Below, piece by piece: positions 1 through 64,000 of a DNA stretch of 64,000 nucleotides. The notes under the pieces were generated by a model. That model was not told where the DNA came from. It searched no databases and worked only from the letters and a program-made list of their open reading frames with translations. This DNA comes from Verrucomicrobiota bacterium (lineage in GTDB: Bacteria; Verrucomicrobiota; Verrucomicrobiia; Palsa-1439): contig PLZV01000057.1 in the NCBI GenBank assembly GCA_003152315.1, positions 1 through 64,000 on the forward strand. The letters run 5' to 3'. A program made the position numbers and the translations under genes. Every line of letters begins with the position of its first letter. Position 1 is the stretch's first letter.

Positions 1-521
1 GCGTCGCGCGCAATCGGATCCAGCCCGACGGTCGGCTCATCGAGGAAGAGTACTCGCGGTCGATGCAGCGTGGCCTGGGCGATTTCCAGGCGCCGGACCA
101 TGCCGCCGGAATAGGCGCCCACCAGGCGGTCGCCGACCGCCGTCAGGTCCATGAACTCCAACGCCTCCCGGATGCGCGCCTGCTGCTCGCGATGCGGCAG
201 GTCGTAGAGTTTGGCGAAGATGAGCAGGTTCTCGTAACCCGTGAGCGAACCGTCCACCGAAACCGCCTGCGGCACGTAGCCGATGGAGCGACGAACACTG
301 ACCGCCTGGGTGGCTATGGAAAAACCGGCCACGCGTGCCTCACCCGCGGTGGGCGGCAACAGCGTGGTGAGCATCTTGATTGTGGTGGTCTTGCCGGCCC
401 CGTTGGAGCCGAGCAGGCCGAAGACCTCACCCGCGTTGACCGAAAGGGTTAGGGCATCGACCGCCGTAAACGTGCCGAAGCGGCGAGTAAGGGCTTTGAT
501 TTCCAGAACGATATCGCTCAT
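1..521 (-). CDS. ABC transporter ATP-binding protein (partial, C-terminus off the window)
   Basis: This is the nucleotide-binding subunit of an ABC exporter of the DrrA/CcmA type, which hydrolyses ATP at the inner membrane face to drive a partner permease. Reading from the ATG at 521, about 173 residues are visible. Walker A is GSNGAGKTT near residues 38-46, the signature is SGGMVRRLE near 138-146, and Walker B is [13 protein letters not shown] near 158-170. The spacing is normal for the family. The frame is open to base 1, so the D-loop/H-loop end and probably the permease gene lie outside the window. The substrate cannot be told from the sequence. The flavin reductase-like gene on the same strand lies just upstream. 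Confidence 0.93.
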
Positions 522-531
522 AAGCGAAAAC

Positions 532-1200
532 TCATGGCTGATCTCCCGGGAGCTGCTGTTGCTCTCCGTTCTTCTGCTTCCATTCCGCGTAATTCATTCT
601 TGGAATATGGAAAAACGCATCCTTGGTTTTCACGTAGGCGCCCAGGCCGTTCATGCGCCCGACGGCATGCAGTTCCTCGGCGCGGATGTAGGGGCCGGCT
701 TGGTCCACGAATTCATCTTTCACATAGATCGCCACGACCTGCCCCAGAACGATCCGCGAGCGGCCGATCTCCATGGTCGTGATTTCGCGGCACTCCAGGC
801 TCGCCGGCGCGGCCGCAATGCGCGGGACCTTCACGAGCAGCGACGGTTCCGTTTTCAAGCGCGTGATTTCCAATTCGTTGATCTCCGGCGGGAAATCGAC
901 GGCGGTGACGACCATGGCCTCCGCGACCGCTTCATTCACCACATTGATGACGAACTCCCGCGTGTTGCGGATGTTCTGTGCGGTGTCCTTCCCGACAATG
1001 CCGGGACCGGGCCGATTGCCAACGCCGACAGCCACAATCGGCGGATCAGTGCCCACGTAATTGTAAGCGCTGAACGGCGCCGCATTGAGTTGCCCCGCCA
1101 GATTCATGCTGGTAATCCACGCAATCGGCCGGGGCGCTACGAGACCGTTGAGTAGATTATACGTCTGGTGGACGGTGGTCTTGGAAAGATCAAAATTCAT
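532..1200 (-). CDS. flavin reductase-like / flavoredoxin family FMN-binding protein
   Basis: The protein has about 222 residues from the chosen ATG at 1200 (MNFDLSKTT...). It matches the FMN-binding split-barrel family related to flavoredoxin: an N-terminal stretch with RPIAWITSMN and NAAPFSAYNYVGTDPP, then a conserved core. These proteins bind FMN and pass electrons from NAD(P)H or a redox partner; the specific reaction is not visible here. The frame extends upstream to 1281, but the extra 27 residues are Arg-rich and unlike the family, so the internal ATG is preferred. It ends 11 bases upstream of the ABC ATPase start and is probably cotranscribed with it. Confidence 0.85.
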   Translation of the reverse strand: MNFDLSKTTVHQTYNLLNGLVAPRPIAWITSMNLAGQLNAAPFSAYNYVGTDPPIVAVGVGNRPGPGIVGKDTAQNIRNTREFVINVVNEAVAEAMVVTAVDFPPEINELEITRLKTEPSLLVKVPRIAAAPASLECREITTMEIGRSRIVLGQVVAIYVKDEFVDQAGPYIRAEELHAVGRMNGLGAYVKTKDAFFHIPRMNYAEWKQKNGEQQQLPGDQP

Positions 1201-1308
1201 GGGGCTTTGTCCAGCGATGAATGCCCGGCGCACCAGGCGCCGGCGACGGTTTGAGTACCCTGACCCGCAATCTGCACCCATCCAATTTCCAACGAATCGC
1301 CGTTCGGG

Positions 1309-1761
1309 TCAAGAATTTGCGGTCGTTCGACTTGATGCCCCTGCGACGGCCGGACCCTCTTTATGAAAGTACTCGCGAACCTTCGCCGCGATCTGGCGGT
1401 CGGTCATCTTGTCGACGGTTTCAACGGCGATGATGTGTCCGCCGAGTTTGTCTCTCTCGAGGCGCTTTTTCAGTTCGCCCTTGGCCTCGCCAGGACCAAA
1501 CAGCAAAAAGGATTCAGCATCGCGAATCGCCGCAATCACTTCATCGTAGTACTTGTTCAAATGGCCCGTAAACTCCCGCTCGTGACTATCATCGGCGGGC
1601 GCTCTTTGCGATTCATGGGCCGTGGTCGAACGCACGCCGGCAAGGCGTCCCGGCTGTTTCTCAACATTCGATTGGATCTCCAGTGTCTCTTCCCCGTTCT
1701 CCGAGACAATCGCGATCACAGCCTTCCGATGGTCAATCCACAAACCTACTGTCTTTTTCAT
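1309..1761 (-). CDS. eRF1/Pelota-like domain protein (BaeRF-like), hypothetical
   Basis: This is a 150-residue soluble protein. It starts with MKKTVGLWIDHRKAV and contains FLLFGPGEAKGELKKRL near residues 86-102. That stretch resembles the GPG-x-K-x-x-F/L strand-helix of archaeo-eukaryotic release factor domain 3, seen in bacterial BaeRF and host-attachment-like proteins. The family is thought to act around ribosomes or stress, but the biochemical role is not established and no GGQ loop is present. The middle (about 35-65) is polar and low in complexity. Neighbours on the same strand are a hypothetical protein upstream and the flavin protein downstream, which fits a stress-type cluster. Confidence 0.6.
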   Translation of the reverse strand: MKKTVGLWIDHRKAVIAIVSENGEETLEIQSNVEKQPGRLAGVRSTTAHESQRAPADDSHEREFTGHLNKYYDEVIAAIRDAESFLLFGPGEAKGELKKRLERDKLGGHIIAVETVDKMTDRQIAAKVREYFHKEGPAVAGASSRTTANS

Positions 1762-1815
1762 GAAATTGTCCTTTGTTAATGGGTGCCGGATTAGAAGCTT
1801 CCACCGATGGGAAGC

Positions 1816-2286
1816 TTAAAGCCCTTCTTTATCCTTTTTCGCGGCGGCCTTGACGGCTTGGAGCATTTGATCATGCTCCGCCTCGTTGACGCCTTCTTCG
1901 ACGAGTTGCGCACTCTCGCTTCGTCCTTCGCTGTCCTCGTCCTCGTCGGAACTTTCCGGTGCCTTGTGTCCGGTTGAGCCCGGCAGCGGGTCCCAGCGTT
2001 TGGATTCAGGCGCCGATTCAAGGGCTGCCTCTTTGGGGCTGATATCCACTCCGCCCGTCAATTCCCGCTTGGCCTGTTGCAACTCGGATTTCGATACATG
2101 ATTGGGAGAGTGACCATTGATGATGGCCAATTCGCGAGCCCGCTTCAGTACCATCTCCTGAGTCACCGTGCCGATGCCGGTGAAGTTCTCGGCAAGAATG
2201 CCTTTCGTGAGGGGATTTTGTTCCATAAGTTTACACAATCCGTGTTGATGCAATCGTTTCATCCGCGGGTTGAATGAGGCGGTCAC
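1816..2286 (-). CDS. conserved-looking hypothetical protein
   Basis: I do not recognise a named family. The N-terminal half is a helical segment with GIGTVTQEMVLKRAREL and SKSELQQAKRELTG, similar to small conserved proteins of unknown role in soil bacteria. The C-terminal half (about 85-156) is acidic and probably disordered, rich in Ser, Glu and Asp. The start is uncertain: the ATG at 2286 gives 156 residues and the ATG at 2226 (MEQNPLTKG) gives 136. Neither has a strong ribosome-binding site. It lies 54 bases upstream of the eRF1-like gene on the same strand and may share its transcript. Confidence 0.6.
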   Translation of the reverse strand: MTASFNPRMKRLHQHGLCKLMEQNPLTKGILAENFTGIGTVTQEMVLKRARELAIINGHSPNHVSKSELQQAKRELTGGVDISPKEAALESAPESKRWDPLPGSTGHKAPESSDEDEDSEGRSESAQLVEEGVNEAEHDQMLQAVKAAAKKDKEGL

Positions 2287-2717
2287 CCGAGTGAACAGGT
2301 TCTTTATGTTTCACAGCCTGACGATAGACCGGCAAGCCCTGTTCGCGCTATGGGGTGTTAACCCCATCGGAGTAAAAGGCGTCAGACCCACACACGTGAT
2401 ATTCCGGGTGTAGGCAAATGGGGTCCGGTCTCGCTATCAGACAGTCGGATTGACACGCTGGGGGCAGCGCGGCAGAAGCGGCGGCAGTTGGTCAACAAAC
2501 CAGAGACCGAATTGTTGGATAAGAAGAAACTATCGAATCAGGTCTCAGCATCAGACAATTAGATTGATGGGGCCAAAGAGACGACCCGTCGTGTAATTGC
2601 ACGGGCCTTCACCAACGAGCAGTGCGTGAGCGTCTAGTTGTTCCGGGGTGCGGCCTACTCGATGGTCAGGTTGTTGAGCAAGCTGGTCGAGCGATGCGCC
2701 AGCAATGACCCCTTGAC
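2287..2717. other. intergenic stretch with degenerate sequence
   Basis: No credible gene is visible. The stretch holds one copy of a 49-bp repeat (2539-2587) and open fragments broken by stops, for example around 2595-2718. It looks like decayed insertion or repeat debris. Confidence 0.5.
2539..2587. repeat. 49-bp direct repeat, copy 1
   Basis: This block is nearly identical to 3634-3682, with a few mismatches; both share GATGGGGCCAAAGAGACGAC. Its first bases (TCAGGTCTCAGCATC) also match the head of the larger repeat units at 8.75, 9.26 and 10.25 kb, so all may derive from one element family. Confidence 0.75.
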
Positions 2718-3323
2718 CTAGGCGGTGATCGATGCGCCATCAATCTTTTCGGCCTGTGTTTCGCCGGTTGTTTGCAGGCCCTTGGACGCGACGATCTCGT
2801 TCCGCACGCCTTTCACGCCGTCGATTTTTTTGGCGTATTCGCCAGTGAGATCCTTTTGGGCCTGGCTGGCGGCCACGCCTTTCAATGTCACAATGCCATC
2901 TTTCACGTACACCCTGGTCTTGGTGGCGCTGACGTTGCGGCGATACAGCAGTGCCGCTTTCACTCTCACGCTGATCCACGTATCCGAGCTCTTGGCGGGT
3001 CGTTCGCCTTTGACGGTGATCCGATTATCCACACTCGTAACGCCGGGCAATCCTCCCGCGACGCCCTGGGCCATCGGTTTATGGGTTTCGTCGGCCACGG
3101 CGCCGGACAGGGTAACGGCTCCATCCTTGGAACTGATCTGAATATCTTCGTCCTTCAGGTACGTGTTATACACGTAGGTCTTCTTGAACGATGATTCGAT
3201 GCGGTCATCCCTCTCGGACGCGCGCACCGCCCCGCCCGTGAACACCAGCACCGCCACGAATGCCAGAGCCCCCGCAACCATGACAAGCAACAACGGGTAT
3301 TTTGCCGTAATTACCTTTATCAT
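2718..3323 (-). CDS. membrane-anchored or exported protein with two BON domains (OsmY-like)
   Basis: The protein has 201 residues. A hydrophobic segment at about 8-33 is either an uncleaved anchor or a signal peptide (...VRA-SERDD). Two BON domains follow, at about 40-105 and 114-185. Each has the pattern short helix, 'dgaVtLsGaV' strand, a helix, and 'gVtsVdnrI' strand. BON proteins such as OsmY bind membranes or envelope proteins and are typically induced by osmotic and envelope stress. A strong AGGAGG lies immediately before the ATG at 3323, which is unusually close spacing. It stands alone on the minus strand between two repeat copies. Confidence 0.9.
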   Translation of the reverse strand: MIKVITAKYPLLLVMVAGALAFVAVLVFTGGAVRASERDDRIESSFKKTYVYNTYLKDEDIQISSKDGAVTLSGAVADETHKPMAQGVAGGLPGVTSVDNRITVKGERPAKSSDTWISVRVKAALLYRRNVSATKTRVYVKDGIVTLKGVAASQAQKDLTGEYAKKIDGVKGVRNEIVASKGLQTTGETQAEKIDGASITA

Positions 3324-3699
3324 GCCTCCTTCTTTCTGCCGCTGCGTTGCGGGTCTCTAATTTGGAAGAAGAATACGTCGGTGCGCTGACCCTTCGCCAT
3401 GGGGTAAAACCCTACCTCAATCCCGAATGACCCCCCTTTTTTCGCTAAGAATCTTTGCAGACTCGGCGGCCACATCCAGCCGCATCACGCTCAATACAGG
3501 CTGATGCTCGAGGTTCGTTCGGAGGAGTTCGAGAGACAAGAGGAAGCGGACGAAAACAAGCCACGGGCAGTTGTTCGCGTTCAGCCACTACCTGCAATTA
3601 CACCCAGTAGAATGCCGGGAGCGAGAAAAAGTTCAGGTCGCAGCATCCGACGATTAGATTGATGGGGCCAAAGAGACGACCCATCGCGCGGAGAGCCCG
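3324..3699. other. intergenic stretch with repeat copy
   Basis: No gene is supported here. It contains the upstream region of the BON gene and the second copy of the 49-bp repeat at 3634-3682. Confidence 0.5.
3634..3682. repeat. 49-bp direct repeat, copy 2
   Basis: Partner of 2539-2587 in the same orientation, 1.1 kb apart. The pair brackets the BON gene, so it may mark a duplication or the ends of an old mobile unit. Confidence 0.75.
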
Positions 3700-4362
3700 T
3701 TACTTCGCCGGTCCCACAAATGCGTCTTGCTTCCACGTGCCGTCCTCGGACTTGCCGCCCGGATACGTCATCTTCCCGACTCCGTCCATCTTCCCATTGA
3801 TGAAGTGGCCCGCATACTGCCGGCCGTCGGGCCAGGTCATTGCCCCCGGGCCGTAAGGCAGGTCGGCTCGCCCTTCCACGATCACCCAATCGCCCTTGTA
3901 GATCCTTCCGTCCATATACCAAATCGTCCCACCGCACGTCGTCCCGTCATCGTTCCACGTTCCCGTTTCCTTCGTCCCATCGGGCAACACGGCCGTTCCG
4001 CTGATCCGGTACGCCCTGCCATTCCGCCATTCACCTTTCTGATAGGATCCCCTCGCATCGGCAAGCGTTCCCTGGCCCTCCGGCTTGCCGTCCTTCAGTT
4101 CGCCTGTGTAAACCGTTCCGTCGGGTGCCACCACGGTTTGCGGTGAGTTCGTCTCGCCGACCTTCAAGCCATCTCCAGGCGCTGTCTTTTGGCCAGCCGA
4201 TGCCAGGGCCGCCGAATCCTTGGCATCGCCATTCGTAGTCACGCCCTTGTCCTTTGCTCCTGCGGCTGCCGGCGGCTGATCATCCTGCTTGCCGCAACCA
4301 CCGACCAAACCAACCAGCGACACCGCAAAAAATATCGTCAACAGGAATGCCAAACGTTTCAT
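3700..4362 (-). CDS. lipoprotein with MORN-type repeats
   Basis: From the ATG at 4362 the protein has 220 residues. A lipoprotein signal (MKRLAFLL...) ends in the lipobox LVGGC with Cys at 23. A polar, disordered linker to about 75 follows, then MORN-like repeats such as YTGELKDGKPEGQGTL, YKGDW and YAGHFINGKMDGVGKMTY. MORN repeats form beta-hairpin ladders used in membrane or protein association; no enzymatic role is visible. The frame extends upstream to 4557, but that extension lacks a signal and the tandem ATG at 4365/4362 is preceded by AAAGG, so the internal start is chosen. Probably lipid-anchored in the periplasm. Confidence 0.85.
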   Translation of the reverse strand: MKRLAFLLTIFFAVSLVGLVGGCGKQDDQPPAAAGAKDKGVTTNGDAKDSAALASAGQKTAPGDGLKVGETNSPQTVVAPDGTVYTGELKDGKPEGQGTLADARGSYQKGEWRNGRAYRISGTAVLPDGTKETGTWNDDGTTCGGTIWYMDGRIYKGDWVIVEGRADLPYGPGAMTWPDGRQYAGHFINGKMDGVGKMTYPGGKSEDGTWKQDAFVGPAK

Positions 4363-4803
4363 CATCACCTTTCGGGTAGTTAACCAATACCCACTTCTAC
4401 CATCCCCGCCGGCCTGCTTCAAGTGTGGGGAGTGGTACAGCTCGGTTGCCGTTGGTAAGCCGGGCTGCCTCAGCCCGCCGTCCGCCACCGCCTCGACAAC
4501 GACCTTCGTTCCTACGGTTGGCGTGTCGGTTGTTGCCGAGCAACGCGCCGCAGGCAAGGGATTTGCCCATCAGGACAAATCATTTTCCATCCCGTGACCC
4601 ATCCATCCCTGCCACACCTCAAGTTCCCGAAGAAATCCGTCAATCCCGAATCGGATGGCCTTGGCACGCTCTAAGCAAAGCCGTCTCGTGGCGAAAACCA
4701 GACTGTGCGTTTCCACGATGGACCGCACAAGGAACAACCGCTCGGTATAGGGAGATAGAAAGCCATAAAAGGTCTAGGGTCAATCCACGTTGCCAAACCG
4801 CTC
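4363..4803. other. intergenic stretch
   Basis: It contains a short GC-rich inverted motif (AAGCCGGGCTGCCTCAGCCCG, around 4456-4476) resembling the larger palindromes at 5.3 and 13.4 kb. No convincing gene or RNA was seen. Confidence 0.4.
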
Positions 4804-5247
4804 GTGGCCGACGCAGGCACGCCTGTCACCGGCAAACAGACGGAGCCACAACTGCTCCATCAACTCCAAACCAAAGAGCGCCCCGAAGTCTTTGTGCGGT
4901 GGGACCTGGTTTGCCTGTACGTCACCACCGCCCGCCAGAGCCAGGCGCTTGACCAGGTTCGACATCTGGTGGACATGGCTGGGATCCCCGAGCAGAAAGC
5001 GTCCTACTACCTGGCGCTGGCGCAATTGATGGAACTGCGGCAACACTTTGCCGACGCGGCAACCTGCTACCTCAGCGCCGTCGAGACGAATCCGGCTGAT
5101 CCAGGCGGGTTACGGCGTCTCGAGGCATTGCTGGAAAACCATCCGGGAATCCGCCGTCGGATACCCGATCTTATACCGCGGTTGTGGAAATGTCGCATGG
5201 CCGTTGAACGCGCCGCCCTCTACGGTCTAAAAACTTCTCCGCCCTGA
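4804..5247 (+). CDS. hypothetical TPR-like helical protein
   Basis: A 147-residue frame from a GTG. It is mostly helical, with a tetratricopeptide-like signature: YYLALAQLMELRQHF, then ADAATCYLSAVETNPADPGGLRRLEALL at about 68-110. TPR repeats mediate protein contacts. No other domain is visible and there is no signal peptide. No good ribosome-binding site is seen, and the frame upstream is open, so the start is uncertain and this could be the remnant of a longer TPR protein. It is isolated on the plus strand, followed by repeat debris. Confidence 0.5.
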   Translation: MADAGTPVTGKQTEPQLLHQLQTKERPEVFVRWDLVCLYVTTARQSQALDQVRHLVDMAGIPEQKASYYLALAQLMELRQHFADAATCYLSAVETNPADPGGLRRLEALLENHPGIRRRIPDLIPRLWKCRMAVERAALYGLKTSPP

Positions 5248-5364
5248 CCGTCGCATTCCGTAGGCGATCTGCCAGCGGCTTATCCGCCCCACGCCGCCGG
5301 GTCTTGCCGTTGGTAGGGCGGGCTGGCCCAGCCCGCCGTTCGGCCCTTCGGTTCGCTCCTAACC
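5248..5364. repeat. two repeat elements in tandem
   Basis: 5255-5300 (GCGATCTGCCAGCGGCTTAT core) recurs at about 10626-10672. 5312-5364 carries the palindrome GTAGGGCGGGCTGGCCCAGC..., which recurs at about 13378-13433. The arms are self-complementary, so each can form a hairpin. They behave like dispersed palindromic elements. Confidence 0.8.
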
Positions 5365-5596
5365 CGCCTGCGTCGGCGCAATGTTGTAGCGAGGCCTCCA
5401 AACGCTACTTCGCTCCTCGTCCGAATCTCCAATCCTCACACTTGGGCGTTGAGCGTTGGACGTTGAGTGTTGAGCGTTAAGGTGTTCTCCCTCCGGCATC
5501 GGCGCGCCGAACCGGTCAGCCACCTTCTTCAAGTCAGCGGTTAGGTCCCGCAATCCTGCGGGATGCCGCCCGTGCGGCAGTCTAGCGTCCGCACAT
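5355..5596 (-). pseudogene. SRAP/YedK (HMCES-like) pseudogene, copy A
   Basis: Reading left from 5596 the sequence gives M-C-G-R, the invariant SRAP start in which Cys2 forms the DNA-protein crosslink at abasic sites. A TAG and a 38-bp palindromic element (5545-5582) follow, then LTADLKKVADRFGAPMP, a second repeat insert (about 5443-5483, the AACGCTCAACACTCAACG type), then PRYNIAPTQAG and a stop. SRAP proteins are normally about 200-230 residues with RYNIAPTQ near 35 and MRWGLIP near 70, so only the N-terminus survives. Two different repeats have broken the frame. A functional product is very unlikely. Confidence 0.8.
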
Positions 5597-5810
5597 AGTG
5601 CTTTTATGATAATCGCAGGCGAGGTCGGGGGCAATGCTTGGGGCCGCTGTGCTAAATCCATAATGAAAAGCGCTCATCGGGTCGTCTTGACCATAGCATG
5701 TGTTAGAGTCAGGAATTCAGAATTTCAGTATTTCATCTTTTCTGAATTTGCCACGAGACGGGATTGGGATGTGCCTGCCGGGGTAATCGAGGACAGACCG
5801 AGATCGAAGC

Positions 5811-6129
5811 TTACTTAGGTATGGGACCAGGCTGAGTGGAGACGTGATCGGTGACCCAGGACGGAATCAATCCCCACCGCATCGGCCTCAGGTACCGCTT
5901 GCCGTCATCGCCGACCACAATAACCTCCTACGTCGGCGCAATGTTGTACCGGGGAAGGGCACACGTCGCCTGCCACTCCGATGACATCCCTGGTGGCATC
6001 CTCGTAGAATTACGGGACATCTCGACCGGCATCGGCGCACCGAACCGGTCCGCCACCTTCCTCATGTCAGCGGTTAGGTCCCGCAATCCTGCGGGATGCC
6101 GCCCGTGCGGCAGTCTAGCGACCACACAT
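5811..6129 (-). pseudogene. SRAP/YedK (HMCES-like) pseudogene, copy B
   Basis: Starts M-C-G-R at 6129, then TAG and the same palindromic element (6078-6115) as copy A, then LTADMRKVADRFGAPMP. RYNIAPT is followed by a TAG where the family has Gln, and then the matching frame continues with KRYLRPMRWGLIPSW before being cut off at about 5811. Catalytic Cys2, Asn and the MRWGLIPSW strand are all recognisable, so the ancestry is clear. The gene is dead through the insert, a nonsense codon and truncation of roughly half the protein. The MCGR codons differ synonymously from copy A. Confidence 0.85.
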
Positions 6130-6320
6130 GGTGCTTTTATGCGATATTCGTCAATTGCCGCCTGATCTTGAATTGTTACAATATTAGATGTGACCCCAAT
6201 TTCACTTTGGATTCACAATCGGGACATTCAATTATCATAAATCATACTTCCTATTGGTCATACTTCGTTTGTCCTGCACGAGATTGGCAAATCATTCTAC
6301 ATTGAGTGTCACAAACGGAA

Positions 6321-6548
6321 CTAGTTTTTCTGTGCAGCCTTAATTTTTGCCCACCGCGCTCGTTGTGCTTTGGCGATTGATGCTCTGGCTTTGGCTGAAA
6401 AATGCGGCTTTCCCTTCACCTTGCCGGGTGGTCTACCAAGTCTTGCTCCACCGCCTAAAGCCTGAATTGCCGTCTGTAATTGCGTACGACGAGCATCCAG
6501 CGTGTGGAGTTCGGAATTAAGAGCCTTAAGGATTTGTTGTGAGTTCAT
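6321..6548 (-). CDS. small basic protein with AT-hook-like motif
   Basis: A 75-residue protein. The N-terminal helix (1-28) is followed by a Gly/Arg segment LGRPPGKVKGK, similar to an AT-hook, and by SAKARASIAKAQRARWAKIK. The 'AKAQRARWAKIKA' tail recurs in small putative DNA-binding proteins of Acidobacteria and Verrucomicrobia. The likely role is chromatin or regulatory DNA binding, but this rests on motif similarity alone. It is flanked by the SRAP debris and the zinc-ribbon protein gene. Confidence 0.7.
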   Translation of the reverse strand: MNSQQILKALNSELHTLDARRTQLQTAIQALGGGARLGRPPGKVKGKPHFSAKARASIAKAQRARWAKIKAAQKN

Positions 6549-6608
6549 GGCGCGAAAGTAGCAAAGAGGCTATCGCTTCACAAGTTCCACCGAAACGTAG
6601 GACTGTGC

Positions 6609-7133
6609 CTATCGCAGTTGGTCTATGAATCCTCCCATCGGATGTATAAACGGTGAAAACGTTAGCCAGTAAGAGAGACCGAGAATCAAGGCCACGCCTG
6701 AGACAAGTAGAAGACCGTGTTTGACGTGGCCGATACACATTCCGTAAACGCCACACAAAATGGGCGCAATGACGAAGGGCATGTTGGCGATTATGATAAT
6801 GCCCGACCAAAGAAAATTCTGCCGTACCAGCACGAATCCAACGGTCTGAATCATAGCGAGAATAATTAGGCAATAAATACCCCCATCAATTGAGGGATGA
6901 ACATCAGATTTCCTCTGACTTGAAAATGATGGAACTAGGGGGTTGATAGGCGCTGGCTTGCGGCTGGTCGATTTAATTTCAACTCGTGTCGGTGGAGCCG
7001 ATTGACTTTGTGAAGTGGGATTTGGGACGTAAACAGGTTTGCCGCATCCCGGACAGTCAATCGAGATTCCCGCTCCCGCTTCATTGACAACAAGATGTTT
7101 GCCGCAAGTGCCACACTCGAATGAAATATCCAT
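6609..7133 (-). CDS. zinc-ribbon membrane protein, function unknown
   Basis: A 174-residue protein with an N-terminal zinc ribbon (CGTCGK at 7-12 and CPGCGKPVYVP at 28-38; four cysteines in CxxC pairs), a Ser/Thr/Pro-rich linker to about 80, and hydrophobic segments at about 85-105, 108-130 and 137-160. Proteins built this way are common in Verrucomicrobia and Planctomycetes and are usually annotated only as membrane proteins. The ribbon would face the cytoplasm. No catalytic motif or operon partner is visible. Confidence 0.75.
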   Translation of the reverse strand: MDISFECGTCGKHLVVNEAGAGISIDCPGCGKPVYVPNPTSQSQSAPPTRVEIKSTSRKPAPINPLVPSFSSQRKSDVHPSIDGGIYCLIILAMIQTVGFVLVRQNFLWSGIIIIANMPFVIAPILCGVYGMCIGHVKHGLLLVSGVALILGLSYWLTFSPFIHPMGGFIDQLR

Positions 7134-7297
7134 GGTCGCGCTCCTTCACATACTGGCCGAAATATATCCGGTGCCAAGAGACCCCCGCACGAACCCTGCT
7201 TGCTTCTCCGCTCTCAAATTGACAGTGTAACGCCGATGAAAGCCCGCTGGCAATACCACCTTGAGAACCTCGAAGCGGCTGGTTTGGGAGACGCGAC

Positions 7298-7819
7298 ATG
7301 AGATGGGCTCTTTGCGGTGCAGCGGCGCTGGTTGTGGCCGCAGCTTTGCCGGGGTGCGACCGCGTGCGCTGCGAGGACAGGGGGGAAGCAGCCATCCAGG
7401 CGGTATTACCCCATCTCAGTCAGGATGTGGTGAGTAATCTCGTTGGCGAGGCGTCGCTCTGCATCGCCGATGCATTGGCAGAACCCGTCGTCCCACAGTT
7501 CTATACGCCGACGGTGGAGAAAGCCCCAGTGGCCCATGGCTTGACGGTGGTGCCACCCTCGGAGTTTAGCATTGGGATGGGCGCTACGATCGTAGTGCGG
7601 ACTCGTGGAACAAGCGCACCCTACATGGCGGTTCGCGTTCCGGTTCAGTTTGGTTCTGGATTGTGCTTGTGGGGGGTGTACGTGTGCGTAAAACCCGGAG
7701 GGGGTTTCGCAAAAGACAACCCCGGTTGGGTTGCTGCGGAGGGAGGTACAAATGCCGCGCCGGTCGTCAAACTTACCGACGAGGTGCTATTGTACGCACA
7801 ACAGCGGAGACTTCAGTAA
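7298..7819 (+). CDS. putative lipoprotein, function unknown
   Basis: A 173-residue protein with a lipoprotein signal: MRWALCGAAALVVAAALPGC with the lipidated Cys at 20. The mature part has four further Cys and a beta-rich pattern (GATIVVRTRG, YMAVRVPVQFGSG). No family was recognised. It would be anchored to a membrane in the envelope. It is transcribed away from the zinc-ribbon gene, with a 160-base divergent intergenic region. Confidence 0.7.
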   Translation: MRWALCGAAALVVAAALPGCDRVRCEDRGEAAIQAVLPHLSQDVVSNLVGEASLCIADALAEPVVPQFYTPTVEKAPVAHGLTVVPPSEFSIGMGATIVVRTRGTSAPYMAVRVPVQFGSGLCLWGVYVCVKPGGGFAKDNPGWVAAEGGTNAAPVVKLTDEVLLYAQQRRLQ

Positions 7820-7835
7820 ACGTGAGGAGAATGGG

Positions 7836-7935
7836 CGTCAGATCCCACCATCGAACAATCCGGTAGTCCCCTAATCTGAAATTTCCATCCCGTCTTGACG
7901 CTCCGCAGTCACGCGGTGTAACTCTACGGCATGAG
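7836..7935 (+). repeat. repeat unit U, copy 1 (upstream part only)
   Basis: About 100 bp matching the upstream block of units at 8749, 9255 and 10249. Identity stops just after the ATG that starts the small ORF in the other copies (ATGAG), so the coding part is missing. Confidence 0.8.
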
Positions 7936-8081
7936 TTACAAGGCTCTCCTGACCGCGCCGCTTGGTTTGACCGCACGGTCTCCATCATCCGGACAGGCCG
8001 GGAGACCCTCGCACAACCGAGTTGAGCGTTAAGGCGTTCCCCCGCCCGGTCAGCACGGGGTAGTGTCCTAATCTGCTATTT

Positions 8082-8151
8082 GGAGGGACGCGCTCCGTCG
8101 CGTCCGCATTCGTCAACGATTACGGACGGCCACGACGGAGCGTGGCCCTCC
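8082..8151. repeat. palindromic element PE1
   Basis: Imperfect inverted repeat: left arm GGAGGGACGCGCTCCGTCGC, right arm ending CGACGGAGCGTGGCCCTCC. The same family appears at 18065-18128, 21662-21726, 49320-49380 and 49566-49618. It is preceded by GGTAGTGTCCTAAT, a phrase also found next to other copies. Confidence 0.9.
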
Positions 8152-8227
8152 ATCTTAAGACGCTGCCCAGCACGGCCCATAATTGACTCAGTCGCACGTT
8201 TTCGCTATAGTAGGAATCGGGTCGCCT

Positions 8228-8725
8228 ATGCCAAAGCTGCACATACTTTCGCCGTCGTCGCTCGCTACAACGATTGAATTGGCGGAAAATCTTATCACGA
8301 TTGGTCGAACTCCTGAAAACTCCATTTGCATCCAGGATACCAACGTCTCCAGGCGACACGGAATTCTGGTGCGTGACGGGGACAATTATCAATTGCACGA
8401 CTTCAAGTCCGCCAATGGCACTTTCGTGAATGGCGAGCAGATCATGGCTGCGAAACTCAAGGATGGTGTATCCATTCGCTTTGGCTCGGTAGAGCTTCGC
8501 TACGAATCGGGTCCCGCCAAAGTTGCGCCTCTCGGAGCCACACAAGCCGATCAGAAAATGCTCCCCACGCCGCCCAAGGGCGGCAGCGGCAAGGAGCGTG
8601 GTGGCATGTCAAAAAGGATGAAACCGGAATACGCCGCCGGGGTGTTGCAGTCCGGCCCCGTTACGTTTCATCCGGGCTCTTCCGCCAAACCGATATCTCC
8701 GCCGTCTCCCAAGACGTCCGAGTAA
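8228..8725 (+). CDS. FHA-domain protein
   Basis: From the ATG at 8228 the protein has 165 residues. An FHA domain covers about 1-95, with the motifs IGR (25-27), VSRRH (40-44) and NGTFVNG (62-68). The Arg, Ser, His and Asn that recognise phosphothreonine are present. The rest is a Pro/Lys-rich tail without a domain. FHA proteins read Ser/Thr-kinase phosphorylation; no kinase gene is nearby. An upstream TTG at 8183 keeps the frame open but adds residues unlike the family. Expected to be cytoplasmic. Confidence 0.88.
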   Translation: MPKLHILSPSSLATTIELAENLITIGRTPENSICIQDTNVSRRHGILVRDGDNYQLHDFKSANGTFVNGEQIMAAKLKDGVSIRFGSVELRYESGPAKVAPLGATQADQKMLPTPPKGGSGKERGGMSKRMKPEYAAGVLQSGPVTFHPGSSAKPISPPSPKTSE

Positions 8726-8748
8726 AACAGCCTCTCGAGGCGCAATTG

Positions 8749-8907
8749 GCGTCAGGTCTCAACATCAAACAATCCGGTAGTTCCCTGATCTGAAATTTCC
8801 AGACCCGTCTTGACGCTCCACCGTCACGCGGTGTAACTCTACGGCATGAGCGGATACTCCACACCTCCGAAAGACGGACGCTGTCCAGCCATGCGCTGGT
8901 ACTGGTA
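8749..8907 (+). repeat. repeat unit U, copy 2 with truncated small ORF
   Basis: Same unit as 9255-9502 and 10249-10495. The small ORF starts at 8845 (MSGYSTPPKDGRC...) and stops at codon 21 (8907), where identity with the other copies also ends. It is a decayed copy. Confidence 0.85.
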
Positions 8908-9114
8908 GTCGAGACGGCATGCACCTTCTCTTGGGCTGACTGGTACTCGCTATGAGTTCCTCCAACGTCAGCGGCCAGGCGACGCCTTATCCTTGCTCAC
9001 GGGGGTGTTCACCCCAGGTTGGCCTACGGGAAATCCAGTATGGAACACTACTGGTTTTACCGTATGGCGAAAAAGCACCCAATTCCCCATAATCCCTGAT
9101 CAAGGAGGACGAAT

Positions 9115-9237
9115 ATGTTGAGGACAAAGAAGTCTGGGGATTTTGATCAAGTCACCCCTACCCGCACCGACAAGAAACTGATCGCTCTGGCCTGGGTAAT
9201 CGCCTGTACCGTCTTTTTTCTGATGGTGCGGCACTAA
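9115..9237 (+). CDS. 40-residue single-pass membrane protein
   Basis: Begins at an ATG with a textbook Shine-Dalgarno AAGGAGG seven bases upstream, one of the best ribosome-binding sites in this zone. The product is 40 residues: a charged N-terminus (MLRTKKSGDF... to about 22), one hydrophobic helix IALAWVIACTVFFLMV (about 23-38) and a short basic end. It has the shape of a small inner-membrane regulator or toxin-like peptide, but no homologous family is recognised and no antitoxin is evident. It sits between two copies of repeat unit U. Confidence 0.6.
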   Translation: MLRTKKSGDFDQVTPTRTDKKLIALAWVIACTVFFLMVRH

Positions 9238-9254
9238 GAAGCTACTGGAGAGTC

Positions 9255-9502
9255 ACACGCACAATTGGGATCAGGTCTCAACATCAAACAATCCGGTAGT
9301 CCCCTGATCTTAAGTTTCCAGACCCGTCTTGACGCTCCACAGTCACGCGGTGTAATTCTACGGCATGAGCGGATTCTCCACACCTCCGAAAGACTCCCGC
9401 TGTCCAGCCATGCGCTGGTACTGGTATCCGAAGGGCAACCCATTCAAGAACTGGTACCGGGTGATCTGGCCGAAACAGCGCCTGCGTTTAGTATCACTGT
9501 GA
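9255..9502 (+). repeat. repeat unit U, copy 3 (complete)
   Basis: A 248-bp unit that starts near CGCACAATTGGGATCAGG and ends exactly at the stop codon of the 45-codon ORF. Copy 4 (10249-10495) shows about 6% difference in the ORF and about 10% in the upstream block. Confidence 0.85.
9365..9502 (+). CDS. 45-residue repeated small protein, copy 3
   Basis: The ORF starts MSGFSTPPKDSRCPAMRWYW and ends in QRLRLVSL. It is basic and very rich in Trp, Tyr, Arg and Lys. An in-frame TAA lies 12 bases upstream in every copy, so the ATG is the only likely start, although no Shine-Dalgarno is visible. Against copy 4 there are eight base changes: five at third positions, and the residue changes are F/Y, S/A and Y/H. 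That pattern points to selection on this reading frame. The function is unknown and no family was recognised. Confidence 0.5.
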   Translation: MSGFSTPPKDSRCPAMRWYWYPKGNPFKNWYRVIWPKQRLRLVSL

Positions 9503-9614
9503 GACTATCCGCTAACTTGAGCGTTGTGCCTTGAGCGTTAGGGCGTTCTTCCGCCCGCAGACATCGGTCCCATCCGTCCTATTCCGCGCCGTTGAGAGGT
9601 TCAACGCCCGTCGG

Positions 9615-9815
9615 TTACGTTGATGCCGACGCATTGGCCAAGTTCCAAGCGTCTGCCGCTTCTTTCTTACTATCGAACAGCGGTCGCTTCCGGCAGGCAC
9701 ACAAGACAAAATACCTCTTGGTCCTCGAACGACGGGCTCCTTTGGGTATTCTTGTAAGCACGCCACTGGGCACGAGATGGCACGTCACACAACGTTTAAG
9801 CTTCGCTTCACTCAT
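9615..9815 (-). CDS. small zinc-finger protein, Lar-like
   Basis: From the ATG at 9815 the product has 66 residues: KRCVTCHLVP, then a basic loop, CACRKRPLFDSKKEAADAWN. The CxxC...CxC layout followed by 'eAadaWN' resembles the small treble-clef proteins of the restriction-alleviation (Lar) type found in phages. A longer start at 9860 adds 15 residues. No strong ribosome-binding site is seen. The identification is by motif shape only; it may be a remnant of a mobile element. Confidence 0.45.
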   Translation of the reverse strand: MSEAKLKRCVTCHLVPSGVLTRIPKGARRSRTKRYFVLCACRKRPLFDSKKEAADAWNLANASAST

Positions 9816-9901
9816 TGACCAACCTTGGTCGAAGCACCGTATGCCTCTTATGAGACTCACGCAAGGGCAAATCAGGACACTACCCCCTTGACGGTAGTGC
9901 C

Positions 9902-10084
9902 CTAATTTGAAGCGTGAAGATGCTTCCTTAGTTTCTCCAACTGTTTGCGAAGCCGTGCGTTTTCGGCGATGACATTCTTGGTATCACGCAGCAGTTGCTT
10001 TGAATCTTCTACCGCGAGACGGGTTTGTTCCAACAACTCCGACTCGCTGGCGAATCGCAATCTCCTATGTTCTCTTCTTCCCAC
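9902..10084 (-). CDS. short coiled-coil ORF, possibly a remnant
   Basis: A 60-codon frame from a GTG. It encodes an almost entirely helical heptad-like segment (LLEQTRLAVEDSKQLLRDT and RLRKQLEKLRKHLHA). The end runs into repeat sequence (ACTACC...GGTAGTGCCCTAAT), which supplies the stop codon, so the original protein was probably longer. No function can be assigned. Confidence 0.35.
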   Translation of the reverse strand: MGRREHRRLRFASESELLEQTRLAVEDSKQLLRDTKNVIAENARLRKQLEKLRKHLHASN

Positions 10085-10248
10085 AGGCCACGATTGAGGC
10101 TTGCACGGCGGTCTTTGGCGAGACTACCGGCGGAATCTCCAACACTGCTACATACCGCGTGCTCTGGTCTTTGTCACCGTCTAAATGACTCCATGCGTAG
10201 GCTCGCGCCCCTGCTCACTCGTCCTATTCCGTCCGCTGACATCGGTCC

Positions 10249-10495
10249 CACGCACAATTGGGATCAGGTCTCAGCATCAAACAATCCGGCAGTTCCCTGA
10301 TCTGAAATTTTTAGCCCCGTCTTGACGCTCCACAGTCATGCGGTGTAACTCTACGGCATGAGCGGATACTCCACGCCTCCGAAAGACGCACGCTGCCCTG
10401 CCATGCGCTGGCACTGGTATCCGAAGGGCAACCCATTCAAGAACTGGTACCGGGTGATCTGGCCGAAACAGCGGCTGCGTTTAGTATCACTGTGA
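10249..10495 (+). repeat. repeat unit U, copy 4 (complete)
   Basis: About 247 bp, homologous to 9255-9502 over its whole length. Similarity ends at the stop codon of the small ORF on the right. Confidence 0.85.
10358..10495 (+). CDS. 45-residue repeated small protein, copy 4
   Basis: Same length and frame as the ORF at 9365-9502, starting MSGYSTPPKDARCPAMRWHW. Differences from copy 3 are mainly synonymous. A TAA precedes the start in frame. No signal peptide or membrane helix is present; the aromatic/basic composition suggests nucleic-acid or membrane-surface contact, which is only a guess. Confidence 0.5.
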   Translation: MSGYSTPPKDARCPAMRWHWYPKGNPFKNWYRVIWPKQRLRLVSL

Positions 10496-10898
10496 TGCTT
10501 TTGGTGACCCTCCGGCATTGGGTTCAACTCTACACCGAGCACACCTTCCAAGCGCTGGCAGCTTCAAGAACAACTTAACCGTCTCACACTCTGATTTGTC
10601 ACGAGTGGAGAGCTGACCGCGACGATTCCGTAGGCGATCTGCCAGCGGCTTATCCGGCCCCCGCCGCCGGGTTTTTGCTGGTGGTATGATAATCGCCCGT
10701 TTATCGTTTCGTTGAACAGGCGTCCCGCCTGTTTTTCCGGTTGTGCGCAGGCGGTTCGTATCCGGCTGAGGGAGCACGTGTGATGAGGCGGGATTTCACA
10801 CGCGACCGAGAGTTTACGGCGGGCCGCCGGCCGCGGTCAAGGCGACGCCTGCCATGCCGTTTGAGTTGCGCGACTCAGCCGCGCCGCTTCGTCCAACG
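10496..10898. other. intergenic repeat debris
   Basis: Contains the GCGATCTGCCAGCGGCTTAT-type repeat (10626-10672) shared with 5255-5300, and the palindrome GAACAGGCGTCCCGCCTGTT (10714-10740), whose relative lies inside the portal gene at 18685-18712. No gene is supported. Confidence 0.7.
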
Positions 10899-12918
10899 CT
10901 ACGGACACGCCAGCACGGCACGAATTCGGGTCGCCTCGCCGGTCAGCAAAGTCACTTGGGCGACGGTCAGCTTCTTGCCCTTTTGCGCGGAAACCAGGGC
11001 GATGAAGTCTTTGAGCTCTCCGCATGCATTTGAGGTCCTGCCCTTATCGAGGTCCCACTGCGCTTCGATCAGTTCGAATACCAAACCAATTTTCGTCCCG
11101 GGTTGGATCGGTAACCCGCTGACCAGCACGATCAAATCGTTGATCTGGTCCTTCGCGCCCTTGACCCTCACCGTGAACGTGCACAGGTTGGTGTGGCCCC
11201 CGCCGTTGATGACCCGATTGGTCACGACCGTCGTGCCGATGGCGAAGAGGCTGCCGCTGGCGCGGGAGCTGGTCACGATCACCCCGCCACAATTGTCGGA
11301 AACCACCGGCGCGGCGAACGTGACGTTGACGCCACCCGGCGAGACCGCGTTGGTCGTCACGTTTGGCGGACAGGAGATGCTCGGCAGAAGAGTGTCCTTG
11401 ATGACCACGGCCTGCAATTGCGTGACGCTGTTGCCGTTGCCGTCGTTGTAGACCCAATGCACGGTGAACGAACCCTGGCTGTTATACGACGTCGGATCGC
11501 TCGTCGTGGCCGTGATCAATCCCGCGCAATTGTCGTGCGCCGTCGGTGCAGTCACGCTCGCCGAACACTGACCGGTGGCCGTGGGCAATGAGGCCACCGT
11601 GGGCACCGGCGGCGTGGTGTCCACGACGGTGACGGTCGCGCTACAACTGTTGGAGGCGCCGTGGTTGTCAGTAACGGTCAACGTCACGAGCGTGTTGCCG
11701 AGGGAATACGGCCCGGGTGGGGATTGAACCAACGTGATGGTATCGCCAGCGTCGGGATCGTAGGAGCCGTTATCAATCGAGGCGTTGGCCATGCAATTTG
11801 CACCGGCTGACACGGTGACGTTCGTGCAGATGGCGACGGGCGGATTGTTGCACGCCGTTTGGCGTTCGACAGCGCCGATGTCGGTGCCGTCGCTGCCGGG
11901 GGCGTTGGCGATGCCGGGATCGTCGAAGGTCCGGGGCAAGCCGCGCTGGTCGGTGGCCGAGCCGCTGAAGTTCGTGCCCTTGTCAATGGCCGGGCTGCCG
12001 CACAACGGGGCTTGGGTGAAGGTCGGGCCGCCGTTGTCCTGCAACGGGCCGATCAGCGGCGGAGTGTTGGTCTGGTCGCCGGTCGCGTTCAGGAATCCGC
12101 CGCCGGCATCGCTGCTGAGGTTGTAGCCATCCGAGGTGACCGTGGCGAATTTATTGAAAATGTTTCCGCCCAACGGGCCGGCATTGAGGATGGTGCTACC
12201 AATCTTCAGTATCGCGCTGCCGTTGAAACCGTAGTTGTAGATGCCGCCGCCGTTGACGGCCGAGTTGCCGCTGACGGTGCTGTTAATCACCGTAAGGCTC
12301 GCGCTGCCGAGCCCCTCACTGTCGTTGTTAATGCCGCCACCGTTGCCGGAAGCGGTCGAGTTGCCGCTGACGGTGCTGTTGACGATCGTCAGCGTCGCGC
12401 TGCCGGAAGCTTGACTGTAATTGAGGATGCCGCCGCCGATGCCGTTGCCGGCCGAGTTGCCGCTGAAAGTGCAATTGCTCACCGTCAACGTCGAGTGGTC
12501 GTTGAGAATGCCGCCACCGAAGTTGGACGGATCAGCGCCGTTGGTGATGGTCAGGCTGGCGATGGTGACGGTCGTGCTGGAGCCGATGTGGAACACGCGG
12601 CCGGCGGCGTTGCCGTTGACCGCAAGTAGATTGGCGCCGGGGCCGAGGATGGTGACGGTGTTGGTGACCAGCAGTTCGCCGGTCGTCAGCGTGATGGTGC
12701 CGGAGACAGCGGTGGCGTCAATCGTGTCGCCGTCCGCCGCAACAGGTCAAGGCATCGCGTAACGAACCGGGCCCGCTGTCGCCGGTGGTCGTGACCGTGG
12801 TGCTGCAGGGCGGGGCAGCGGCGCGAACCCCGTGAGTCGCGAAGCAAAGCAACGCCAGACACAACACGACAAAGCGATGGTTGAGTGAATGGGTGATCAA
12901 ACGATTGGGTGTATTCAT
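10899..12918 (-). pseudogene. exported beta-helix / HYR surface protein with a frameshift
   Basis: The 66-codon start (ATG at 12918, AAAGGA six bases upstream) encodes a signal peptide and TTGDSGPGSLRDALT. The remaining 565-plus codons continue in another frame from about 12742; one extra T near 12743 explains the break, because removing it restores ADGDTIDAT. The rest has a right-handed beta-helix with repeated 'NSTVSGNSA..GGGI' turns, a 'choice-of-anchor Q'-like segment (GLPRTFDDPGIANAP, DGTDIGAVE), two HYR-like domains (VVDTTPPVP, DNCAG) and a short helical C-terminus. Probably a secreted or surface adhesin-type protein. A real frameshift and a sequencing error cannot be told apart here. 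Confidence 0.8.
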
Positions 12919-13102
12919 GTCATTCCTTTTCGCACGCGTGCGACGCCAACATTTCAGTACACAGATGTGATCTTGAAGATGAAGTGGGACGAGAAAGGCC
13001 TGACCAACGAATTACGAGCGACCCTTTCGCCGTTGCAGACGTGGCAACACACTCACCCTAGCCGCCGCATTAAGGTTTGCCGGGCGATGCAGTCAAGAGG
13101 AA

Positions 13103-13234
13103 TTAACCGCTGTGGCGAATATTGATGATGTCGCCGTCTTCGACGATGTACTCTTTGCCCTTGATGCGGAGCTTGCCGGTTTCCTTGAGCTTTACTTCGG
13201 CGGCATGTCCGGTCTCGGCGGCGCCGCTATAGTT
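13103..13234 (-). pseudogene. C-terminal remnant of a TGS-domain GTPase (YchF-like)
   Basis: The minus strand reads about 43 codons ending [20 protein letters not shown] and a stop at 13103. This matches the end of the TGS domain of YchF/OLA1-type ATPases ('GKlRlEGKdYiVqDGDii'). The upstream part of the gene is absent: the frame runs into repeat sequence (GGAAATTGGGGTCAGG) at about 13235. It is too short to be a gene. It lies on the left side of the phage module, so it may be a leftover of the insertion or deletion that made this junction. Confidence 0.5.
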
Positions 13235-13240
13235 CCCTGG

Positions 13241-13638
13241 AAATTGGGGTCAGGAAATTGGAGTCACGTCTCTTCATTCCTCTTTTGGTTAACGCAAGCG
13301 CCCGTAACGTAAAGCCCACTCCATCGCCGTACCGTTTGGGCAACGTCCCGTTGAGTCTTTGCCCTTGTTTTTTTGTCGTTGGTAGGGCGGGCTGGCCCAG
13401 CCCGCCGTTCGGCTTTTCGGTTCGTTTCTAACCAGTGCGAACCGCCAAAACCTATTTTCACCACTTTTTCGTCAATTTTCACCCGCAAAAACCCCAATGT
13501 TTACGGCCCTCCGGTAAAAAAGCTTCCAAAGCTTCCATACCTTCCAAAGTACGCTCACGGCTTTTTTCGACTTCCGATACTCTGCCCCGCGTTGATGAGA
13601 ACGCCGTCAAAAACGCAGCGAAAACGAGGAGATCGAAA
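13241..13638. other. junction zone left of the phage module
   Basis: Contains the GTAGGGCGGGCTGGCCCAGC palindrome (about 13378-13433) and short unique sequence. No gene, tRNA or clear att core was found. The first phage gene has its ribosome-binding site at about 13626-13632. Confidence 0.5.
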
Positions 13639-14451
13639 ATGAATCTGTTGTCGAAGTTCGCGCTTCTGTTCGGACGCAGGAAGTTCGAGGAATTTGCCCA
13701 GGCCAACCCCGCGCTCCCCGACGATGCGCTCGCCGTCGCCAACACGCTCGATACCTATCCCGTCCGCGGCGCGGTCGCGCTCGTCGCCGGGTCGCTCGCC
13801 CACGCGCTCGACAATCTCCTGCACGGCACGGAAACGATCGACGCCGCCGCGACGCACGCGCTCCTGATTCTCGCCGCCCTCTGCATCATCTGGGTCCGCC
13901 ACGCCATCAGCAAACACGATGTGCGCGTCAACGACGTCGTCCAAAAAACCCGCGATCTTTCCGGCATCGCCTCGAAAACATTGCTCATGATCGTTGCCTT
14001 CGGACTCGGCTTTGCACTTTTCGCGCTTTCGCCCGCCGCCTTCGCCCAGACGAATGCCGCCATCGACAACACTTTCTCTCAACTCGTCACCGACATCGGC
14101 AAGTCCACCAAGTTCAGCAGCGGCGTCGGCATCAATCTCCACGCAAAGGTCGCGCCGCTGCTCTCGCAGGAACTGCCGCTCTTCGGCCACTCAAACACGA
14201 ACTCGTCGTGGTCCACGGGCCCGTCGCACGCCACTTTCTTCCTCCGCGCCGAGAACGAGGAGCAACTGGGTTGGTCTTTGAGCGGGAGTTGGAAGTCGCC
14301 GCCGCGCCTCTTGAAGTTGGCACTGTTCAACGCCAGCGACATCGACTGGACCGTCAACTGGGGACTGCCCGTCGAGGATTACTACCAGCTCTTCCGTCAC
14401 GCCGACTGGAAGCAAAACCGCTTCGGCCTCTCGGTCACGCGGAAATTTTGA
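13639..14451 (+). CDS. phage-cluster membrane protein, function unknown
   Basis: From the ATG at 13639 (GAGGAG upstream, good spacing) the protein has 270 residues. Hydrophobic segments lie near 47-65, 75-95 and 115-137; the last ends in SPAAFAQT like a signal-cleavage site. A soluble C-terminal half (about 138-270) contains SSGVGINLHAKVAPLL. The open frame extends upstream to 13435, but that part has no start signal. It is the first gene of the plus-strand phage cluster, a position often taken by holin or lysis-accessory genes. No endolysin follows, so the role stays open. Confidence 0.65.
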   Translation: MNLLSKFALLFGRRKFEEFAQANPALPDDALAVANTLDTYPVRGAVALVAGSLAHALDNLLHGTETIDAAATHALLILAALCIIWVRHAISKHDVRVNDVVQKTRDLSGIASKTLLMIVAFGLGFALFALSPAAFAQTNAAIDNTFSQLVTDIGKSTKFSSGVGINLHAKVAPLLSQELPLFGHSNTNSSWSTGPSHATFFLRAENEEQLGWSLSGSWKSPPRLLKLALFNASDIDWTVNWGLPVEDYYQLFRHADWKQNRFGLSVTRKF

Positions 14452-14469
14452 ACCGGGGAGCCACCAGGA

Positions 14470-14835
14470 ATGAATGAACCACACGGCATCAATTGGGGCG
14501 CGGTCCTGGCCTTCGTCGCCATCCTCGAATTCATGCGCAGCGTCGTCATCTACATGTTCATCAGTCCGCTGCGCGGCGCGGGCAAGAAGATCGACCACCT
14601 CGAAAACCAGCTCAACGGCCTCAATTTCACCAACCTGCAAAAGAGCGTCGAGGACCACGAAAAACGGATGCGCACCCTCGAAAGCGACGCGATGCCCATC
14701 GACGATTTCCAGCGGTACGTGGACATCGCCGAGCGGGACCGCCGCCTGATGAACAAGAAACTCGACATCCTGTTACAACGCACTGCGCACCTCCGCAAAC
14801 CCGAAGATGAAAGGGAACTAGCCGATGAAACCTGA
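14470..14835 (+). CDS. membrane-anchored coiled-coil phage protein (Mu gp25-like position)
   Basis: A 121-residue protein: one N-terminal transmembrane helix (about 10-32), then a long charged coiled coil (DHLENQLNGLNF... to about 105). The shape and place, just before a small winged-helix protein and the terminase genes, match the DUF2730/gp25-type proteins of Mu-like phages, whose role is poorly known. A spanin-like role is an alternative. It overlaps the next gene by 11 bases, indicating translational coupling. Confidence 0.6.
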   Translation: MNEPHGINWGAVLAFVAILEFMRSVVIYMFISPLRGAGKKIDHLENQLNGLNFTNLQKSVEDHEKRMRTLESDAMPIDDFQRYVDIAERDRRLMNKKLDILLQRTAHLRKPEDERELADET

Positions 14836-15097
14836 AGAACTCCGCGACCTCCGCATCGCGCTCCTCCGCGAACTCTACCGCCTGAACCCGCTCGGCCGGC
14901 GCGCCGTCGTGCTCCACATGCTGGTCCAACCCGAAGTCGAGTGCAGCGTCGCCGAGGTCACCGCGCAGCTCGCGTTCCTGCGTGGCAAACATTTCCTCTG
15001 CGAGGTGAAGGCCGACGACATCTCCCCCGGCCTCGACCCGTTCTGGTTCATCACCACCGAAGGCATGGTCCACTGCGAGGCGAAGAGGCTGGTATGA
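14825..15097 (+). CDS. small winged-helix phage protein (Mu gp26-like)
   Basis: A 90-residue protein with a helix-turn-helix/winged-helix pattern: RIALLRELYRLNP (helix), CSVAEVTAQLAFLRGKHFL (recognition helix), then a beta wing (FWFITTEGMVHCEA). Mu-like phages carry such a protein directly upstream of the small terminase. It may bind packaging-site DNA or control late genes; neither is shown. Its stop overlaps the next start (ATGA at 15094). Confidence 0.6.
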   Translation: MKPEELRDLRIALLRELYRLNPLGRRAVVLHMLVQPEVECSVAEVTAQLAFLRGKHFLCEVKADDISPGLDPFWFITTEGMVHCEAKRLV

Positions 15098-15777
15098 AGA
15101 AACGTCCCAACCAGAGGGTCAGTCGTTGGCCGCTCCGGAAACGATTCAGCCGGATTGCGATGTTGCCCGAGGAGATGCGCCTCGAGATCAACCATAAGAT
15201 GAGCGAGGGCTGGCAAATCAAAATGATTGGTGAATGGTTGTTCGAGCAGCGGGCAGACCGAGACCTACCTCACCTGCATTTGAAAGCGGGCGATGCCTAT
15301 TCGTTGAGCTGGCTGCGCACCAGTCCGAAGGAAAAGAACGCGCGCCGGACCGTCGAAGCCGGATTGGCCCGCTGGTTCTACACTTCCTACCAGGAATGGC
15401 TGCGCCGTGAAGGGGAACGCGGGGAGAAGGTTCAACTGGTCGATGAATCGGAAAAGACCAACCGCGCGGCGGCGGAAAAGAGCCGACCCGATTCTGACGT
15501 GGGCGGCAATCTGATTATCCGCTCGATGCTTCTTGAGGCGATCAACCTGGTCCGCAAGGGGAGCAATGACCCGACGGAACTAGCGCAACTGGCGACTGCG
15601 TGGGCGCGCTTGAACCAGACAGCGATTGAACTGGAAAAGCTCCGGCTGCGCACGCAGGAGGCCGTGGACGCCGGCCTCAAGGCGCTGAAGTCCGAAATAA
15701 CGAAGGACCCCGAGGCTATTGAACTTTTCAAGAAGCTTCACGCCATCGTGAAACGATCCACGAAATCCGACGCATGA
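15094..15777 (+). CDS. phage terminase small subunit (DUF3486-like)
   Basis: A 227-residue protein. The N-terminal part (KRFSRIAMLPEEMRLEIN, then a helix-turn-helix segment around GWQIKMIGEWLFEQ) resembles the DNA-binding domain of Mu gp27-type small terminases (DUF3486). The C-terminal half is helical and charged, suited to oligomerisation and contact with the large subunit. It is placed directly before the large subunit with an ATGA overlap (15774-15777). Small terminases recognise phage DNA and load the packaging motor. The assignment rests on motif shape plus position. Confidence 0.75.
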   Translation: MKKRPNQRVSRWPLRKRFSRIAMLPEEMRLEINHKMSEGWQIKMIGEWLFEQRADRDLPHLHLKAGDAYSLSWLRTSPKEKNARRTVEAGLARWFYTSYQEWLRREGERGEKVQLVDESEKTNRAAAEKSRPDSDVGGNLIIRSMLLEAINLVRKGSNDPTELAQLATAWARLNQTAIELEKLRLRTQEAVDAGLKALKSEITKDPEAIELFKKLHAIVKRSTKSDA

Positions 15778-18056
15778 ACAAAGGCTTCGACATAGTCTTT
15801 GCCTCCATCGAACTCGAAAATGAGCCGAAGGTTGTCACCCCGTCCGTGAATTCCTTCCGCGAGTTCCTCGAAAAACGCGCGCGCGTTAAGACGCCCGACG
15901 GCACGTATCGCGCGTACACCTTTGATGGACGCGAGGCGTTGGAATTTGTGGTGGGGATCATTGATCGGGTGCTCGGCTCCGATTGTAGCCGCGCCGCTCT
16001 GTCGGCGCGTGACGGCGACCCCACGGCGACAGAGCGCCGTGGCTACAACTCAAAGACGTGCGGTCCCATCTCCGACGCCCGCCTCACCGCCACCGGTTCT
16101 GCGCAATGGGGGAAAACGATTCTGGAGTTGAATCTCCTCGCCTACGCCGCCGGCATTCAGTTCCGCTCCGTCGGCCTCTTCCTGCCGGATGAAGACCTGG
16201 TCGAGGGCATCGTGGACAGCAAGCTTCGCCCCGACGTCCTCGACCAGCAGCCGTGGCTCAATTCCCTAATCACGCTCGGCAAAGCGGAAAACGCCTCGGG
16301 CAAAACCGTCAATCGCAAAGGCCTCTTCACCTGTACTGACGGCCATCGCAAATCGCACGGGATGATCCACGGCATGCAGAAGATCCCCACGACGTTCAGT
16401 TTCGACATCGTGATCGAGGACGAGAAGGACGACATCCCGCCAACCATGTCGCGCTACCTCACCGCCCGCATGACCGCCAGCGATCTGCGATTCCGCCTGA
16501 GTATCGGCACCCAGCGTTACGCCGGCGCGGGACAGAACAAAGAGTTTGAAGACGGCACGATGCACATCGGCCACTTCACCTGCGCCGTGTGCGGTCACAA
16601 GCAAAACCCCGAAGAAAACTGGCCGCAAATCTGTCGGCTGGTGGTGGGTGATGCGCCGCGCGTTGATGACCCGCAACTGACGTTGGAAGGGAATTTCCGA
16701 AGGCCTGTCACCCTGAGTCCCGTCATGCGACGGGATCCCGCAGGATTGCGGGACTTGTCGAAGGGTCTCAGTCGTACCGGTCAAACGACAGAGATTCTTC
16801 GCTGCGCTCAGAATGACAACCAAGAGGGAACGGTTCGCTCACCACGCATTCCGTCTCCTCTCCCCTTGGGGGAGAGGATGGGTGAGGGGAACCTCTTCGA
16901 TTTCCTCCCTGATTCCCACTTCTACCTCGCCTGCGTTCATTGCGGCACACCGCTCGACCGCCACGCCCCCGAATTTATCCCACTCCACCCGGAGCGGGAG
17001 AAGTTGCAGCACTGGTCCGTCCGCATTTCGCAACTACTCGTCGCGGCCATCGCGTTGAAGCAAATCGTGGCCGATTGGTGCCACAACGCCGTGCAAGACC
17101 CGGACGCGATGAAGACGTTCTACGTCGATCGTCTCGGCCTGCCGCGTTCCAGCAGCCAGCAACTCGACCAGAAGATCCTCGACCGCGCCGGCAGTCTGGA
17201 ACACTTCGACCTCTCACTGTCGCCGCGTCCCAACACCACACGTTTTGCCGGTCTCGACACGGGAGATCGTTGCTGGCTGACCGTCCGCGAAATCGAATCA
17301 CCAACCATAAAGCGCATCACCTGGCTGGAGCAACTCAGCGCCGAACGCGTTCGCGCCCGCGTGCCGCAGGTGTTCGAGTTGTTGGGAGTCAGCGCGCTCT
17401 TCGTCGATGCCGGTCCTTTGCGCGACCTCGCGCGCGATCTCTGTTTTCTGTTGAATGGTCTCACCAGCTTTCATCCCTCGCCGCTTCCCGATCCCGAGCG
17501 CGCGGTCATCCATTTTCCCGGCGGCCTCACCTGGGACGGCGCGAACCAGCGCTGGCGGGGGCTGCGTTGCGCCGCCGTCGAGTTCACGCTCAAGGAAGGG
17601 AAGGGGATCATCCACAAACTCGGCATCACGCAGGACGGCCTCTTTTATCCCGTCATCGCCTGCAATCGTGACGAGACCATCGAGCGCGTCGTCAATGAAT
17701 TGCTCACCGCCGCCGAGAACGTCATTGAGGTCATCGACGGCAAACTGCGCACCACGCCGTCGATTCGCCTCCCGCAACGGGGAGTCGCCACGCCGAAGAT
17801 CATCGACACGTTCGACGCCCACATCGTTTCCGGCAGCCGCCGCGAACGCGACGAACGCGGCCACGCCGAGCATTTCGTCGACGGTTGCGAAAATCATCTG
17901 CTGCTCAGCGACGCCTACAGCGCGCTCGCGGAATCCGTGTGTGTCCACCCCATCGCGCCCCCTCCCACCAGCGCGATGAATCCCACCACCTCCCGCACAC
18001 TCGGAAACCGCGGCCGCTGGGGCGCGCCGATTTTTGCTCGGAGGATATGGTCATGA
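15774..18056 (+). CDS. phage terminase large subunit (GpA-like) with in-frame palindromic inserts
   Basis: A 760-residue packaging ATPase-nuclease. Walker A is GSAQWGKT at 108-115; a Walker B-like segment IVIEDEKDD lies near 212-220. Two CxxC knuckles (FTCAVC near 268 and LACVHC near 386) form the zinc ribbon typical of GpA-type terminases. A nuclease domain is expected in the C-terminal half. Two blocks are foreign: 15983-16048 (22 codons just before Walker A) and about 16704-16893 (about 63 codons between the two zinc knuckles). Both are palindromic repeats read through in frame, which explains the length above a normal 600-650 residues. The enzyme should translocate DNA into proheads; whether it tolerates the inserts is unknown. 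Confidence 0.88.
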   Translation: MNKGFDIVFASIELENEPKVVTPSVNSFREFLEKRARVKTPDGTYRAYTFDGREALEFVVGIIDRVLGSDCSRAALSARDGDPTATERRGYNSKTCGPISDARLTATGSAQWGKTILELNLLAYAAGIQFRSVGLFLPDEDLVEGIVDSKLRPDVLDQQPWLNSLITLGKAENASGKTVNRKGLFTCTDGHRKSHGMIHGMQKIPTTFSFDIVIEDEKDDIPPTMSRYLTARMTASDLRFRLSIGTQRYAGAGQNKEFEDGTMHIGHFTCAVCGHKQNPEENWPQICRLVVGDAPRVDDPQLTLEGNFRRPVTLSPVMRRDPAGLRDLSKGLSRTGQTTEILRCAQNDNQEGTVRSPRIPSPLPLGERMGEGNLFDFLPDSHFYLACVHCGTPLDRHAPEFIPLHPEREKLQHWSVRISQLLVAAIALKQIVADWCHNAVQDPDAMKTFYVDRLGLPRSSSQQLDQKILDRAGSLEHFDLSLSPRPNTTRFAGLDTGDRCWLTVREIESPTIKRITWLEQLSAERVRARVPQVFELLGVSALFVDAGPLRDLARDLCFLLNGLTSFHPSPLPDPERAVIHFPGGLTWDGANQRWRGLRCAAVEFTLKEGKGIIHKLGITQDGLFYPVIACNRDETIERVVNELLTAAENVIEVIDGKLRTTPSIRLPQRGVATPKIIDTFDAHIVSGSRRERDERGHAEHFVDGCENHLLLSDAYSALAESVCVHPIAPPPTSAMNPTTSRTLGNRGRWGAPIFARRIWS
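15983..16048. repeat. palindromic element inside the terminase gene
   Basis: 66 bp with arms TTGTAGCCGCGCCGCTCTGT and ACAGAGCGCCGTGGCTACAA, which are nearly perfect inverted repeats. The length is exactly 22 codons, so the reading frame is kept. Confidence 0.9.
16704..16893. repeat. composite of palindromic elements inside the terminase gene
   Basis: Three repeats lie in a row: TGTCACCCTGAG...CTCAGAATGACA (about 16707-16818), with ATCCCGCAGGATTGCGGGAC nested in it (about 16734-16753, as in the SRAP pseudogenes), then CTCTCCCCTTGGGGGAGAG with its tail (16855-16893). All are translated without a stop. Confidence 0.9.
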
Positions 18057-18064
18057 ACGTCGTT

Positions 18065-18128
18065 GGAGGGACACGCTCCGTCGTGTCCGAAATAAAACAG
18101 AAGCGGTCGCGACGGAGCGCGACCCTCC
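18065..18128. repeat. palindromic element PE1 between terminase and the next gene
   Basis: Left arm GGAGGGACACGCTCCGTCG, right arm GCGACGGAGCGCGACCCTCC. It starts nine bases after the terminase stop, and the next gene's AAGGAG lies directly behind it. Confidence 0.9.
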
Positions 18129-18145
18129 AAAAGGAGAAATCCAAA

Positions 18146-18541
18146 ATGAAGAAGCTCATGTTCTCACTGCTGCTCACCGCAACCGTCCTGGCGACATACG
18201 TGTACGCCCAAACCGGCTACCCGCTCGGCTCGGACGTCGCGTCCACGATCACCACGAACAAATTCAACATCGTCGGCACCAGTTCGACGCTCGTGGCGAC
18301 CGACAACGCCGACCGCGTCTTCTGCAAGATCGTCCAGCGCGGCACCAACGCCATCGACGTCGGTTACAGCCTCACCGTGACGAACGGCCAACAGGACTAT
18401 ATCGCCGGCACGGTCGGCAGCACGTGGGACACGAAACGCCCCACGCTCTACAAGGGAGCCATCTCCGCGATTCTCGACAGCTCCACGGCGACCCTCACCT
18501 CCGCCGTCACCGTCATCGAAGGCACGCGCCAGAGTTTCTAA
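18146..18541 (+). CDS. small exported protein within the phage cluster
   Basis: A 131-residue protein with a typical Sec signal peptide (MKKLMFSLLLTATVLATYVYA, cleavage near 21) and a beta-rich mature part (SSTLVATDNADRVFCKIV, YSLTVTNG). AAGGAG lies nine bases before the ATG at 18146. A secreted protein between the terminase and portal genes is unusual for a tailed phage. It may be a cargo ('moron') gene, or the mature part may be a decoration-type protein whose N-terminus merely resembles a signal. No family was recognised. Confidence 0.65.
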   Translation: MKKLMFSLLLTATVLATYVYAQTGYPLGSDVASTITTNKFNIVGTSSTLVATDNADRVFCKIVQRGTNAIDVGYSLTVTNGQQDYIAGTVGSTWDTKRPTLYKGAISAILDSSTATLTSAVTVIEGTRQSF

Positions 18542-18567
18542 CCATCGCGTTGCTCACGAGAAATCCC

Positions 18568-20103
18568 ATGGCCAATCGCCTCAGAAAAACATGGCAGACG
18601 CTGAAAGGTTTTGGCACGGAAATATTCCGCGCTGACAGCGCCGGCCTCTTCCAATTCGGTGAGAGCAATCTCGTCGACACACCTCGGAAAACGGGCGGGA
18701 CGCCCGTTCTACCCCAGCCCGGCACCATCGTCAAAGCGCAGGTAGCAGAGCGCTGGATGAACCAGGTCACGCGCGGCCTCACGCCCGAGGCCGTCGATGA
18801 TTATCTCACCACAGCGATCAGCGGCGACACGCTGAACCAGTTCGCGCTCTTCGAGGAGATGGAAGAGAAATGGCCCGAACTGCGTCTTGCGCTCTACAAA
18901 CACAAGTTGAAAGCCGGCCGCCGCAACCCGCGCATCGTTCCGCCTGATCATCCGCAAAATCCCGCGCTTGCCAAAGAGAAGGCCGACTTCGCGAACTACG
19001 TCTTCGCCGCGATGCGCAACTGGCATCGCACCGCCTTCAATCTTCTCGACGCGGTCGGCAAAGGCATCAGCGGCGCGGAGATCGATTGGCAACCAAGGGA
19101 GGTGGTCGGGCCCGGCCGTTCCGGGCATCGCGCCGCCGTGGTCATCGCGGAAATGCCGTGGGTGAATTACCGCCACTGGAGTTGGTGGTGGGACAAGCCC
19201 GAGTTGCAGTTGTTCCCCGACCTGCGCAACCGCGGCCTGCACATCGACGTGCCCGACCGCAAGTTCGTCATCTTCCATCACCTCTCGAAGAGCGGCCATC
19301 CCGCTCGCGCCGCGATGCTGCGCCCGCTCGCCTGGTACTTCCTCATCTACCTCTACACGATGAAGGACTGGAGCACGCTCGCGGAAACTTTCGGTGTCGA
19401 TATCGCCCACGCGTTTTGCAACAAGGACGCGACGCAGGAGCAGCGCAATGCGATCCTCCTGCATCTTTCCCGGCTTGCCGCGCGCGCCGGGGTGTTCGAC
19501 GAAGGGACGGTCGTCAATCTCCAGCGCGCCGCCAGCGGCAGCTCGTTCCCGCAGGAAGCGCTGGTGAAATATTGCTCCGAGAAAGCGCTCGAATGTCTCC
19601 TTGGCGCAACGCTCGGCACGCAAGCCGGCATCCGCGGCGCGCGTTCCCTCGGATTGGTGCAGCAAGATGAGACGGAAGAGTTGGTGGATTGGACAGCGCT
19701 CCTTTTCGCCGGAACCATGACCGCCACCGCGTTGCGTTGGTTGATGGACTTCAACTTCGCCGACCCGACCGACAATCCCGTCATGGAATTGCCCGGTGCC
19801 AGCCGGCGCGACATCGCCGCCTTAGCCAACGTCGTCAACACGTTGGTCAATCTCGGCCTGCGCGTCCCCGAATCCTGGGCCCACGCCCAGTTCGACATCC
19901 CGCAATCCGGCGAAACCACCGAGCGCCTGCTAACCCCGAGTCAAAATAGCAGTCCGGATGCGCCCGGTAATCCGCTCAATGGTTCTGCCCACCGCGAGGA
20001 ACTCATCCTTGCCGACTTGGTTACGCGCCTTGGGCCGCCAAAGGAGGCGAATCCAGCGGCGAGAGTCGGCACAATCCACGAACCCTCAGAAGCTGCCAAA
20101 TGA
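18568..20103 (+). CDS. phage portal protein (DUF935, Mu gp29-like)
   Basis: From the ATG at 18568 the protein has 511 residues. LRPLAWYFLIYLYTMKDWST followed by a FGV segment is the signature seen in DUF935 portals of Mu/B3-type phages. ADFANYVFAAMRNWHR and the helical C-terminal half also fit. Portals form the dodecameric DNA channel at the head vertex. Residues near 40-49 (RKTGGTPVLP) come from a palindromic repeat (18685-18712) embedded in the gene. It follows the terminase, as expected, but with the small exported gene between them. Confidence 0.85.
   Translation: MANRLRKTWQTLKGFGTEIFRADSAGLFQFGESNLVDTPRKTGGTPVLPQPGTIVKAQVAERWMNQVTRGLTPEAVDDYLTTAISGDTLNQFALFEEMEEKWPELRLALYKHKLKAGRRNPRIVPPDHPQNPALAKEKADFANYVFAAMRNWHRTAFNLLDAVGKGISGAEIDWQPREVVGPGRSGHRAAVVIAEMPWVNYRHWSWWWDKPELQLFPDLRNRGLHIDVPDRKFVIFHHLSKSGHPARAAMLRPLAWYFLIYLYTMKDWSTLAETFGVDIAHAFCNKDATQEQRNAILLHLSRLAARAGVFDEGTVVNLQRAASGSSFPQEALVKYCSEKALECLLGATLGTQAGIRGARSLGLVQQDETEELVDWTALLFAGTMTATALRWLMDFNFADPTDNPVMELPGASRRDIAALANVVNTLVNLGLRVPESWAHAQFDIPQSGETTERLLTPSQNSSPDAPGNPLNGSAHREELILADLVTRLGPPKEANPAARVGTIHEPSEAAK
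18685..18712. repeat. palindromic element inside the portal gene
   Basis: GAAAACGGGCGGGACGCCCGTTC is an inverted repeat of the same family as 10714-10740. It is translated in frame as the RKTGGTPVLP peptide. Confidence 0.85.
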
Positions 20104-20518
20104 GAATCATCTGTGGAACGGACATGCACGCAACCAAAAACATAAGTGAGGAATCCAGATGGGACAGCGAGCCCGATTTTGGCAGCAGACTCACCATCCG
20201 GGCATCTAGAAGGAAAGTACCTGTGACAATGATTGTACTCACGTTCGTACGCAGACGAATGGAGGTCTTCAGGGGGGTCATCACCTCATCATACTTGGGA
20301 GCAGGAGTGCCGAGTGCTGCAGCCAGGATCGAGTCGCGTCTCACTCCCGACTCTGTTCGCTGCAAGTTGTATGACCAAATCTTGGTCAGAATTATCATCC
20401 ACGCTGTGGTTACGAATGCGTTCAACAATGCTATCGCCACCATCATCTCTGGTTTCACAATACCGAACCTTACCTCCCTTATTTGTCCCGCACAAGCTGT
20501 TTGCTCCCAATTCGTCAC
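20021..20518 (-). CDS. possible antisense membrane protein in the phage cluster
   Basis: The 456-base gap between portal and protease has no good plus-strand gene, but the minus strand holds 165 codons. A second start, MMVAIALLNAFVTTAWMIIL, would begin at about 20446. Three hydrophobic segments are visible (about 25-45, 95-112 and 127-145), separated by basic loops, a believable small membrane protein. It ends inside the portal gene, and the composition here is more AT-rich than its neighbours. It could be a separately transcribed cargo gene. No family was recognised and no strong ribosome-binding site is seen. Confidence 0.4.
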   Translation of the reverse strand: MTNWEQTACAGQIREVRFGIVKPEMMVAIALLNAFVTTAWMIILTKIWSYNLQRTESGVRRDSILAAALGTPAPKYDEVMTPLKTSIRLRTNVSTIIVTGTFLLDARMVSLLPKSGSLSHLDSSLMFLVACMSVPQMILIWQLLRVRGLCRLSPLDSPPLAAQGA

Positions 20519-20559
20519 TCACAGCACAACGAGCTCAACCACGTTCTCAGGAGACCACC

Positions 20560-21657
20560 ATGTCTGAATCGACAACACAACTAATCCCCAACGTTATCGC
20601 CCTAACCGGTCTTTCGACCGCAATTCAAAATCCAAAATCGGCAATCCAAAATGGCCCCGATCTGTGGATCGTCTACCTGCCGAAAGGCGACCGCGCCGTT
20701 GACCAAAACGCCGAGGACGGGACGCCGACGAAATTGCGTGTCAATCCCTCCGCGCTTTCCGCCAAACGCATGGAAGCCGCGCGCCGTCTCGCCGCCGCGA
20801 AGCCCAATACCAATCAACCTTACACGGATTATAACCATGACGATAAGGAAGCCAGCGGTCGCCCGTTGAAATTCGCGTGGCATGACGACCTCGGTGTGAT
20901 CGGTCTCACGCGGCGGACGCTCCAGGCCATCGAACGCACCACCGGCGATCCGCCCGAGTTCCAGGCCTTCTCGCCGCACGTGCCCATCGATCCCGAATCG
21001 GGCGAGGCGGTTGGTATCTATATGAACTGCGGCGGTTTCGTGAACCGCCCGCTCTTCGGCGACGCGACTTCGCTCTCCGCCGCCGCGCACCTCCCGCAGG
21101 AATTAGTCGCCGCCAACTCGAACGAAGTCGAACTCGTGAGCGCCGCGCCGGACGAAGTTCATCCTTTCAGCGAACTCATCGCCAAACTCTGCGCGCATTA
21201 CCAACTCGACGCGTCGAAAGTCACCGAACCCGAGTTGATCGCCGCCTTTGAGAAATCCACCGCGCCGCAACCCGCTGAGCTGACCGCAAAGGCTGCGCTT
21301 CACGAACCGTCCGACGAAGAAATCGGTATGGAGCTGGTGGGCTTTGCGGTTGGCTGCGGGATTCTCGCGCCCGCCGAGCAAGCCGAGTGGGAACGCCGTC
21401 TCGCCAAAGACCGCGCGGGTTGGACGAAGGAGTTGCTCGCGAAAGCGCCGAGCGTGTTGCTCGGCCGGGTCATTCAGGATCAATCCGCGGGTGAGGGCGC
21501 GGGCGGCGCGAAGCCAAAAGCGAAATGGGAACAGCGCGTTGAGGAACTTTGCGCGAAGGACCCGCTCATTGCCGCCATTGCCGCCAAAGATCCCGCGCGC
21601 GCCAAATCAATTGCGCTCGAACGAATCGCCAGGGAGGAGCCGCAACTTTTGAAATGA
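20560..21657 (+). CDS. phage head maturation protease / scaffold (Mu I-like)
   Basis: From the ATG at 20560 (AGGAG seven bases upstream) the protein has 365 residues. The N-terminal domain includes WIVYLPKGDR, TDYNHDDKEASGRPLKF and FQAFSPHVPID, in the pattern of Mu gpI-type prohead proteases, where a conserved 'DxxH' region lies in the core. The C-terminal part (about 200-365) is helical, Glu/Lys/Ala-rich and scaffold-like. Such proteins cleave the scaffold and capsid during head assembly. Residues about 20-30 (IQNPKSAIQN) derive from a repeat (20619-20652) of CAAAATCC type inserted in the N-terminus. Confidence 0.8.
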   Translation: MSESTTQLIPNVIALTGLSTAIQNPKSAIQNGPDLWIVYLPKGDRAVDQNAEDGTPTKLRVNPSALSAKRMEAARRLAAAKPNTNQPYTDYNHDDKEASGRPLKFAWHDDLGVIGLTRRTLQAIERTTGDPPEFQAFSPHVPIDPESGEAVGIYMNCGGFVNRPLFGDATSLSAAAHLPQELVAANSNEVELVSAAPDEVHPFSELIAKLCAHYQLDASKVTEPELIAAFEKSTAPQPAELTAKAALHEPSDEEIGMELVGFAVGCGILAPAEQAEWERRLAKDRAGWTKELLAKAPSVLLGRVIQDQSAGEGAGGAKPKAKWEQRVEELCAKDPLIAAIAAKDPARAKSIALERIAREEPQLLK

Positions 21658-21661
21658 AAAT

Positions 21662-21726
21662 GGAGGGCCACGCTCCGTCGTGGCCGCCATAAAAACGGAA
21701 ACGGTCGCGACAGAGCGCGACCCTCC
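21662..21726. repeat. palindromic element PE1 downstream of the protease gene
   Basis: Arms GGAGGGCCACGCTCCGTCG and GCGACAGAGCGCGACCCTCC. It begins four bases after the protease stop, so it sits between cotranscribed genes and could form an RNA hairpin there. Confidence 0.9.
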
Positions 21727-21758
21727 AAGAACAACCAAAAAAAAGAGAAGACAAACAA

Positions 21759-22124
21759 ATGTGGAGCAGAACCGTTGAGACCGCCGTGAAGCTTGGCTTC
21801 GCGGTAAACCGAGGTAGCGCGGACGGCAAAGTCGTTCCCGCCGCCGATGGCACGAAACCGACGTTCCCTGTTTTCAGTGAGCGCCCCGACGTTGGCACGA
21901 TCATCGCCGCGGGCAGCACGGTCGCCATTGTCACCGACGACGGCGACCGCGAAATCTACGTGATCCTGGGCAACACCGTCACCGAATTCCAGTTCGGTAT
22001 GTCGGATTCAAATGGCGCGTGGATTCCCGCGACCACCGGCAATTACACCGGCGTGCAATTCCTCCAAAGCGGCGTTGCCGGCGACGTCGTGAAAGCCCGC
22101 GCCGCGCAATTCAAACTCCCGTAA
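21759..22124 (+). CDS. phage head decoration-like protein
   Basis: A 121-residue, beta-rich protein (GTIIAAGSTVAIVTDDGDRE, NYTGVQFLQSGVAGD) between the protease and the major capsid gene, the usual site of capsid-decorating or stabilising proteins. No family was recognised with certainty. AGAGAAG lies about nine bases upstream of the ATG. Confidence 0.6.
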   Translation: MWSRTVETAVKLGFAVNRGSADGKVVPAADGTKPTFPVFSERPDVGTIIAAGSTVAIVTDDGDREIYVILGNTVTEFQFGMSDSNGAWIPATTGNYTGVQFLQSGVAGDVVKARAAQFKLP

Positions 22125-22148
22125 CGCAACCAGCAAAGGAAAACGCAT

Positions 22149-23168
22149 ATGGCATCCGAACCGCAACTCCTGACCCTTAACGCGCAGCTCACGACGTTCG
22201 TCGCGGGCGTGCAACCGCCCGATTTGCTCGGGCGCATCATCGCGCCGACTTCCCCGGCGCAATTGATCTCCGATGTGAAATTCAACTGGTGGAAATTTGA
22301 TCCCGCCGAGTATCTGCGCAAGCAGGACACGAAGGTCAACCGCCGCGGCACGATTCCCGTGACGGATTTCAGTTTCACCACCGACTCCGATGTACTCGCC
22401 GATCACGGCCAGCAGATCGTGAATCCCAACGACATCAGCCTCCTCAGCGAAGGCCAGCCGCCGCAGATTTTGCAGGCACCGGTGAATGTCCGCATGGCGA
22501 AACTCAAGGCGTTGACCGAGACGTTCTGGTTCTCGCATGAGTTCGAGGCGCGCGACCTCGTTTTTACCGCCGCCAATTACGCGTCGGCCAATACGCGCGT
22601 TGCCGCCACCACCGACATGCTGGACAATGCGGACAACGAGCCCATCAAGATCATCCAGACGTTGATCGACACGCCGTTGATCCCGCCGAACGCGCTCGTT
22701 ATGGGCCTCGCCGTTTGGCGTCCGCTGCAACGGCATCCGCAAATGGTCAGCGCGATCAAGGCCGTCCTCGGCAGTCGCGCCGCCATCAGCGGTCAGGTCA
22801 ATCAGGATGAGGTCGCCGCGTTCTTCGGGTTGAAGCAGGTGCTCGTCGGCAAACAGCGCACCAATAACGCGAACCCCGGCCAGACGGCCAGTTACAGCCG
22901 CATCTGGGGCAAGCACCTCGCCGCGATTCGCATCGAGGACGCGCCGCAGTCCACCGTCTCGCCCTACCCCGGCACCGCCTTGACCGCGTACGGAAACATC
23001 ATGAACGCCGGCCCGGTCTTCGTCGCCTCCCGCACGATCCAGCCCGGCGAAGAAAACGGCGGCCTCTACGGCGCCGTCGCCGACATCATCGGCCACACCC
23101 GCAAGGTCCTCATGGTCAACCAGGATTCCTGCTACTTGCTGCAAAACTGTGTGACCAACGACGTGTAA
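22149..23168 (+). CDS. phage major capsid protein
   Basis: A 339-residue protein placed directly after the protease and decoration genes. It has the mixed beta/alpha composition of HK97-fold capsid proteins (FKWWKF-like segment NWWKFDPAEYLRKQD, FSFTTDSDVLADHGQQI, and the late VMGLAVWRPLQRHP region). It is the only candidate for the shell subunit in the cluster. A copy is expected to form hexamers and pentamers of an icosahedral head. The precise capsid family is not settled from sequence alone. Confidence 0.78.
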   Translation: MASEPQLLTLNAQLTTFVAGVQPPDLLGRIIAPTSPAQLISDVKFNWWKFDPAEYLRKQDTKVNRRGTIPVTDFSFTTDSDVLADHGQQIVNPNDISLLSEGQPPQILQAPVNVRMAKLKALTETFWFSHEFEARDLVFTAANYASANTRVAATTDMLDNADNEPIKIIQTLIDTPLIPPNALVMGLAVWRPLQRHPQMVSAIKAVLGSRAAISGQVNQDEVAAFFGLKQVLVGKQRTNNANPGQTASYSRIWGKHLAAIRIEDAPQSTVSPYPGTALTAYGNIMNAGPVFVASRTIQPGEENGGLYGAVADIIGHTRKVLMVNQDSCYLLQNCVTNDV

Positions 23169-23181
23169 ATCCAAATCCGAT

Positions 23182-23214
23182 CCCTCTCCCCATTTGGGGA
23201 GAGGGTGAGGGGAA
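23182..23214. repeat. palindromic element PE6 upstream of the gp36-like gene
   Basis: CCCTCTCCCCATTTGGGGAG followed by AGGGTGAGGGGAA. Its right end supplies GAGGGG (23207-23212), 11 bases before the next ATG. Confidence 0.88.
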
Positions 23215-23223
23215 TGTAAAAAC

Positions 23224-23700
23224 ATGACAACAATCACCGCCTTCTTGATCGTCGACGACGTGACCGACAGCTTCAGTCCCGCGCAGCTCATCGAGTTGCT
23301 CGACGATCCCGTGAATCCAACGGGCGCGTTGAACACCACCCTCCGCGACAAAATCATCGCCCGCGTCAACGGCGAAGCCAGCAGCCTTACTTCCGGCAAA
23401 CTTGTCTTCCCGTTACAAGTCGACGACACCGACGCCACCAATATCAAAGCCACCCTCGCCGGTTTCGCGCTCGACATGTTCGAGTACTACGCGATGAAGG
23501 ACAAACCGCACATCCTTCAGGCCTTCACCGGCGTACAAGACGGCTACAACCGCGCCATCCAGTGGCTCGAAGCTGTTCGCGACGGCAAAGCCACCATCGG
23601 CACGAGCAAAACCGTCTCCGGCGCCGAAGCCCGCAACGCCGCCATCGAAACCAGTCATCACCAGGGCACATTCGAACGAAAACGAATGAGAGGTTGGTAG
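23224..23700 (+). CDS. DUF1320 (Mu gp36-like) phage protein
   Basis: A 158-residue protein. It matches the gp36 type: FLIVDDVTDSFSPAQLIELL at the N-terminus and NRAIQWLEAVRDGKATI at about 115-131, the 'A..WL..v..Gka.l' end typical of DUF1320. These are head-tail connector or adaptor proteins. The order capsid, DUF1320, gpG, gp37-like is that of Mu-like heads. The likely ribosome-binding site (GAGGGG) belongs to the palindromic repeat just upstream. Confidence 0.82.
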   Translation: MTTITAFLIVDDVTDSFSPAQLIELLDDPVNPTGALNTTLRDKIIARVNGEASSLTSGKLVFPLQVDDTDATNIKATLAGFALDMFEYYAMKDKPHILQAFTGVQDGYNRAIQWLEAVRDGKATIGTSKTVSGAEARNAAIETSHHQGTFERKRMRGW

Positions 23701-23703
23701 CAC

Positions 23704-24246
23704 ATGCCCCTCGCAATTGAACAACGCGGTTTCGACGAACAAGGCCAGCGCCTGCGTCTCATCAGCGACGGCCTCGACAACCTCGATCCGGTCTTGAACG
23801 CAATCGCCTTCGACCTCGCACAAATGTGGCGGGACAACATCAACGCCGGCCCCAACGATCGCTGGCAAGCCGGCCCCTCGTATCGAGCGAACGCCTTCGG
23901 CGGCGTCACGTTGCGCGACAGAGGACTGATGCAGGCCTCCATCGTCGGTCAGCAAACCGGCCCGTCCGAAATCACCGTCGGCAGCCCACTCACGGTCAGC
24001 AACGGCTGGAACCTGCTCGCCATTCACGAGTTCGGTGCGGACGTGATAGCGAAGAACAAAGAATGGCTCACTTTCCGTTACCCGCTCGCTTCCTCTGCCG
24101 AACCCGGCTGGGCACGCAAAAAAGTAATCACCATCCCAAGTCGCCCCACCGCTCCCTTCGATTGGGACCGCGACGAATTAACCCCCGAAGCCGACCAACT
24201 CGTCCGCTCACGCGTCAACGACTACCTCACCGAGTTGTGCCAATGA
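23704..24246 (+). CDS. phage virion morphogenesis protein (Mu gpG-like)
   Basis: A 180-residue protein with the gpG pattern: N-terminal helix MPLAIEQRGFDEQGQRL, IAFDLAQMWRDNINAG, and LRDRGLMQASIVGQQ, then IHEFGADVI. The 'L.dtG.L..Si' and 'iHefG' motifs define the family, which acts in tail-head completion. It overlaps the next gene (ATGA at 24243). Confidence 0.85.
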   Translation: MPLAIEQRGFDEQGQRLRLISDGLDNLDPVLNAIAFDLAQMWRDNINAGPNDRWQAGPSYRANAFGGVTLRDRGLMQASIVGQQTGPSEITVGSPLTVSNGWNLLAIHEFGADVIAKNKEWLTFRYPLASSAEPGWARKKVITIPSRPTAPFDWDRDELTPEADQLVRSRVNDYLTELCQ

Positions 24247-24776
24247 GTAATTATCTCATCGACATCGAGGACGCCGTCATCGCCAAGGTCAACTCCGCCA
24301 AACGGCCGGACGACAACACGCGTAATTTCTTCAATCGCGTGGACGTCTTTCGCGGCGAGAAGGCCGAGGTCTTCCTCGCGGTGGCACGCGAGACCGCGCC
24401 GTCCGCTTGGCTGCGTCTCGACCGCATCCTCAACAAGCCCGAGGAATTTAAGGGCGTGCGCGGCCTCGGCCAACCCGTCCTGCAAGGCACGTTGCGCAAC
24501 GAGATCGCCTGCGTCTGGTCGCTGTTCCTCTGCGCCCGTTCGCTGCGGGCCACCAAGGAACTTTCCCACGGCGGTCCCGGCGTCATTGGCGCATACGACA
24601 TGATCAACCTCGTCGTCGGCCCGTCGGGTTCCCCGCCGTCAACCGCCGGCCAGTTGCGTGGCTGGCCACCAATCGCGCCAGCGGAACCATTTGTATTTGT
24701 CGGCCTGGAACTGCTCGGCCAGACGACGACTGAGACCGTGTACGAAGCTCAGTTCCGAACCCGAGTGCAACTGTGA
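24243..24776 (+). CDS. phage gp37-like (DUF1834-type) protein
   Basis: A 177-residue protein starting MSNYLIDIEDAVIAKV. Its place after gpG and before the tail tube matches Mu gp37 (DUF1834), thought to be a tail-terminator or connector. Motif similarity is weaker than for its neighbours, so this relies mainly on gene order. An HK97 gp10-like tail completion protein is the alternative. Confidence 0.6.
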   Translation: MSNYLIDIEDAVIAKVNSAKRPDDNTRNFFNRVDVFRGEKAEVFLAVARETAPSAWLRLDRILNKPEEFKGVRGLGQPVLQGTLRNEIACVWSLFLCARSLRATKELSHGGPGVIGAYDMINLVVGPSGSPPSTAGQLRGWPPIAPAEPFVFVGLELLGQTTTETVYEAQFRTRVQL

Positions 24777-24816
24777 AAGAAACCATTGTCAAAAACCCAA
24801 AACGGAGGAATGAGAA

Positions 24817-25602
24817 ATGAGTAACTTGGCCATCCGCAATCGGCTGACCGTCGGCAACGTCTGGCAGGGCGGCGCAGTCGCGCTTTTCGACCGCGATTAT
24901 GCCGGCGTCCTACTCGATCTGGGCAACGTCACCGATTCAAGCTTCAACCAGGAATTGGAGGCGACCGATTTCCGCACTGCCCGATCCACGGGCACGCTCG
25001 TCACCGAAGCCCGTCCGATCAAGCGCCTCGAACTGCCCATCACCATCAAATGCAACGCGCCCGACCCGAAAGCGCTCGACCTCGTGCTCTTCGGCAACGG
25101 CCAGGCCGCGTTCAGTCAGTCCTCGGCGACCGCCTCCACCCAGAACATCACCGTCGCCGCGCTCGACATGTGGCACAAGATCGCGGGCTTTGAAATTGCC
25201 AACGTCGTCGTGAAGAAAGCCAGCACCACCGCCGTGCTCGGTACCGATTACGATCTCGACACCGAACTCGGTGCGGTCAAGCCGCTCACCGGCGGGATGT
25301 TCTCTGTCAGCGACACCATGGCCCTGACGTATGATCTGACCGCCATCACCAAGGTCGAAAACCGGTTACAGACCCACATCGGTTTCGTGTACGGCGAGTT
25401 TTACCTCTACATGGTCATTCCACCCAACGAGGGCCGCACCACCGAGCAGGTCTGGCTCCGCCACATGGCCAAGTCCCGCTTGGAACCGACCGGCAACTTC
25501 GACTTCAGCCCGGACAAACCGGCCGAACAATCATTCAAAATCACACCCGTCCCCAGCGGCGACGCCACGTATCCCTTCGGTTACCTGCGCCAAATCAAAT
25601 AA
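24817..25602 (+). CDS. phage tail tube protein
   Basis: A 261-residue protein with repeated beta-strand patterns and hydrophilic loops (GNVTDSSFNQELEATDF, RLELPITIKCNAPD, WLRHMAKSRLEPTG). It is placed before the G/GT chaperones and the tape measure, the invariant site of the major tail protein in long-tailed phages. No sheath gene is seen, so a non-contractile (siphovirus) tail is expected. AGGAATGAGAA precedes the ATG. Confidence 0.75.
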   Translation: MSNLAIRNRLTVGNVWQGGAVALFDRDYAGVLLDLGNVTDSSFNQELEATDFRTARSTGTLVTEARPIKRLELPITIKCNAPDPKALDLVLFGNGQAAFSQSSATASTQNITVAALDMWHKIAGFEIANVVVKKASTTAVLGTDYDLDTELGAVKPLTGGMFSVSDTMALTYDLTAITKVENRLQTHIGFVYGEFYLYMVIPPNEGRTTEQVWLRHMAKSRLEPTGNFDFSPDKPAEQSFKITPVPSGDATYPFGYLRQIK

Positions 25603-25612
25603 CCCGTCCCGT

Positions 25613-25652
25613 CCCCTCTCCCCTCCGGGGGAGAGGGTTAGGGTGAGGGGAA
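25613..25652. repeat. palindromic element PE6 upstream of the tail chaperone gene
   Basis: CCCCTCTCCCCTCCGGGGGA followed by GAGGGTTAGGGTGAGGGG. The terminal GAGGGG (25645-25650) is eight bases before the ATG of the next gene. Confidence 0.88.
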
Positions 25653-25658
25653 CAAAAT

Positions 25659-26033
25659 ATGACCGCCACCACCAAACCAAACCTCCGCGAGTCCATTGAG
25701 GTCATCTACGCCGACGAGCGCCGCGAAACCATCATCGTCAAGCGCCTCTCCAACACCGACATGATCAAGTGGGCCGACACCGGCCTCGACAAGGCCTTCC
25801 TCGTCTTCCGCTCCGTGGAATTCAGTAGCGCAGGCGTCCCCTCTGCGAATCAATCCTGGTTCGACTCCCTCACCCAGGACAGCGCCTTCGCCGTAGTCGA
25901 GAAGGCACTCGCGCTGAACCATTCTCCGATTCAAAAAAAAATAATGGAGGCCGCTCTGGCAAATCTCCGGTCGTGGTTGTCAGCGATGCCCTCGACTTCC
26001 TCCGCGCCCGCGGCCACGACACCGACAAATTGA
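25659..26033 (+). CDS. tail assembly chaperone (lambda G-like), zero-frame product
   Basis: A 124-residue protein. It lies between the tail tube and tape-measure genes, exactly where tailed phages place the G protein. The sequence is acidic/helical with IEVIYADERRETIIVKRLS at the start. The frame passes through nine A's at 25933-25941 (codons CAA AAA AAA ATA) near its end, which allows a -1 shift into the next ORF. The chaperones bind the tape measure during tail assembly and do not enter the virion. Confidence 0.75.
   Translation: MTATTKPNLRESIEVIYADERRETIIVKRLSNTDMIKWADTGLDKAFLVFRSVEFSSAGVPSANQSWFDSLTQDSAFAVVEKALALNHSPIQKKIMEAALANLRSWLSAMPSTSSAPAATTPTN
25934..25940 (+). promoter_or_regulatory. 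-1 programmed ribosomal frameshift site
   Basis: A AAA AAA in zero-frame spacing, within a run of nine A's. After the slip the next codons are AAT AAT GGA, and the -1 frame is open to 26257. Without the slip the ribosome ends at 26033. This matches the canonical X XXY YYZ site of G/GT genes. Confidence 0.75.
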
Positions 26034-26257
26034 CCGATTATGAAATCCAGGACATCTTTGAAGCCGCGTTCAAGAACTGGCAGCACGACATGGTCGAGCG
26101 CGCGTTCTACACCGGCGTCGTGTGGGTCGAGAAACCGCGCCAGTGGCGCAAGTACATCGACAGCCTCCACCAGGCGATCGAAGGGACCTCACAACGCGCC
26201 GTCGCCGAGGAACTACTCTCCAGCTTCCTCGCGCAGGGCGTTCCGGTCGCGAATTGA
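25940..26257 (+). CDS. tail assembly chaperone T part (made as a GT fusion)
   Basis: 105 residues read only after the -1 shift, giving a fusion of about 199 residues. The T part has a helical body with DYEIQDIFEAAFKNWQHDMV and ends ...EELLSSFLAQ. No separate ribosome-binding site is present and a GTG at 25973 would be the only internal start, so frameshifting is the best explanation. It ends 18 bases before the tape-measure gene. Confidence 0.7.
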   Translation, partial: NNGGRSGKSPVVVVSDALDFLRARGHDTDKLTDYEIQDIFEAAFKNWQHDMVERAFYTGVVWVEKPRQWRKYIDSLHQAIEGTSQRAVAEELLSSFLAQGVPVAN

Positions 26258-26275
26258 CGCCGAAAGGTAAACCAG

Positions 26276-27355
26276 ATGGCTGCCAATAACGTCGCCGAAA
26301 TCATTCTGAGGGTCACGACCGAAGGTCAGGGCAACGCCCAGGCTCTCGCTGTTCAACTGACCCAACTCGACCAGGCCACGAACAAGGTGGCGACCACGAC
26401 CCTCGCGGCGGTCACCGCGCAAAAAGCGCTCAATACGGAAGTGGGGAAGACGCCGCCCACACCGGGTCCTGTTTCCATTGCGCAGGTTTCACCGCCCGAG
26501 TCGCATCTAGAAAAAACGCTCCGGGACTGGGCCGACTTGCAAAAACAGGTCGACAATTTCACCACGCACACACTCCGGGATTTTTCCGCCACGTCGGCGC
26601 ATGCGTTGACGCAATGGATCGAAGGCTCGAAAAACGCGAAGCAGGCGTTTGCCGGGTTCGTCTCGTCCGTCATCGAAGGCATCCTGCAAATCCTCATCGA
26701 GCAGATCATTGCCAACACGATCTTGCGTGGCATCAATCAGGCCACTTCGGAAGAGAATCAACAGCAAAGTTCGCAGCAGGCTGGCATCGGCATGGTCGCC
26801 TACCTTGCCAAGGCCGGCGAACAAGGCGGCTGGGTCGGCGTGTTGATCGGACTCGCCGTGATGCTGGCCGCCGTGGCCGCGCTCGCTGCGGTGACCAATT
26901 CTGTCTCCCGCCACGCCGCCGGCGGCCCGATCTACGGCGCGGGTAACGAGACCAGCGATTCGATTCCCGCTTGGCTTTCGCATAACGAATTCGTGCAACC
27001 CGCCGCCGCGCACAATTACTACGGCACCGATGTCATGCAGGCGATACGCACGCGTTCCATCCCGCGCGATGCAATCCGCGCTTCGATGGAACACCGCACC
27101 TTTGCCTGCGGCGGGCCCGTCCTACCGACGCGCGGCTTTTCCGAGGGCGGCATCGCCGTGCGGATGGCCAGTGGTGGTATCGTGCCGAACGTCAGCATCG
27201 GCGGCGCGACCGTGCTACTCGCCTTCGGTCCCGCCGAGATAGACCGGCTCATGGCCACCAGCGAAATGCAAAAGCACCTGACCGACCACCTCGACCGAAA
27301 CGCCCACCGGATTGCCCGCAACTTCAAACGCAGCGGAGGGCACCGCCAGGAATGA
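26276..27355 (+). CDS. short phage tail tape-measure protein
   Basis: A 359-residue protein. The N-terminal half is helical and Gln/Thr-rich (LTQLDQATNKVATTTLAAV); a hydrophobic segment at about 185-205 (VGVLIGLAVMLAAVAALAAV) follows. The C-terminal part has AAGGPIYGAG, SDSIPAWLSHNEFVQPAA and YYGTDVMQAI, the 'GG.i.G.G...SDsIpawLs.gEfV' pattern seen at the ends of lambda-type tape measures. Length sets tail length: at roughly 0.15 nm per residue this predicts a tail near 50 nm, very short for a siphovirus. Confidence 0.78.
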   Translation: MAANNVAEIILRVTTEGQGNAQALAVQLTQLDQATNKVATTTLAAVTAQKALNTEVGKTPPTPGPVSIAQVSPPESHLEKTLRDWADLQKQVDNFTTHTLRDFSATSAHALTQWIEGSKNAKQAFAGFVSSVIEGILQILIEQIIANTILRGINQATSEENQQQSSQQAGIGMVAYLAKAGEQGGWVGVLIGLAVMLAAVAALAAVTNSVSRHAAGGPIYGAGNETSDSIPAWLSHNEFVQPAAAHNYYGTDVMQAIRTRSIPRDAIRASMEHRTFACGGPVLPTRGFSEGGIAVRMASGGIVPNVSIGGATVLLAFGPAEIDRLMATSEMQKHLTDHLDRNAHRIARNFKRSGGHRQE

Positions 27356-27401
27356 AATTGTCTTTCGGATTTCTGAATTCGGATTTTTCGGGAGAGCCTC
27401 T

Positions 27402-28661
27402 TTGATTGGTGGCCTAACCATCTTCCCATTCCGCGCGAACTGGTCTTCGCCGATCACGTTGAAGTCCACCTTCGCCACGAACGTCAAACGCGAGTCAATC
27501 CCCGGTAGCATCACGCGCGATTGCGCGCGCGACTACGGCCAGCGCTCCATCAAGTTCAACATCCTGCCCTTCGATGATTTGCGGCGGACATGGGACGCAT
27601 TCCGCGAAGTAAATCCGCCGGGCACAATCCTCGGCATCCCGCTGTGGTGCGAGGAAGGTATCTACCTGAGCGCAGACGCCCCGATCGGCGCGACGACGCT
27701 GTCCGTTTCCTCGGTAAACTTCATCGACTGGCGCAACGAAGGCGTGTTGTGGAAGTTCGACGACTCGGCTTACGAGGGCATCCAGATCGAAGGCATCAGC
27801 GGCACCACGATCACGCTTTCCTCCGCGCTTCAATCCGCCTTTAAGGCCGGTGATGAAGTGCTGCCACTGATCCGTGGGTTTCAGATCGATGACTACGCCG
27901 AGGAGTTTCAATCCTACGAAACCTCCGTAATCGAACTCACCTTCGTGGAGGACCTGGCGCACGCCGCTGCCCCGTCGATACCGGGCACGCTCAATGCCGC
28001 GACCTACCTCGGCCTGCCCGTATTGCCGCTCATCGCCGAGTGGAGCGAGGCGCCAAAGATGAACATCGGCCAGGGCACACACATCGTCTCGCAAGGACTC
28101 AACCGTCAGGCCTTCGCGACGTTGCGGCAATACGTCCGCCAGCGGATCTCCCATCGAATTGGTTGTGACGGAAGACGGAACCGCGCGACCATCTGGCAAT
28201 TCTTCCATGACCGCTGTGGTCGTTGGCAACGCTTCTGGCTGCCAGGTTTCAAAAACGAGCTGCTGCTTTCCGCGGACGTGGGAGCAAACGATACCACCCT
28301 GCAGTTAAAAAATTTCTCCGCCTTCAGCTCTCGCTTCAATCACAGCGGTGAGATACGGCGCGCGATCTTCATCACCTGCAACGACCAATGGTGGATTCGG
28401 CAGGTGATCAATCTTTCCGGCGGCACAAACCGCGCGACAATCGACGCGGACATCGGCACGGCGCTGCCGGTATCGATGACGAAGATCGGGCTGTTGCCCC
28501 TCGTGCAATTCGCGACTGACGACATTGAGATCGAATGCCAGTCACCGCTGGTGGCCACCGCAACGCTGACATTCACCGAATTGGAACACGAATATGCCGG
28601 TGTCATCACGACCGGTACCGCTAGCGGCACCTTCGAGGGAATGGAGCTGGCAACCACATGA
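27402..28661 (+). CDS. phage tail hub protein (GTA ORFG12-position)
   Basis: The start is uncertain: a TTG at 27402 with GGGAGAG upstream gives 419 residues, starting MIGGLTIFPFRANW. The frame is also open upstream through an inserted AT-rich repeat (27360-27395). The protein is beta-rich. In siphophages and in the Rhodobacter gene transfer agent, this slot directly after the tape measure holds a distal tail/hub protein. The next four genes follow the same order (BR0599-like, NlpC/P60, J-like). The family was not recognised from motifs alone. It overlaps the next gene by four bases. Confidence 0.6.
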   Translation: MIGGLTIFPFRANWSSPITLKSTFATNVKRESIPGSITRDCARDYGQRSIKFNILPFDDLRRTWDAFREVNPPGTILGIPLWCEEGIYLSADAPIGATTLSVSSVNFIDWRNEGVLWKFDDSAYEGIQIEGISGTTITLSSALQSAFKAGDEVLPLIRGFQIDDYAEEFQSYETSVIELTFVEDLAHAAAPSIPGTLNAATYLGLPVLPLIAEWSEAPKMNIGQGTHIVSQGLNRQAFATLRQYVRQRISHRIGCDGRRNRATIWQFFHDRCGRWQRFWLPGFKNELLLSADVGANDTTLQLKNFSAFSSRFNHSGEIRRAIFITCNDQWWIRQVINLSGGTNRATIDADIGTALPVSMTKIGLLPLVQFATDDIEIECQSPLVATATLTFTELEHEYAGVITTGTASGTFEGMELATT

Positions 28662-30145
28662 GAACCGTCCCGTCAGCGTGGGCGACTCTGGAAATGGCGC
28701 GCGAGCGACAGGTTGCGTTGCTTATCCACATCTTCGCGCGGCGTGATGGACGCGCGACACTGCCGGACGGCTGGGGCTCGTGGACGTACTCCGTTGGCTT
28801 TCAGGACAACGTTAACCTCACCGACCCGGCCGATCACGCGAGCGACGGCATTCAGTCGCGCACCTACGTTCCCGCCGCGATTGAATTCGATGCGAGCCAG
28901 GTCTTTCGCAAGGAAAGCACCGACCTCGATCCGCACAACCTCACGCTCACCGTCGATCCGCAGCTGGAGCCGTTTGCCAACTACGTCAATCGCCGCTGGC
29001 CGCTAACGTTCGGCATCGTGATCTACAAGGTCCATCGTGACGGCAACTCCATTGTCACGGTCGATGATGGTCACGGCAACCAGGTGCCGGTCGTGGACGT
29101 GGCGTTCATCGGCTACCTCGATAGCGACGACACGTTCGACAGCAACAGCGCCGGCCTGCAGCAGACGATCGACGGCGGCAAGCTGAAGCTGGAAACGAAG
29201 TGGGACCACATCACGAAGAAACTCGTCCGCCAGGTGCCGCGTCCTGTCTTCAGCATCGACTGCCCGAAAGCGCTCTTCTCGACCGACACCGCCGCCGTCG
29301 CCTGTAACGCCGACAAGCAATACGTCCGCGTCGACGGCTTCGTGCTGCAGGTAAACGGCGTGGTCATCAGCGCAACGGAATGGGCCGCGCAACCGGATGG
29401 CTGGTTTGCACAGGGTTTGGTCGAATATACCGCCACCGATCCGATCAGCGGTCTCGTCTTCGGTCTCTCGCTCGGTGTCACCGCCAGCGCCAAGCGTACC
29501 TCCCTCGGCGTGAACTACGGCGACCTCACACTGGAAATGTTCCCGCCGTTGCCGGTGACCGGTCTCGTGGTCACCGCGTTCGGCGGTTGCGACCGCACCC
29601 GGTCAACCTGCATCACCAAGCATATTCCGAGCGGAACTGTCCCACCACCGCCCGGCACGCCGATGCCCGGCCACATCGACGTGGCGCTGCAGCTTTTCAA
29701 TACGCCGCCCACCAATGCCGGGATCGCGCGCGTCATCATCACGCCGACGCAGTTGACGGTTCTCTACCTGCACACCAACAACGCGCAGATCGGCAACCTC
29801 GCCGTTAACGGCGACGATTGGACGACCTTCTCTTGGGTGGCGCAAGGTTCGACCTCGATTGTCACCAGCCCACCCTACGCCCTCGGCTCCGGCGCCGGTA
29901 TTCCGAACGCCGCCGGCTATGTCTTCTCACTGACGAACAACGGCGCGGGCACGCCCTCGATCCTCCAGCAGCCCACCGCCGCGAACGGCTTCACGCTGAT
30001 CGTCCGGATGCAAGGGCAGGCCGCCTACGATTTCCGTGTGAGCTGGACCGCGAGCAACGGCCAGCCCATCAACTTCGGCAACCTCGAAGACTTCGGCGGC
30101 ACCGATATCCCCATCGAACACCCAACCCTGGAGACGACGCAGTGA
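28658..30145 (+). CDS. phage tail protein (DUF2163 / BR0599 family)
   Basis: A 495-residue protein. The family mark is GCDRTRSTCITKHIP near residues 308-322, the 'GCD.t...C..kf' site at the end of DUF2163/BR0599 tail proteins found in gene transfer agents (ORFG13) and many siphophages. The preceding region (LVEYTATDPISGLVFGLSLG) fits. A C-terminal extension of about 150 residues is present beyond the usual length. It probably forms part of the tail tip. Its TGA overlaps the GTG of the next gene. Confidence 0.8.
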   Translation: MRTVPSAWATLEMARERQVALLIHIFARRDGRATLPDGWGSWTYSVGFQDNVNLTDPADHASDGIQSRTYVPAAIEFDASQVFRKESTDLDPHNLTLTVDPQLEPFANYVNRRWPLTFGIVIYKVHRDGNSIVTVDDGHGNQVPVVDVAFIGYLDSDDTFDSNSAGLQQTIDGGKLKLETKWDHITKKLVRQVPRPVFSIDCPKALFSTDTAAVACNADKQYVRVDGFVLQVNGVVISATEWAAQPDGWFAQGLVEYTATDPISGLVFGLSLGVTASAKRTSLGVNYGDLTLEMFPPLPVTGLVVTAFGGCDRTRSTCITKHIPSGTVPPPPGTPMPGHIDVALQLFNTPPTNAGIARVIITPTQLTVLYLHTNNAQIGNLAVNGDDWTTFSWVAQGSTSIVTSPPYALGSGAGIPNAAGYVFSLTNNGAGTPSILQQPTAANGFTLIVRMQGQAAYDFRVSWTASNGQPINFGNLEDFGGTDIPIEHPTLETTQ

Positions 30146-30642
30146 GCCGCGCTCCATACTTCCACACTGCCGACCGCGTCCAGATGCTGCTCAATCAGCT
30201 TCATTTGTGGAGTGGCACGCGCTGGCAGCACGCCGGCGCGCGACCCAATGCAATGCGTTGCGGCGTCAGCGGCGATTGCCTGTTCTGGGTCCACGCGTTC
30301 AAAGCCATCGGCGCATTGCCGGAAAAGCTGGAGATTCCCAACTACCGGCTGCAGGAAGCCCGCGCGGACGAAATGCAAACATTGCGGCGCTGCATCGAGG
30401 CGACGGAGTGCGCCAACCTTGTGTTTGATGATGCCACTGGAAAACAGCTGCCCCTCTTTCGCATCGGCGACGTGTTGCTCTTCAAGAACGGGACAAGCGG
30501 TGCACACTGCGGCCTTGTGGTCAAAGAAGCGCCCGTCCACTTCGCCCATCTCACCGGCAACGGCCTGATGGAAGAACCGTTCCACCAGGCGCATTACCTC
30601 TCAGCGCTAACTTGCGTTTATCGACTGCTGGAAGAACAATGA
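30142..30642 (+). CDS. NlpC/P60-type tail peptidase
   Basis: A 166-residue protein from a GTG. The catalytic Cys lies in SGDCLFWVHAF (about residue 41) and the His in SGAHCGLVV (about 119); both are placed as in NlpC/P60 hydrolases. Such enzymes at the tail tip (lambda K, GTA ORFG14) cut peptidoglycan so that the tip can penetrate. It is not a stand-alone lysis enzyme: it has no signal and sits inside the tail cluster. The start is coupled to the previous gene's stop. Confidence 0.75.
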   Translation: MSRAPYFHTADRVQMLLNQLHLWSGTRWQHAGARPNAMRCGVSGDCLFWVHAFKAIGALPEKLEIPNYRLQEARADEMQTLRRCIEATECANLVFDDATGKQLPLFRIGDVLLFKNGTSGAHCGLVVKEAPVHFAHLTGNGLMEEPFHQAHYLSALTCVYRLLEEQ

Positions 30643-30655
30643 ACCGTAGCTCAGA

Positions 30656-30721
30656 AAATCCGAAATCCGAATTCCGAAACTCAATTGAGTTTCGAGATTC
30701 GAGTTTGGATATTCGAGTTTC
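30656..30721. repeat. AT-rich short repeats upstream of the J-like gene
   Basis: Repeated phrases of the type AATCCGAAATCCGAATTCCG, then TTGAGTTTCGAGATTCGAG. A similar stretch precedes the gene at 27402 (27360-27395). It lies in the 94-base gap between the peptidase and the J-like gene. Confidence 0.7.
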
Positions 30722-30736
30722 CCACCGGAGGCGGTC

Positions 30737-33655
30737 ATGAGTTTTCTCGGCGGTGCGTCCACATCCACCAATGCGAACCGGCGCGCGGTCGCGCAGTCTC
30801 CCGTCGCTTCCAATATTCTCGGCACACCGTGGCCGACGCTATGGGGCACGCGCGACTTGAACGGAACCGTGATCGCATGGACGAATCACCGCTTCAGCAA
30901 CGCCGGTGCGACGGGGAAGGGCGGTGGGCAGGTTTCATCGGGTGAGAAGGATTACCGGACGTTCGCTCTCGGCCTGTGCATCGGGCCGGTGGATCGCATC
31001 ACGGAAATCTGGTACGACAACGCGCTGATCTGGCAGGGCAACGTGAGCGTCGCCTCGGCAGCGACCGCCGTGACGGCCACGGTCGGCATGGGTGGCGTAG
31101 TGCTGACCGATAGCGCCAGCCGCGGCACGATCACGTTCTACTTCGGACTCTCGACACAAACGCAGGATCCAATCCTGGCGCAATTCATTCCCGATGCGCC
31201 GTTCTATCGCGGGATGTGCTACGCGGTATTCCACGGTAACCGCACCGGCACGCGCGGCTTTCGTATCGGCAACGCCGACACGCTCGCCCAGGTTGCGTTG
31301 CGCGTGACCCGCATCCCGGCTTCGCCACCGGGCGCCGCCTTCAATGTGCAGACACAGGCAAGCGCACAGAACGCGCAGATTGTGAGCGGCAATCCCATGC
31401 TGACAGCCGATGCATCCGCATTCACCGGCCCAGCCAGCATCATCTACCAACTTGTCGTGCAACATGGCCCGGGCGGTTCGCAGGCGTCGGTCACAGTCAG
31501 CGTTCTCGATGGGTCGGATTCGGGCAGCGAACCGTTCACAATCACCAGCGGCACGCCATTCGCCATGGGCAGTTTCGGCTTGATGGCCACGCTCACGTGG
31601 ACCGGCACGCTTATCAATGCGCCGAACACCGCGCAGTGGCTGATCCTGCTGACAAGCAACATGGTCGCGCTCGGTGGCGCGAATGTTGCCGGCATGATCT
31701 ACGAGCTTTTGACGAGCAGCGTCCACGGCATCGCGCTCGATCTGGCCGTGATCAACAACGCGACGTTCAACAGCGCGGCGCTCTCCCTGCTGAACATGGG
31801 GCTTTCCTGGGCGGTCAGGGACAAGGGCGATGCGCGCACACTCATCGAGGACATCCTCAAAAATGTCCAGGGCGCACTGGTCATCAGCAATGGCGAGGTC
31901 GGACTGCGACTACTCACCGGCGGCAACTCATCGCTGACGCTGGAGGCCGACGATGTGGTCGGTCTAAAGCAGCGGCCCGGTTCCTGGTACGAGGTTCCGC
32001 AACACACGACCGTCAAGTACAGCGACACCACCCGCAAGTTCCACGACACGATCCTCTCACTGCCGGGCGCAGGCGATTTCGGCAACGATGAAAAGAACAT
32101 CGAGATCACCTTGCCGATGGTGACCGACGCCCGCGTGGCGCGGCTGATTGGCTCGCGCTTGCGCACGTTGGAGACGCTGCCGAAGAACCCCGACACGATC
32201 ACCTGCGGACGCGGCGCGTTTCAATTGCAGTTTGGCGACGTGTTCGTGATCAATGATCCGCCGCGCGGCTACGATTCGACCACTCCCGTGATCGTCGTCG
32301 CGATCCGCGAGCATGGCATGGGCGACGAGACGATTGAGGTCGATGTCGTACCGGAAGTCTTCGGCTACCTACCGGCGCTGGTGGCCGCGGTCGGCGGCGG
32401 AGGTGGTGGCGGTGGCGGAGGTACAACACCGATCAATCCGATCCAGTTACAGGATGCCGTCGAATTGCCGTGGGACTTTGCCCAGGACAGCTCCAAACGG
32501 TTCACGGTGTTCGCCGCGCGTCCGGATCCAGATGTGGAGGGACTCGCGCTCTACACATCCATCGAGCAACCCGCCGTCGATTACGATGTGGTCGATTCCG
32601 ACGCGCTGTTCCACGCCGGCGGGAAGGTGATTAGCGTGAACTTCTCGGGGTTCACAATGGACCGCGAAGCGTCCATCGACTTCAACCAGGGCAGCGACGA
32701 CATCGACGGCTTCTCCTCGCTCTCAGACTCGGATTGGTTCGCCTACAAAATGCTCGTGCTGGTCGGTGGCGGAATTGGGGCCGGGCTTTACGCGGTGCGC
32801 GAGCTGGTCTTTCTCGGCGGATCTAGCTGGCGGCTGCGGGGCATCTTCGGGCCGCTCTCGGATACGCCCGTCCCGGCCCCGTCCGCTGGCAGTCCTATTT
32901 GGGTTTTTCGCATCCTGCCGCTTTACAATGTACTCGCGGAACCAGCCTGGGTGCTCAATTCCGTCCTCACGTTCAAGGGCATTCCGTTCGGCAGCCGATT
33001 GTCACCCACACTGGCCGATGCCCTTGCCGCGCAACTCACGGTCGTTTCGCGCGCAGCCCGACCGTTCCCGGCCGATAACCTGATCGCCAATGGTCGCGGC
33101 GCATTGATGACGCCGTTGTACAGCAGCGACATCGCGCTCGCGTGGGTGCTGCGCGACCGCGGTTTCGGCTTCGGTTACGAAACGAACCCAAGCGAGTTCG
33201 ACCCAACAGTGCCCAGCGAGATCAATACGTGCGACGTGGAACTTTGGGTCGGCGGCGTCTTAAAGCGCACGACGACGGTCAATGTGCGCCACGACGCCAT
33301 CCAAACGTCCACGCTCTCTGTGGCCAGCGCGCAGCAGTTCGACGTTGGCAGCGTGGCCGGTCTGCAGCCCGGCGACTTGATCAGCGTCGCAGTCTTCGGT
33401 AACACCGGCCAAATCTTCGGGCGCATCCAATCGATCAGCGGCCTGACGATCACGCTGTTCTCGCCGCTGCCAGTCCTGCCCGTGGCCGACGAGTTGGTGA
33501 CCCGCTACGAATCAGTCGGCTACATCTACGATGCCGCGACAAATGAATCCGACAATGGCGGCAGCCTGGCCGCTGCGGTGGACGTGAAAGTGTACCCCAA
33601 TCTCAACGGCCTGCGCGCCCTGCGCCCGGCAGAACTCACGGTGATAAAACAATGA
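30737..33655 (+). CDS. phage tail tip / host-specificity protein (lambda J-like)
   Basis: A 972-residue protein, the largest of the tail-tip cluster. It starts MSFLGGASTSTNANRRAVAQ and contains WGTRDLNGTVIAWTN and YRTFALGLCIGPVDRITEIW at about 30-90, typical of the N-terminal hub of J-like and GTA 'megatron' proteins. A glycine-rich hinge (nine Gly in a row at 32396-32421) follows at about residue 555. Fibronectin-like beta domains make up the rest. This protein contacts the receptor and directs host binding. It overlaps the next gene (ATGA at 33652). Confidence 0.8.
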   Translation: MSFLGGASTSTNANRRAVAQSPVASNILGTPWPTLWGTRDLNGTVIAWTNHRFSNAGATGKGGGQVSSGEKDYRTFALGLCIGPVDRITEIWYDNALIWQGNVSVASAATAVTATVGMGGVVLTDSASRGTITFYFGLSTQTQDPILAQFIPDAPFYRGMCYAVFHGNRTGTRGFRIGNADTLAQVALRVTRIPASPPGAAFNVQTQASAQNAQIVSGNPMLTADASAFTGPASIIYQLVVQHGPGGSQASVTVSVLDGSDSGSEPFTITSGTPFAMGSFGLMATLTWTGTLINAPNTAQWLILLTSNMVALGGANVAGMIYELLTSSVHGIALDLAVINNATFNSAALSLLNMGLSWAVRDKGDARTLIEDILKNVQGALVISNGEVGLRLLTGGNSSLTLEADDVVGLKQRPGSWYEVPQHTTVKYSDTTRKFHDTILSLPGAGDFGNDEKNIEITLPMVTDARVARLIGSRLRTLETLPKNPDTITCGRGAFQLQFGDVFVINDPPRGYDSTTPVIVVAIREHGMGDETIEVDVVPEVFGYLPALVAAVGGGGGGGGGGTTPINPIQLQDAVELPWDFAQDSSKRFTVFAARPDPDVEGLALYTSIEQPAVDYDVVDSDALFHAGGKVISVNFSGFTMDREASIDFNQGSDDIDGFSSLSDSDWFAYKMLVLVGGGIGAGLYAVRELVFLGGSSWRLRGIFGPLSDTPVPAPSAGSPIWVFRILPLYNVLAEPAWVLNSVLTFKGIPFGSRLSPTLADALAAQLTVVSRAARPFPADNLIANGRGALMTPLYSSDIALAWVLRDRGFGFGYETNPSEFDPTVPSEINTCDVELWVGGVLKRTTTVNVRHDAIQTSTLSVASAQQFDVGSVAGLQPGDLISVAVFGNTGQIFGRIQSISGLTITLFSPLPVLPVADELVTRYESVGYIYDAATNESDNGGSLAAAVDVKVYPNLNGLRALRPAELTVIKQ

Positions 33656-34113
33656 GCGTTCTATCTAACGGCACCGAAGATTTACCAACGGGCCTTACGC
33701 CGGCAGCGGCATATGCCCTCGTCAACACCGCGATCCAGAAGATCGCGCAAATGAACCTGCTCGACAAGGACGTGCCGTTCTTTGGGCTGATCCGTGACGG
33801 TCAGGTCCGCGGCACTTCACAGATCGCCATCGAACGGCTGATCACCGCCGTCGAAATCCGCGCCGAAAGCGCGCTCCCGATTGGATCGGGGCTGGTGGTC
33901 CAGCTAGTCGTCAACGGCAACCTGCAATCGCAACAATACACGCTCAACGCCGGAAGCTCCTACGCTCTCACGGGCGTAACTGGCGACGGCAACGGTGTCG
34001 CGGGTTCCGGCTTGGTCGTCCCCGCCAACCAGACGCTCGCCGTGAGGATGATCAGCGGCAATCAGGCCGCCGACGTCGTGGTCACTCTCAAATGTCAACT
34101 GAGGATTCTATGA
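33652..34113 (+). CDS. tail-tip-associated protein, function unknown
   Basis: A 153-residue, beta-rich protein with an N-terminal helix (TPAAAYALVNTAIQKIAQM) and pairs such as QLVVNGNLQSQQYTL. It is coupled to the J-like gene upstream and to the fibre gene downstream by overlapping starts and stops, so it is most likely a minor tail or fibre-attachment protein. No family was recognised. Confidence 0.6.
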   Translation: MSVLSNGTEDLPTGLTPAAAYALVNTAIQKIAQMNLLDKDVPFFGLIRDGQVRGTSQIAIERLITAVEIRAESALPIGSGLVVQLVVNGNLQSQQYTLNAGSSYALTGVTGDGNGVAGSGLVVPANQTLAVRMISGNQAADVVVTLKCQLRIL

Positions 34114-36647
34114 ACCCGAATAAAGCAACCAAGCAATCGAGTAACCGAGTAGCCAGGGGACGAATTTTCCGATCCGGCCGAATTCTTCCCTTGATTGCTT
34201 GGCTACTGTGCTACTGGGCTACTTCTTCCCACGCCGGCTACGTCTACCCCTTCCGCATCATCAGCGGCAACACCACGGGCGAAGTGGACGAGACGCAATT
34301 TAGCGTCAGCGACATCACGCTCTCGATCACAAACCTGCCGGGTGGTGGACGGCGCGCGCTCATCGGCATCATCGGCGGCGGTGGCATTGGCGGATCGAAC
34401 AACACGATCCTCGTTGCCGGCAATGGCCTGGAGTTCACCGACGAGGGCGGAGGGACAAATTTACTGGCCATCGATCCGTCGATAGTGGCAACAAATCCGG
34501 TCGCCGGCACCGGCGGTGGCATCACCAACGTGCTCGACACCGCCGGCGGCCCTTACGATCTCGTCGGCCACACCAACCAGCCGACGCTGCTGATCAAGGG
34601 CTTGACCAACGAAAGCCCAGCGGTGCTGACGATTACGGATCGCGGCACGATGCTCGGTTTCCTGGTCGCCACGCAAGGCGGCTTCGGCTCCACAAACGCC
34701 TGGACAACCAACGGCCTGCCGTGGACCGTGTCTGACACATTCGGTTTCTCCAATGCCTCGTCGGTCGTGGGCCTGCTATTCACCAACCTCGGCGGCGTTC
34801 CGACGATTTACTTGGTGCCCGATAGCACTATCGCCCGCACCGGGCAATCGCAGACGTGGAGCGCGCCGCAAACGTTCAATAATAGCGCGACCCTCACGCT
34901 CGGCGCGCCGACGTGGTTCAAGAGCAGTATTATCGTCAGCGACAACGTCACCGTCGTTAGCAACGAGACTGTCGGTGGCAGCCTGACGGTTGGCGCCAAC
35001 GCGACGATCACCGGCAACATGAATGCCGGCAGTTTCACGGGTTCCATGAACGGCGCGAACATCACCGGGAATCAGAGCGTCGGGACAAACACACTCGCCG
35101 CCTTCGGCAGCAACACCGGCACCATCGGCAGCGCCGGTCAGTTCCTCGTCGTGCACCTGAATTCGGCCGGCATCCCCGACGGTTGGAGCACCGTCACCGG
35201 CAACAGCTTGGCCACGTCCACCAACTCCATCAGCGCCGTGCAACTCGCCGGTGCCTGGAACAACGGCGTGGTTGGTTGGATTGCCACGAACTTCAGCGTG
35301 GCCACGATCAACGGGACGACAGTCACCGTTGGTTTCGCTTCGTCACCCTTCGAGAATATCACCATCCTCAACGGCACAACCAACTTCACTCTTCACGGCT
35401 CCAGCCTGACAATTTCAAACCTGTTGTCTGCCTACGGAGTCACCCTGACCAATCGCGGCAGCGGCCAGATCGATCTCGGCGGTACCATGACCATGCTCTC
35501 CAACAGCGCCGGCGCGTTCAATCAAATAACGGGAAGCTCTGCGAATTCAACGCAAAACTGGAGCGGAACATCCAGAACGGTTGTTACTATTCCCAATAAT
35601 GGCCAAGCGCTCAAGTTCATACCGAATGGCTCTGAGAACGGAATCAATTCTGAAATGGATGTAGTGCCACAAGATGGCTCTAACGCCGCCTATCTAGAGT
35701 TTACACGCGATGGCCCAAAAGCAGGAGCAATGTTCATAACCTTCGTTGACAGCATTTCCGGCAGTGTGCAATTCGGACACGAACCATCGGGCAATGCCAA
35801 TGGCGACAAGCGATGTGCGTTTATCTCTACCTCATCAGCCGTTGGCGGATTAATAGTGGCTAGCCAGGATAACAACTCCACAGGGCTTGGCGGCTATCAA
35901 TTTTACGAAAACGATCCACGCTTCCCGCGCATTCTCTTCACCAATGGTAAGCAAACCACCGACACGAACACGACGGCGGCGCATGAGACCTACGCCAGCT
36001 ATGGCAACTGGACGAACTCGGGCGGCAGCGCCACGCTGAATGGCGGCGGGCTGATCGTCATCGGCTCGAATGAGTATTGGCTGGCCATTGGACGGGCGGT
36101 CGGCTCAGTGACCGGCACCAAGGATAAAGAGTATCCGACAAATCGATTCTCCGGGTTCTTCTTCCCGCCGATTACCTCAGCGCAAAGTAACAAAACTTAT
36201 CTTGCCGTGCGCGACGCCTCCAACGGATTGTGGCTGATAGGCGTCGGCTCCAACGGTGCTCATGCCCTCTTCCAGACGAACGATCTCTCGACGCCGGTGG
36301 CATTGCAGTTTGTCACCAACCTTCTAACGGTGGTCACTGACACTTACACCAATTCAGGGCGCGGCGAGGTTTCCGTCATGGTGAACCTGACATCCGTGTC
36401 TGGAAATCCCGCTGTCGGCTGGATGTTTGAATTCTCGACCAATTCAACCGGCACCATAGTAACCAACACGATGGACTACGTTTCGGAGCCGGCGATTGCC
36501 TTGACGGAATCCAAGGTGATGCGGGGCGTGATGGACGCAGGCTACGCTCTGTGCATCTCCAACCTGTCATCCGGCGGAGCCACGCTTACGATCAATACCG
36601 AATCCGGCGCGCCCGCCAATGCCCCGAATCGCATCACGTTCTATTGA
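34110..36647 (+). CDS. phage tail fibre-like protein
   Basis: An 845-residue protein with low-complexity repetitive beta structure: GGGRRALIGIIGGGGIGGSN, then repeated 'sgNvtvvsnetvgGsltvganatitGn' turns at about 270-330 that look like a trimeric fibre or beta-helix shaft, and a globular end. The first 40 residues include a hydrophobic stretch (ILPLIAWLLCYWATSSHA) that resembles a signal peptide. That stretch is encoded by an inverted repeat (34125-34222), so it is probably an inserted element and not a true export signal. It probably binds the host surface. Confidence 0.65.
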   Translation: MNPNKATKQSSNRVARGRIFRSGRILPLIAWLLCYWATSSHAGYVYPFRIISGNTTGEVDETQFSVSDITLSITNLPGGGRRALIGIIGGGGIGGSNNTILVAGNGLEFTDEGGGTNLLAIDPSIVATNPVAGTGGGITNVLDTAGGPYDLVGHTNQPTLLIKGLTNESPAVLTITDRGTMLGFLVATQGGFGSTNAWTTNGLPWTVSDTFGFSNASSVVGLLFTNLGGVPTIYLVPDSTIARTGQSQTWSAPQTFNNSATLTLGAPTWFKSSIIVSDNVTVVSNETVGGSLTVGANATITGNMNAGSFTGSMNGANITGNQSVGTNTLAAFGSNTGTIGSAGQFLVVHLNSAGIPDGWSTVTGNSLATSTNSISAVQLAGAWNNGVVGWIATNFSVATINGTTVTVGFASSPFENITILNGTTNFTLHGSSLTISNLLSAYGVTLTNRGSGQIDLGGTMTMLSNSAGAFNQITGSSANSTQNWSGTSRTVVTIPNNGQALKFIPNGSENGINSEMDVVPQDGSNAAYLEFTRDGPKAGAMFITFVDSISGSVQFGHEPSGNANGDKRCAFISTSSAVGGLIVASQDNNSTGLGGYQFYENDPRFPRILFTNGKQTTDTNTTAAHETYASYGNWTNSGGSATLNGGGLIVIGSNEYWLAIGRAVGSVTGTKDKEYPTNRFSGFFFPPITSAQSNKTYLAVRDASNGLWLIGVGSNGAHALFQTNDLSTPVALQFVTNLLTVVTDTYTNSGRGEVSVMVNLTSVSGNPAVGWMFEFSTNSTGTIVTNTMDYVSEPAIALTESKVMRGVMDAGYALCISNLSSGGATLTINTESGAPANAPNRITFY
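34125..34222. repeat. inverted repeat inside the 5' end of the fibre gene
   Basis: Left arm ACCAAGCAATCGAGTAACCG and continuing to about 34154; right arm TTGATTGCTTGGCTACTGTG (34191-34222). The two are related by reverse complement. The element is read in frame. Confidence 0.65.
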
Positions 36648-36685
36648 TAAAACACCCAAACAAAGCCATGAAAGGAACAACTAAG

Positions 36686-36922
36686 ATGCACGCATTCATC
36701 CTCGCCCTGATCCTCAACGGCTGTGTAAGCTGCCCACCGAATGGGACGGTAGTCACGAACACGATCACGCAAACCATCGGCACCAACGTGCTTGCCAGCG
36801 CCACGATGTCCAACGGTACACTTGTCGTCACCGCCACCATCCCGAGCAACCAGGTTAATGCCGTCGGCACGGCCATCGGCACGAACTCCACGCCGAGCCA
36901 ACTAATCATCAACGGACAATGA
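36686..36922 (+). CDS. small secreted or lipoprotein-like protein
   Basis: A 78-residue protein from the ATG at 36686 (AAAGGA nine bases upstream). It has a short hydrophobic start MHAFILALILNGCVSCPP, where LNGC could serve as a lipobox, and a Thr/Asn/Val-rich remainder resembling fibre-type beta repeats. It lies between the fibre and the tailspike genes. No function is recognised. Confidence 0.5.
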   Translation: MHAFILALILNGCVSCPPNGTVVTNTITQTIGTNVLASATMSNGTLVVTATIPSNQVNAVGTAIGTNSTPSQLIINGQ

Positions 36923-36987
36923 GCCGAGTGGCGCACTAGCGACACGAGACGCCGCGGTGTCGTTGCCGCGGCAACCGCAATCAAATT

Positions 36988-39900
36988 ATGAAAAAGCTCC
37001 TTCACACTCTTGCCCTTCTTTTGGTGGCCGCATTTCTCTCGCCGCTCGCGCCGGCGGCGATGGCCACGGGCACGAACGTCACAGCGATCCGCCTGCAGGG
37101 TTGGCTGCTGCCGTTCAGTCAGGTTCCCTCCAGCGGTTGGCTGATGCTCGGGACCGACCCGGCGAGCGGTACCGACAGCTCGGAGCTGCACCGCATCTAC
37201 GGCCAGATTCTCGTGAACCAGACCAATACTTGGTTGCGGGCACAATTCGTAAACTGGAAGGACATCGAGCTGTCGCCGGGCGTTTACAGTTTCACCAATA
37301 ATATCATTGGCGGGGTCACCAACCACAGCTTTGACGCCTGGTTGGCCGCGAACACGGTGACGAATTTTGACGCCACGATCACGCCGCTGCCGATCAACCA
37401 ACCAAAGATCATGTTCAATATTTGCGGTGCGCCGCCGTGGATCGTTTACACGAACAGCACGCAGGCCCAGTACATCGCGGCGGAGACGAACCTGGTCAAG
37501 GCGATCCTCCGCCATGTGCCCGGTCGGATCTGGGCGCTGGAGTTCACCAACGAACCATTCACGAACATTTATCCCGGCTGTGTTACCTTCACCGATACGG
37601 CGACTTTCGTCGCCAACCTGGCGGCGGCAGTTCGTAAAGCGGTGCACGACGTGGATCCAATGGTGCTGATCGTTGGGCCATCGCTGAGTAGTCCCTACGA
37701 CAACAACTTTATGACGGCCTTTAGCGCGGCAGGCGGATTCACGAATCTCGACGCGGTTTCATTTCACGATTATCGGATGACGGGTACCACCTCCAACGCT
37801 CCCACGTACACACCGACGCAAAACAGCGACTCTCCTTTTGTGACCAATCTTGCCGCGTGCGTCTCGAATCTGAATGGATGGTCTGGGCGCAAACCGATCT
37901 TCGTCACCGAACTTGGTCTGGGAATTGTCAGCAACGTGATCGCCTACGTCACGATTGCTGATCAGGTCGGCGTTGCCGGTTTGGCACCGACATATTTCTT
38001 GGGCCCGCAGACTCCCGGACAACTGTATCTAACAGGTTACTGGAATTATACGGCTGACGCGCCCGCGTCCAATGGAGCGGCATACATCTCCACGATGCTG
38101 GCCGTCAACCCGCCAGTCGCGGCAGTGACGCACCCAACAGCCCTGGCTTACAATGAATGGTACGGGCCGTTCTCGTCGTGGACGAATGTGATGGCTTTCG
38201 GGGCGGCATGCGATGGGACGACGGATGACAGCACCGCCGTCTCCAACGCGCTGTCGGCTATTGGTAACGGCAACTGCTCGCCGGTGCTGCTGATCCCCGG
38301 CATGTGCCGGGTCACGAAAAAGCCCTGGCTCAATCAGCGCAAGAATGTCGCGGTGGTGGGCTGGAACCAAAACACCTGCGGCTTTCTCTACGACGGGCCG
38401 ACTGTGCCCGCGAACAACACCAACAACTCCGGCGCGGCCACCTGCTTCCACGTGGACGGGGTGGCAAACAGCTGCTTCGCGCGGCTGAAGTTCGACGGCA
38501 ACTTCAAGGCGCGGACTGTCCTCGCGTCCAGCCAGCAGTCATCGGTCATCTTCGACAACAACAATCTCTACGAAGATTGCATTATCAAGAACTCCGCGCC
38601 CGGCGGTATCGGCGTGGATGGCGGACACTTTGAACCGTGGGAAGGCTTCTCGAACGAGGATTTCGTCCGGTGCCTGATCCAGACCAACTCCATCGGCGTG
38701 GAACTGGAGAACTTCAACGCGCTGGACATCTGGTTCACCGATTGTCTGATCGAGAGCAACACGACGTATGGGATTTACGTCAGCAAGGGCGACTCCCATG
38801 CCTACCACTCATTCTTCCAGCACAACGGCATCGACTTCTACCACAACCCCGGCGCACCGTTCTCCTCGATGGTCAGCAACACGAGCTATCAGTCTGGCGC
38901 TTTCTTTGTGACCGTCAACCAGGGAGCCAACACCACGCCGCTCTTGTTCAAGTGCAATACGGTGATCGACCCAGCGGGCATTCCCTACCAGATGAATCAG
39001 TTCGGGCCGGTCATCATGCTGGACAATTCCACGCTGACGACCAACGCGACGATTTCTTTCACCAGCGGCTCGCTGGCAGACCTGCTCGCGGTCGGCAACA
39101 CGAACGGCGTCTCGAACTGGGCAACATTCTCTGGCGGGATCTCCGTGCGCAGCAACCTCGTGGACAACTTTGTCGTCAACCGCGCGTCCTTGTCCTTCAC
39201 GTTGCCAGGCCAGCCAATCCCCGCGACCAACTTGAACCGCACCGTCTTTGAAATGACGACGAACATGACTTCCGCGTCGCTGCAGGGCAGCATCAACAGC
39301 GCGGGCGACGGCTGTGTATTCCACATCCCTTCGCCGGTGCTGGAATCGAACCATCAAATCTACCCGAACGGCACGGTCACGATCCCGACCAACAAGGACG
39401 TGCGGATCGTCGGCGACGGGGCGGACACGATTCTGTTCTGGAACGGGTCCAGCGGCGGCACGCTCTTTTCCTGTCCCCACCCGTCGCACGTCACCTTTTC
39501 GCATATCGCTTTGGTGGGCAATTACGGCGGCGCGGCCAGGCTCATCGACGTGTCGGGTGTCGGCAGCACCCCGGCGCGTGTTTACCTGCGGGACTCCAGC
39601 GCGACGCAGCCGGTGGGTGCAAACGTGTTCCTCGGTAATTGCTCGAATACAGTGATCGACATCGCCGGGCTGAGTTACGGCGGGGGAAACTTCGGTGCGC
39701 CGCCCGCCACCAACGGCAACAACGTCGTTCTCAGCGGTGCGGGAAAGGTGCGCTACATCAACACCGATGGTGGCGGCAACGCCATCAGTTTTGTCAGTAC
39801 CAATGGCGGCCAGCTTTACGTGGAAAACTCCTATAACGAGGCCAGCAACACTTTCTCGAACAGGCTCCTGCGCCTATCAGGTGGCGGCACGGTTACCTTT

Positions 39901-40353
39901 CTCGGCTCGAAGATGGTCGAGAACATCGGCAGCGCGGAGGATTTCAGCCGCGCCACGTCCAATGGCTTCGCCCTCGTGAATTTTACGGGGCAACTGTCGT
40001 TCCTCGGTGTTCAGGTTATTGACTGGTTCAATCTCAGCGGCGCGACGACGGGCCTCGTTTGGATCGAGGGCGCGAACACCTTCCGGAATCCCGTCAGCCC
40101 CTGGCCGATCATCAACTCGACGAACGATACGCCGGTCCAGACCATGAACTACAACTTCACCGATGCCAGCGGCAGCACGAGGATCCCTGACATCGGCACA
40201 GCCTCAGCCGCGTTCACACGACAAATGCTCAGCCAGGCGCGCGCCGAATACATTGACCGCGCACCCATGATGCGGCGAACCAATCAAACCGACGTTCTCC
40301 TAGAGCAGGTCTTCTTCCAATTGGGAGCCGAAAACCTCGGCGTGACGCCTTGA
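36988..40353 (+). CDS. tailspike-like glycosidase with GH-A-type barrel and beta-helix
   Basis: A 1121-residue protein. Residues 1-26 form a Sec-like signal (MKKLLHTLALLLVAAFLSPL...). About 30-360 resemble a clan GH-A TIM barrel: the acid/base is probably Glu in ALEFTNEPF and the nucleophile Glu in IFVTELGLG. At about 405 a pectate-lyase-type right-handed beta-helix starts (FGAACDGTTDDSTAVSNAL) and runs for several hundred residues. Two-module polysaccharide-degrading proteins at the end of a tail cluster are usually depolymerase spikes. The signal peptide is not expected for a virion protein, so a secreted cellular enzyme at the cluster edge is the alternative. Confidence 0.6.
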   Translation: MKKLLHTLALLLVAAFLSPLAPAAMATGTNVTAIRLQGWLLPFSQVPSSGWLMLGTDPASGTDSSELHRIYGQILVNQTNTWLRAQFVNWKDIELSPGVYSFTNNIIGGVTNHSFDAWLAANTVTNFDATITPLPINQPKIMFNICGAPPWIVYTNSTQAQYIAAETNLVKAILRHVPGRIWALEFTNEPFTNIYPGCVTFTDTATFVANLAAAVRKAVHDVDPMVLIVGPSLSSPYDNNFMTAFSAAGGFTNLDAVSFHDYRMTGTTSNAPTYTPTQNSDSPFVTNLAACVSNLNGWSGRKPIFVTELGLGIVSNVIAYVTIADQVGVAGLAPTYFLGPQTPGQLYLTGYWNYTADAPASNGAAYISTMLAVNPPVAAVTHPTALAYNEWYGPFSSWTNVMAFGAACDGTTDDSTAVSNALSAIGNGNCSPVLLIPGMCRVTKKPWLNQRKNVAVVGWNQNTCGFLYDGPTVPANNTNNSGAATCFHVDGVANSCFARLKFDGNFKARTVLASSQQSSVIFDNNNLYEDCIIKNSAPGGIGVDGGHFEPWEGFSNEDFVRCLIQTNSIGVELENFNALDIWFTDCLIESNTTYGIYVSKGDSHAYHSFFQHNGIDFYHNPGAPFSSMVSNTSYQSGAFFVTVNQGANTTPLLFKCNTVIDPAGIPYQMNQFGPVIMLDNSTLTTNATISFTSGSLADLLAVGNTNGVSNWATFSGGISVRSNLVDNFVVNRASLSFTLPGQPIPATNLNRTVFEMTTNMTSASLQGSINSAGDGCVFHIPSPVLESNHQIYPNGTVTIPTNKDVRIVGDGADTILFWNGSSGGTLFSCPHPSHVTFSHIALVGNYGGAARLIDVSGVGSTPARVYLRDSSATQPVGANVFLGNCSNTVIDIAGLSYGGGNFGAPPATNGNNVVLSGAGKVRYINTDGGGNAISFVSTNGGQLYVENSYNEASNTFSNRLLRLSGGGTVTFLGSKMVENIGSAEDFSRATSNGFALVNFTGQLSFLGVQVIDWFNLSGATTGLVWIEGANTFRNPVSPWPIINSTNDTPVQTMNYNFTDASGSTRIPDIGTASAAFTRQMLSQARAEYIDRAPMMRRTNQTDVLLEQVFFQLGAENLGVTP

Positions 40354-40394
40354 TGGCTATCTACTAGAACTCGGCGCCTTCAGTTCGCAAGGTC

Positions 40395-41345
40395 CTACTT
40401 GTGAAAGTAGTTCCACAATCGGGTGTACCAAGGGGGCGTTGGCTCAGGTGCTGGTGGGGGAGGAGGGGGCTTGCTTGGGTGCACGTCCTTGGCCGGGGCA
40501 TTTGGGCCAGTGCCTGGCTTACTCTGTGCAAGAGCTAACTTGGAATCCTGCTCGCGTTGCGGAATTTGGGATTGAATATCAGTAATCTTGGCGTCGAGAG
40601 ATGTCAGTGTTCCTTGCTCCTGACTCATCTGCTGTTGGTAGACCGCTATCTCGCCACTCTGACCGGTGGTTGCTTCCCCTTGTTGTGGGGTGGTTATGCC
40701 CGCTGTTAAGCGACCCGCCAAATCACGTCGTCCACCACCCGGACTCGTGGCGGTTCCACCTTGTGCTGCCGTTAGTTTCGTCTGCGTCGTGGCGATAGCG
40801 GCGGCAAGTTTGGCCCGCTGCACCTGAAGATCGGCAAGCTGGCTTTTGAGGGATTGCAGGGCCTCTTGCGCCGCTTGTACCTTCTTTTCCTCAGGTGTCA
40901 TCCACGCGGAAGCAAACTTCACCTTGCCGCTTGTCACATTGCTCGCCTCCGCCTGCCAGTCCACAAGGCGCTTGTTTATCTCCGCGGTAGCAGTGGAGTT
41001 TGTGAACTTCGCCTGGAACTTTTCAAAGGCGGCAATTCCCGCGGCGTATTGATCCTTCGTCAACTCCTGGTTCGGATTGAGCGTGTATTTAGCCAGGGAG
41101 GCATATGCCGCTTTCTCCTGTTTTTGCTCCAGGGTTTCGCGGACAATGGACTGGATATCGGACTTGTCCACTTGTCTCGTGGAGAAAATCGTACCGTGGT
41201 AAAGGGACACGTGGATTTCGATTTGCGTCTCTGTTTCCGAGAGGATTTGCCCTTCCAGTACGTCGCCGGATTTCAAAGTCAATGTATCGGCCTTGAGACG
41301 TGCGACATGTCCAAGAACGAGGAGGCCGGCAAGAATGCAGAACAT
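40395..41345 (-). CDS. exported coiled-coil protein, function unknown
   Basis: From the ATG at 41345 the protein has 316 residues: a signal peptide (MFCILAGLLVLGHVARLKA), a small N-terminal beta domain (DTLTLKSGDVLEGQI... to about 65), helical regions with long coiled coil (QAAQEALQSLKSQLADLQVQ near 165-185), and a Pro-rich end PPPPPPAPEPTPPWYTRLW. The N-terminal 'LtLksGdvleGqI' module also occurs in the thioredoxin-fold protein at 51754-52491, so it is a local envelope domain. The longer start at 41402 adds 19 residues that spoil the signal peptide. It is convergent with the tailspike gene. Confidence 0.65.
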   Translation of the reverse strand: MFCILAGLLVLGHVARLKADTLTLKSGDVLEGQILSETETQIEIHVSLYHGTIFSTRQVDKSDIQSIVRETLEQKQEKAAYASLAKYTLNPNQELTKDQYAAGIAAFEKFQAKFTNSTATAEINKRLVDWQAEASNVTSGKVKFASAWMTPEEKKVQAAQEALQSLKSQLADLQVQRAKLAAAIATTQTKLTAAQGGTATSPGGGRRDLAGRLTAGITTPQQGEATTGQSGEIAVYQQQMSQEQGTLTSLDAKITDIQSQIPQREQDSKLALAQSKPGTGPNAPAKDVHPSKPPPPPPAPEPTPPWYTRLWNYFHK

Positions 41346-41402
41346 ATACCTGCAGGCAGTCCTGCCTTTATTCACAGTCGAATGTGTTCCCGGTAGTGGC
41401 AT

Positions 41403-41803
41403 TCGTGTACTCCGTCCGCGTTCGAATCTTTCTGCCGAAACTTGCCCTGTATGATTTTAGCAAGGGCCGTTCCGCCACCGCAAGGGGATTCGGTTGCCAT
41501 CTCGATTCGAGAGAGCAAATGACCACCGAAATGAAACCATTCCGCATCCCGCCTGCGACTCAAGAAAAATATTTTCCATTTCGAATTGAAAGAACTTGCG
41601 CTGGGAAAAGCACTCGCTAGAATCGCGACTCAGTTCACCGAGGAGGAGGATGGTTTGCGAGCGCGAGCGGCACCACGGTGAAGGCAGATTCCAGTTGGGG
41701 CAGCAGTCGGCGTTTTCATTTCGATTGCTCAAACCCCAGGGCGTGCTGCGGGAAATTTTCCGCAATTTGAAAAATATTGGCTTGGGCGAACTTTTGGCTT
41801 GTA
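41403..41803. other. upstream region of nrdJ
   Basis: About 400 bases between the divergent genes with no supported ORF. No riboswitch consensus was recognised. The regulatory boxes lie in the 110 bases before nrdJ. Confidence 0.5.
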
Positions 41804-41851
41804 ACACCATATATGGGGTGCCTATAGTGTCACCCTCACTATTAGCAGTGG
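41804..41851 (+). promoter_or_regulatory. tandem NrdR-like boxes upstream of nrdJ
   Basis: Box 1 is ACACCATATATGGGGT (41804-41819), close to the NrdR consensus ACAC-ATATAT-GTGT. Box 2 is TCACTATTAGCAGTGG (41836-41851). Their starts are 32 bp apart, three helical turns, as is typical for NrdR box pairs. They should mediate repression of the reductase gene by NrdR when dATP is high. The nrdR gene is not in the window. Confidence 0.65.
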
Positions 41852-41914
41852 TTACCGACCGAGATGTTGATCGCTGCTAGTTGTTAACCGTTAGGTCGTT
41901 AAGGAGGGGGTAAC

Positions 41915-44900
41915 GTGATCAATTTGAAGCAGAGTGTGGGGGAACTTTCGGCGCGCAAGGGCAAACTGACCCGCAAGGACTCGGAGATGGATGGGCCGGG
42001 TTCAACCGAAACAAACAAGCGCGCCAAACGTGGCGTTCCACCGTTGGCCCCGGGGAAAGGTGGCGCGGTTGTGGCGCGCGTGTTCAGCCGCGCGGACGTG
42101 AAGCCGTTCGACGAAATCGAATGGGACCAGCGCACGGCGGAAATCACGGACGACACGGGACGGGTCATCTTCAAGCAGGAGAATGTTGAAGTCCCGAAGA
42201 GTTGGTCGATCCTTGCCACCAAGGTCGTCGTTTCAAAGTACTTCTACGGTGAGAACGGAACCACCGACCGCGAGCACAGCGTCCGCCAACTCGTTCACCG
42301 CGTCACGCGCACGATTGCCGATTGGGGCAAACGTGACGGCTATTTCGCCAGCGACAAGGACGCCGAGACCTTTTATGACGAGCTGACCTGGCTGTGCGTC
42401 AACCAGTACGGTTCCTTCAACTCGCCGGTCTGGTTCAATTGCGGCCTCTTCTCCCAATATGGCGTGGGCAAGCACAGCGGGGCGGGGAACTTCCACTACG
42501 ATGCGGCCACCAGGGCCATCAAGCGCGCCTCGACCCAATACGAATACCCGCAATGCTCCGCCTGCTTCATCCAATCCATCGGCGACACGATGGAAGACAT
42601 CATGGAACTCGCCCGCAGCGAGGCGATGCTCTTCAAATACGGCAGCGGCACGGGCACGGACCTTTCGTCGCTGCGCAGTGCCCGCGAAAAACTTTCCGGC
42701 GGCGGTCGCCCCAGCGGCCCGCTGTCATTCCTCAAGGTTTACGATGCGATCGCCAGCGTGGTCAAATCGGGCGGCAAAACGCGCCGGGCCGCGAAGATGA
42801 ACACCTTGAAGGTCTGGCACCCCGACATCAAGGACTTCATCGACGCCAAACAAAAGGAAGAACGCAAGGCCTGGGCGCTCATCGAGCAGGGATACGCGGG
42901 GGATTTTAACGGCGATGCCTACGGTTCCGTCTCCTTCCAGAATGAAAATCTCAGCGTGCGCGTGACCGATGAATTCATGCGCGCGGTGCTCGACGACAAG
43001 GATTGGGCGACCCATTGGGTCACCAATCCGAGCAAGCCCGGCCCGACCTACAAGGCGCGCGAGTTGATGCGCGGCATCGCGGAAGGGACGTGGATTTGCG
43101 GCGATCCCGGCGTGCAGTACGAGGACACGATCCAGCGCTGGCACACCTGCAAGAACACCGCGCCGATCAATTCCAGCAACCCGTGCAGCGAATATATGTT
43201 CCTCGACAACAGCGCCTGCAACCTCGCGTCGCTGAACCTGATGAAGTTCGTGCGGCCGGACGGCGTGTTCGATGTCGAGCGCTTCAAGGCGGCGGTGGAA
43301 ATCTTCATTACCGCCCAGGAGATCCTCGTCGATAACGCGAGCTATCCCACGGAAACGATCGGGCTCAACAGTCATCTATACCGCCCGCTCGGCCTCGGCT
43401 TTGCCAATCTCGGCTCGCTCAGCATGTCGATGGGCCTGCCCTACGACAGCGATGAAGGCCGCGGGCTGGCCGGCGCCATCACCGCCATCATGCACCTGCA
43501 CGCCTACACGCAGTCGGCCCGCATCGCCGAGAAGATCGGCGCGTTTGAAGGCTTTGCCAAGAACCGCGAACCAATGCTGCAGGTCATGGAAATGCATCGC
43601 GACGCGGTGAAACGCATCCATCCGAGCTGCCCGGATTACCTGCGCAATGCGGCGCAGCGTTGCGGCGACGAGGCCGTCGAGTTGGGCCGGCGGTTTGGCT
43701 ACCGTAATTCGCAGGTCACCGTGCTCGCGCCGACGGGCACCATCGCGTTCATGATGGATTGCGACACGACCGGCGTCGAACCGGACATCGCGCTCGTGAA
43801 GTACAAACTGCTGGCGGGCGGCGGCATGTTGAAGATTGTCAACCGCACGGTGCCAATGGCGTTGAAGAAGCTCGGCTACACCGATTCGCAGATCGCCGAT
43901 ATTGTGAAGTACATCGACCAGAACGACATGATCGAGGGTGCGCCGCACCTGCAGGAAAAACATCTTGCCGTGTTTGATTGCGCGTTCAAGCCCGCCAAGG
44001 GCCGCCGCAGCATCCAGTATATGGCGCACCTCAAGATGATGGCCGCCGCGCAGCCGTTCCTCAGCGGGGCGATTTCCAAGACGGTGAACATGCCGCAGGA
44101 GTCCACCGTGAAAGAGATCATGCACAGTTACAGTGAAGGCTGGAAGCTCGGGCTGAAGGCTGTGGCGATCTATCGCGACGGCTCGAAACGCTCGCAGCCG
44201 CTCAACACGTCCCGGAACGGCGGCGATACGCCTGCTGAAAAGGCCGTGAAAGAAGCCGATTCCTTCAAGTTACGCATCGAGGAACTCGACGAGGAGGTTG
44301 CGAAGTTGCGCGTCCGTCTCGGGACCCCTGCGCGTCATCGTTTGCCGGACACGCGCCAGGCTGTGACCCACAAATTCGATATTGCCGGCCACGAAGGCTA
44401 CATCACGGTTGGCTTGTTCGACGACGGCGTCCCCGGCGAATTGTTCATCACCATGGCGAAGGAAGGTTCGACCATCGGCGGCTTGATGGACACGATCGGC
44501 ACGCTCGTCAGCCTCTCGCTGCAATACGGTGTGCCGCTGGAAACGCTCGTGAAGAAGTTCGCGCACCAGCGCTTCGAGCCAAGCGGCTTCACGAAGAATC
44601 CTGATATCCCGATCGCCAAGTCCATCAGCGATTACCTGTTCCGCTGGCTGGGCTGCCAGTTTATCCCCGGCTACCGCGAGGCCAATTCACCCAACGCGGG
44701 CCAGTCCGAACTGCCGCTCAAGGAAGACGCCGAGCAGGAGAAGAAGATTGTCAACAAGCCCGTCCAGGACCTCGAACAAACGGAAGAAGCACCCGCGCGC
44801 CCGACCGCCAGTCGCGCGGGCCTGACCGCCGTCCAGCAGCTCAGTCGAACGGTCCAGCATTTCATGCAGGATGCGCCCGCCTGCGATACCTGCGGCGCGA

Positions 44901-44965
44901 TCACCGTGCGCAACGGCGCCTGCTACAAGTGTCTCAATTGCGGTAATTCCATGGGATGCTCCTAA
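41915..44965 (+). CDS. nrdJ: adenosylcobalamin-dependent (class II) ribonucleotide reductase
   Basis: A 1016-residue enzyme that converts ribonucleotides to deoxyribonucleotides using a B12-generated radical. The catalytic segment NSSNPCSEYMFLDNSACNLA near 418-437 has the N-x-C-S-E triad and the second active-site Cys is in the N-terminal half (YPQCSACF). The C-terminus has CDTCGAITVRNGACYKC, then CLNCGNSMGC, the redox-active thiol tail. The start is a GTG at 41915 with AAGGAGG eight bases upstream. No nrdB-like or nrdG-like gene is nearby, in keeping with class II. An intrinsic terminator follows at 44986. Confidence 0.95.
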   Translation: MINLKQSVGELSARKGKLTRKDSEMDGPGSTETNKRAKRGVPPLAPGKGGAVVARVFSRADVKPFDEIEWDQRTAEITDDTGRVIFKQENVEVPKSWSILATKVVVSKYFYGENGTTDREHSVRQLVHRVTRTIADWGKRDGYFASDKDAETFYDELTWLCVNQYGSFNSPVWFNCGLFSQYGVGKHSGAGNFHYDAATRAIKRASTQYEYPQCSACFIQSIGDTMEDIMELARSEAMLFKYGSGTGTDLSSLRSAREKLSGGGRPSGPLSFLKVYDAIASVVKSGGKTRRAAKMNTLKVWHPDIKDFIDAKQKEERKAWALIEQGYAGDFNGDAYGSVSFQNENLSVRVTDEFMRAVLDDKDWATHWVTNPSKPGPTYKARELMRGIAEGTWICGDPGVQYEDTIQRWHTCKNTAPINSSNPCSEYMFLDNSACNLASLNLMKFVRPDGVFDVERFKAAVEIFITAQEILVDNASYPTETIGLNSHLYRPLGLGFANLGSLSMSMGLPYDSDEGRGLAGAITAIMHLHAYTQSARIAEKIGAFEGFAKNREPMLQVMEMHRDAVKRIHPSCPDYLRNAAQRCGDEAVELGRRFGYRNSQVTVLAPTGTIAFMMDCDTTGVEPDIALVKYKLLAGGGMLKIVNRTVPMALKKLGYTDSQIADIVKYIDQNDMIEGAPHLQEKHLAVFDCAFKPAKGRRSIQYMAHLKMMAAAQPFLSGAISKTVNMPQESTVKEIMHSYSEGWKLGLKAVAIYRDGSKRSQPLNTSRNGGDTPAEKAVKEADSFKLRIEELDEEVAKLRVRLGTPARHRLPDTRQAVTHKFDIAGHEGYITVGLFDDGVPGELFITMAKEGSTIGGLMDTIGTLVSLSLQYGVPLETLVKKFAHQRFEPSGFTKNPDIPIAKSISDYLFRWLGCQFIPGYREANSPNAGQSELPLKEDAEQEKKIVNKPVQDLEQTEEAPARPTASRAGLTAVQQLSRTVQHFMQDAPACDTCGAITVRNGACYKCLNCGNSMGCS

Positions 44966-44985
44966 GGGAAGGGAGCAGACGTAGC

Positions 44986-45022
44986 AGAAAGCCCCGGGGC
45001 AACCCGGGGCTTTCTAGTTTTT
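44986..45022 (+). terminator. intrinsic terminator of nrdJ
   Basis: A GC-rich hairpin, AGAAAGCCCCGGG...CCCGGGGCTTTCT, with a short loop, is followed by AGTTTTT. It lies 20 bases after the nrdJ stop. Confidence 0.9.
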
Positions 45023-45135
45023 AGCTGTTGCGGACGCTCGTGAGCGCTAATCGGCCAGCTTCCAAAGCTTGACGGATGGGCTTGTAGGCGCTTACTGTAG
45101 GCACCCCTTACACCAGACAATTCAGGAGACACATT

Positions 45136-45453
45136 ATGGCAGCACCATCAGCACCCAAAGCAGGTACCACGAACGCGCGCCCGAAAGCCAAAGACGGCGC
45201 GGGCGGCAAAAAAGAAGCGAAGGTAGTCTACCCGAGCCAATTTGGCTCGCACACGAGCATGGCGAATGAGGAATTGACCGGCAAGATCGCCGCGGCCAAG
45301 CAGGACGCGACGGATGCCTGGGTGATTCTGGCCGACGAACGCGGACCCTACGCCACGCGCAAATCGCGGCTCGATACCGGCCTGGCCGACCCGAACCGCT
45401 TCGTCGACCAGCCCGCGCGCGACCAGTTCGTCAAAGACTTGTCCGCGGCGTAA
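45136..45453 (+). CDS. small basic hypothetical protein
   Basis: A 105-residue protein with a Lys/Ala/Gly-rich, probably disordered N-terminus (1-32) and a helical remainder (MANEELTGKIAAAKQDATDA, ...RDQFVKDLSAA). AGGAG lies about 12 bases before the ATG. No family was recognised. It stands between nrdJ and glnS and has hairpins on both sides, so it is likely monocistronic. Confidence 0.6.
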   Translation: MAAPSAPKAGTTNARPKAKDGAGGKKEAKVVYPSQFGSHTSMANEELTGKIAAAKQDATDAWVILADERGPYATRKSRLDTGLADPNRFVDQPARDQFVKDLSAA

Positions 45454-45489
45454 CACAAGACCGACTTTCCCGAGCGTCGGGGTCTTGTG
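45454..45489 (+). terminator. hairpin between the small gene and glnS
   Basis: CACAAGACCGAC pairs with GTCGGGGTCTTGTG (bulge of two G). No U-run follows, so it may be an RNA structure and not a terminator. Confidence 0.45.
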
Positions 45490-45564
45490 GCCCTGGCGCT
45501 CTTGTCGTTTATGCGGGGTGCTTGCCCTGCCACGCCGGGAGTGGTATTTCCTAGAGATCCATTT

Positions 45565-47382
45565 ATGTCGAACGAGAATCCAAATACACCCGCTGTCGAA
45601 CCCAACGATTTCATCCGCGAAACCGTCCGCCAGGACATCGCGTCTGGCAAATACAAGGTGCCCGTCACGCGGTTTCCGCCGGAGCCGAACGGCTATCTGC
45701 ACATCGGCCACGCGAAATCCATCTGCCTGAACTTCGGCATCGCCCGCGAGTTCGGCGGCCAGTGTAACCTGCGCATGGACGATACCAACCCGACGAAGGA
45801 AGAGGTCGAGTACGTTGACTCCATCACGACGGACGTGAAATGGCTGATCGACGGCTGGGCCGATCATTGTTTCGGCCTGAAACCTGCGGGAAAAACCCCC
45901 GACGCGCAGACCGTTAACGGAAAGAAGGATTTCTTTCTACCCGCCATCGTCGGTTCTCATTCTTCGCTGGTGGAACCTTTCTACGCCTCCGACTATTTCG
46001 ACCAGATTTACGAGTGGGCCGTCGAGCTGGTCAAGCGGGGCAAAGCCTACGTCTGCGATCTCTCGCCCGAGGAAACAGAAGCGTATCGTGGGGCGCCCGA
46101 CAAACCCGGCAAGGACAGCCCCTTCCGCAACCGCTCCATCGAGGAAAGCCTCGATTTGTTCACGCGTATGAAGAACGGCGAGTTCCCCGACGGCAAGCGG
46201 ACGTTGCGGTCGAAGATCGACATGGCCTCGCCCAACATCTGGCTGCGCGACCCGTTGCTCTACCGCATCCGCCATTCCGCGCACCATCACACGGGTGATA
46301 AGTGGTGCATCTACCCGATGTACGACTTCGCCCATTGCCTGAGCGACTACATTGAGGGCATCACCCACAGCATCTGCACGCTCGAATTCGAAGTCCACCG
46401 CCCGCTCTACGATTGGATTCTCGAAAACCTCGACCTGCCGCGCCCGTTGCCGCACCAGTACGAATTCGCGAAACTGATCCCCAGTTACACCATCGTTTCC
46501 AAGCGTAAGCTGATCCAACTCGTGAACGACAAGGTGGTCACCGGCTGGGATGACCCGCGCATGCCCACTATCAGCGGCATCCGTCGTCGCGGCGTGCCGG
46601 CCAGCGCTTTGCGCAGTTTCGCCATCGGCGTCGGTGTCACGAAGTTCATCAGCCTCACCGACATGGCTGTGTTCGACCACGCCATCCGCGAGGACCTCAA
46701 CAAACGCGCCCTGCGCCGCCTCGCCGTGTTGCGTCCGCTCAAGCTGACCATTACGAATCTGTTCCCACATCACTACGAGGAACTCGATGCAGTCAACAAT
46801 CCCGAGGACCCAGGCACCGGCACGCGCAAGATTCCCTTCGGCAACACGCTCTACATCGAACACGATGACTTCATGGAGAGCCCGCCGCCGAAGTTCTTCC
46901 GCTTAAAGCCCGGCGGCGAAGTCCGCTTGAAGTACGCCTACATCATCAAGTGCGACGAAGTAGTGAAGGATGCCTCGGGCAAGGTGGTGGAACTTCGCTG
47001 CACCGCCGACCTCGACAGCAAATCCGGCGGTGCGACCTCGGGCCGCAAGATCAAAGGCACCATCCACTGGGTCAGCGCCCAGCACGCCATCGACGTCGAG
47101 GCCCGTCTCTACGACCGCCTCTTCACCGTCCCCGAACCCGACGCCGAAGGCGATTTCAAAGCCAATCTCAACCCTCACAGTCTCGAAGTCGTCACCGCCA
47201 AGTGCGAGCCGTCGCTGGTCGACGCCAGCCCCGACCTGCGCTACCAATTTGAGCGTCTCGGCTACTTCACTCTAGACTCCGATTCCGACATCGAGCCCCC
47301 AACCCCCAGCCAGCGCAAGTTGGTACTCAACCGCACCATCACGCTAAAAGACACCTGGGCGAAGATTGAAAAGAAGCAGTAA
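45565..47382 (+). CDS. glnS: glutaminyl-tRNA synthetase
   Basis: From the ATG at 45565 the protein has 605 residues, slightly longer than E. coli GlnRS (554). It charges tRNA-Gln with glutamine and ATP. The class I HIGH motif is at 46-49 ([10 protein letters not shown]) and the KMSKS-type loop is VSKRKL near 311. [15 protein letters not shown] and [16 protein letters not shown] are hallmark segments of the Gln/Glu family; the long insert with [15 protein letters not shown]-like residues ([18 protein letters not shown]) is specific for GlnRS. The open frame upstream of 45565 is not part of the gene. It shows no sign of truncation. Confidence 0.97.
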
Positions 47383-47429
47383 CACGGTGATTGACGTATG
47401 AAAGATTGGTTTCAAACTAAGGGGAGCAC

Positions 47430-48629
47430 ATGAATCCCGTCTGGTCGCAAGGACCGCGTGAACTTCTGGAGCACGCCTACGGTCATCTGTCAAAGGGAGA
47501 CGGGTTTGACTGTCGGATAGCTTTTATAAGCGTAGACAACGCTGTCGAGGTCATGGTTAAGACTTACCTGAGTTTCAGCGACAAAAAGCCAGGAGTAGAT
47601 GCCCTTGGGAACAGCGAAACTAAGATTGATAAGTCCACAAGCTTCCCCAAATCGCTGGAGATGCTCCAAACAGTGGCCTCGGACCGAATCGTTGGACTTA
47701 ACTTGGAAGAGATACAGCACTTCCACAGCATTCGGAATTATCTTTATCATACTTTTGGTCTCTCCGTGGAACGGTCTGTTGTGGAGGCATACGCACAGAT
47801 TGCGAAAGCTCTCTTTGAGAACCTATTTGAATCCAGCCTTAGAATTGTTCAGGCCGATCGGATGGGAGACGCTAGCAGATTTATTGTCCGATGGAATGCC
47901 CTACAAGAAATGCTCGCGGCGAAGTTGCCTACCCGAGCGAAACATGATCAAAATGCCTTCGTTAAGTTCTTTGTGCAAATCAACCCTGAGCTGGCCAGTC
48001 TTTATGAACAGGTCCGCCGTTTTCGCAATACGCTCGTACATGGCCGCCTAGCTGAGACTCAAGAAGACATCAGCAGGCAGTTGGATAATGTTGAGCGACT
48101 ACTTGAGGCGGGCGAAAGCGAAGAGCGGCCTTCCAAACCAGTTGGTACACCACGTAGCAAGAAGACTTGGTCCACGCAACTGAATCTGGACGAGTTGCGA
48201 GACCAAGCGAAAAGGTTTTTGGAGGAGAAGCTGCAGCAACGCATAAAGCAATTGAAACCAAGTCTCTTCGAGACAGAAGACGGTCGGACAGGCATTCGAT
48301 ATTCTATTTCCCGTGCTTACCCGACTGGAAAGCAAACGCAGTTTTGGTTTGCCTTGCATGACCCTCAAATCGAATTCCTTAATTCACATGCTCAGGGATT
48401 CGTCGCGTTTGTGTGTGTTGGCGCAGGGGTTCTTTATGCACCATGGAATGAATTCCAAGCTTATGTTGACGACTTGGGCGAGACGTCGACTGATACAGGG
48501 CACTGGCGGCATGTTATCCTTCGTCGCACGGGAGAAGGTGCCATTCAAATGAAGTTTCGCGGTTCTGGGCCGGGGAATAGGATAGATGTATCGCGGTGGT
48601 TTGTGAAACGCTGGCCGTTGGTGAGTTGA
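47430..48629 (+). CDS. tandem HEPN-like protein, candidate defence RNase
   Basis: A 399-residue protein with a good ribosome-binding site (AAGGGGAG). The first HEPN-like helical domain (about 1-125) has RNYLYH (R102-H107), and a second (about 130-215) has RNTLVH (R199-H204); both fit the R-x4-H motif of HEPN ribonucleases. The C-terminal half (about 260-399) is a separate alpha/beta domain with FWFALHDPQIEFLNSH and WRHVILRRTGEGAIQMKF that I cannot name. HEPN proteins often act as RNases in abortive infection. Base composition is lower in GC than that of its core neighbours, which suggests horizontal origin. The function is inferred. Confidence 0.65.
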   Translation: MNPVWSQGPRELLEHAYGHLSKGDGFDCRIAFISVDNAVEVMVKTYLSFSDKKPGVDALGNSETKIDKSTSFPKSLEMLQTVASDRIVGLNLEEIQHFHSIRNYLYHTFGLSVERSVVEAYAQIAKALFENLFESSLRIVQADRMGDASRFIVRWNALQEMLAAKLPTRAKHDQNAFVKFFVQINPELASLYEQVRRFRNTLVHGRLAETQEDISRQLDNVERLLEAGESEERPSKPVGTPRSKKTWSTQLNLDELRDQAKRFLEEKLQQRIKQLKPSLFETEDGRTGIRYSISRAYPTGKQTQFWFALHDPQIEFLNSHAQGFVAFVCVGAGVLYAPWNEFQAYVDDLGETSTDTGHWRHVILRRTGEGAIQMKFRGSGPGNRIDVSRWFVKRWPLVS

Positions 48630-48706
48630 CCAAGCCCGGTAAACGTCGTGGTTACCACTGTGAGCATTTGAGAGGAGGGTTGTCGTCGCCGTCCACCGGT
48701 GACCGT

Positions 48707-48838
48707 TCATTTCTCCAAGATGTCACAGATAGTTGCGATCGTATTCCAATTGCGCACGATGGTGGGGATGCCAAAACGTTTTCCGGCGACGGCGTTGGGG
48801 TAGAGGATGCCGTTGGTGTGGCGGCGCCGGCAATGGCT
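48707..48838 (-). pseudogene. C-terminal remnant of a DUF1697 gene
   Basis: The minus strand reads ...TNGILYPNAVAGKRFGIP and VRNWNTIATICDILEK with a stop at 48707. The same ending occurs in the intact DUF1697 gene at 49644-50162 (TNGILYPNAVVEKHFSIP, RNWNTISAISHILEK). Only about 43 codons remain, and they end exactly at the palindrome 48839-48861. Confidence 0.8.
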
Positions 48839-48861
48839 GATACATGGTACTACCATGTATC
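48839..48861. promoter_or_regulatory. 23-bp palindrome, downstream of padR
   Basis: GATACATGGTAC / GTACCATGTATC type palindrome with a one-base centre. It is the reverse complement of the copy at 49224-49246, which lies before padR. It begins directly after the DUF1697 remnant and ends seven bases from the padR stop. Confidence 0.7.
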
Positions 48862-48868
48862 ACTGATT

Positions 48869-49219
48869 CTACGCACTGTCGGATGGGCGATTCAACAGGG
48901 CGGTGATTGCGCGGGTGGAGGTGGTCCATTGGTGGCGTAGTTGTTGGCAGACTCGTCGACCGCGGGGGGTGAGGCGGTAGTAGTGGCGCTGTCGACCCTC
49001 CTTGGGTCCCCGCCATTTACTCGTCACCAGACCCTGCTGCTCCAGATGGCGAAGAACGGGGTAGATGGTGCCATCTTGCCAGTTCAGGGTGCCTTTGGAG
49101 CGCGCGAAGATGCGCTGGCGGATGCCATAGCCGTAGCTCGGCCCGTCGCGGAGGATATCCAGGACGATCAAATCGTACGTGCCCGCCGCCAGGTTTCTCG
49201 CGAACTCATCACGCTTCAT
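48869..49219 (-). CDS. PadR-family transcriptional regulator
   Basis: From the ATG at 49219 the protein has 116 residues. It has the PadR winged helix: TYDLIVLDILRDGPSYGYGI, then QDGTIYPVLRHLEQQGLVTS and a wing ending HYYRLTPRGR. A short helix for dimerisation follows. PadR proteins repress by binding palindromes of the ATGTATC type and often respond to small hydrophobic ligands. The palindrome GATACATGG...CCATGTATC lies five bases upstream of the start codon, so autorepression is likely. The longer open frame to 49258 runs through the palindrome and is not used. The target operon, if any besides itself, is not obvious. Confidence 0.85.
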   Translation of the reverse strand: MKRDEFARNLAAGTYDLIVLDILRDGPSYGYGIRQRIFARSKGTLNWQDGTIYPVLRHLEQQGLVTSKWRGPKEGRQRHYYRLTPRGRRVCQQLRHQWTTSTRAITALLNRPSDSA

Positions 49220-49223
49220 AACC

Positions 49224-49246
49224 GATACATGGTAGTACCATGTATC
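49224..49246. promoter_or_regulatory. 23-bp palindrome, probable PadR operator
   Basis: Perfect palindrome with arms GATACATGGTA and TACCATGTATC, centred five to 27 bases ahead of the padR start. The arm sequence contains ATGTATC, typical of PadR operators. Confidence 0.75.
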
Positions 49247-49319
49247 ATTAGAGGGCAAGAGTGTATGTGGTCAAGAGCGCAGTCCATTGCTGGTCAGCGG
49301 TGAGGTAACGTCCTAATGC

Positions 49320-49380
49320 GGAGGGCCACGCTCTGTCGTGGCCGCATTGAGCGAACGGACGCGACGGTGCGTGTCCTTCC
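49320..49380. repeat. palindromic element PE1
   Basis: Arms GGAGGGCCACGCTCTGTCGT and GCGACGGTGCGTGTCCTTCC, a more diverged copy of the 8082, 18065 and 21662 family. The phrase TAACGTCCTAAT precedes it. Confidence 0.85.
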
Positions 49381-49442
49381 AAACGGCAAAATATGACACT
49401 ACCGGCGGCTGGCGCACCCCGACACTGTCACCGGTCTCCGGA

Positions 49443-49548
49443 TTGTAGGGCGGGATGCCCCGTCCGACGGGTGTATCCCGCCGCCCCGCCCACCAGATAA
49501 CGCAAAGCAACGGCGGGATACCTACACGACAGGCATCTCGCCCTACAA
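49443..49548. repeat. large inverted repeat
   Basis: TTGTAGGGCGGGATGCC at the left and GGCATCTCGCCCTACAA at the right, with a second internal pair (GTATCCCGCCG / CGGCGGGATAC). The whole 106 bp can form a cruciform. Confidence 0.85.
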
Positions 49549-49565
49549 CAATCTATCGCATTCAC

Positions 49566-49618
49566 GGTCCGTCGCGTCCGTTCGTTTATATGCGGACGCG
49601 ACGGAGCGCGTCCCTCCA
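49566..49618. repeat. palindromic element PE1 (left arm truncated)
   Basis: CGGTCCGTCGCGTCCG then ...CGGACGCGACGGAGCGCGTC and CCTCC. It is followed by ATTAGGACACTACC, the same flank (in reverse) as at 8.06 kb. Confidence 0.8.
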
Positions 49619-49643
49619 TATTAGGACACTACCCGTCAGTGAT

Positions 49644-50162
49644 TCATTTTTCCAGAATATGGGAAATAGCGGAAATGGTATTCCAATTGCGCATGGTGGC
49701 GGGGATGCTGAAATGTTTTTCGACGACGGCGTTGGGATAGAGGATGCCGTTGGTTTGGCGTCGCCAGAGGCTGAGGGCAAAGCGGCCGGTGATGGCGATG
49801 AGTTTGACCTCCCACTTGTTGCCGGCGGGCTTTTCGAGGGGCAGGGGAGGGAGTGATTTGGGTGCCCTTGTTATAACGGTCACGTAATGACGGAGGTCCT
49901 TGGTTTCGTCGGGCGCGTCTTGAAACGGATCGCTGCGCATCAGTGCGATGACGTCGCGCGCAGGACAGATCACCAACTCGGGCTTGAACGACAGACGGCG
50001 CAGGATTTCCGCGCGCAGGGTTGCCTGACTGACATTCTGGCGGACAACAAACGTTCCCGCCGCGCCAATGTTGACCACGCCGAAGTCCGCCAACTGTTTG
50101 GCCAGCACGCTCGGTTGAAACCGCTGATGACTGCCGACGTTGACCGCCCTGAAAAAATACAA
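49644..50162 (-). CDS. DUF1697-family protein
   Basis: A 172-residue protein, probably from a TTG at 50162 (start MYFFRAVNVGSHQRF). It has the family landmarks: 'FfRavNVG' at the start, FGVVNIGAAGTFVV and SQATLRAEILRRL, and the closing TNGILYPNAVVEKHF and RNWNTISAIS. DUF1697 proteins are common, of unknown biochemical role. The start codon choice is weak: no Shine-Dalgarno is visible, and it lies 20 bases after the sigma-factor stop, so translation may be coupled. A truncated second copy is at 48707-48838. Confidence 0.8.
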   Translation of the reverse strand: MYFFRAVNVGSHQRFQPSVLAKQLADFGVVNIGAAGTFVVRQNVSQATLRAEILRRLSFKPELVICPARDVIALMRSDPFQDAPDETKDLRHYVTVITRAPKSLPPLPLEKPAGNKWEVKLIAITGRFALSLWRRQTNGILYPNAVVEKHFSIPATMRNWNTISAISHILEK

Positions 50163-50181
50163 CCGATGCCATAAGATATTC

Positions 50182-51645
50182 TTACCGAGGGCGATGCTTT
50201 GGTTTGGTCAGGGCCAAGACCACTCCGCTCCAGATCACCAGGACCAACGTGAGCAGCGGAACAATCCACATGGGCAGCAGGCGGTGTATTTCGGCAACGC
50301 TGACTCCATACCCAGCCGCCGCCCATACGTCCAGACGCAGGTTGATTACGGCCACAACCACCGCGCAACACAAAGTCATGTGGCCGTAGGCCGCTCTTGT
50401 GGCGGCCACTCCAGTTTTGCCGCGAAGTTGGAAGAAGTTCCAAACAGCCAACACCAGCATGGCACCGGTGATGGCTGCAGCGGTTATCCGGTCATGTTGG
50501 CGCCACGTCAGGGAAATCAACCACGAAAACATCATCAGATGGGAGCCGGCCACGACAAATGCGAATTGGCCCGGCGTCAATGGCGACACGGTTGGCCGGG
50601 GAGTTTCCATGGCTTCCCCGCTCCGCAGGCGGATGGCCATTTCCCGACGGAAGACGCTAATGAGCCATGTGGCCAAGAGGATGGTGTAGAAACCCCAAAA
50701 GGCCGCCACCGAGGCAAAACGTGTCCGGTCACTCCACTGAAAATGTTGCCCAAGTGATCGCACGGACGTCTCCCCAACCACGGCAGATCCCAGCACGCAT
50801 ATCAAAACAACGATCAGTTTAAGCAGTTTGGCCCTACGTTCGCGCTCGGGTGTGGTCGCACGAATGACCAGCCATTGCGCCGCGAAGCCGGCAAAGAATC
50901 CGAGAAAGGGCGCCAGCCAAGTGGCCAGGAGACCTGATTTTGCTGCCGCCGTCCCTTTCACTCCCACGCCCAGACCGGCCGTGGCCGCCGGGCCTGCTAC
51001 CAACGGCAGCACCGCGAGCACCGCGCTGGAAAACGCCTGGCTCGGCGCAGTTCGGCGCAAGGCGCCTTCCACGAAAGCCTGCACCTCCTCCTGCAACAGT
51101 TTGCGGCCGCGCGACAACCGTTGCTTCACGGCGTCTTCGGACAATTCCAATTCCGCCGCCACGGACGCGATGGATTGATGTTCCCGATAAAAAAGGATGA
51201 GCGGTTCCCGGTAGGCTTCGGGGATTTTTTCCAATGATCGCCAGAGAATCGTCTCCTCCTCCCGGCTGATGGCTTGCTCTGATGGGAGTGCATCGCACGC
51301 TGGCGAATCGTGCGCCTCGTCCAAGGGCGCGGCGTTATGCGCCGGCTCGCGTCCCTCCTCCCGCAGGTTTCTTTGAATCCGGTTCCGAACGATGCCGCAC
51401 AGCCAGGCGCGGAGCTTGTCCGGTTGGCGCAACGAGGGGAGGTCCTTCCACGCGGTAAGGAACGTTTCCTGGGCCACGTCCTCGCTCTGGCTCACGTTGC
51501 CGGTGGCACTATACGCCAGGGAGCAGATCAAGGTCTGATACTGTTCCACAATCTGGCGGAAGGCATCCCGGTTTCCGTCCAGGCTTTCAGCCACCAAATC
51601 GACATCGTTGGTTTCCGCCGTTTGCATCGCGTTGGTTGTTATCAT
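50182..51645 (-). CDS. ECF sigma factor fused to a membrane domain
   Basis: A 487-residue protein. Residues about 18-85 are sigma region 2 (FRQIVEQYQTLICSLAYSAT, EDVAQETFLTAWKDL) and about 125-185 are region 4 (LEKIPEAYREPLILFYREH, LSEDAVKQRLSRGR). After about 205 the rest is a membrane domain of around seven hydrophobic segments (for example LLKLIVVLICVLGSAVV, ITAAAITGAMLVLAVWNFF). A sigma factor held at the membrane by its own C-terminus would be released or blocked by a signal there; this is inferred. No separate anti-sigma gene is adjacent. An alternative ATG is M7. Confidence 0.85.
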   Translation of the reverse strand: MITTNAMQTAETNDVDLVAESLDGNRDAFRQIVEQYQTLICSLAYSATGNVSQSEDVAQETFLTAWKDLPSLRQPDKLRAWLCGIVRNRIQRNLREEGREPAHNAAPLDEAHDSPACDALPSEQAISREEETILWRSLEKIPEAYREPLILFYREHQSIASVAAELELSEDAVKQRLSRGRKLLQEEVQAFVEGALRRTAPSQAFSSAVLAVLPLVAGPAATAGLGVGVKGTAAAKSGLLATWLAPFLGFFAGFAAQWLVIRATTPERERRAKLLKLIVVLICVLGSAVVGETSVRSLGQHFQWSDRTRFASVAAFWGFYTILLATWLISVFRREMAIRLRSGEAMETPRPTVSPLTPGQFAFVVAGSHLMMFSWLISLTWRQHDRITAAAITGAMLVLAVWNFFQLRGKTGVAATRAAYGHMTLCCAVVVAVINLRLDVWAAAGYGVSVAEIHRLLPMWIVPLLTLVLVIWSGVVLALTKPKHRPR

Positions 51646-51753
51646 ATCACCATAGAAGGGTCAGAAAAGGACGGAGAGGTGACAGAAAATCACATCAGGC
51701 ACACAGGGTCGGGTAGTTTGAGCCAATGACTTCACGGCTTGGCCCACACGACG

Positions 51754-53712
<1,959 letters not shown>

Positions 53713-53715
53713 GCC

Positions 53716-56700
53716 CTACGGCGTGAGCCGGGCGCGGTAGTACCGCTGCGGAACCGAGGCGGCACCGGGATCCGTGATCTGAATGATGCCGTCATTGCCA
53801 GCGAGGTTGTTGGTCACCACGCTCCATGCGCCGCCTACCAGGTCGGTGCAACTCTCGACGTCGTACACCTTCCCAAGAACACTGGTGAAGCTCACGAGGT
53901 AGTCGATGCCGCTGGGCTGGATTGTCGTGACGTGGAAGAGTGACGCGGGGTTGGTCGGGTCGGTGCCGGTGAGATACTCCTGCAGATTGTTCATGCCGTC
54001 GCCGTCGGGATCGCAGGTGGCACACGACGCGGAGTTCGTGGTCGCGCCTGTCGGGTCAACGCTTGAGAAGAACTGGGCGCGCCACGCATCCAGGATGCCA
54101 TCGCCAACAGAATCGCCCGAGAGCGCCTGCACAGAGTAGGCGAGGTTGGCATCGTTGAAGGTGAACCGATAGGTCCCGTTGAGGGCGGCGTTGATAAGAA
54201 TGTTTGTCTTCGAGTTCGACTTCCCAAGGCCGGCAAGCGGGATGGTGAACTGCGTCTGCGTTCCCGTGCTCTCACCCCAATTGGACGTCCAGGCGCCGTT
54301 GGCGGTGAACTTGAACTGGATATTGGTCACATTGCTGAAGTTGACGTCGTACTGCCAGGTGTCATTGGCGACGAGCGACATGTTGTTGAGCGTCTGGTTC
54401 CAGCCATTGAACGTGCCGGCGAGGGTCATCGAGGCATACGGGCTGGCCAGTACCGGGATGACGCTATAGGCCAGCGTCTGGTCGTTGAACGTGAACCGGT
54501 AGTTTCCGTTGAACGTGCCGCTTACCAAAATGTTCGTGGACGAATTCAGGATGGCCGTGCTGGAAAGCGGCAATGTCTGGGATTGTGTCGTGCCGCCCCA
54601 GTTGGTTGCCCAACTGTCGTTGGCAGCGAACTTGAATTGGAAGTTCGTGAGACCGCTGAAGCTCGCGTCGTATTGCCACGTGCGGGCGCCGACCATCTGC
54701 ATGTTGTTGAGCGTCTGGTCCCAGCCATTGAATGTGCCGGCGACGGTCATGGAGGCATAGGGATCGCTCGTATTCCAGACGATGTGGACCGTTTGCGCGC
54801 CGGCAGTGTCGGTGATCTTGATCTCCAGTTTGCCATCCGGTGTCATCAACCAGCCGGGAGCTGGCGAATTGGTATTGGCCAACTGGTTGAGCGGCGAGCC
54901 GTTGAGGCTTACCGCCGTCACGGTCGAAGGGTTGTAGACGTAAATGTTGTAGTTGGTGCGTCCCGGATTGTAGCTGCCCTGGCGTGCGCCAATGGTGAAG
55001 TCCCAATTGGTCGCCGTGCGCGAGCTGGTGAATGTGGTCGACGCCAAGACGCCGTTGGTGAAATCCCAACCTTCACCCGCATCCTCGTAAAGCGTGAAGG
55101 AAGAACCGGTCTCCGGCCAGCAGTTGAGATTGAGGTATCCCGGTGTGAACTGGTTCGCATACTGCATCGACGGCCCCATGGGGATGATCGCATCAGCGCG
55201 TACGAACAAGGGCAGGGTACCGAGTGGCGCATTGACGGAGACCGTGCTACCGCCGCCGTACTTCGTGTTCGTGGGCCAGTAGTACCAGTTGGACGGCCAC
55301 GGGAGATAAACGCTGCGGGTCGTGGCGCCCTGGGTATAGATGGGCGCCGCGAGCAGGTAATCGCCGCAGAGGAAATCGAACTCATTGAGCGAATAGGTGT
55401 TCGCATCGCCGTAATAATTGAACACCGTCGGCGTATTCATCGGCGTGCCGCTGACCGCGGCGTTGCGCATCAGCGTGTAGAGATAGGGCATCAGTTGGTA
55501 GCGGAACTGGATGTTATTGCGCATCAGGCTGCAGTAATCGAAACCGGCGTTGGCGGGCGAGAACCGCCACGGTTCGCGGCCCTGGTTGCCGTCGGGCCAG
55601 ACGTTATCGCCCTTTTGGGAATGGTTGCGGAAGAACGGCAACAACGCGCCCCACTCGTGCCAGCGGGTCAGCAATTCGCCCGAAACGGTCCCGGAGAATC
55701 CGCCGAGATCGTGGCCATAGGTGACTTGACCCGAAATCATCGTGTTAATGCCCAGTCGAATACAGGCCTGGGCGTAGTACCAATTGGCCACCGTGTCACC
55801 GCTCCAGCCGGCCGCGTACTGCTGGACTCCGGGAAATCCGGAGCGCGACAACACAAAGGGTCTGCGGTTGGGATATTGGGTGTGAAGGATGTCATAGCTC
55901 GAGGAGGCTTGTCGCAGGCTGAAATAGTTCCGCTCGTTCGACCATTGACGGCGCGTGTCGGTGTTCGACGATCCATAGCGACTATCCAGCCCCAGGAGTC
56001 CATCGATGGGAATCTGCTGGCCGTCCTCCGGCTCGGCGAGGTCGTTCCAAATGCCACTAATCGGGAAGGAGTTCATCCAATTCATGACCCTGGTTTTCCA
56101 GCGATTTCGCATCGCTGTGCTCGTGTAATCGAACCAGGAGACATTCCCGACGAAGATGCCGGCCGTAAACTCTGCGGAGCTATTGTTCTTGATGAAGTCG
56201 TTGTTGGTGAAGGTATCGGTGTACAACGGATCGGCCGGTTCCAGCCATGGCTCGATCAACGGAATGAGTTTCACCCCGAAGCTCGCCGCATTCGTCGCCA
56301 TGCCGAAGGGATCCGGGTAGTAGGTCGTATTGACGGTCAACTGCTTCAGCGGACCAATCGTATTGTGGCTCGTGTCCGTGCTGTAGTTCATGTAATCGAT
56401 ATCGAGGTAAACCGCCTCCAGCGGGATGTTGCTGTCGGTGGCGGTATGGGCGATGTACTGCACCCAGCCCTGGTCCCAGTACGAGAAGCGCCCAAGATGA
56501 TAGCCCATCGCCCATTTCGGCAGCATCTGCGGCCGCCCGGTCAACTCGGAGTAGCGATCGATCACGGACTTCATCGTGTGGTCGGAATTGCCGCCGAGGA
56601 AAAAGTAATCCATCTGCCCGTCGCCCGCCTCGAAGGAGTACTGGGAGGACGATTGTGTCCCCATGCGGAAAGTCGGACGGCAGGGATTGTTGAAGAAGAT

Positions 56701-57426
56701 GCCGTAAACGAATGCGGGTATTGCGCCATTCGCGGGTTGCACGCCGTAGAAAAATGGCGTGTTCATGTACATCGGATTCTGTCCATCGCCCCAATGATAG
56801 GACTGGTTGTTCCAGCAAATCATGTTCAGGCCGCGTCGATTGGATTGCCCGGCGTATTCACCAAAACCGAAGTACGCCTGGCTGGCGGGCATGACCTTGG
56901 TGCACTTCAATTTCGAAATGCCCGCGGGAAGAGCCGTGCCACCGGGCATTGTATAGGTGGGATCGAATTGGATCGAATTCGTCGGGTCGTCCTGCAACAG
57001 GGTGTAACCGGCATTTCGATCCACGAAATCGACTTTGAAAGGGTTCTTGTTGACGAAGACATTGAGCTGCGGCGTCTGGATCAGGTAATTCGTTCCCTGG
57101 TCGGCAATGCTGGTGGCCACCGCCACCCAGTTGCTGAACTGCTTGGCGATCATCGGCTCCTCTTTGCTCCAGAGGCCCGTGAAGTGGAAATGGACCCGCA
57201 CGACGTCAGGCGCCCACGGGGTTACTTCCGCCGTGCCGCCATTGCTGACACTGAAGAGGTACAGGCTGTTGCCCGAGGTTGGATCGTTGCTCACCGTGAG
57301 GCTGGTCACCGAGCCGATCGAGGTGACGGCCGCCATGATGACTCGGGTGGAAACGAGGAGCGATGGGGTCAGCAATAAAAGAATGCGGGCGGCGACAGGC
57401 CCTGGTCGCAGTTTCTGCAGCATCAT
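53716..57426 (-). CDS. exported GH31 alpha-glycosidase with two starch-binding-like modules
   Basis: About 1236 residues from the ATG at 57426 (AAAGG nine bases upstream; a further ATG at 57444 adds six). Signal peptide, then an N-terminal beta domain. The GH31 barrel has nucleophile Asp in SGIWNDLAEPED (near 458) and acid/base Asp in AAGWSGDTVANW (near 540). C-terminal to it are two repeats of the type YASMTVAGTFNGWDQTLNNM (about 860-950 and 960-1060), similar to glycogen/starch-binding beta modules. The end DGDGMNNLQEYLTGTDPTNP is the Verrucomicrobia-type C-terminal segment. Likely an alpha-glucosidase or alpha-xylosidase acting outside the cytoplasm. The substrate is not determined. Confidence 0.92.
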   Translation of the reverse strand: MMLQKLRPGPVAARILLLLTPSLLVSTRVIMAAVTSIGSVTSLTVSNDPTSGNSLYLFSVSNGGTAEVTPWAPDVVRVHFHFTGLWSKEEPMIAKQFSNWVAVATSIADQGTNYLIQTPQLNVFVNKNPFKVDFVDRNAGYTLLQDDPTNSIQFDPTYTMPGGTALPAGISKLKCTKVMPASQAYFGFGEYAGQSNRRGLNMICWNNQSYHWGDGQNPMYMNTPFFYGVQPANGAIPAFVYGIFFNNPCRPTFRMGTQSSSQYSFEAGDGQMDYFFLGGNSDHTMKSVIDRYSELTGRPQMLPKWAMGYHLGRFSYWDQGWVQYIAHTATDSNIPLEAVYLDIDYMNYSTDTSHNTIGPLKQLTVNTTYYPDPFGMATNAASFGVKLIPLIEPWLEPADPLYTDTFTNNDFIKNNSSAEFTAGIFVGNVSWFDYTSTAMRNRWKTRVMNWMNSFPISGIWNDLAEPEDGQQIPIDGLLGLDSRYGSSNTDTRRQWSNERNYFSLRQASSSYDILHTQYPNRRPFVLSRSGFPGVQQYAAGWSGDTVANWYYAQACIRLGINTMISGQVTYGHDLGGFSGTVSGELLTRWHEWGALLPFFRNHSQKGDNVWPDGNQGREPWRFSPANAGFDYCSLMRNNIQFRYQLMPYLYTLMRNAAVSGTPMNTPTVFNYYGDANTYSLNEFDFLCGDYLLAAPIYTQGATTRSVYLPWPSNWYYWPTNTKYGGGSTVSVNAPLGTLPLFVRADAIIPMGPSMQYANQFTPGYLNLNCWPETGSSFTLYEDAGEGWDFTNGVLASTTFTSSRTATNWDFTIGARQGSYNPGRTNYNIYVYNPSTVTAVSLNGSPLNQLANTNSPAPGWLMTPDGKLEIKITDTAGAQTVHIVWNTSDPYASMTVAGTFNGWDQTLNNMQMVGARTWQYDASFSGLTNFQFKFAANDSWATNWGGTTQSQTLPLSSTAILNSSTNILVSGTFNGNYRFTFNDQTLAYSVIPVLASPYASMTLAGTFNGWNQTLNNMSLVANDTWQYDVNFSNVTNIQFKFTANGAWTSNWGESTGTQTQFTIPLAGLGKSNSKTNILINAALNGTYRFTFNDANLAYSVQALSGDSVGDGILDAWRAQFFSSVDPTGATTNSASCATCDPDGDGMNNLQEYLTGTDPTNPASLFHVTTIQPSGIDYLVSFTSVLGKVYDVESCTDLVGGAWSVVTNNLAGNDGIIQITDPGAASVPQRYYRARLTP

Positions 57427-57723
57427 GGCTCGAAACCTTTCCATGTCTTAAACATCCGTCTCACGCCTTACGTAGCCGCCGGTAAATCGCTTTACAATCA
57501 ACGCTAAAAAATCGGCGCAGGGATCCCGATACCGTTGCGCCAATACTTCAAACAATCGACTCTACAGCCGCTATTTATAAGCCTGGCAGCGCACAAACGC
57601 AAGCCATTTCTGGCCCAATCGGCGGCCCTTGGCGTGCCGACGATGGATACTTGATTTCGGTTTCGTGTGGGGAGTAGTATCGCGTTTGTCAAAGAAAACA
57701 TTGAGAGCCAAGGAGATTTCCCC
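57427..57723. promoter_or_regulatory. divergent promoter region, GH31 and dihydropyrimidinase
   Basis: 297 bases between divergent genes. No gene is seen. The dihydropyrimidinase ribosome-binding site AAGGAG lies at 57710-57715. Confidence 0.5.
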
Positions 57724-59109
57724 ATGTCACTCCTCATTAAGAACGGTCGGATCGTCACCGCCAGCGAGCAATATACGGCGGACATCTATTGCGAAGGCGA
57801 ACAAATCACCCGCATCGGCACGAACCTGGAGGCGCCGCCAAAAACCACTGTCATCGACGCGACGGGGAAATATGTGTTCCCCGGTTTCATCGATCCGCAT
57901 GTGCACATTTATTTGCCGTTCATGGGGACGTACGCCAAGGACACGCACGAGACGGCCAGCAAAGCGGCGCTCGTTGGTGGCACGACGACCATGATCGAAA
58001 TGGTTTGTCAGGCGCGCAACCAACAACCGCTGGCCGACGGTTTCGAGTTCTGGCTGAACAAGGCCGAAAAGAATTCCGCCTGCGATTTCACGTTTCACCA
58101 GACCGTCTCGCGCCTCGACAAGGAATGCGAAGATCAACTCACCGAGATCGTCAAGAAGGGCATCAGCAGCTTCAAGATCTTCCTCGCCTACAAGGGCGCG
58201 TTCAATCTCACCGACGAAGAGCTGTATCACACGATGCGCCTCGCCAAAAAACTCGGCGTGATCGTCACGGCCCATTGCGAGAATGCCGATATCATTGTGG
58301 AAATGCAGAAGAAACTCCTCAGCGAAGGCAAGACCGGACCTGAATGGCATTATTGGAGCCGACCACCCCGCGTCGAGGCCGAGGGAGTTCACCACCTGCT
58401 GACGTTCGCCGAGATGCACGACACGCATGTGTACACCGTCCACACGAGTTGCGAAGAATCGATCACGGAAGCGTTGCTCGGCAAGCAGCGCGGCGTGAAG
58501 GTTTGGATCGAGACGCTCATCCAGTACCTCGTGCTCGACAAGAGCTACGCCGAGCTGCCGAACTTCGAGGGCTCGAAGTACGTCATGTCGCCGCCGTTGC
58601 GCGACAAGAAGAACCAGGACGTCCACTGGAATGGATTGCGCCAACGCTTCATCAGCACCGTCGCCACCGACCACGCGCCCTTTGATTACAAGGGCCAGAA
58701 GGAAATGGGACGCGGCGACTTCACCAAGATTCCCAACGGCATCCCGTCACTGGAAGAGCGTATCAATCTGCTGTACACCCACGGCGTGTGCGAAGGCCGG
58801 CTCGACCTCAGCACCCTCGTCGATTGCGGCAGCACGCAGGCGGCGAAACTGTTCGGCCTGTTCCCGCGCAAGGGAACGATCGCCATCGGCAGCGACGCCG
58901 ATCTCGTGGTGTACGATCCCGACTATCGCGGCAAGATCTCGCAGAAGACGCAGTTGATGAACCTCGACTACAGCGCCTTTGAAGGCTGGCCGATCAAAGG
59001 CCGCCCGCACGTCGTCACCGTCCGCGGCGAAGTCGCGGCGAAGGATGGCAAATTCGTTGGCAAAGTCGGCCGAGGCAAGCTCGTCAAACGCGAGCCGACG
59101 CATTTTTGA
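57724..59109 (+). CDS. hydA: dihydropyrimidinase / D-hydantoinase
   Basis: From the ATG at 57724 (AAGGAG eight bases upstream) the protein has 461 residues, the normal family length. It opens the ring of dihydrouracil or dihydrothymine, step two of reductive pyrimidine breakdown. The binuclear metal site is complete: His59 and His61 (DPHVH), carboxylated Lys151 (SSFKIF), His184 (TAHCEN), His240 (YTVHTS) and Asp316 (ATDHAPF), each shifted by one from the D-hydantoinase numbering (150, 183, 239, 315). preT follows 3.7 kb downstream, so the pathway is present. Confidence 0.95.
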   Translation: MSLLIKNGRIVTASEQYTADIYCEGEQITRIGTNLEAPPKTTVIDATGKYVFPGFIDPHVHIYLPFMGTYAKDTHETASKAALVGGTTTMIEMVCQARNQQPLADGFEFWLNKAEKNSACDFTFHQTVSRLDKECEDQLTEIVKKGISSFKIFLAYKGAFNLTDEELYHTMRLAKKLGVIVTAHCENADIIVEMQKKLLSEGKTGPEWHYWSRPPRVEAEGVHHLLTFAEMHDTHVYTVHTSCEESITEALLGKQRGVKVWIETLIQYLVLDKSYAELPNFEGSKYVMSPPLRDKKNQDVHWNGLRQRFISTVATDHAPFDYKGQKEMGRGDFTKIPNGIPSLEERINLLYTHGVCEGRLDLSTLVDCGSTQAAKLFGLFPRKGTIAIGSDADLVVYDPDYRGKISQKTQLMNLDYSAFEGWPIKGRPHVVTVRGEVAAKDGKFVGKVGRGKLVKREPTHF

Positions 59110-59186
59110 CGCGCATCGTATGTTGCCGTTACAGGACAATGGGAGCGGCCTGTAATCACTGATACGGGATCGTGTGGTGCAGAGCG

Positions 59187-60632
59187 TCAGTACACCTTGG
59201 GTCTGAGGCGGTAGAAAGCCTTTTTTTGCTGGCTCATATCGGTCGTCACATCAAACACAAGATTGCTGCCAGTGCCTTCCAGTACGGAGACTGGTTGCCA
59301 GGGTGATGAAACCAAATCATATGTTCGCTGCAATTCATACCAGCGAGCTGGGGACGTGGCCTGAACCGCAAGATGAGAACCCGCCAACCATTGCAGTTGG
59401 AAGGCGGTCGCGGGACTTGCGGAGTTTGTCGGGTCAGAACCAAGCAACCATTCTTGCAGGTTCGTGTAGCCGTCATGATCTGGATCCTGCGTTTCGACCG
59501 AATCGTTTGTGCCAAGGCCATGCTGTTGCAACCAACGGAGTGGGATGCCGTTGGAGGTGGAAGGCTCGATTACACAGAGCGAGTTGTTCGTGCTATTGAA
59601 TGCATACAACACGTTTGTTCCGCTATCGAAAGTCATGATTGTGGAAGCGAATGGCATGTTCGTAATCATTGTCGCATCTCCGTGGATGGGGAAAGTCGTT
59701 GTGTCCCAGATTCCCGTTTGCCCAAACGCGATCGAGGCGTCGTAATTGAGCGCGTACACCTGCTCTTGAAATAAGCCAATCTGGTCCATGAAGTTCGTCG
59801 AATTGAACAAGATTTGCCCGTAGGCGAGGTACTGGTCGTTTCCGGACAGTGAGTAATTGTCGTAATCCCAACCATAGGGATAAATGCTATACTCGATGGA
59901 ATCGACCAACGTAATGGGATTGGTAGAGACGTCAAAATCTCCCATCGCGCCGAGGTTTCCGGTGTACGTGTACTGTCCGAAGAGTCGTGATTTGTTGGAG
60001 AGAATCACCATTCGCGTTTTGACGATGGCAAAAGTGCCCCAGTCTGTCCCAGTGGTGGTGTCCAACGCGTGTGCATCCCCCGAGTTCCAGAGATATCCCG
60101 CATTGTAATAGAGGATGCCGGCTCTACCGGCGGTCACATGCTCTGCCACAACCGATGTGATATAGGAGGTGACCAGCGTTTGATTGCTCAGGGCTATTAC
60201 GCCGATACGCCACGAGCCGGGCAGGCCTGTACCGGAGCCCTTATTCGCGACGTAGAGAAAGTTCCCGCTGGAATCAATGTCACAGTCGCTAGGGTCTTGT
60301 CCAACATACAGCGTCTTTCCTACGGTACCCGTTGTGAGGTTGATGAAGAGGATATTGCTATCCTGCCTGTCAATGGCATACACCCAAGGGCGATGCGGAT
60401 CAGCCGCGACTCGCGTGACACTGACGCCCAATGGGATGTTGCGAGAAACGGCCCAACTCGCGCCTCTCGCGGCAACGTTGACGATCAACAGTAGACCAGA
60501 CACCACAAGAAACACGCGCCACTTGCATCGGTCCCTTGTTCTGGCCAACGAGCGCCTCGTGGTCAGGGGAGTGGAGTTCTCAATCAGCATTGTAGGCCTT
60601 GTCATGTTGCTGTTCAGTATAGTTTTGGACAC
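59187..60632 (-). CDS. exported YVTN-type beta-propeller protein, paralogue 1
   Basis: 481 residues from the longest start; an internal ATG at 60605 is also possible. The N-terminus has a hydrophobic anchor or signal (about 40-58, VFLVVSGLLLIVNVAARGA). The body is a beta-propeller with repeating blades (DPHRPWVYAIDRQDSNILFI, SGNFLYVANKGSGTGLPG), and the C-terminus carries DPDHDGYTNLQEWLLGSDPT, a calcium/dockerin-like segment common in this phylum. It is about 80% identical by eye to its neighbour 60614-61978, so the pair arose by tandem duplication. It may sense or bind extracellular ligands; the substrate is unknown. Confidence 0.8.
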   Translation of the reverse strand: MSKTILNSNMTRPTMLIENSTPLTTRRSLARTRDRCKWRVFLVVSGLLLIVNVAARGASWAVSRNIPLGVSVTRVAADPHRPWVYAIDRQDSNILFINLTTGTVGKTLYVGQDPSDCDIDSSGNFLYVANKGSGTGLPGSWRIGVIALSNQTLVTSYITSVVAEHVTAGRAGILYYNAGYLWNSGDAHALDTTTGTDWGTFAIVKTRMVILSNKSRLFGQYTYTGNLGAMGDFDVSTNPITLVDSIEYSIYPYGWDYDNYSLSGNDQYLAYGQILFNSTNFMDQIGLFQEQVYALNYDASIAFGQTGIWDTTTFPIHGDATMITNMPFASTIMTFDSGTNVLYAFNSTNNSLCVIEPSTSNGIPLRWLQQHGLGTNDSVETQDPDHDGYTNLQEWLLGSDPTNSASPATAFQLQWLAGSHLAVQATSPARWYELQRTYDLVSSPWQPVSVLEGTGSNLVFDVTTDMSQQKKAFYRLRPKVY

Positions 60633-61978
60633 AGGCGGTAAAATGCCTTGCTTTGCTGATGCATATCCGTCGTCACATCAAACATCAAATTGCTTCCAGA
60701 ACCCTGCAGCTTTGAGATCGGTTGCCAGGATGCCGGGACCAAATTATACGTTCGCTGCAGTTCATACCAGCGGATCGGCGACGTAGCTTGAACGGTCAGA
60801 TGTGAACCCGCGGTCCATTGCAGTTGGAAAGCCACGGAAGGATTGGACTTATTTGTCGGGTCGGAACCAAGCAGCCATTCCTGCAGATTGTTGTAACCGT
60901 CATTATCCGAATCCAACGTCTCTACCGCATCGTTTGTCGCCAAACCATACTGCTGCAACCAACGAAGCGGGATGCCGTTGGCTGTGGAAGGTTCGATCAC
61001 GTACAAAGAATAGTCTGTGTTGTTAAACGCGTACAAGAGACCGGCTTGGTTGTCGAAGTTCATGATGGTCGTGGAAAACGGCATGTTGGTGATGATTGAC
61101 GCGTTCCCGTGAATGGGGAAGGTCGTAGTGTTCCAAATGCCCGTTTTGCCGAAGGCGACGGAGCCATCATAGTTCAGGGCATAGACCTGCTCCTGAAATG
61201 TGCCAATTTGATTCATGAAGTTCGTCGGATTAAACAGGATTTGCCCGTAGGCGAGGTACTGGTCATCACCGGACAGCGAGTAATTGTCGTAATCCCAACC
61301 ATAAGGGTACGGGCTGTAATCGAGTGAATCGACCAATGTAACGGGATTGGTCGACACATCAAAATCTCCCATCGCGCCGAGATTTCCAGTGTACGTGTAC
61401 TGTCCGAAGAGTCGTGATTTGTTGGAGAGAATCACCATTCGCGTTTTGACGACGGAAAAAGCACCCAGGTCTGTCCCGGTGGTGGTGTCCATGGCGTGTG
61501 CCTCGCCCGAGTTCCAGAGATCAAATCCCGCATTGTAATAGAGGATGCCGGCTCGTCCGGCGGTTACATTCTCAGCCACAACCGGTATGACATAGGAAGT
61601 GACCAACGCTTGATTGCTCAGCGTCACGACACCGATCCGCCACGAGCCCGGCAAGCCCGTGCCCGGCCCGCTGTTCGCGACGTAGAGAAAGTTCCCGGTG
61701 GGATCGATGTCGCAGTCGGTGGGATCTTTTCCTACGTAGAGCATCTTCTGCACCCTTCCCGTAGTGGAATCGATGAAGAGGATATAACTGTCCTGCCTGT
61801 CAATGGCATATACCCAAGGGCGATGTGGGTCAGGCATGATCCGTACAATCGGAACTCCCAAGGGAAACTTTCGTGAAACAGTCCAACTTCCGGCTTGTAC
61901 AGTGGCGCAGATAGTCAGCACGATACCGGCAACCAGAGACACCACTCGACCAGTGCATTTGTTGTCTGACCTCACCAT
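60614..61978 (-). CDS. exported YVTN-type beta-propeller protein, paralogue 2
   Basis: 454 residues. It has a clear signal peptide (MVRSDNKCTGRVVSLVAGIV...QA-GSW) and an AAGGTG ribosome-binding site. It shares the blades of paralogue 1 (MPDHRPWVYAIDRQDSYILF-type, GDFDVSTNP, SDNDGYNNLQEWLLGSDPT region) and the same C-terminal segment. Its stop overlaps the longest start of paralogue 1 by 19 bases, so the two are probably cotranscribed. They lie between hydA and preT on the opposite strand and thus split what could be a pyrimidine operon. Confidence 0.8.
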   Translation of the reverse strand: MVRSDNKCTGRVVSLVAGIVLTICATVQAGSWTVSRKFPLGVPIVRIMPDPHRPWVYAIDRQDSYILFIDSTTGRVQKMLYVGKDPTDCDIDPTGNFLYVANSGPGTGLPGSWRIGVVTLSNQALVTSYVIPVVAENVTAGRAGILYYNAGFDLWNSGEAHAMDTTTGTDLGAFSVVKTRMVILSNKSRLFGQYTYTGNLGAMGDFDVSTNPVTLVDSLDYSPYPYGWDYDNYSLSGDDQYLAYGQILFNPTNFMNQIGTFQEQVYALNYDGSVAFGKTGIWNTTTFPIHGNASIITNMPFSTTIMNFDNQAGLLYAFNNTDYSLYVIEPSTANGIPLRWLQQYGLATNDAVETLDSDNDGYNNLQEWLLGSDPTNKSNPSVAFQLQWTAGSHLTVQATSPIRWYELQRTYNLVPASWQPISKLQGSGSNLMFDVTTDMHQQSKAFYRLCPKLY

Positions 61979-62160
61979 GGTACACCTTACGAAGTAAAAC
62001 CCTGTTAGAGAGTATCCTGCTGGGAGTCAAGTCTATTTGTTCCCACGCTTGGGCCCGGCTGGTTAAACTTTTGGCTTCTTCAGTGTTGCCCAGTTTTTGA
62101 AGCCGGGGCACGTGTGATGGGTCGGTTTGCCGTCCTATCGCGCTGTGTTAGATTGCCTTC

Positions 62161-62310
62161 GTGATACGAAAACTCAAATCGGGTAAGTTTCGCCTGTACT
62201 CGCGCAAGAAGAACCCGAAGACGGGGAAGCGGCGGAATCTTGGGACATTCAGTTCCCGCGGCGCCGCGGAGAAACACGAACGCGCGGTGCAGTATTTCAA
62301 ACGGCACTGA
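62161..62310 (+). CDS. conserved small basic protein (49 residues)
   Basis: From the GTG at 62161 the product reads MIRKLKSGKFRLYSRKKNPK, then TGKRRNLGTFSSRGAAEKHE and AVQYFKRH with a stop at 62310. This 'irKLkSGkyRLYSRKKdpkTGKRRNLGTF..aaaekHEraVQyFKRH' pattern is a conserved small protein of unknown role found widely in bacteria. It is strongly basic and may bind nucleic acid. It was found by reading the frame, being shorter than usual gene-calling cut-offs. No clear ribosome-binding site was noted. Confidence 0.75.
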   Translation: MIRKLKSGKFRLYSRKKNPKTGKRRNLGTFSSRGAAEKHERAVQYFKRH

Positions 62311-62832
62311 GCGAGACGTTCTCGCGGGAATGGATTTCATCTGTGTATCGTTGATTAATAATTTTGCTGGACACGGCGTGGTGGGAGAGGTAGACTGAGT
62401 AAGTGAAGATTCAACTTCCAACGCTAAACGTCCAACTTTCAAGGACCGGGGTGAGGGAGGAGCCTGCCTCGCTAAAACTATGGAGCCAAAGAGGGCTCCA
62501 AAACATGTGTTTCTGCGAAACGAACCCGAATTGGCTTCGCGAAATTGCGAACGGATGTTGCAGGGCGGCAGTAGGTTAGGACGCGCGAGCCTATTTTTCA
62601 ATTCGGGTTCGTTTGGCAAAGCCGAATCCATTTTGGGGGTCTATGGGGACGTTTTTTGAAAGACGAGGCCCAGAATCGGACAGCCCGGCGGTCTGTCCCT
62701 ACCTCGGGCGTGGCGATGATAGAACTGCTCTGGATTTTAGCGTTGCTCCTTTGGAGGGGGCGCATATAATTCGTTGACAACGTGAGGGCTGTCGAAGTTG
62801 CTCGCGAGAACGGGCCGCGCGATACGGAGAAT
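62311..62832. other. intergenic stretch upstream of preT
   Basis: Contains repeat phrases of the AACGCTAAACGTCCAACTTT type (62419-62438) and CGGCGGTCTGTCCCTACC. No gene was supported. The preT ribosome-binding site (CGGAGA) is at 62825-62830. Confidence 0.5.
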
Positions 62833-64000
62833 ATGATGATTAAGAATCTTGCCCCGAAGTTGACCGACGCGGAGTACGAGAAGAATTTCGCCGACATCAA
62901 TCCGCCGTTCGCGCCCCATAACTCGAAGATGGAAGCCAACCGCTGTTTGTACTGCTTCGATGCGCCGTGCACGCGGGCTTGTCCGACGCATATCGATATT
63001 CCCGCGTTCATCAAGAAGATCGCTTCCGGCAACATGCGGGGGAGCGCGAAAGAGATTATCGACGCCAACATTCTCGGCATGAGCTGCGGGCGAATTTGTC
63101 CGGTCGATTCGTTGTGCGAAGGCGCGTGCGTCTACAACGAGCGCGACACGGAGGCGATTGAGATCGGACGGCTCCAGCGTTACTCGATCGATTGGTTTTA
63201 TGAGAACTGGGACAAGACGAAACATATGTTCAAGGCGGGGAAGGCCAACGGAAAGAAGGTCGCGTGCATCGGCGGCGGACCGTCGAGCCTCTCCGCTGCG
63301 TTCTACCTCGCGCAACTCGGTTATGCGGTCACGATTTACGACAAGAACGACAAGCCGGGCGGGTTGAATACGTACGGGATCGCTCGCTACAAGATGTCCG
63401 CAGCGGAAGCGCTCAAGGAAGTGAAACTGGTCGAGCACGTCGGCGTGAAGTTCAAGCAGAAGTGTGAAATCGGCAAGGATGTCGCCATCGACAAGCTCAC
63501 GAAGGACAACGACGCCATTTTTGTCGGGGTCGGCCTTGGGGAGACCGAAGACCTGGGGATTCCCGGTGAAGATTTGTCCGGCGTGGTGGACGCCATCACG
63601 TTTATTGACGAACTCAAGCACAAGAAGCTTCGCGACGTGCGCATTGGCCGCCGTGTCGCGGTCATTGGCGCGGGAAATACGTCAGTGGACGCCGCCACGC
63701 AGTCGAAACGGCTTGGGGCGGAGATGGTCATGGTGCTTTATCGGCGCTCGGAAGAGGAAATGCCGGCGTACGAATACGAGTACGAGATCGCGAAGAAAGA
63801 CGGTTGCGTTTATTACTTCCTCACCGCGCCGAAACGCATCGTCGGCAAGGGCGCTGTCGAAGGCATCGAATGCGTCCGCATGAAACTCGGCGAGCCGGAT
63901 GCGTCGGGACGTCCGTCGCCCGAGCCGATTGCCGGCAGCGAGTTCATCCTGGAATGCGACATGGTGATCAAGTCGCTCGGGCAGAAGAAGCGGGGCGATT
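62833..64000 (+). CDS. preT: dihydropyrimidine dehydrogenase subunit (PreT-like), partial
   Basis: About 389 residues visible from the ATG at 62833; a second ATG at 62836 is equally possible. The flavin/iron-sulfur subunit passes electrons from NAD(P)H. Two cysteine groups bind Fe-S clusters: CLYCFDAPCTRACPTHIDIP (near 40-59) and CGRICPVDSLCEGACV (near 83-98). The FAD site is IGGGPSSLSAAFYLAQLG (near 145) and a second nucleotide-binding loop is VIGAGNTSVDAA (near 277). The C-terminus lies beyond base 64000; preA would be expected next. With hydA it forms the reductive pyrimidine degradation pathway. Confidence 0.9.
   Translation, partial: MMIKNLAPKLTDAEYEKNFADINPPFAPHNSKMEANRCLYCFDAPCTRACPTHIDIPAFIKKIASGNMRGSAKEIIDANILGMSCGRICPVDSLCEGACVYNERDTEAIEIGRLQRYSIDWFYENWDKTKHMFKAGKANGKKVACIGGGPSSLSAAFYLAQLGYAVTIYDKNDKPGGLNTYGIARYKMSAAEALKEVKLVEHVGVKFKQKCEIGKDVAIDKLTKDNDAIFVGVGLGETEDLGIPGEDLSGVVDAITFIDELKHKKLRDVRIGRRVAVIGAGNTSVDAATQSKRLGAEMVMVLYRRSEEEMPAYEYEYEIAKKDGCVYYFLTAPKRIVGKGAVEGIECVRMKLGEPDASGRPSPEPIAGSEFILECDMVIKSLGQKKRGD

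Follow-up and report, generated by a model that had tools for sequence, protein, structure and literature searches.

A late-half transposable-phage module in a verrucomicrobial chromosome, probably kept by selection as a GTA-like particle operon

The window analysed here, a 64,000-nucleotide stretch of a verrucomicrobial chromosome (genome G000), holds at 13639-40353 on the plus strand the intact late region of a Mu/B3-like siphophage, with terminase, portal, protease, capsid, tail, and fibre genes (Table 1). All of its reading frames are open, and the phage head and tail gene set is nearly complete. As judged from the comparison with related genomes, the module is a domesticated structural cluster, neither a decaying nor a recent prophage. 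On balance we think that this late half of a phage is kept by selection as a host-owned, GTA-like particle operon; the bacterium itself probably uses the module, and perhaps packs and passes on its own DNA.

The original prediction had placed a head-and-tail module here, starting at 13639 and with no structural frame broken, and profile searches of its ORFs confirm the module, while the start and the open frames were also correct. Its gene limits needed revision within the module: the portal starts at 18568 and not at 18034, and a separate exported gene lies upstream of it in another frame. An apparently broken portal in the congeneric genome G002 was an artefact of the wrong start, and the true portal there, 508 aa, is open. 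The most likely TerS start and the approximate protease start (~20560) are those of Table 1, as are the corrected limits of the BR0599-type and NlpC/P60-like proteins. The packaging, head, and tail set is complete with terminase motifs except that MuF is missing, and tblastn did not find MuF in the slot that it occupies in JBD25. The overlap of the two ORFs before the tape measure resembles that of tail chaperone pairs. The last large gene could possibly encode a surface-glycan enzyme or a spike; its sequence, the fibre-like protein, and TerL gave no match to solved structures, and AlphaFold models of TerL and of the last gene product (mean pLDDT 30 and 32) were unusable.

Table 1. Features of the module and its surroundings (positions in the window)
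Feature	Position	Strand	Evidence
Leader bearing the triple CTTCCAAA array, candidate for a promoter/operator	13500..13638	+	Conserved in both G002 and L017
Membrane protein, first gene, 270 aa	13639..14451	+	Open in G002, dN/dS 0.16; no family match
TM + coiled-coil protein, place of Mu gp25/DUF2730	14470..14835	+	Position as in JBD25; no own Pfam match; dN/dS 0.12
Small terminase (TerS), Mu Gp27-like	15094..15777	+	phrog_426; weak PF11985, C-terminal half only
TerL (large terminase), 760 aa, host repeats inserted in frame	15774..18056	+	phrog_675 4.7e-29
In-frame TerL insertion of dispersed host repeats	16690..16925	+	42 other matching genome places; mostly absent in G002
Gap with palindromic host repeat	18057..18145	.	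46 exact copies genome-wide
Small exported protein, 131 aa	18146..18541	+	Signal peptide by eye; dN/dS 0.11-0.17
Portal, Mu type	18568..20103	+	Portal_Mu 2.7e-55; solved Mu-like portal 8rka 1.3e-38
Variable slot, MuF position in JBD25 and G009	20104..20559	.	Content different in each lineage
Head maturation protease	20560..21657	+	Weak phrog_3894; position; dN/dS 0.11-0.15
Gap with palindromic host repeat	21658..21758	.	Repeat search
Small head protein (decoration or scaffold)	21759..22124	+	phrog_673; 100% aa identity to G002 at dS 0.32
Major capsid protein (MCP)	22149..23168	+	phrog_1005 7e-43; dN/dS 0.02-0.05
Head-tail connector, Mu gp36-like	23224..23700	+	PF07030 8e-13
Putative connector/tail completion protein	23704..24246	+	Position; dN/dS 0.09-0.14
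Putative tail terminator-like protein	24237..24776	+	Position; dN/dS 0.07-0.09
Major tail protein	24817..25602	+	phrog_807 1e-13; dN/dS 0.04-0.05
Two overlapping tail-assembly-type ORFs (25659-26033, 25973-26257)	25659..26257	+	Both frames open in G002, G057
Short tape measure protein, 359 aa	26276..27355	+	phrog_3547 and others
Tail hub/assembly protein	27312..28661	+	phrog_1082 3e-51; solved virion protein 8rk3 1.5e-13; dN/dS 0.14
BR0599-type tail hub protein	28658..30145	+	phrog_778; solved baseplate hub 8vjh_D 2.7e-6
NlpC/P60-like tail peptidase	30142..30642	+	Weak PF00877; Spr 2k1g 0.003
J-like tail tip protein	30737..33655	+	phrog_1101 1e-56; minor tail protein 8vjh_A 1.8e-11
Tail-end protein, 153 aa	33652..34113	+	dN/dS 0.11-0.21
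Fibre-like protein, Sec signal peptide seen by eye	34092..36647	+	Signal sequence retained in both G002 and G057
Small lipoprotein, LNGC lipobox seen by eye	36683..36922	+	Kept in G057
Last large gene, exported protein, 1121 aa	36988..40353	+	G057 homologue, dN/dS 0.14; absent from G002; no family match
Exported chromosomal-type gene, boundary marker, right flank	40395..41402	-	Common to all three copies
Ribonucleotide reductase (RNR), right chromosomal flank	41915..44965	+	phrog_84 1e-110; same neighbour in G002

The same module lies collinear and in the same chromosomal place in G002, and in G057, a metagenomic contig listed among viruses (IMG/VR 3300037199_000247), it adjoins the same right-flank gene as in G000 and G002; FHA/MORN genes are also shared on the left. 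The der and RNR genes are adjacent in G001, G003, G007, and G009 and are 38.8 kb apart in G002. Since Der and RNR are neighbours in relatives from outside the clade, a single entry of the module followed by vertical inheritance is most likely. An MCP relative was found in 4 of 384 genomes of the class, so wide conservation through the host clade was not seen. The third congener, G001, was at one point thought to lack the module, and this was wrong: a search with the leader found gutted remnants elsewhere in that genome, on C80 and C119. Other module loci occur in G001, G009, and G020, and an ORF in L025 considered as a TerL was rejected as a transporter-like chromosomal ORF.

Comparison with close relatives, the check that the original prediction had suggested, gave the low capsid dN/dS of Table 1 and mostly 0.02-0.2 across the module genes (three pairs). 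There are no stops in the aligned coding stretches of G000, G002, and G057, where neutral drift at that distance would be expected to give about 99. Head-gene dS is close to that of flanking chromosomal genes; in the tail part dS is higher and the tape measure is discordant, which indicates some horizontal exchange. The original prediction had weighed a structural cluster kept by selection against a decayed Mu-like or a recently deleted prophage, and it would have been undone by absence from all sister genomes with dN/dS near 1, which is not what we observe. With the same locus in three lineages, low dN/dS, and no stops, selective retention is strongly supported and both prophage readings are disfavoured at this locus, although the ancestor was Mu/B3-like.

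TerS and TerL are constrained as strongly as the tail genes. The Walker A/B motifs and the nuclease Asp of TerL are invariant across five relatives, which argues that DNA packaging itself is constrained, and TerL nevertheless tolerates the in-frame insertion of dispersed repeats. The weak TerS match to PF11985 leaves an N-terminal segment that aligns with the JBD25 TerS, so a DNA-binding segment may persist at the N terminus, which would set the protein apart from the TerS of known GTAs. Old chromosomal-type repeats had been noticed inside the module, and these proved real, mostly lying in gaps apart from those in TerL; three of the 46 genome copies of the palindromic repeat are in two module gaps. 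The triple CTTCCAAA array occurs twice in G000, six times in G002, and twice in G001, with none in a reversed control.

The claim that mobility, replication, and lysis genes are absent was also supported. PHROGs and Pfam scans covered 76 ORFs, taken from the two flanks inside the window, a further 40 kb on the right, and the left flank in G002. Among the top 25 families listed, neither an integrase or transposase nor a replication or endolysin gene was recognised in the window or those flanks; since the window begins where the contig does, the left side of G000 itself is represented by 13.6 kb. No MuA-type transposase, repressor, or transposon ends were found in the module flanks, and flanking repeats or target duplications around the module were limited to chance-size matches. 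A genome search with PF09299 carried no information, since the control gave no signal.

We suggest that the module derives from a B3/JBD25-like transposable siphophage, of which it is the late half (packaging, head, and tail), that it entered the chromosome between der and RNR before G000, G002, and the G057 organism diverged, and that the half for transposition, control, replication, and lysis was lost or never brought in. The comparison shows that it has since been passed down vertically and retained by selection, on this view as a host-owned operon for making particles. Short-tailed, DNA-filled particles would be expressed from the conserved leader, with TerS and TerL filling heads with host chromosomal DNA, tail and fibres delivering that DNA to related cells, and lysis and regulation supplied from elsewhere in the genome. 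Because the TerL catalytic residues are conserved, a GTA-like particle packaging host DNA appears to be the best mechanism. The short tape measure and the position of host repeats mostly in gaps were also taken in support, and counted against it were the narrow distribution, the G001 remnants, the tail exchange, the repeat tolerance of TerL, the failure of the flank scans to find a lysis gene, and the possible TerS N-terminal segment.

Much of the same evidence, namely vertical inheritance and selection, would also be expected of a PBSX-like defective prophage that has been domesticated and whose particles kill competitors or serve some other use and do not usefully deliver the DNA inside. Its fast-changing fibre end would suit a weapon, as would the exported proteins in the operon, but a pure killing particle needs no terminase, yet both terminase genes are constrained here, and the gene content indicates a non-contractile tail; we regard this reading as unlikely. 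Rather less probable is that related phages or phage-derived islands inserted independently at one hot spot, with purifying selection acting in free phages and not in the chromosome. The tail dS, the discordant tape measure, and the further module loci point that way, whereas the identical right-boundary gene in three lineages, the common left genes, head dS like that of flanking genes, the lack of mobility genes in all copies, and lineage-specific host repeats, which imply long residence, argue against it.

A functionless remnant, decaying or with its left half recently lost, would agree with what is missing relative to JBD25 (the early half, MuF, and gpG genes), with the loss of the last gene in G002, and with the gutting in G001. 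However, G002 lacks that half too at dS ~0.4, which makes the loss an old one, and dN/dS near 0.1 with zero stops excludes neutral drift over that time, which makes a remnant very improbable. The module could also serve as a source of capsids and tails that a different mobile element of the genome, a satellite, exploits or for which it is retained. A structural set devoid of replication genes would fit such a helper, but retention in place would still need a host benefit, and we consider this the least probable reading of all.

To our knowledge, the genetic basis is known for only a few gene transfer agents, and we found none described for Verrucomicrobiota, a phylum with poorly understood gene exchange, in the open-access literature. 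If our preferred reading of a host-kept particle operon is true, GTAs would have arisen independently once more, here from a transposable phage whose particle operon is inherited vertically and under selection. More tentatively, and somewhat short of probable, the full account would be an independent verrucomicrobial GTA derived from a B3/JBD30-like siphophage, having lost the whole transposition half, with a shortened tail, no MuF, and exported fibres and a lipoprotein in the operon, and with other loci of the family gutted or kept separately. The module also shows that some IMG/VR "viruses", such as 3300037199_000247, are chromosome pieces with such clusters.

The closest known systems are the B3/JBD25/JBD30-like transposable siphophages of Pseudomonas, with which the module shares the Mu-type late gene set, including portal, TerS, gp36, and hub, and the late order, which runs from the gene that follows the endolysin through to J. 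It differs from them in having no transposase half, endolysin, MuF, or gpG, in being fixed in a chromosome, in a portal only ~26% identical, and in its tape measure, against 1209 aa for the JBD25 homologue. PBSX-type defective prophages have intact head and tail genes and package DNA without propagating, and the module likewise has intact head and tail genes; PBSX keeps regulation and lysis genes linked, unlike the module, where none were recognised. The original prediction had pointed out that its tail order recurs in RcGTA. That order is real and is not diagnostic, and kinship with RcGTA on that ground is rejected since it is also the order of JBD25, a transposable siphophage. Searches against all solved chains returned Mu-like portals and no RcGTA chain among the matches, and the head profiles are Mu-like, with no head or packaging homology to the RcGTA family (Rhodogtaviriformidae). 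RcGTA and other gene transfer agents are chromosomal head-tail clusters under vertical inheritance and purifying selection, with no replication or integration genes (PMC9662315, PMC11841831). The module shares these traits (linked genes being judged on the left from 13.6 kb in G000) and a similar tail order, and it differs in its unrelated, Mu-like head lineage, its narrow distribution, the exported fibres in its operon, and perhaps its TerS N-terminal segment. It is not an RcGTA homologue and would be an independent, transposable-phage-derived case.

Profile searches matched the module at 13639-40353 to the late-gene half of a Mu/B3-like siphophage. Its first genes encode a membrane protein, a protein with a coiled coil, TerS, TerL, a Mu-type portal and a protease, followed by a small head protein, the major capsid protein (MCP) and a Mu gp36-like connector. 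Next in order are the major tail protein, a tape measure that is short, hub proteins, one protein resembling NlpC/P60, one resembling J and, last, exported fibre-like proteins. TerL matches phrog_675, with a weak GpA_ATPase match, and the nearest cultured relatives of the portal are only 26-29% identical. The Pseudomonas transposable siphophage JBD25 has the identical late order, beginning right behind its endolysin, but the module lacks the JBD25 transposase half and endolysin as well as the genes for MuF and virion morphogenesis, and the module's tape measure is 359 aa as compared with 1209 aa in JBD25 and 999 aa in a relative in genome G009. Between portal and protease, where JBD25 and G009 have MuF, there is short unrelated content that differs per lineage (in the window, L021:12635-13093 and L018:6789-8390); this interval is a variable cargo slot. 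We scanned 76 ORFs taken from both flanks in the window, from the 40 kb that follow on the right and from the left flank in the congener G002, with the left side of our genome (G000) covered within the window because the window starts at the contig end. The matches listed (25 families) are to chromosomal families plus a few regulators and include neither an integrase or transposase nor a gene for replication or an endolysin; no tRNA gene or flanking repeat was found as an attachment-site mark. The original prediction of a phage head-tail module with no recognised mobility, replication or lysis genes beside it was borne out.

Coordinates of features in the window, with dN/dS across three pairs (G000, G002 and an IMG/VR contig)
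Feature	Position	dN/dS
Leader (~140 bp upstream of gene 13639)	13500-13638	
TerL	15774-18056	0.07-0.12
Insertion in TerL	~16690-16925	
Gene with export signal	18146-18541	
Portal		0.08-0.09
Portal-protease interval	20104-20559	
MCP		0.02-0.05
Major tail protein		0.04-0.05
J		0.11-0.19
Gene with export signal	34092-36647	
Gene with export signal	36683-36922	
Last gene, with export signal	36988-40353	
Ribonucleotide reductase (RNR)	41915-44965	

The module occupies the same locus in G002, where it is collinear over 13440-36142 at 73-92% nucleotide identity and has the same neighbours as in the window: to its left, FHA and MORN genes, and to its right, a homologue of the exported chromosomal-type gene 40395 and RNR. 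The 22.5-kb IMG/VR contig 3300037199_000247 runs from TerL to a 36988 homologue and then into the common right-flank gene; at least this one "virus" contig is a chromosome fragment. Among the IMG/VR contigs examined (L016, L059, L017, L018 and L019), the sequence of L019 is identical to part of genome G020. The genes der and RNR are direct neighbours, with der upstream, in G001, G003, G007 and G009, but lie 38.8 kb apart in G002; RNR identity to the window copy is 94% in G002 and 87% in G001. Judged from these sequences, the simplest history would be a single insertion after the G001 lineage branched off, with vertical descent from then on.

Of 384 genomes of the class, 4 have a clear MCP relative, with no further close relative in a wider phylum sample, and a J-based search adds G001 and elsewhere finds distant phage tails only. 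Where its flank is visible in G020 and contig L017, the module has ordinary chromosomal genes as neighbours and no mobility gene among them. In G001, two remnants are left, both preceded by the leader array seen in the window: a TerS fragment on C119 and, on C80 (1379-4906), a deletion of everything between that fuses the first module gene in frame to J as an open ORF of 1175 aa, with 33652 and a 34092-like gene coming next. The cluster is therefore not universally needed. A 6-kb G009 contig (C193) has a weak portal-like ORF (24% identity) close to a histidinol dehydrogenase-like gene.

The leader is conserved in G002 and L017. Copies of its triple CTTCCAAA array number two each in G000 and G001 and six in G002 (reversed control, 0); the array may be a candidate promoter/operator or part of a dispersed element. 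A few further sites in these genomes precede unrelated ORFs (L087-L094), and the array sites could possibly represent a regulon or a dispersed promoter element.

Pairwise dN/dS was 0.00-0.37 and mostly near 0.1. In 200 runs that substituted 20% of sites at random across 19 kb of coding DNA, the mean number of stop codons was 99 and the lowest 65, and none was observed in the real sequences. Similar dN/dS could also arise from purifying selection on phages that circulate freely, but the chromosomal boundaries common to the copies speak against it. Head-gene dS (0.2-0.8) is akin to that of flanking genes (RNR, 0.42; 40395, 0.53-0.86). Tail-gene dS is higher, and the tape measures of G002 and the IMG/VR contig group together, apart from the window, so some recombination occurred. 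Two module gaps contain a palindromic repeat of which G000 has 46 exact copies (control, 0), and the TerL insertion is built from pieces of dispersed repeats that match 42 other genome places. Four of six counted repeats lie in the non-coding 4% of the module (P = 5e-5 vs random placement), and the two inside TerL are both in frame. Related TerLs (L017, L018 and G020) have different repeats at similar spots, with catalytic residues invariant. In-frame host palindromic or dispersed repeats sit at common permissive spots in the TerLs of the window, L017, L018 and L019, and those of L017 and L018 have a duplicated stretch directly ahead of the Walker A motif. Because G000 and G002 differ in their repeat content, several insertions postdate their split, and the module DNA has therefore long been resident as chromosome. 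Chromosomal-type repeats have indeed settled inside the module as predicted, and comparative sequence analysis strongly supports a structural cluster maintained by selection.

Phage fibres are normally cytoplasmic, so the exported fibre-like proteins are odd; the four genes with Sec or lipoprotein signals (by eye) lie within the virion operon and are kept in relatives. The last gene has an additional N-terminal part of ~330 aa (residues about 44-370), glycoside-hydrolase-like by eye. This part is missing from the IMG/VR homologue, and G002 is without the 36988 gene, with a minus-strand methyltransferase ORF at that place.

The particle operon is intact, old, vertically inherited and strongly constrained, including its DNA-packaging motor. 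It would make particles that take up host DNA via headful filling and act in gene transfer; alternatively, the particles may serve for killing, or the operon may act as a capsid donor. Of the "domesticated or GTA-like" reading, the selection part stands on dN/dS and the shared locus, and gene transfer agent (GTA) function is likely but putative. The TerS profile match is limited to the C-terminal half, which would fit known GTA TerS proteins without a DNA-binding domain, but an alignment points to a diverged N-terminal segment that is retained. The module agrees in layout with known GTA clusters, whose lysis and regulatory genes are scattered across the genome (PMC11841831, PMC9662315).
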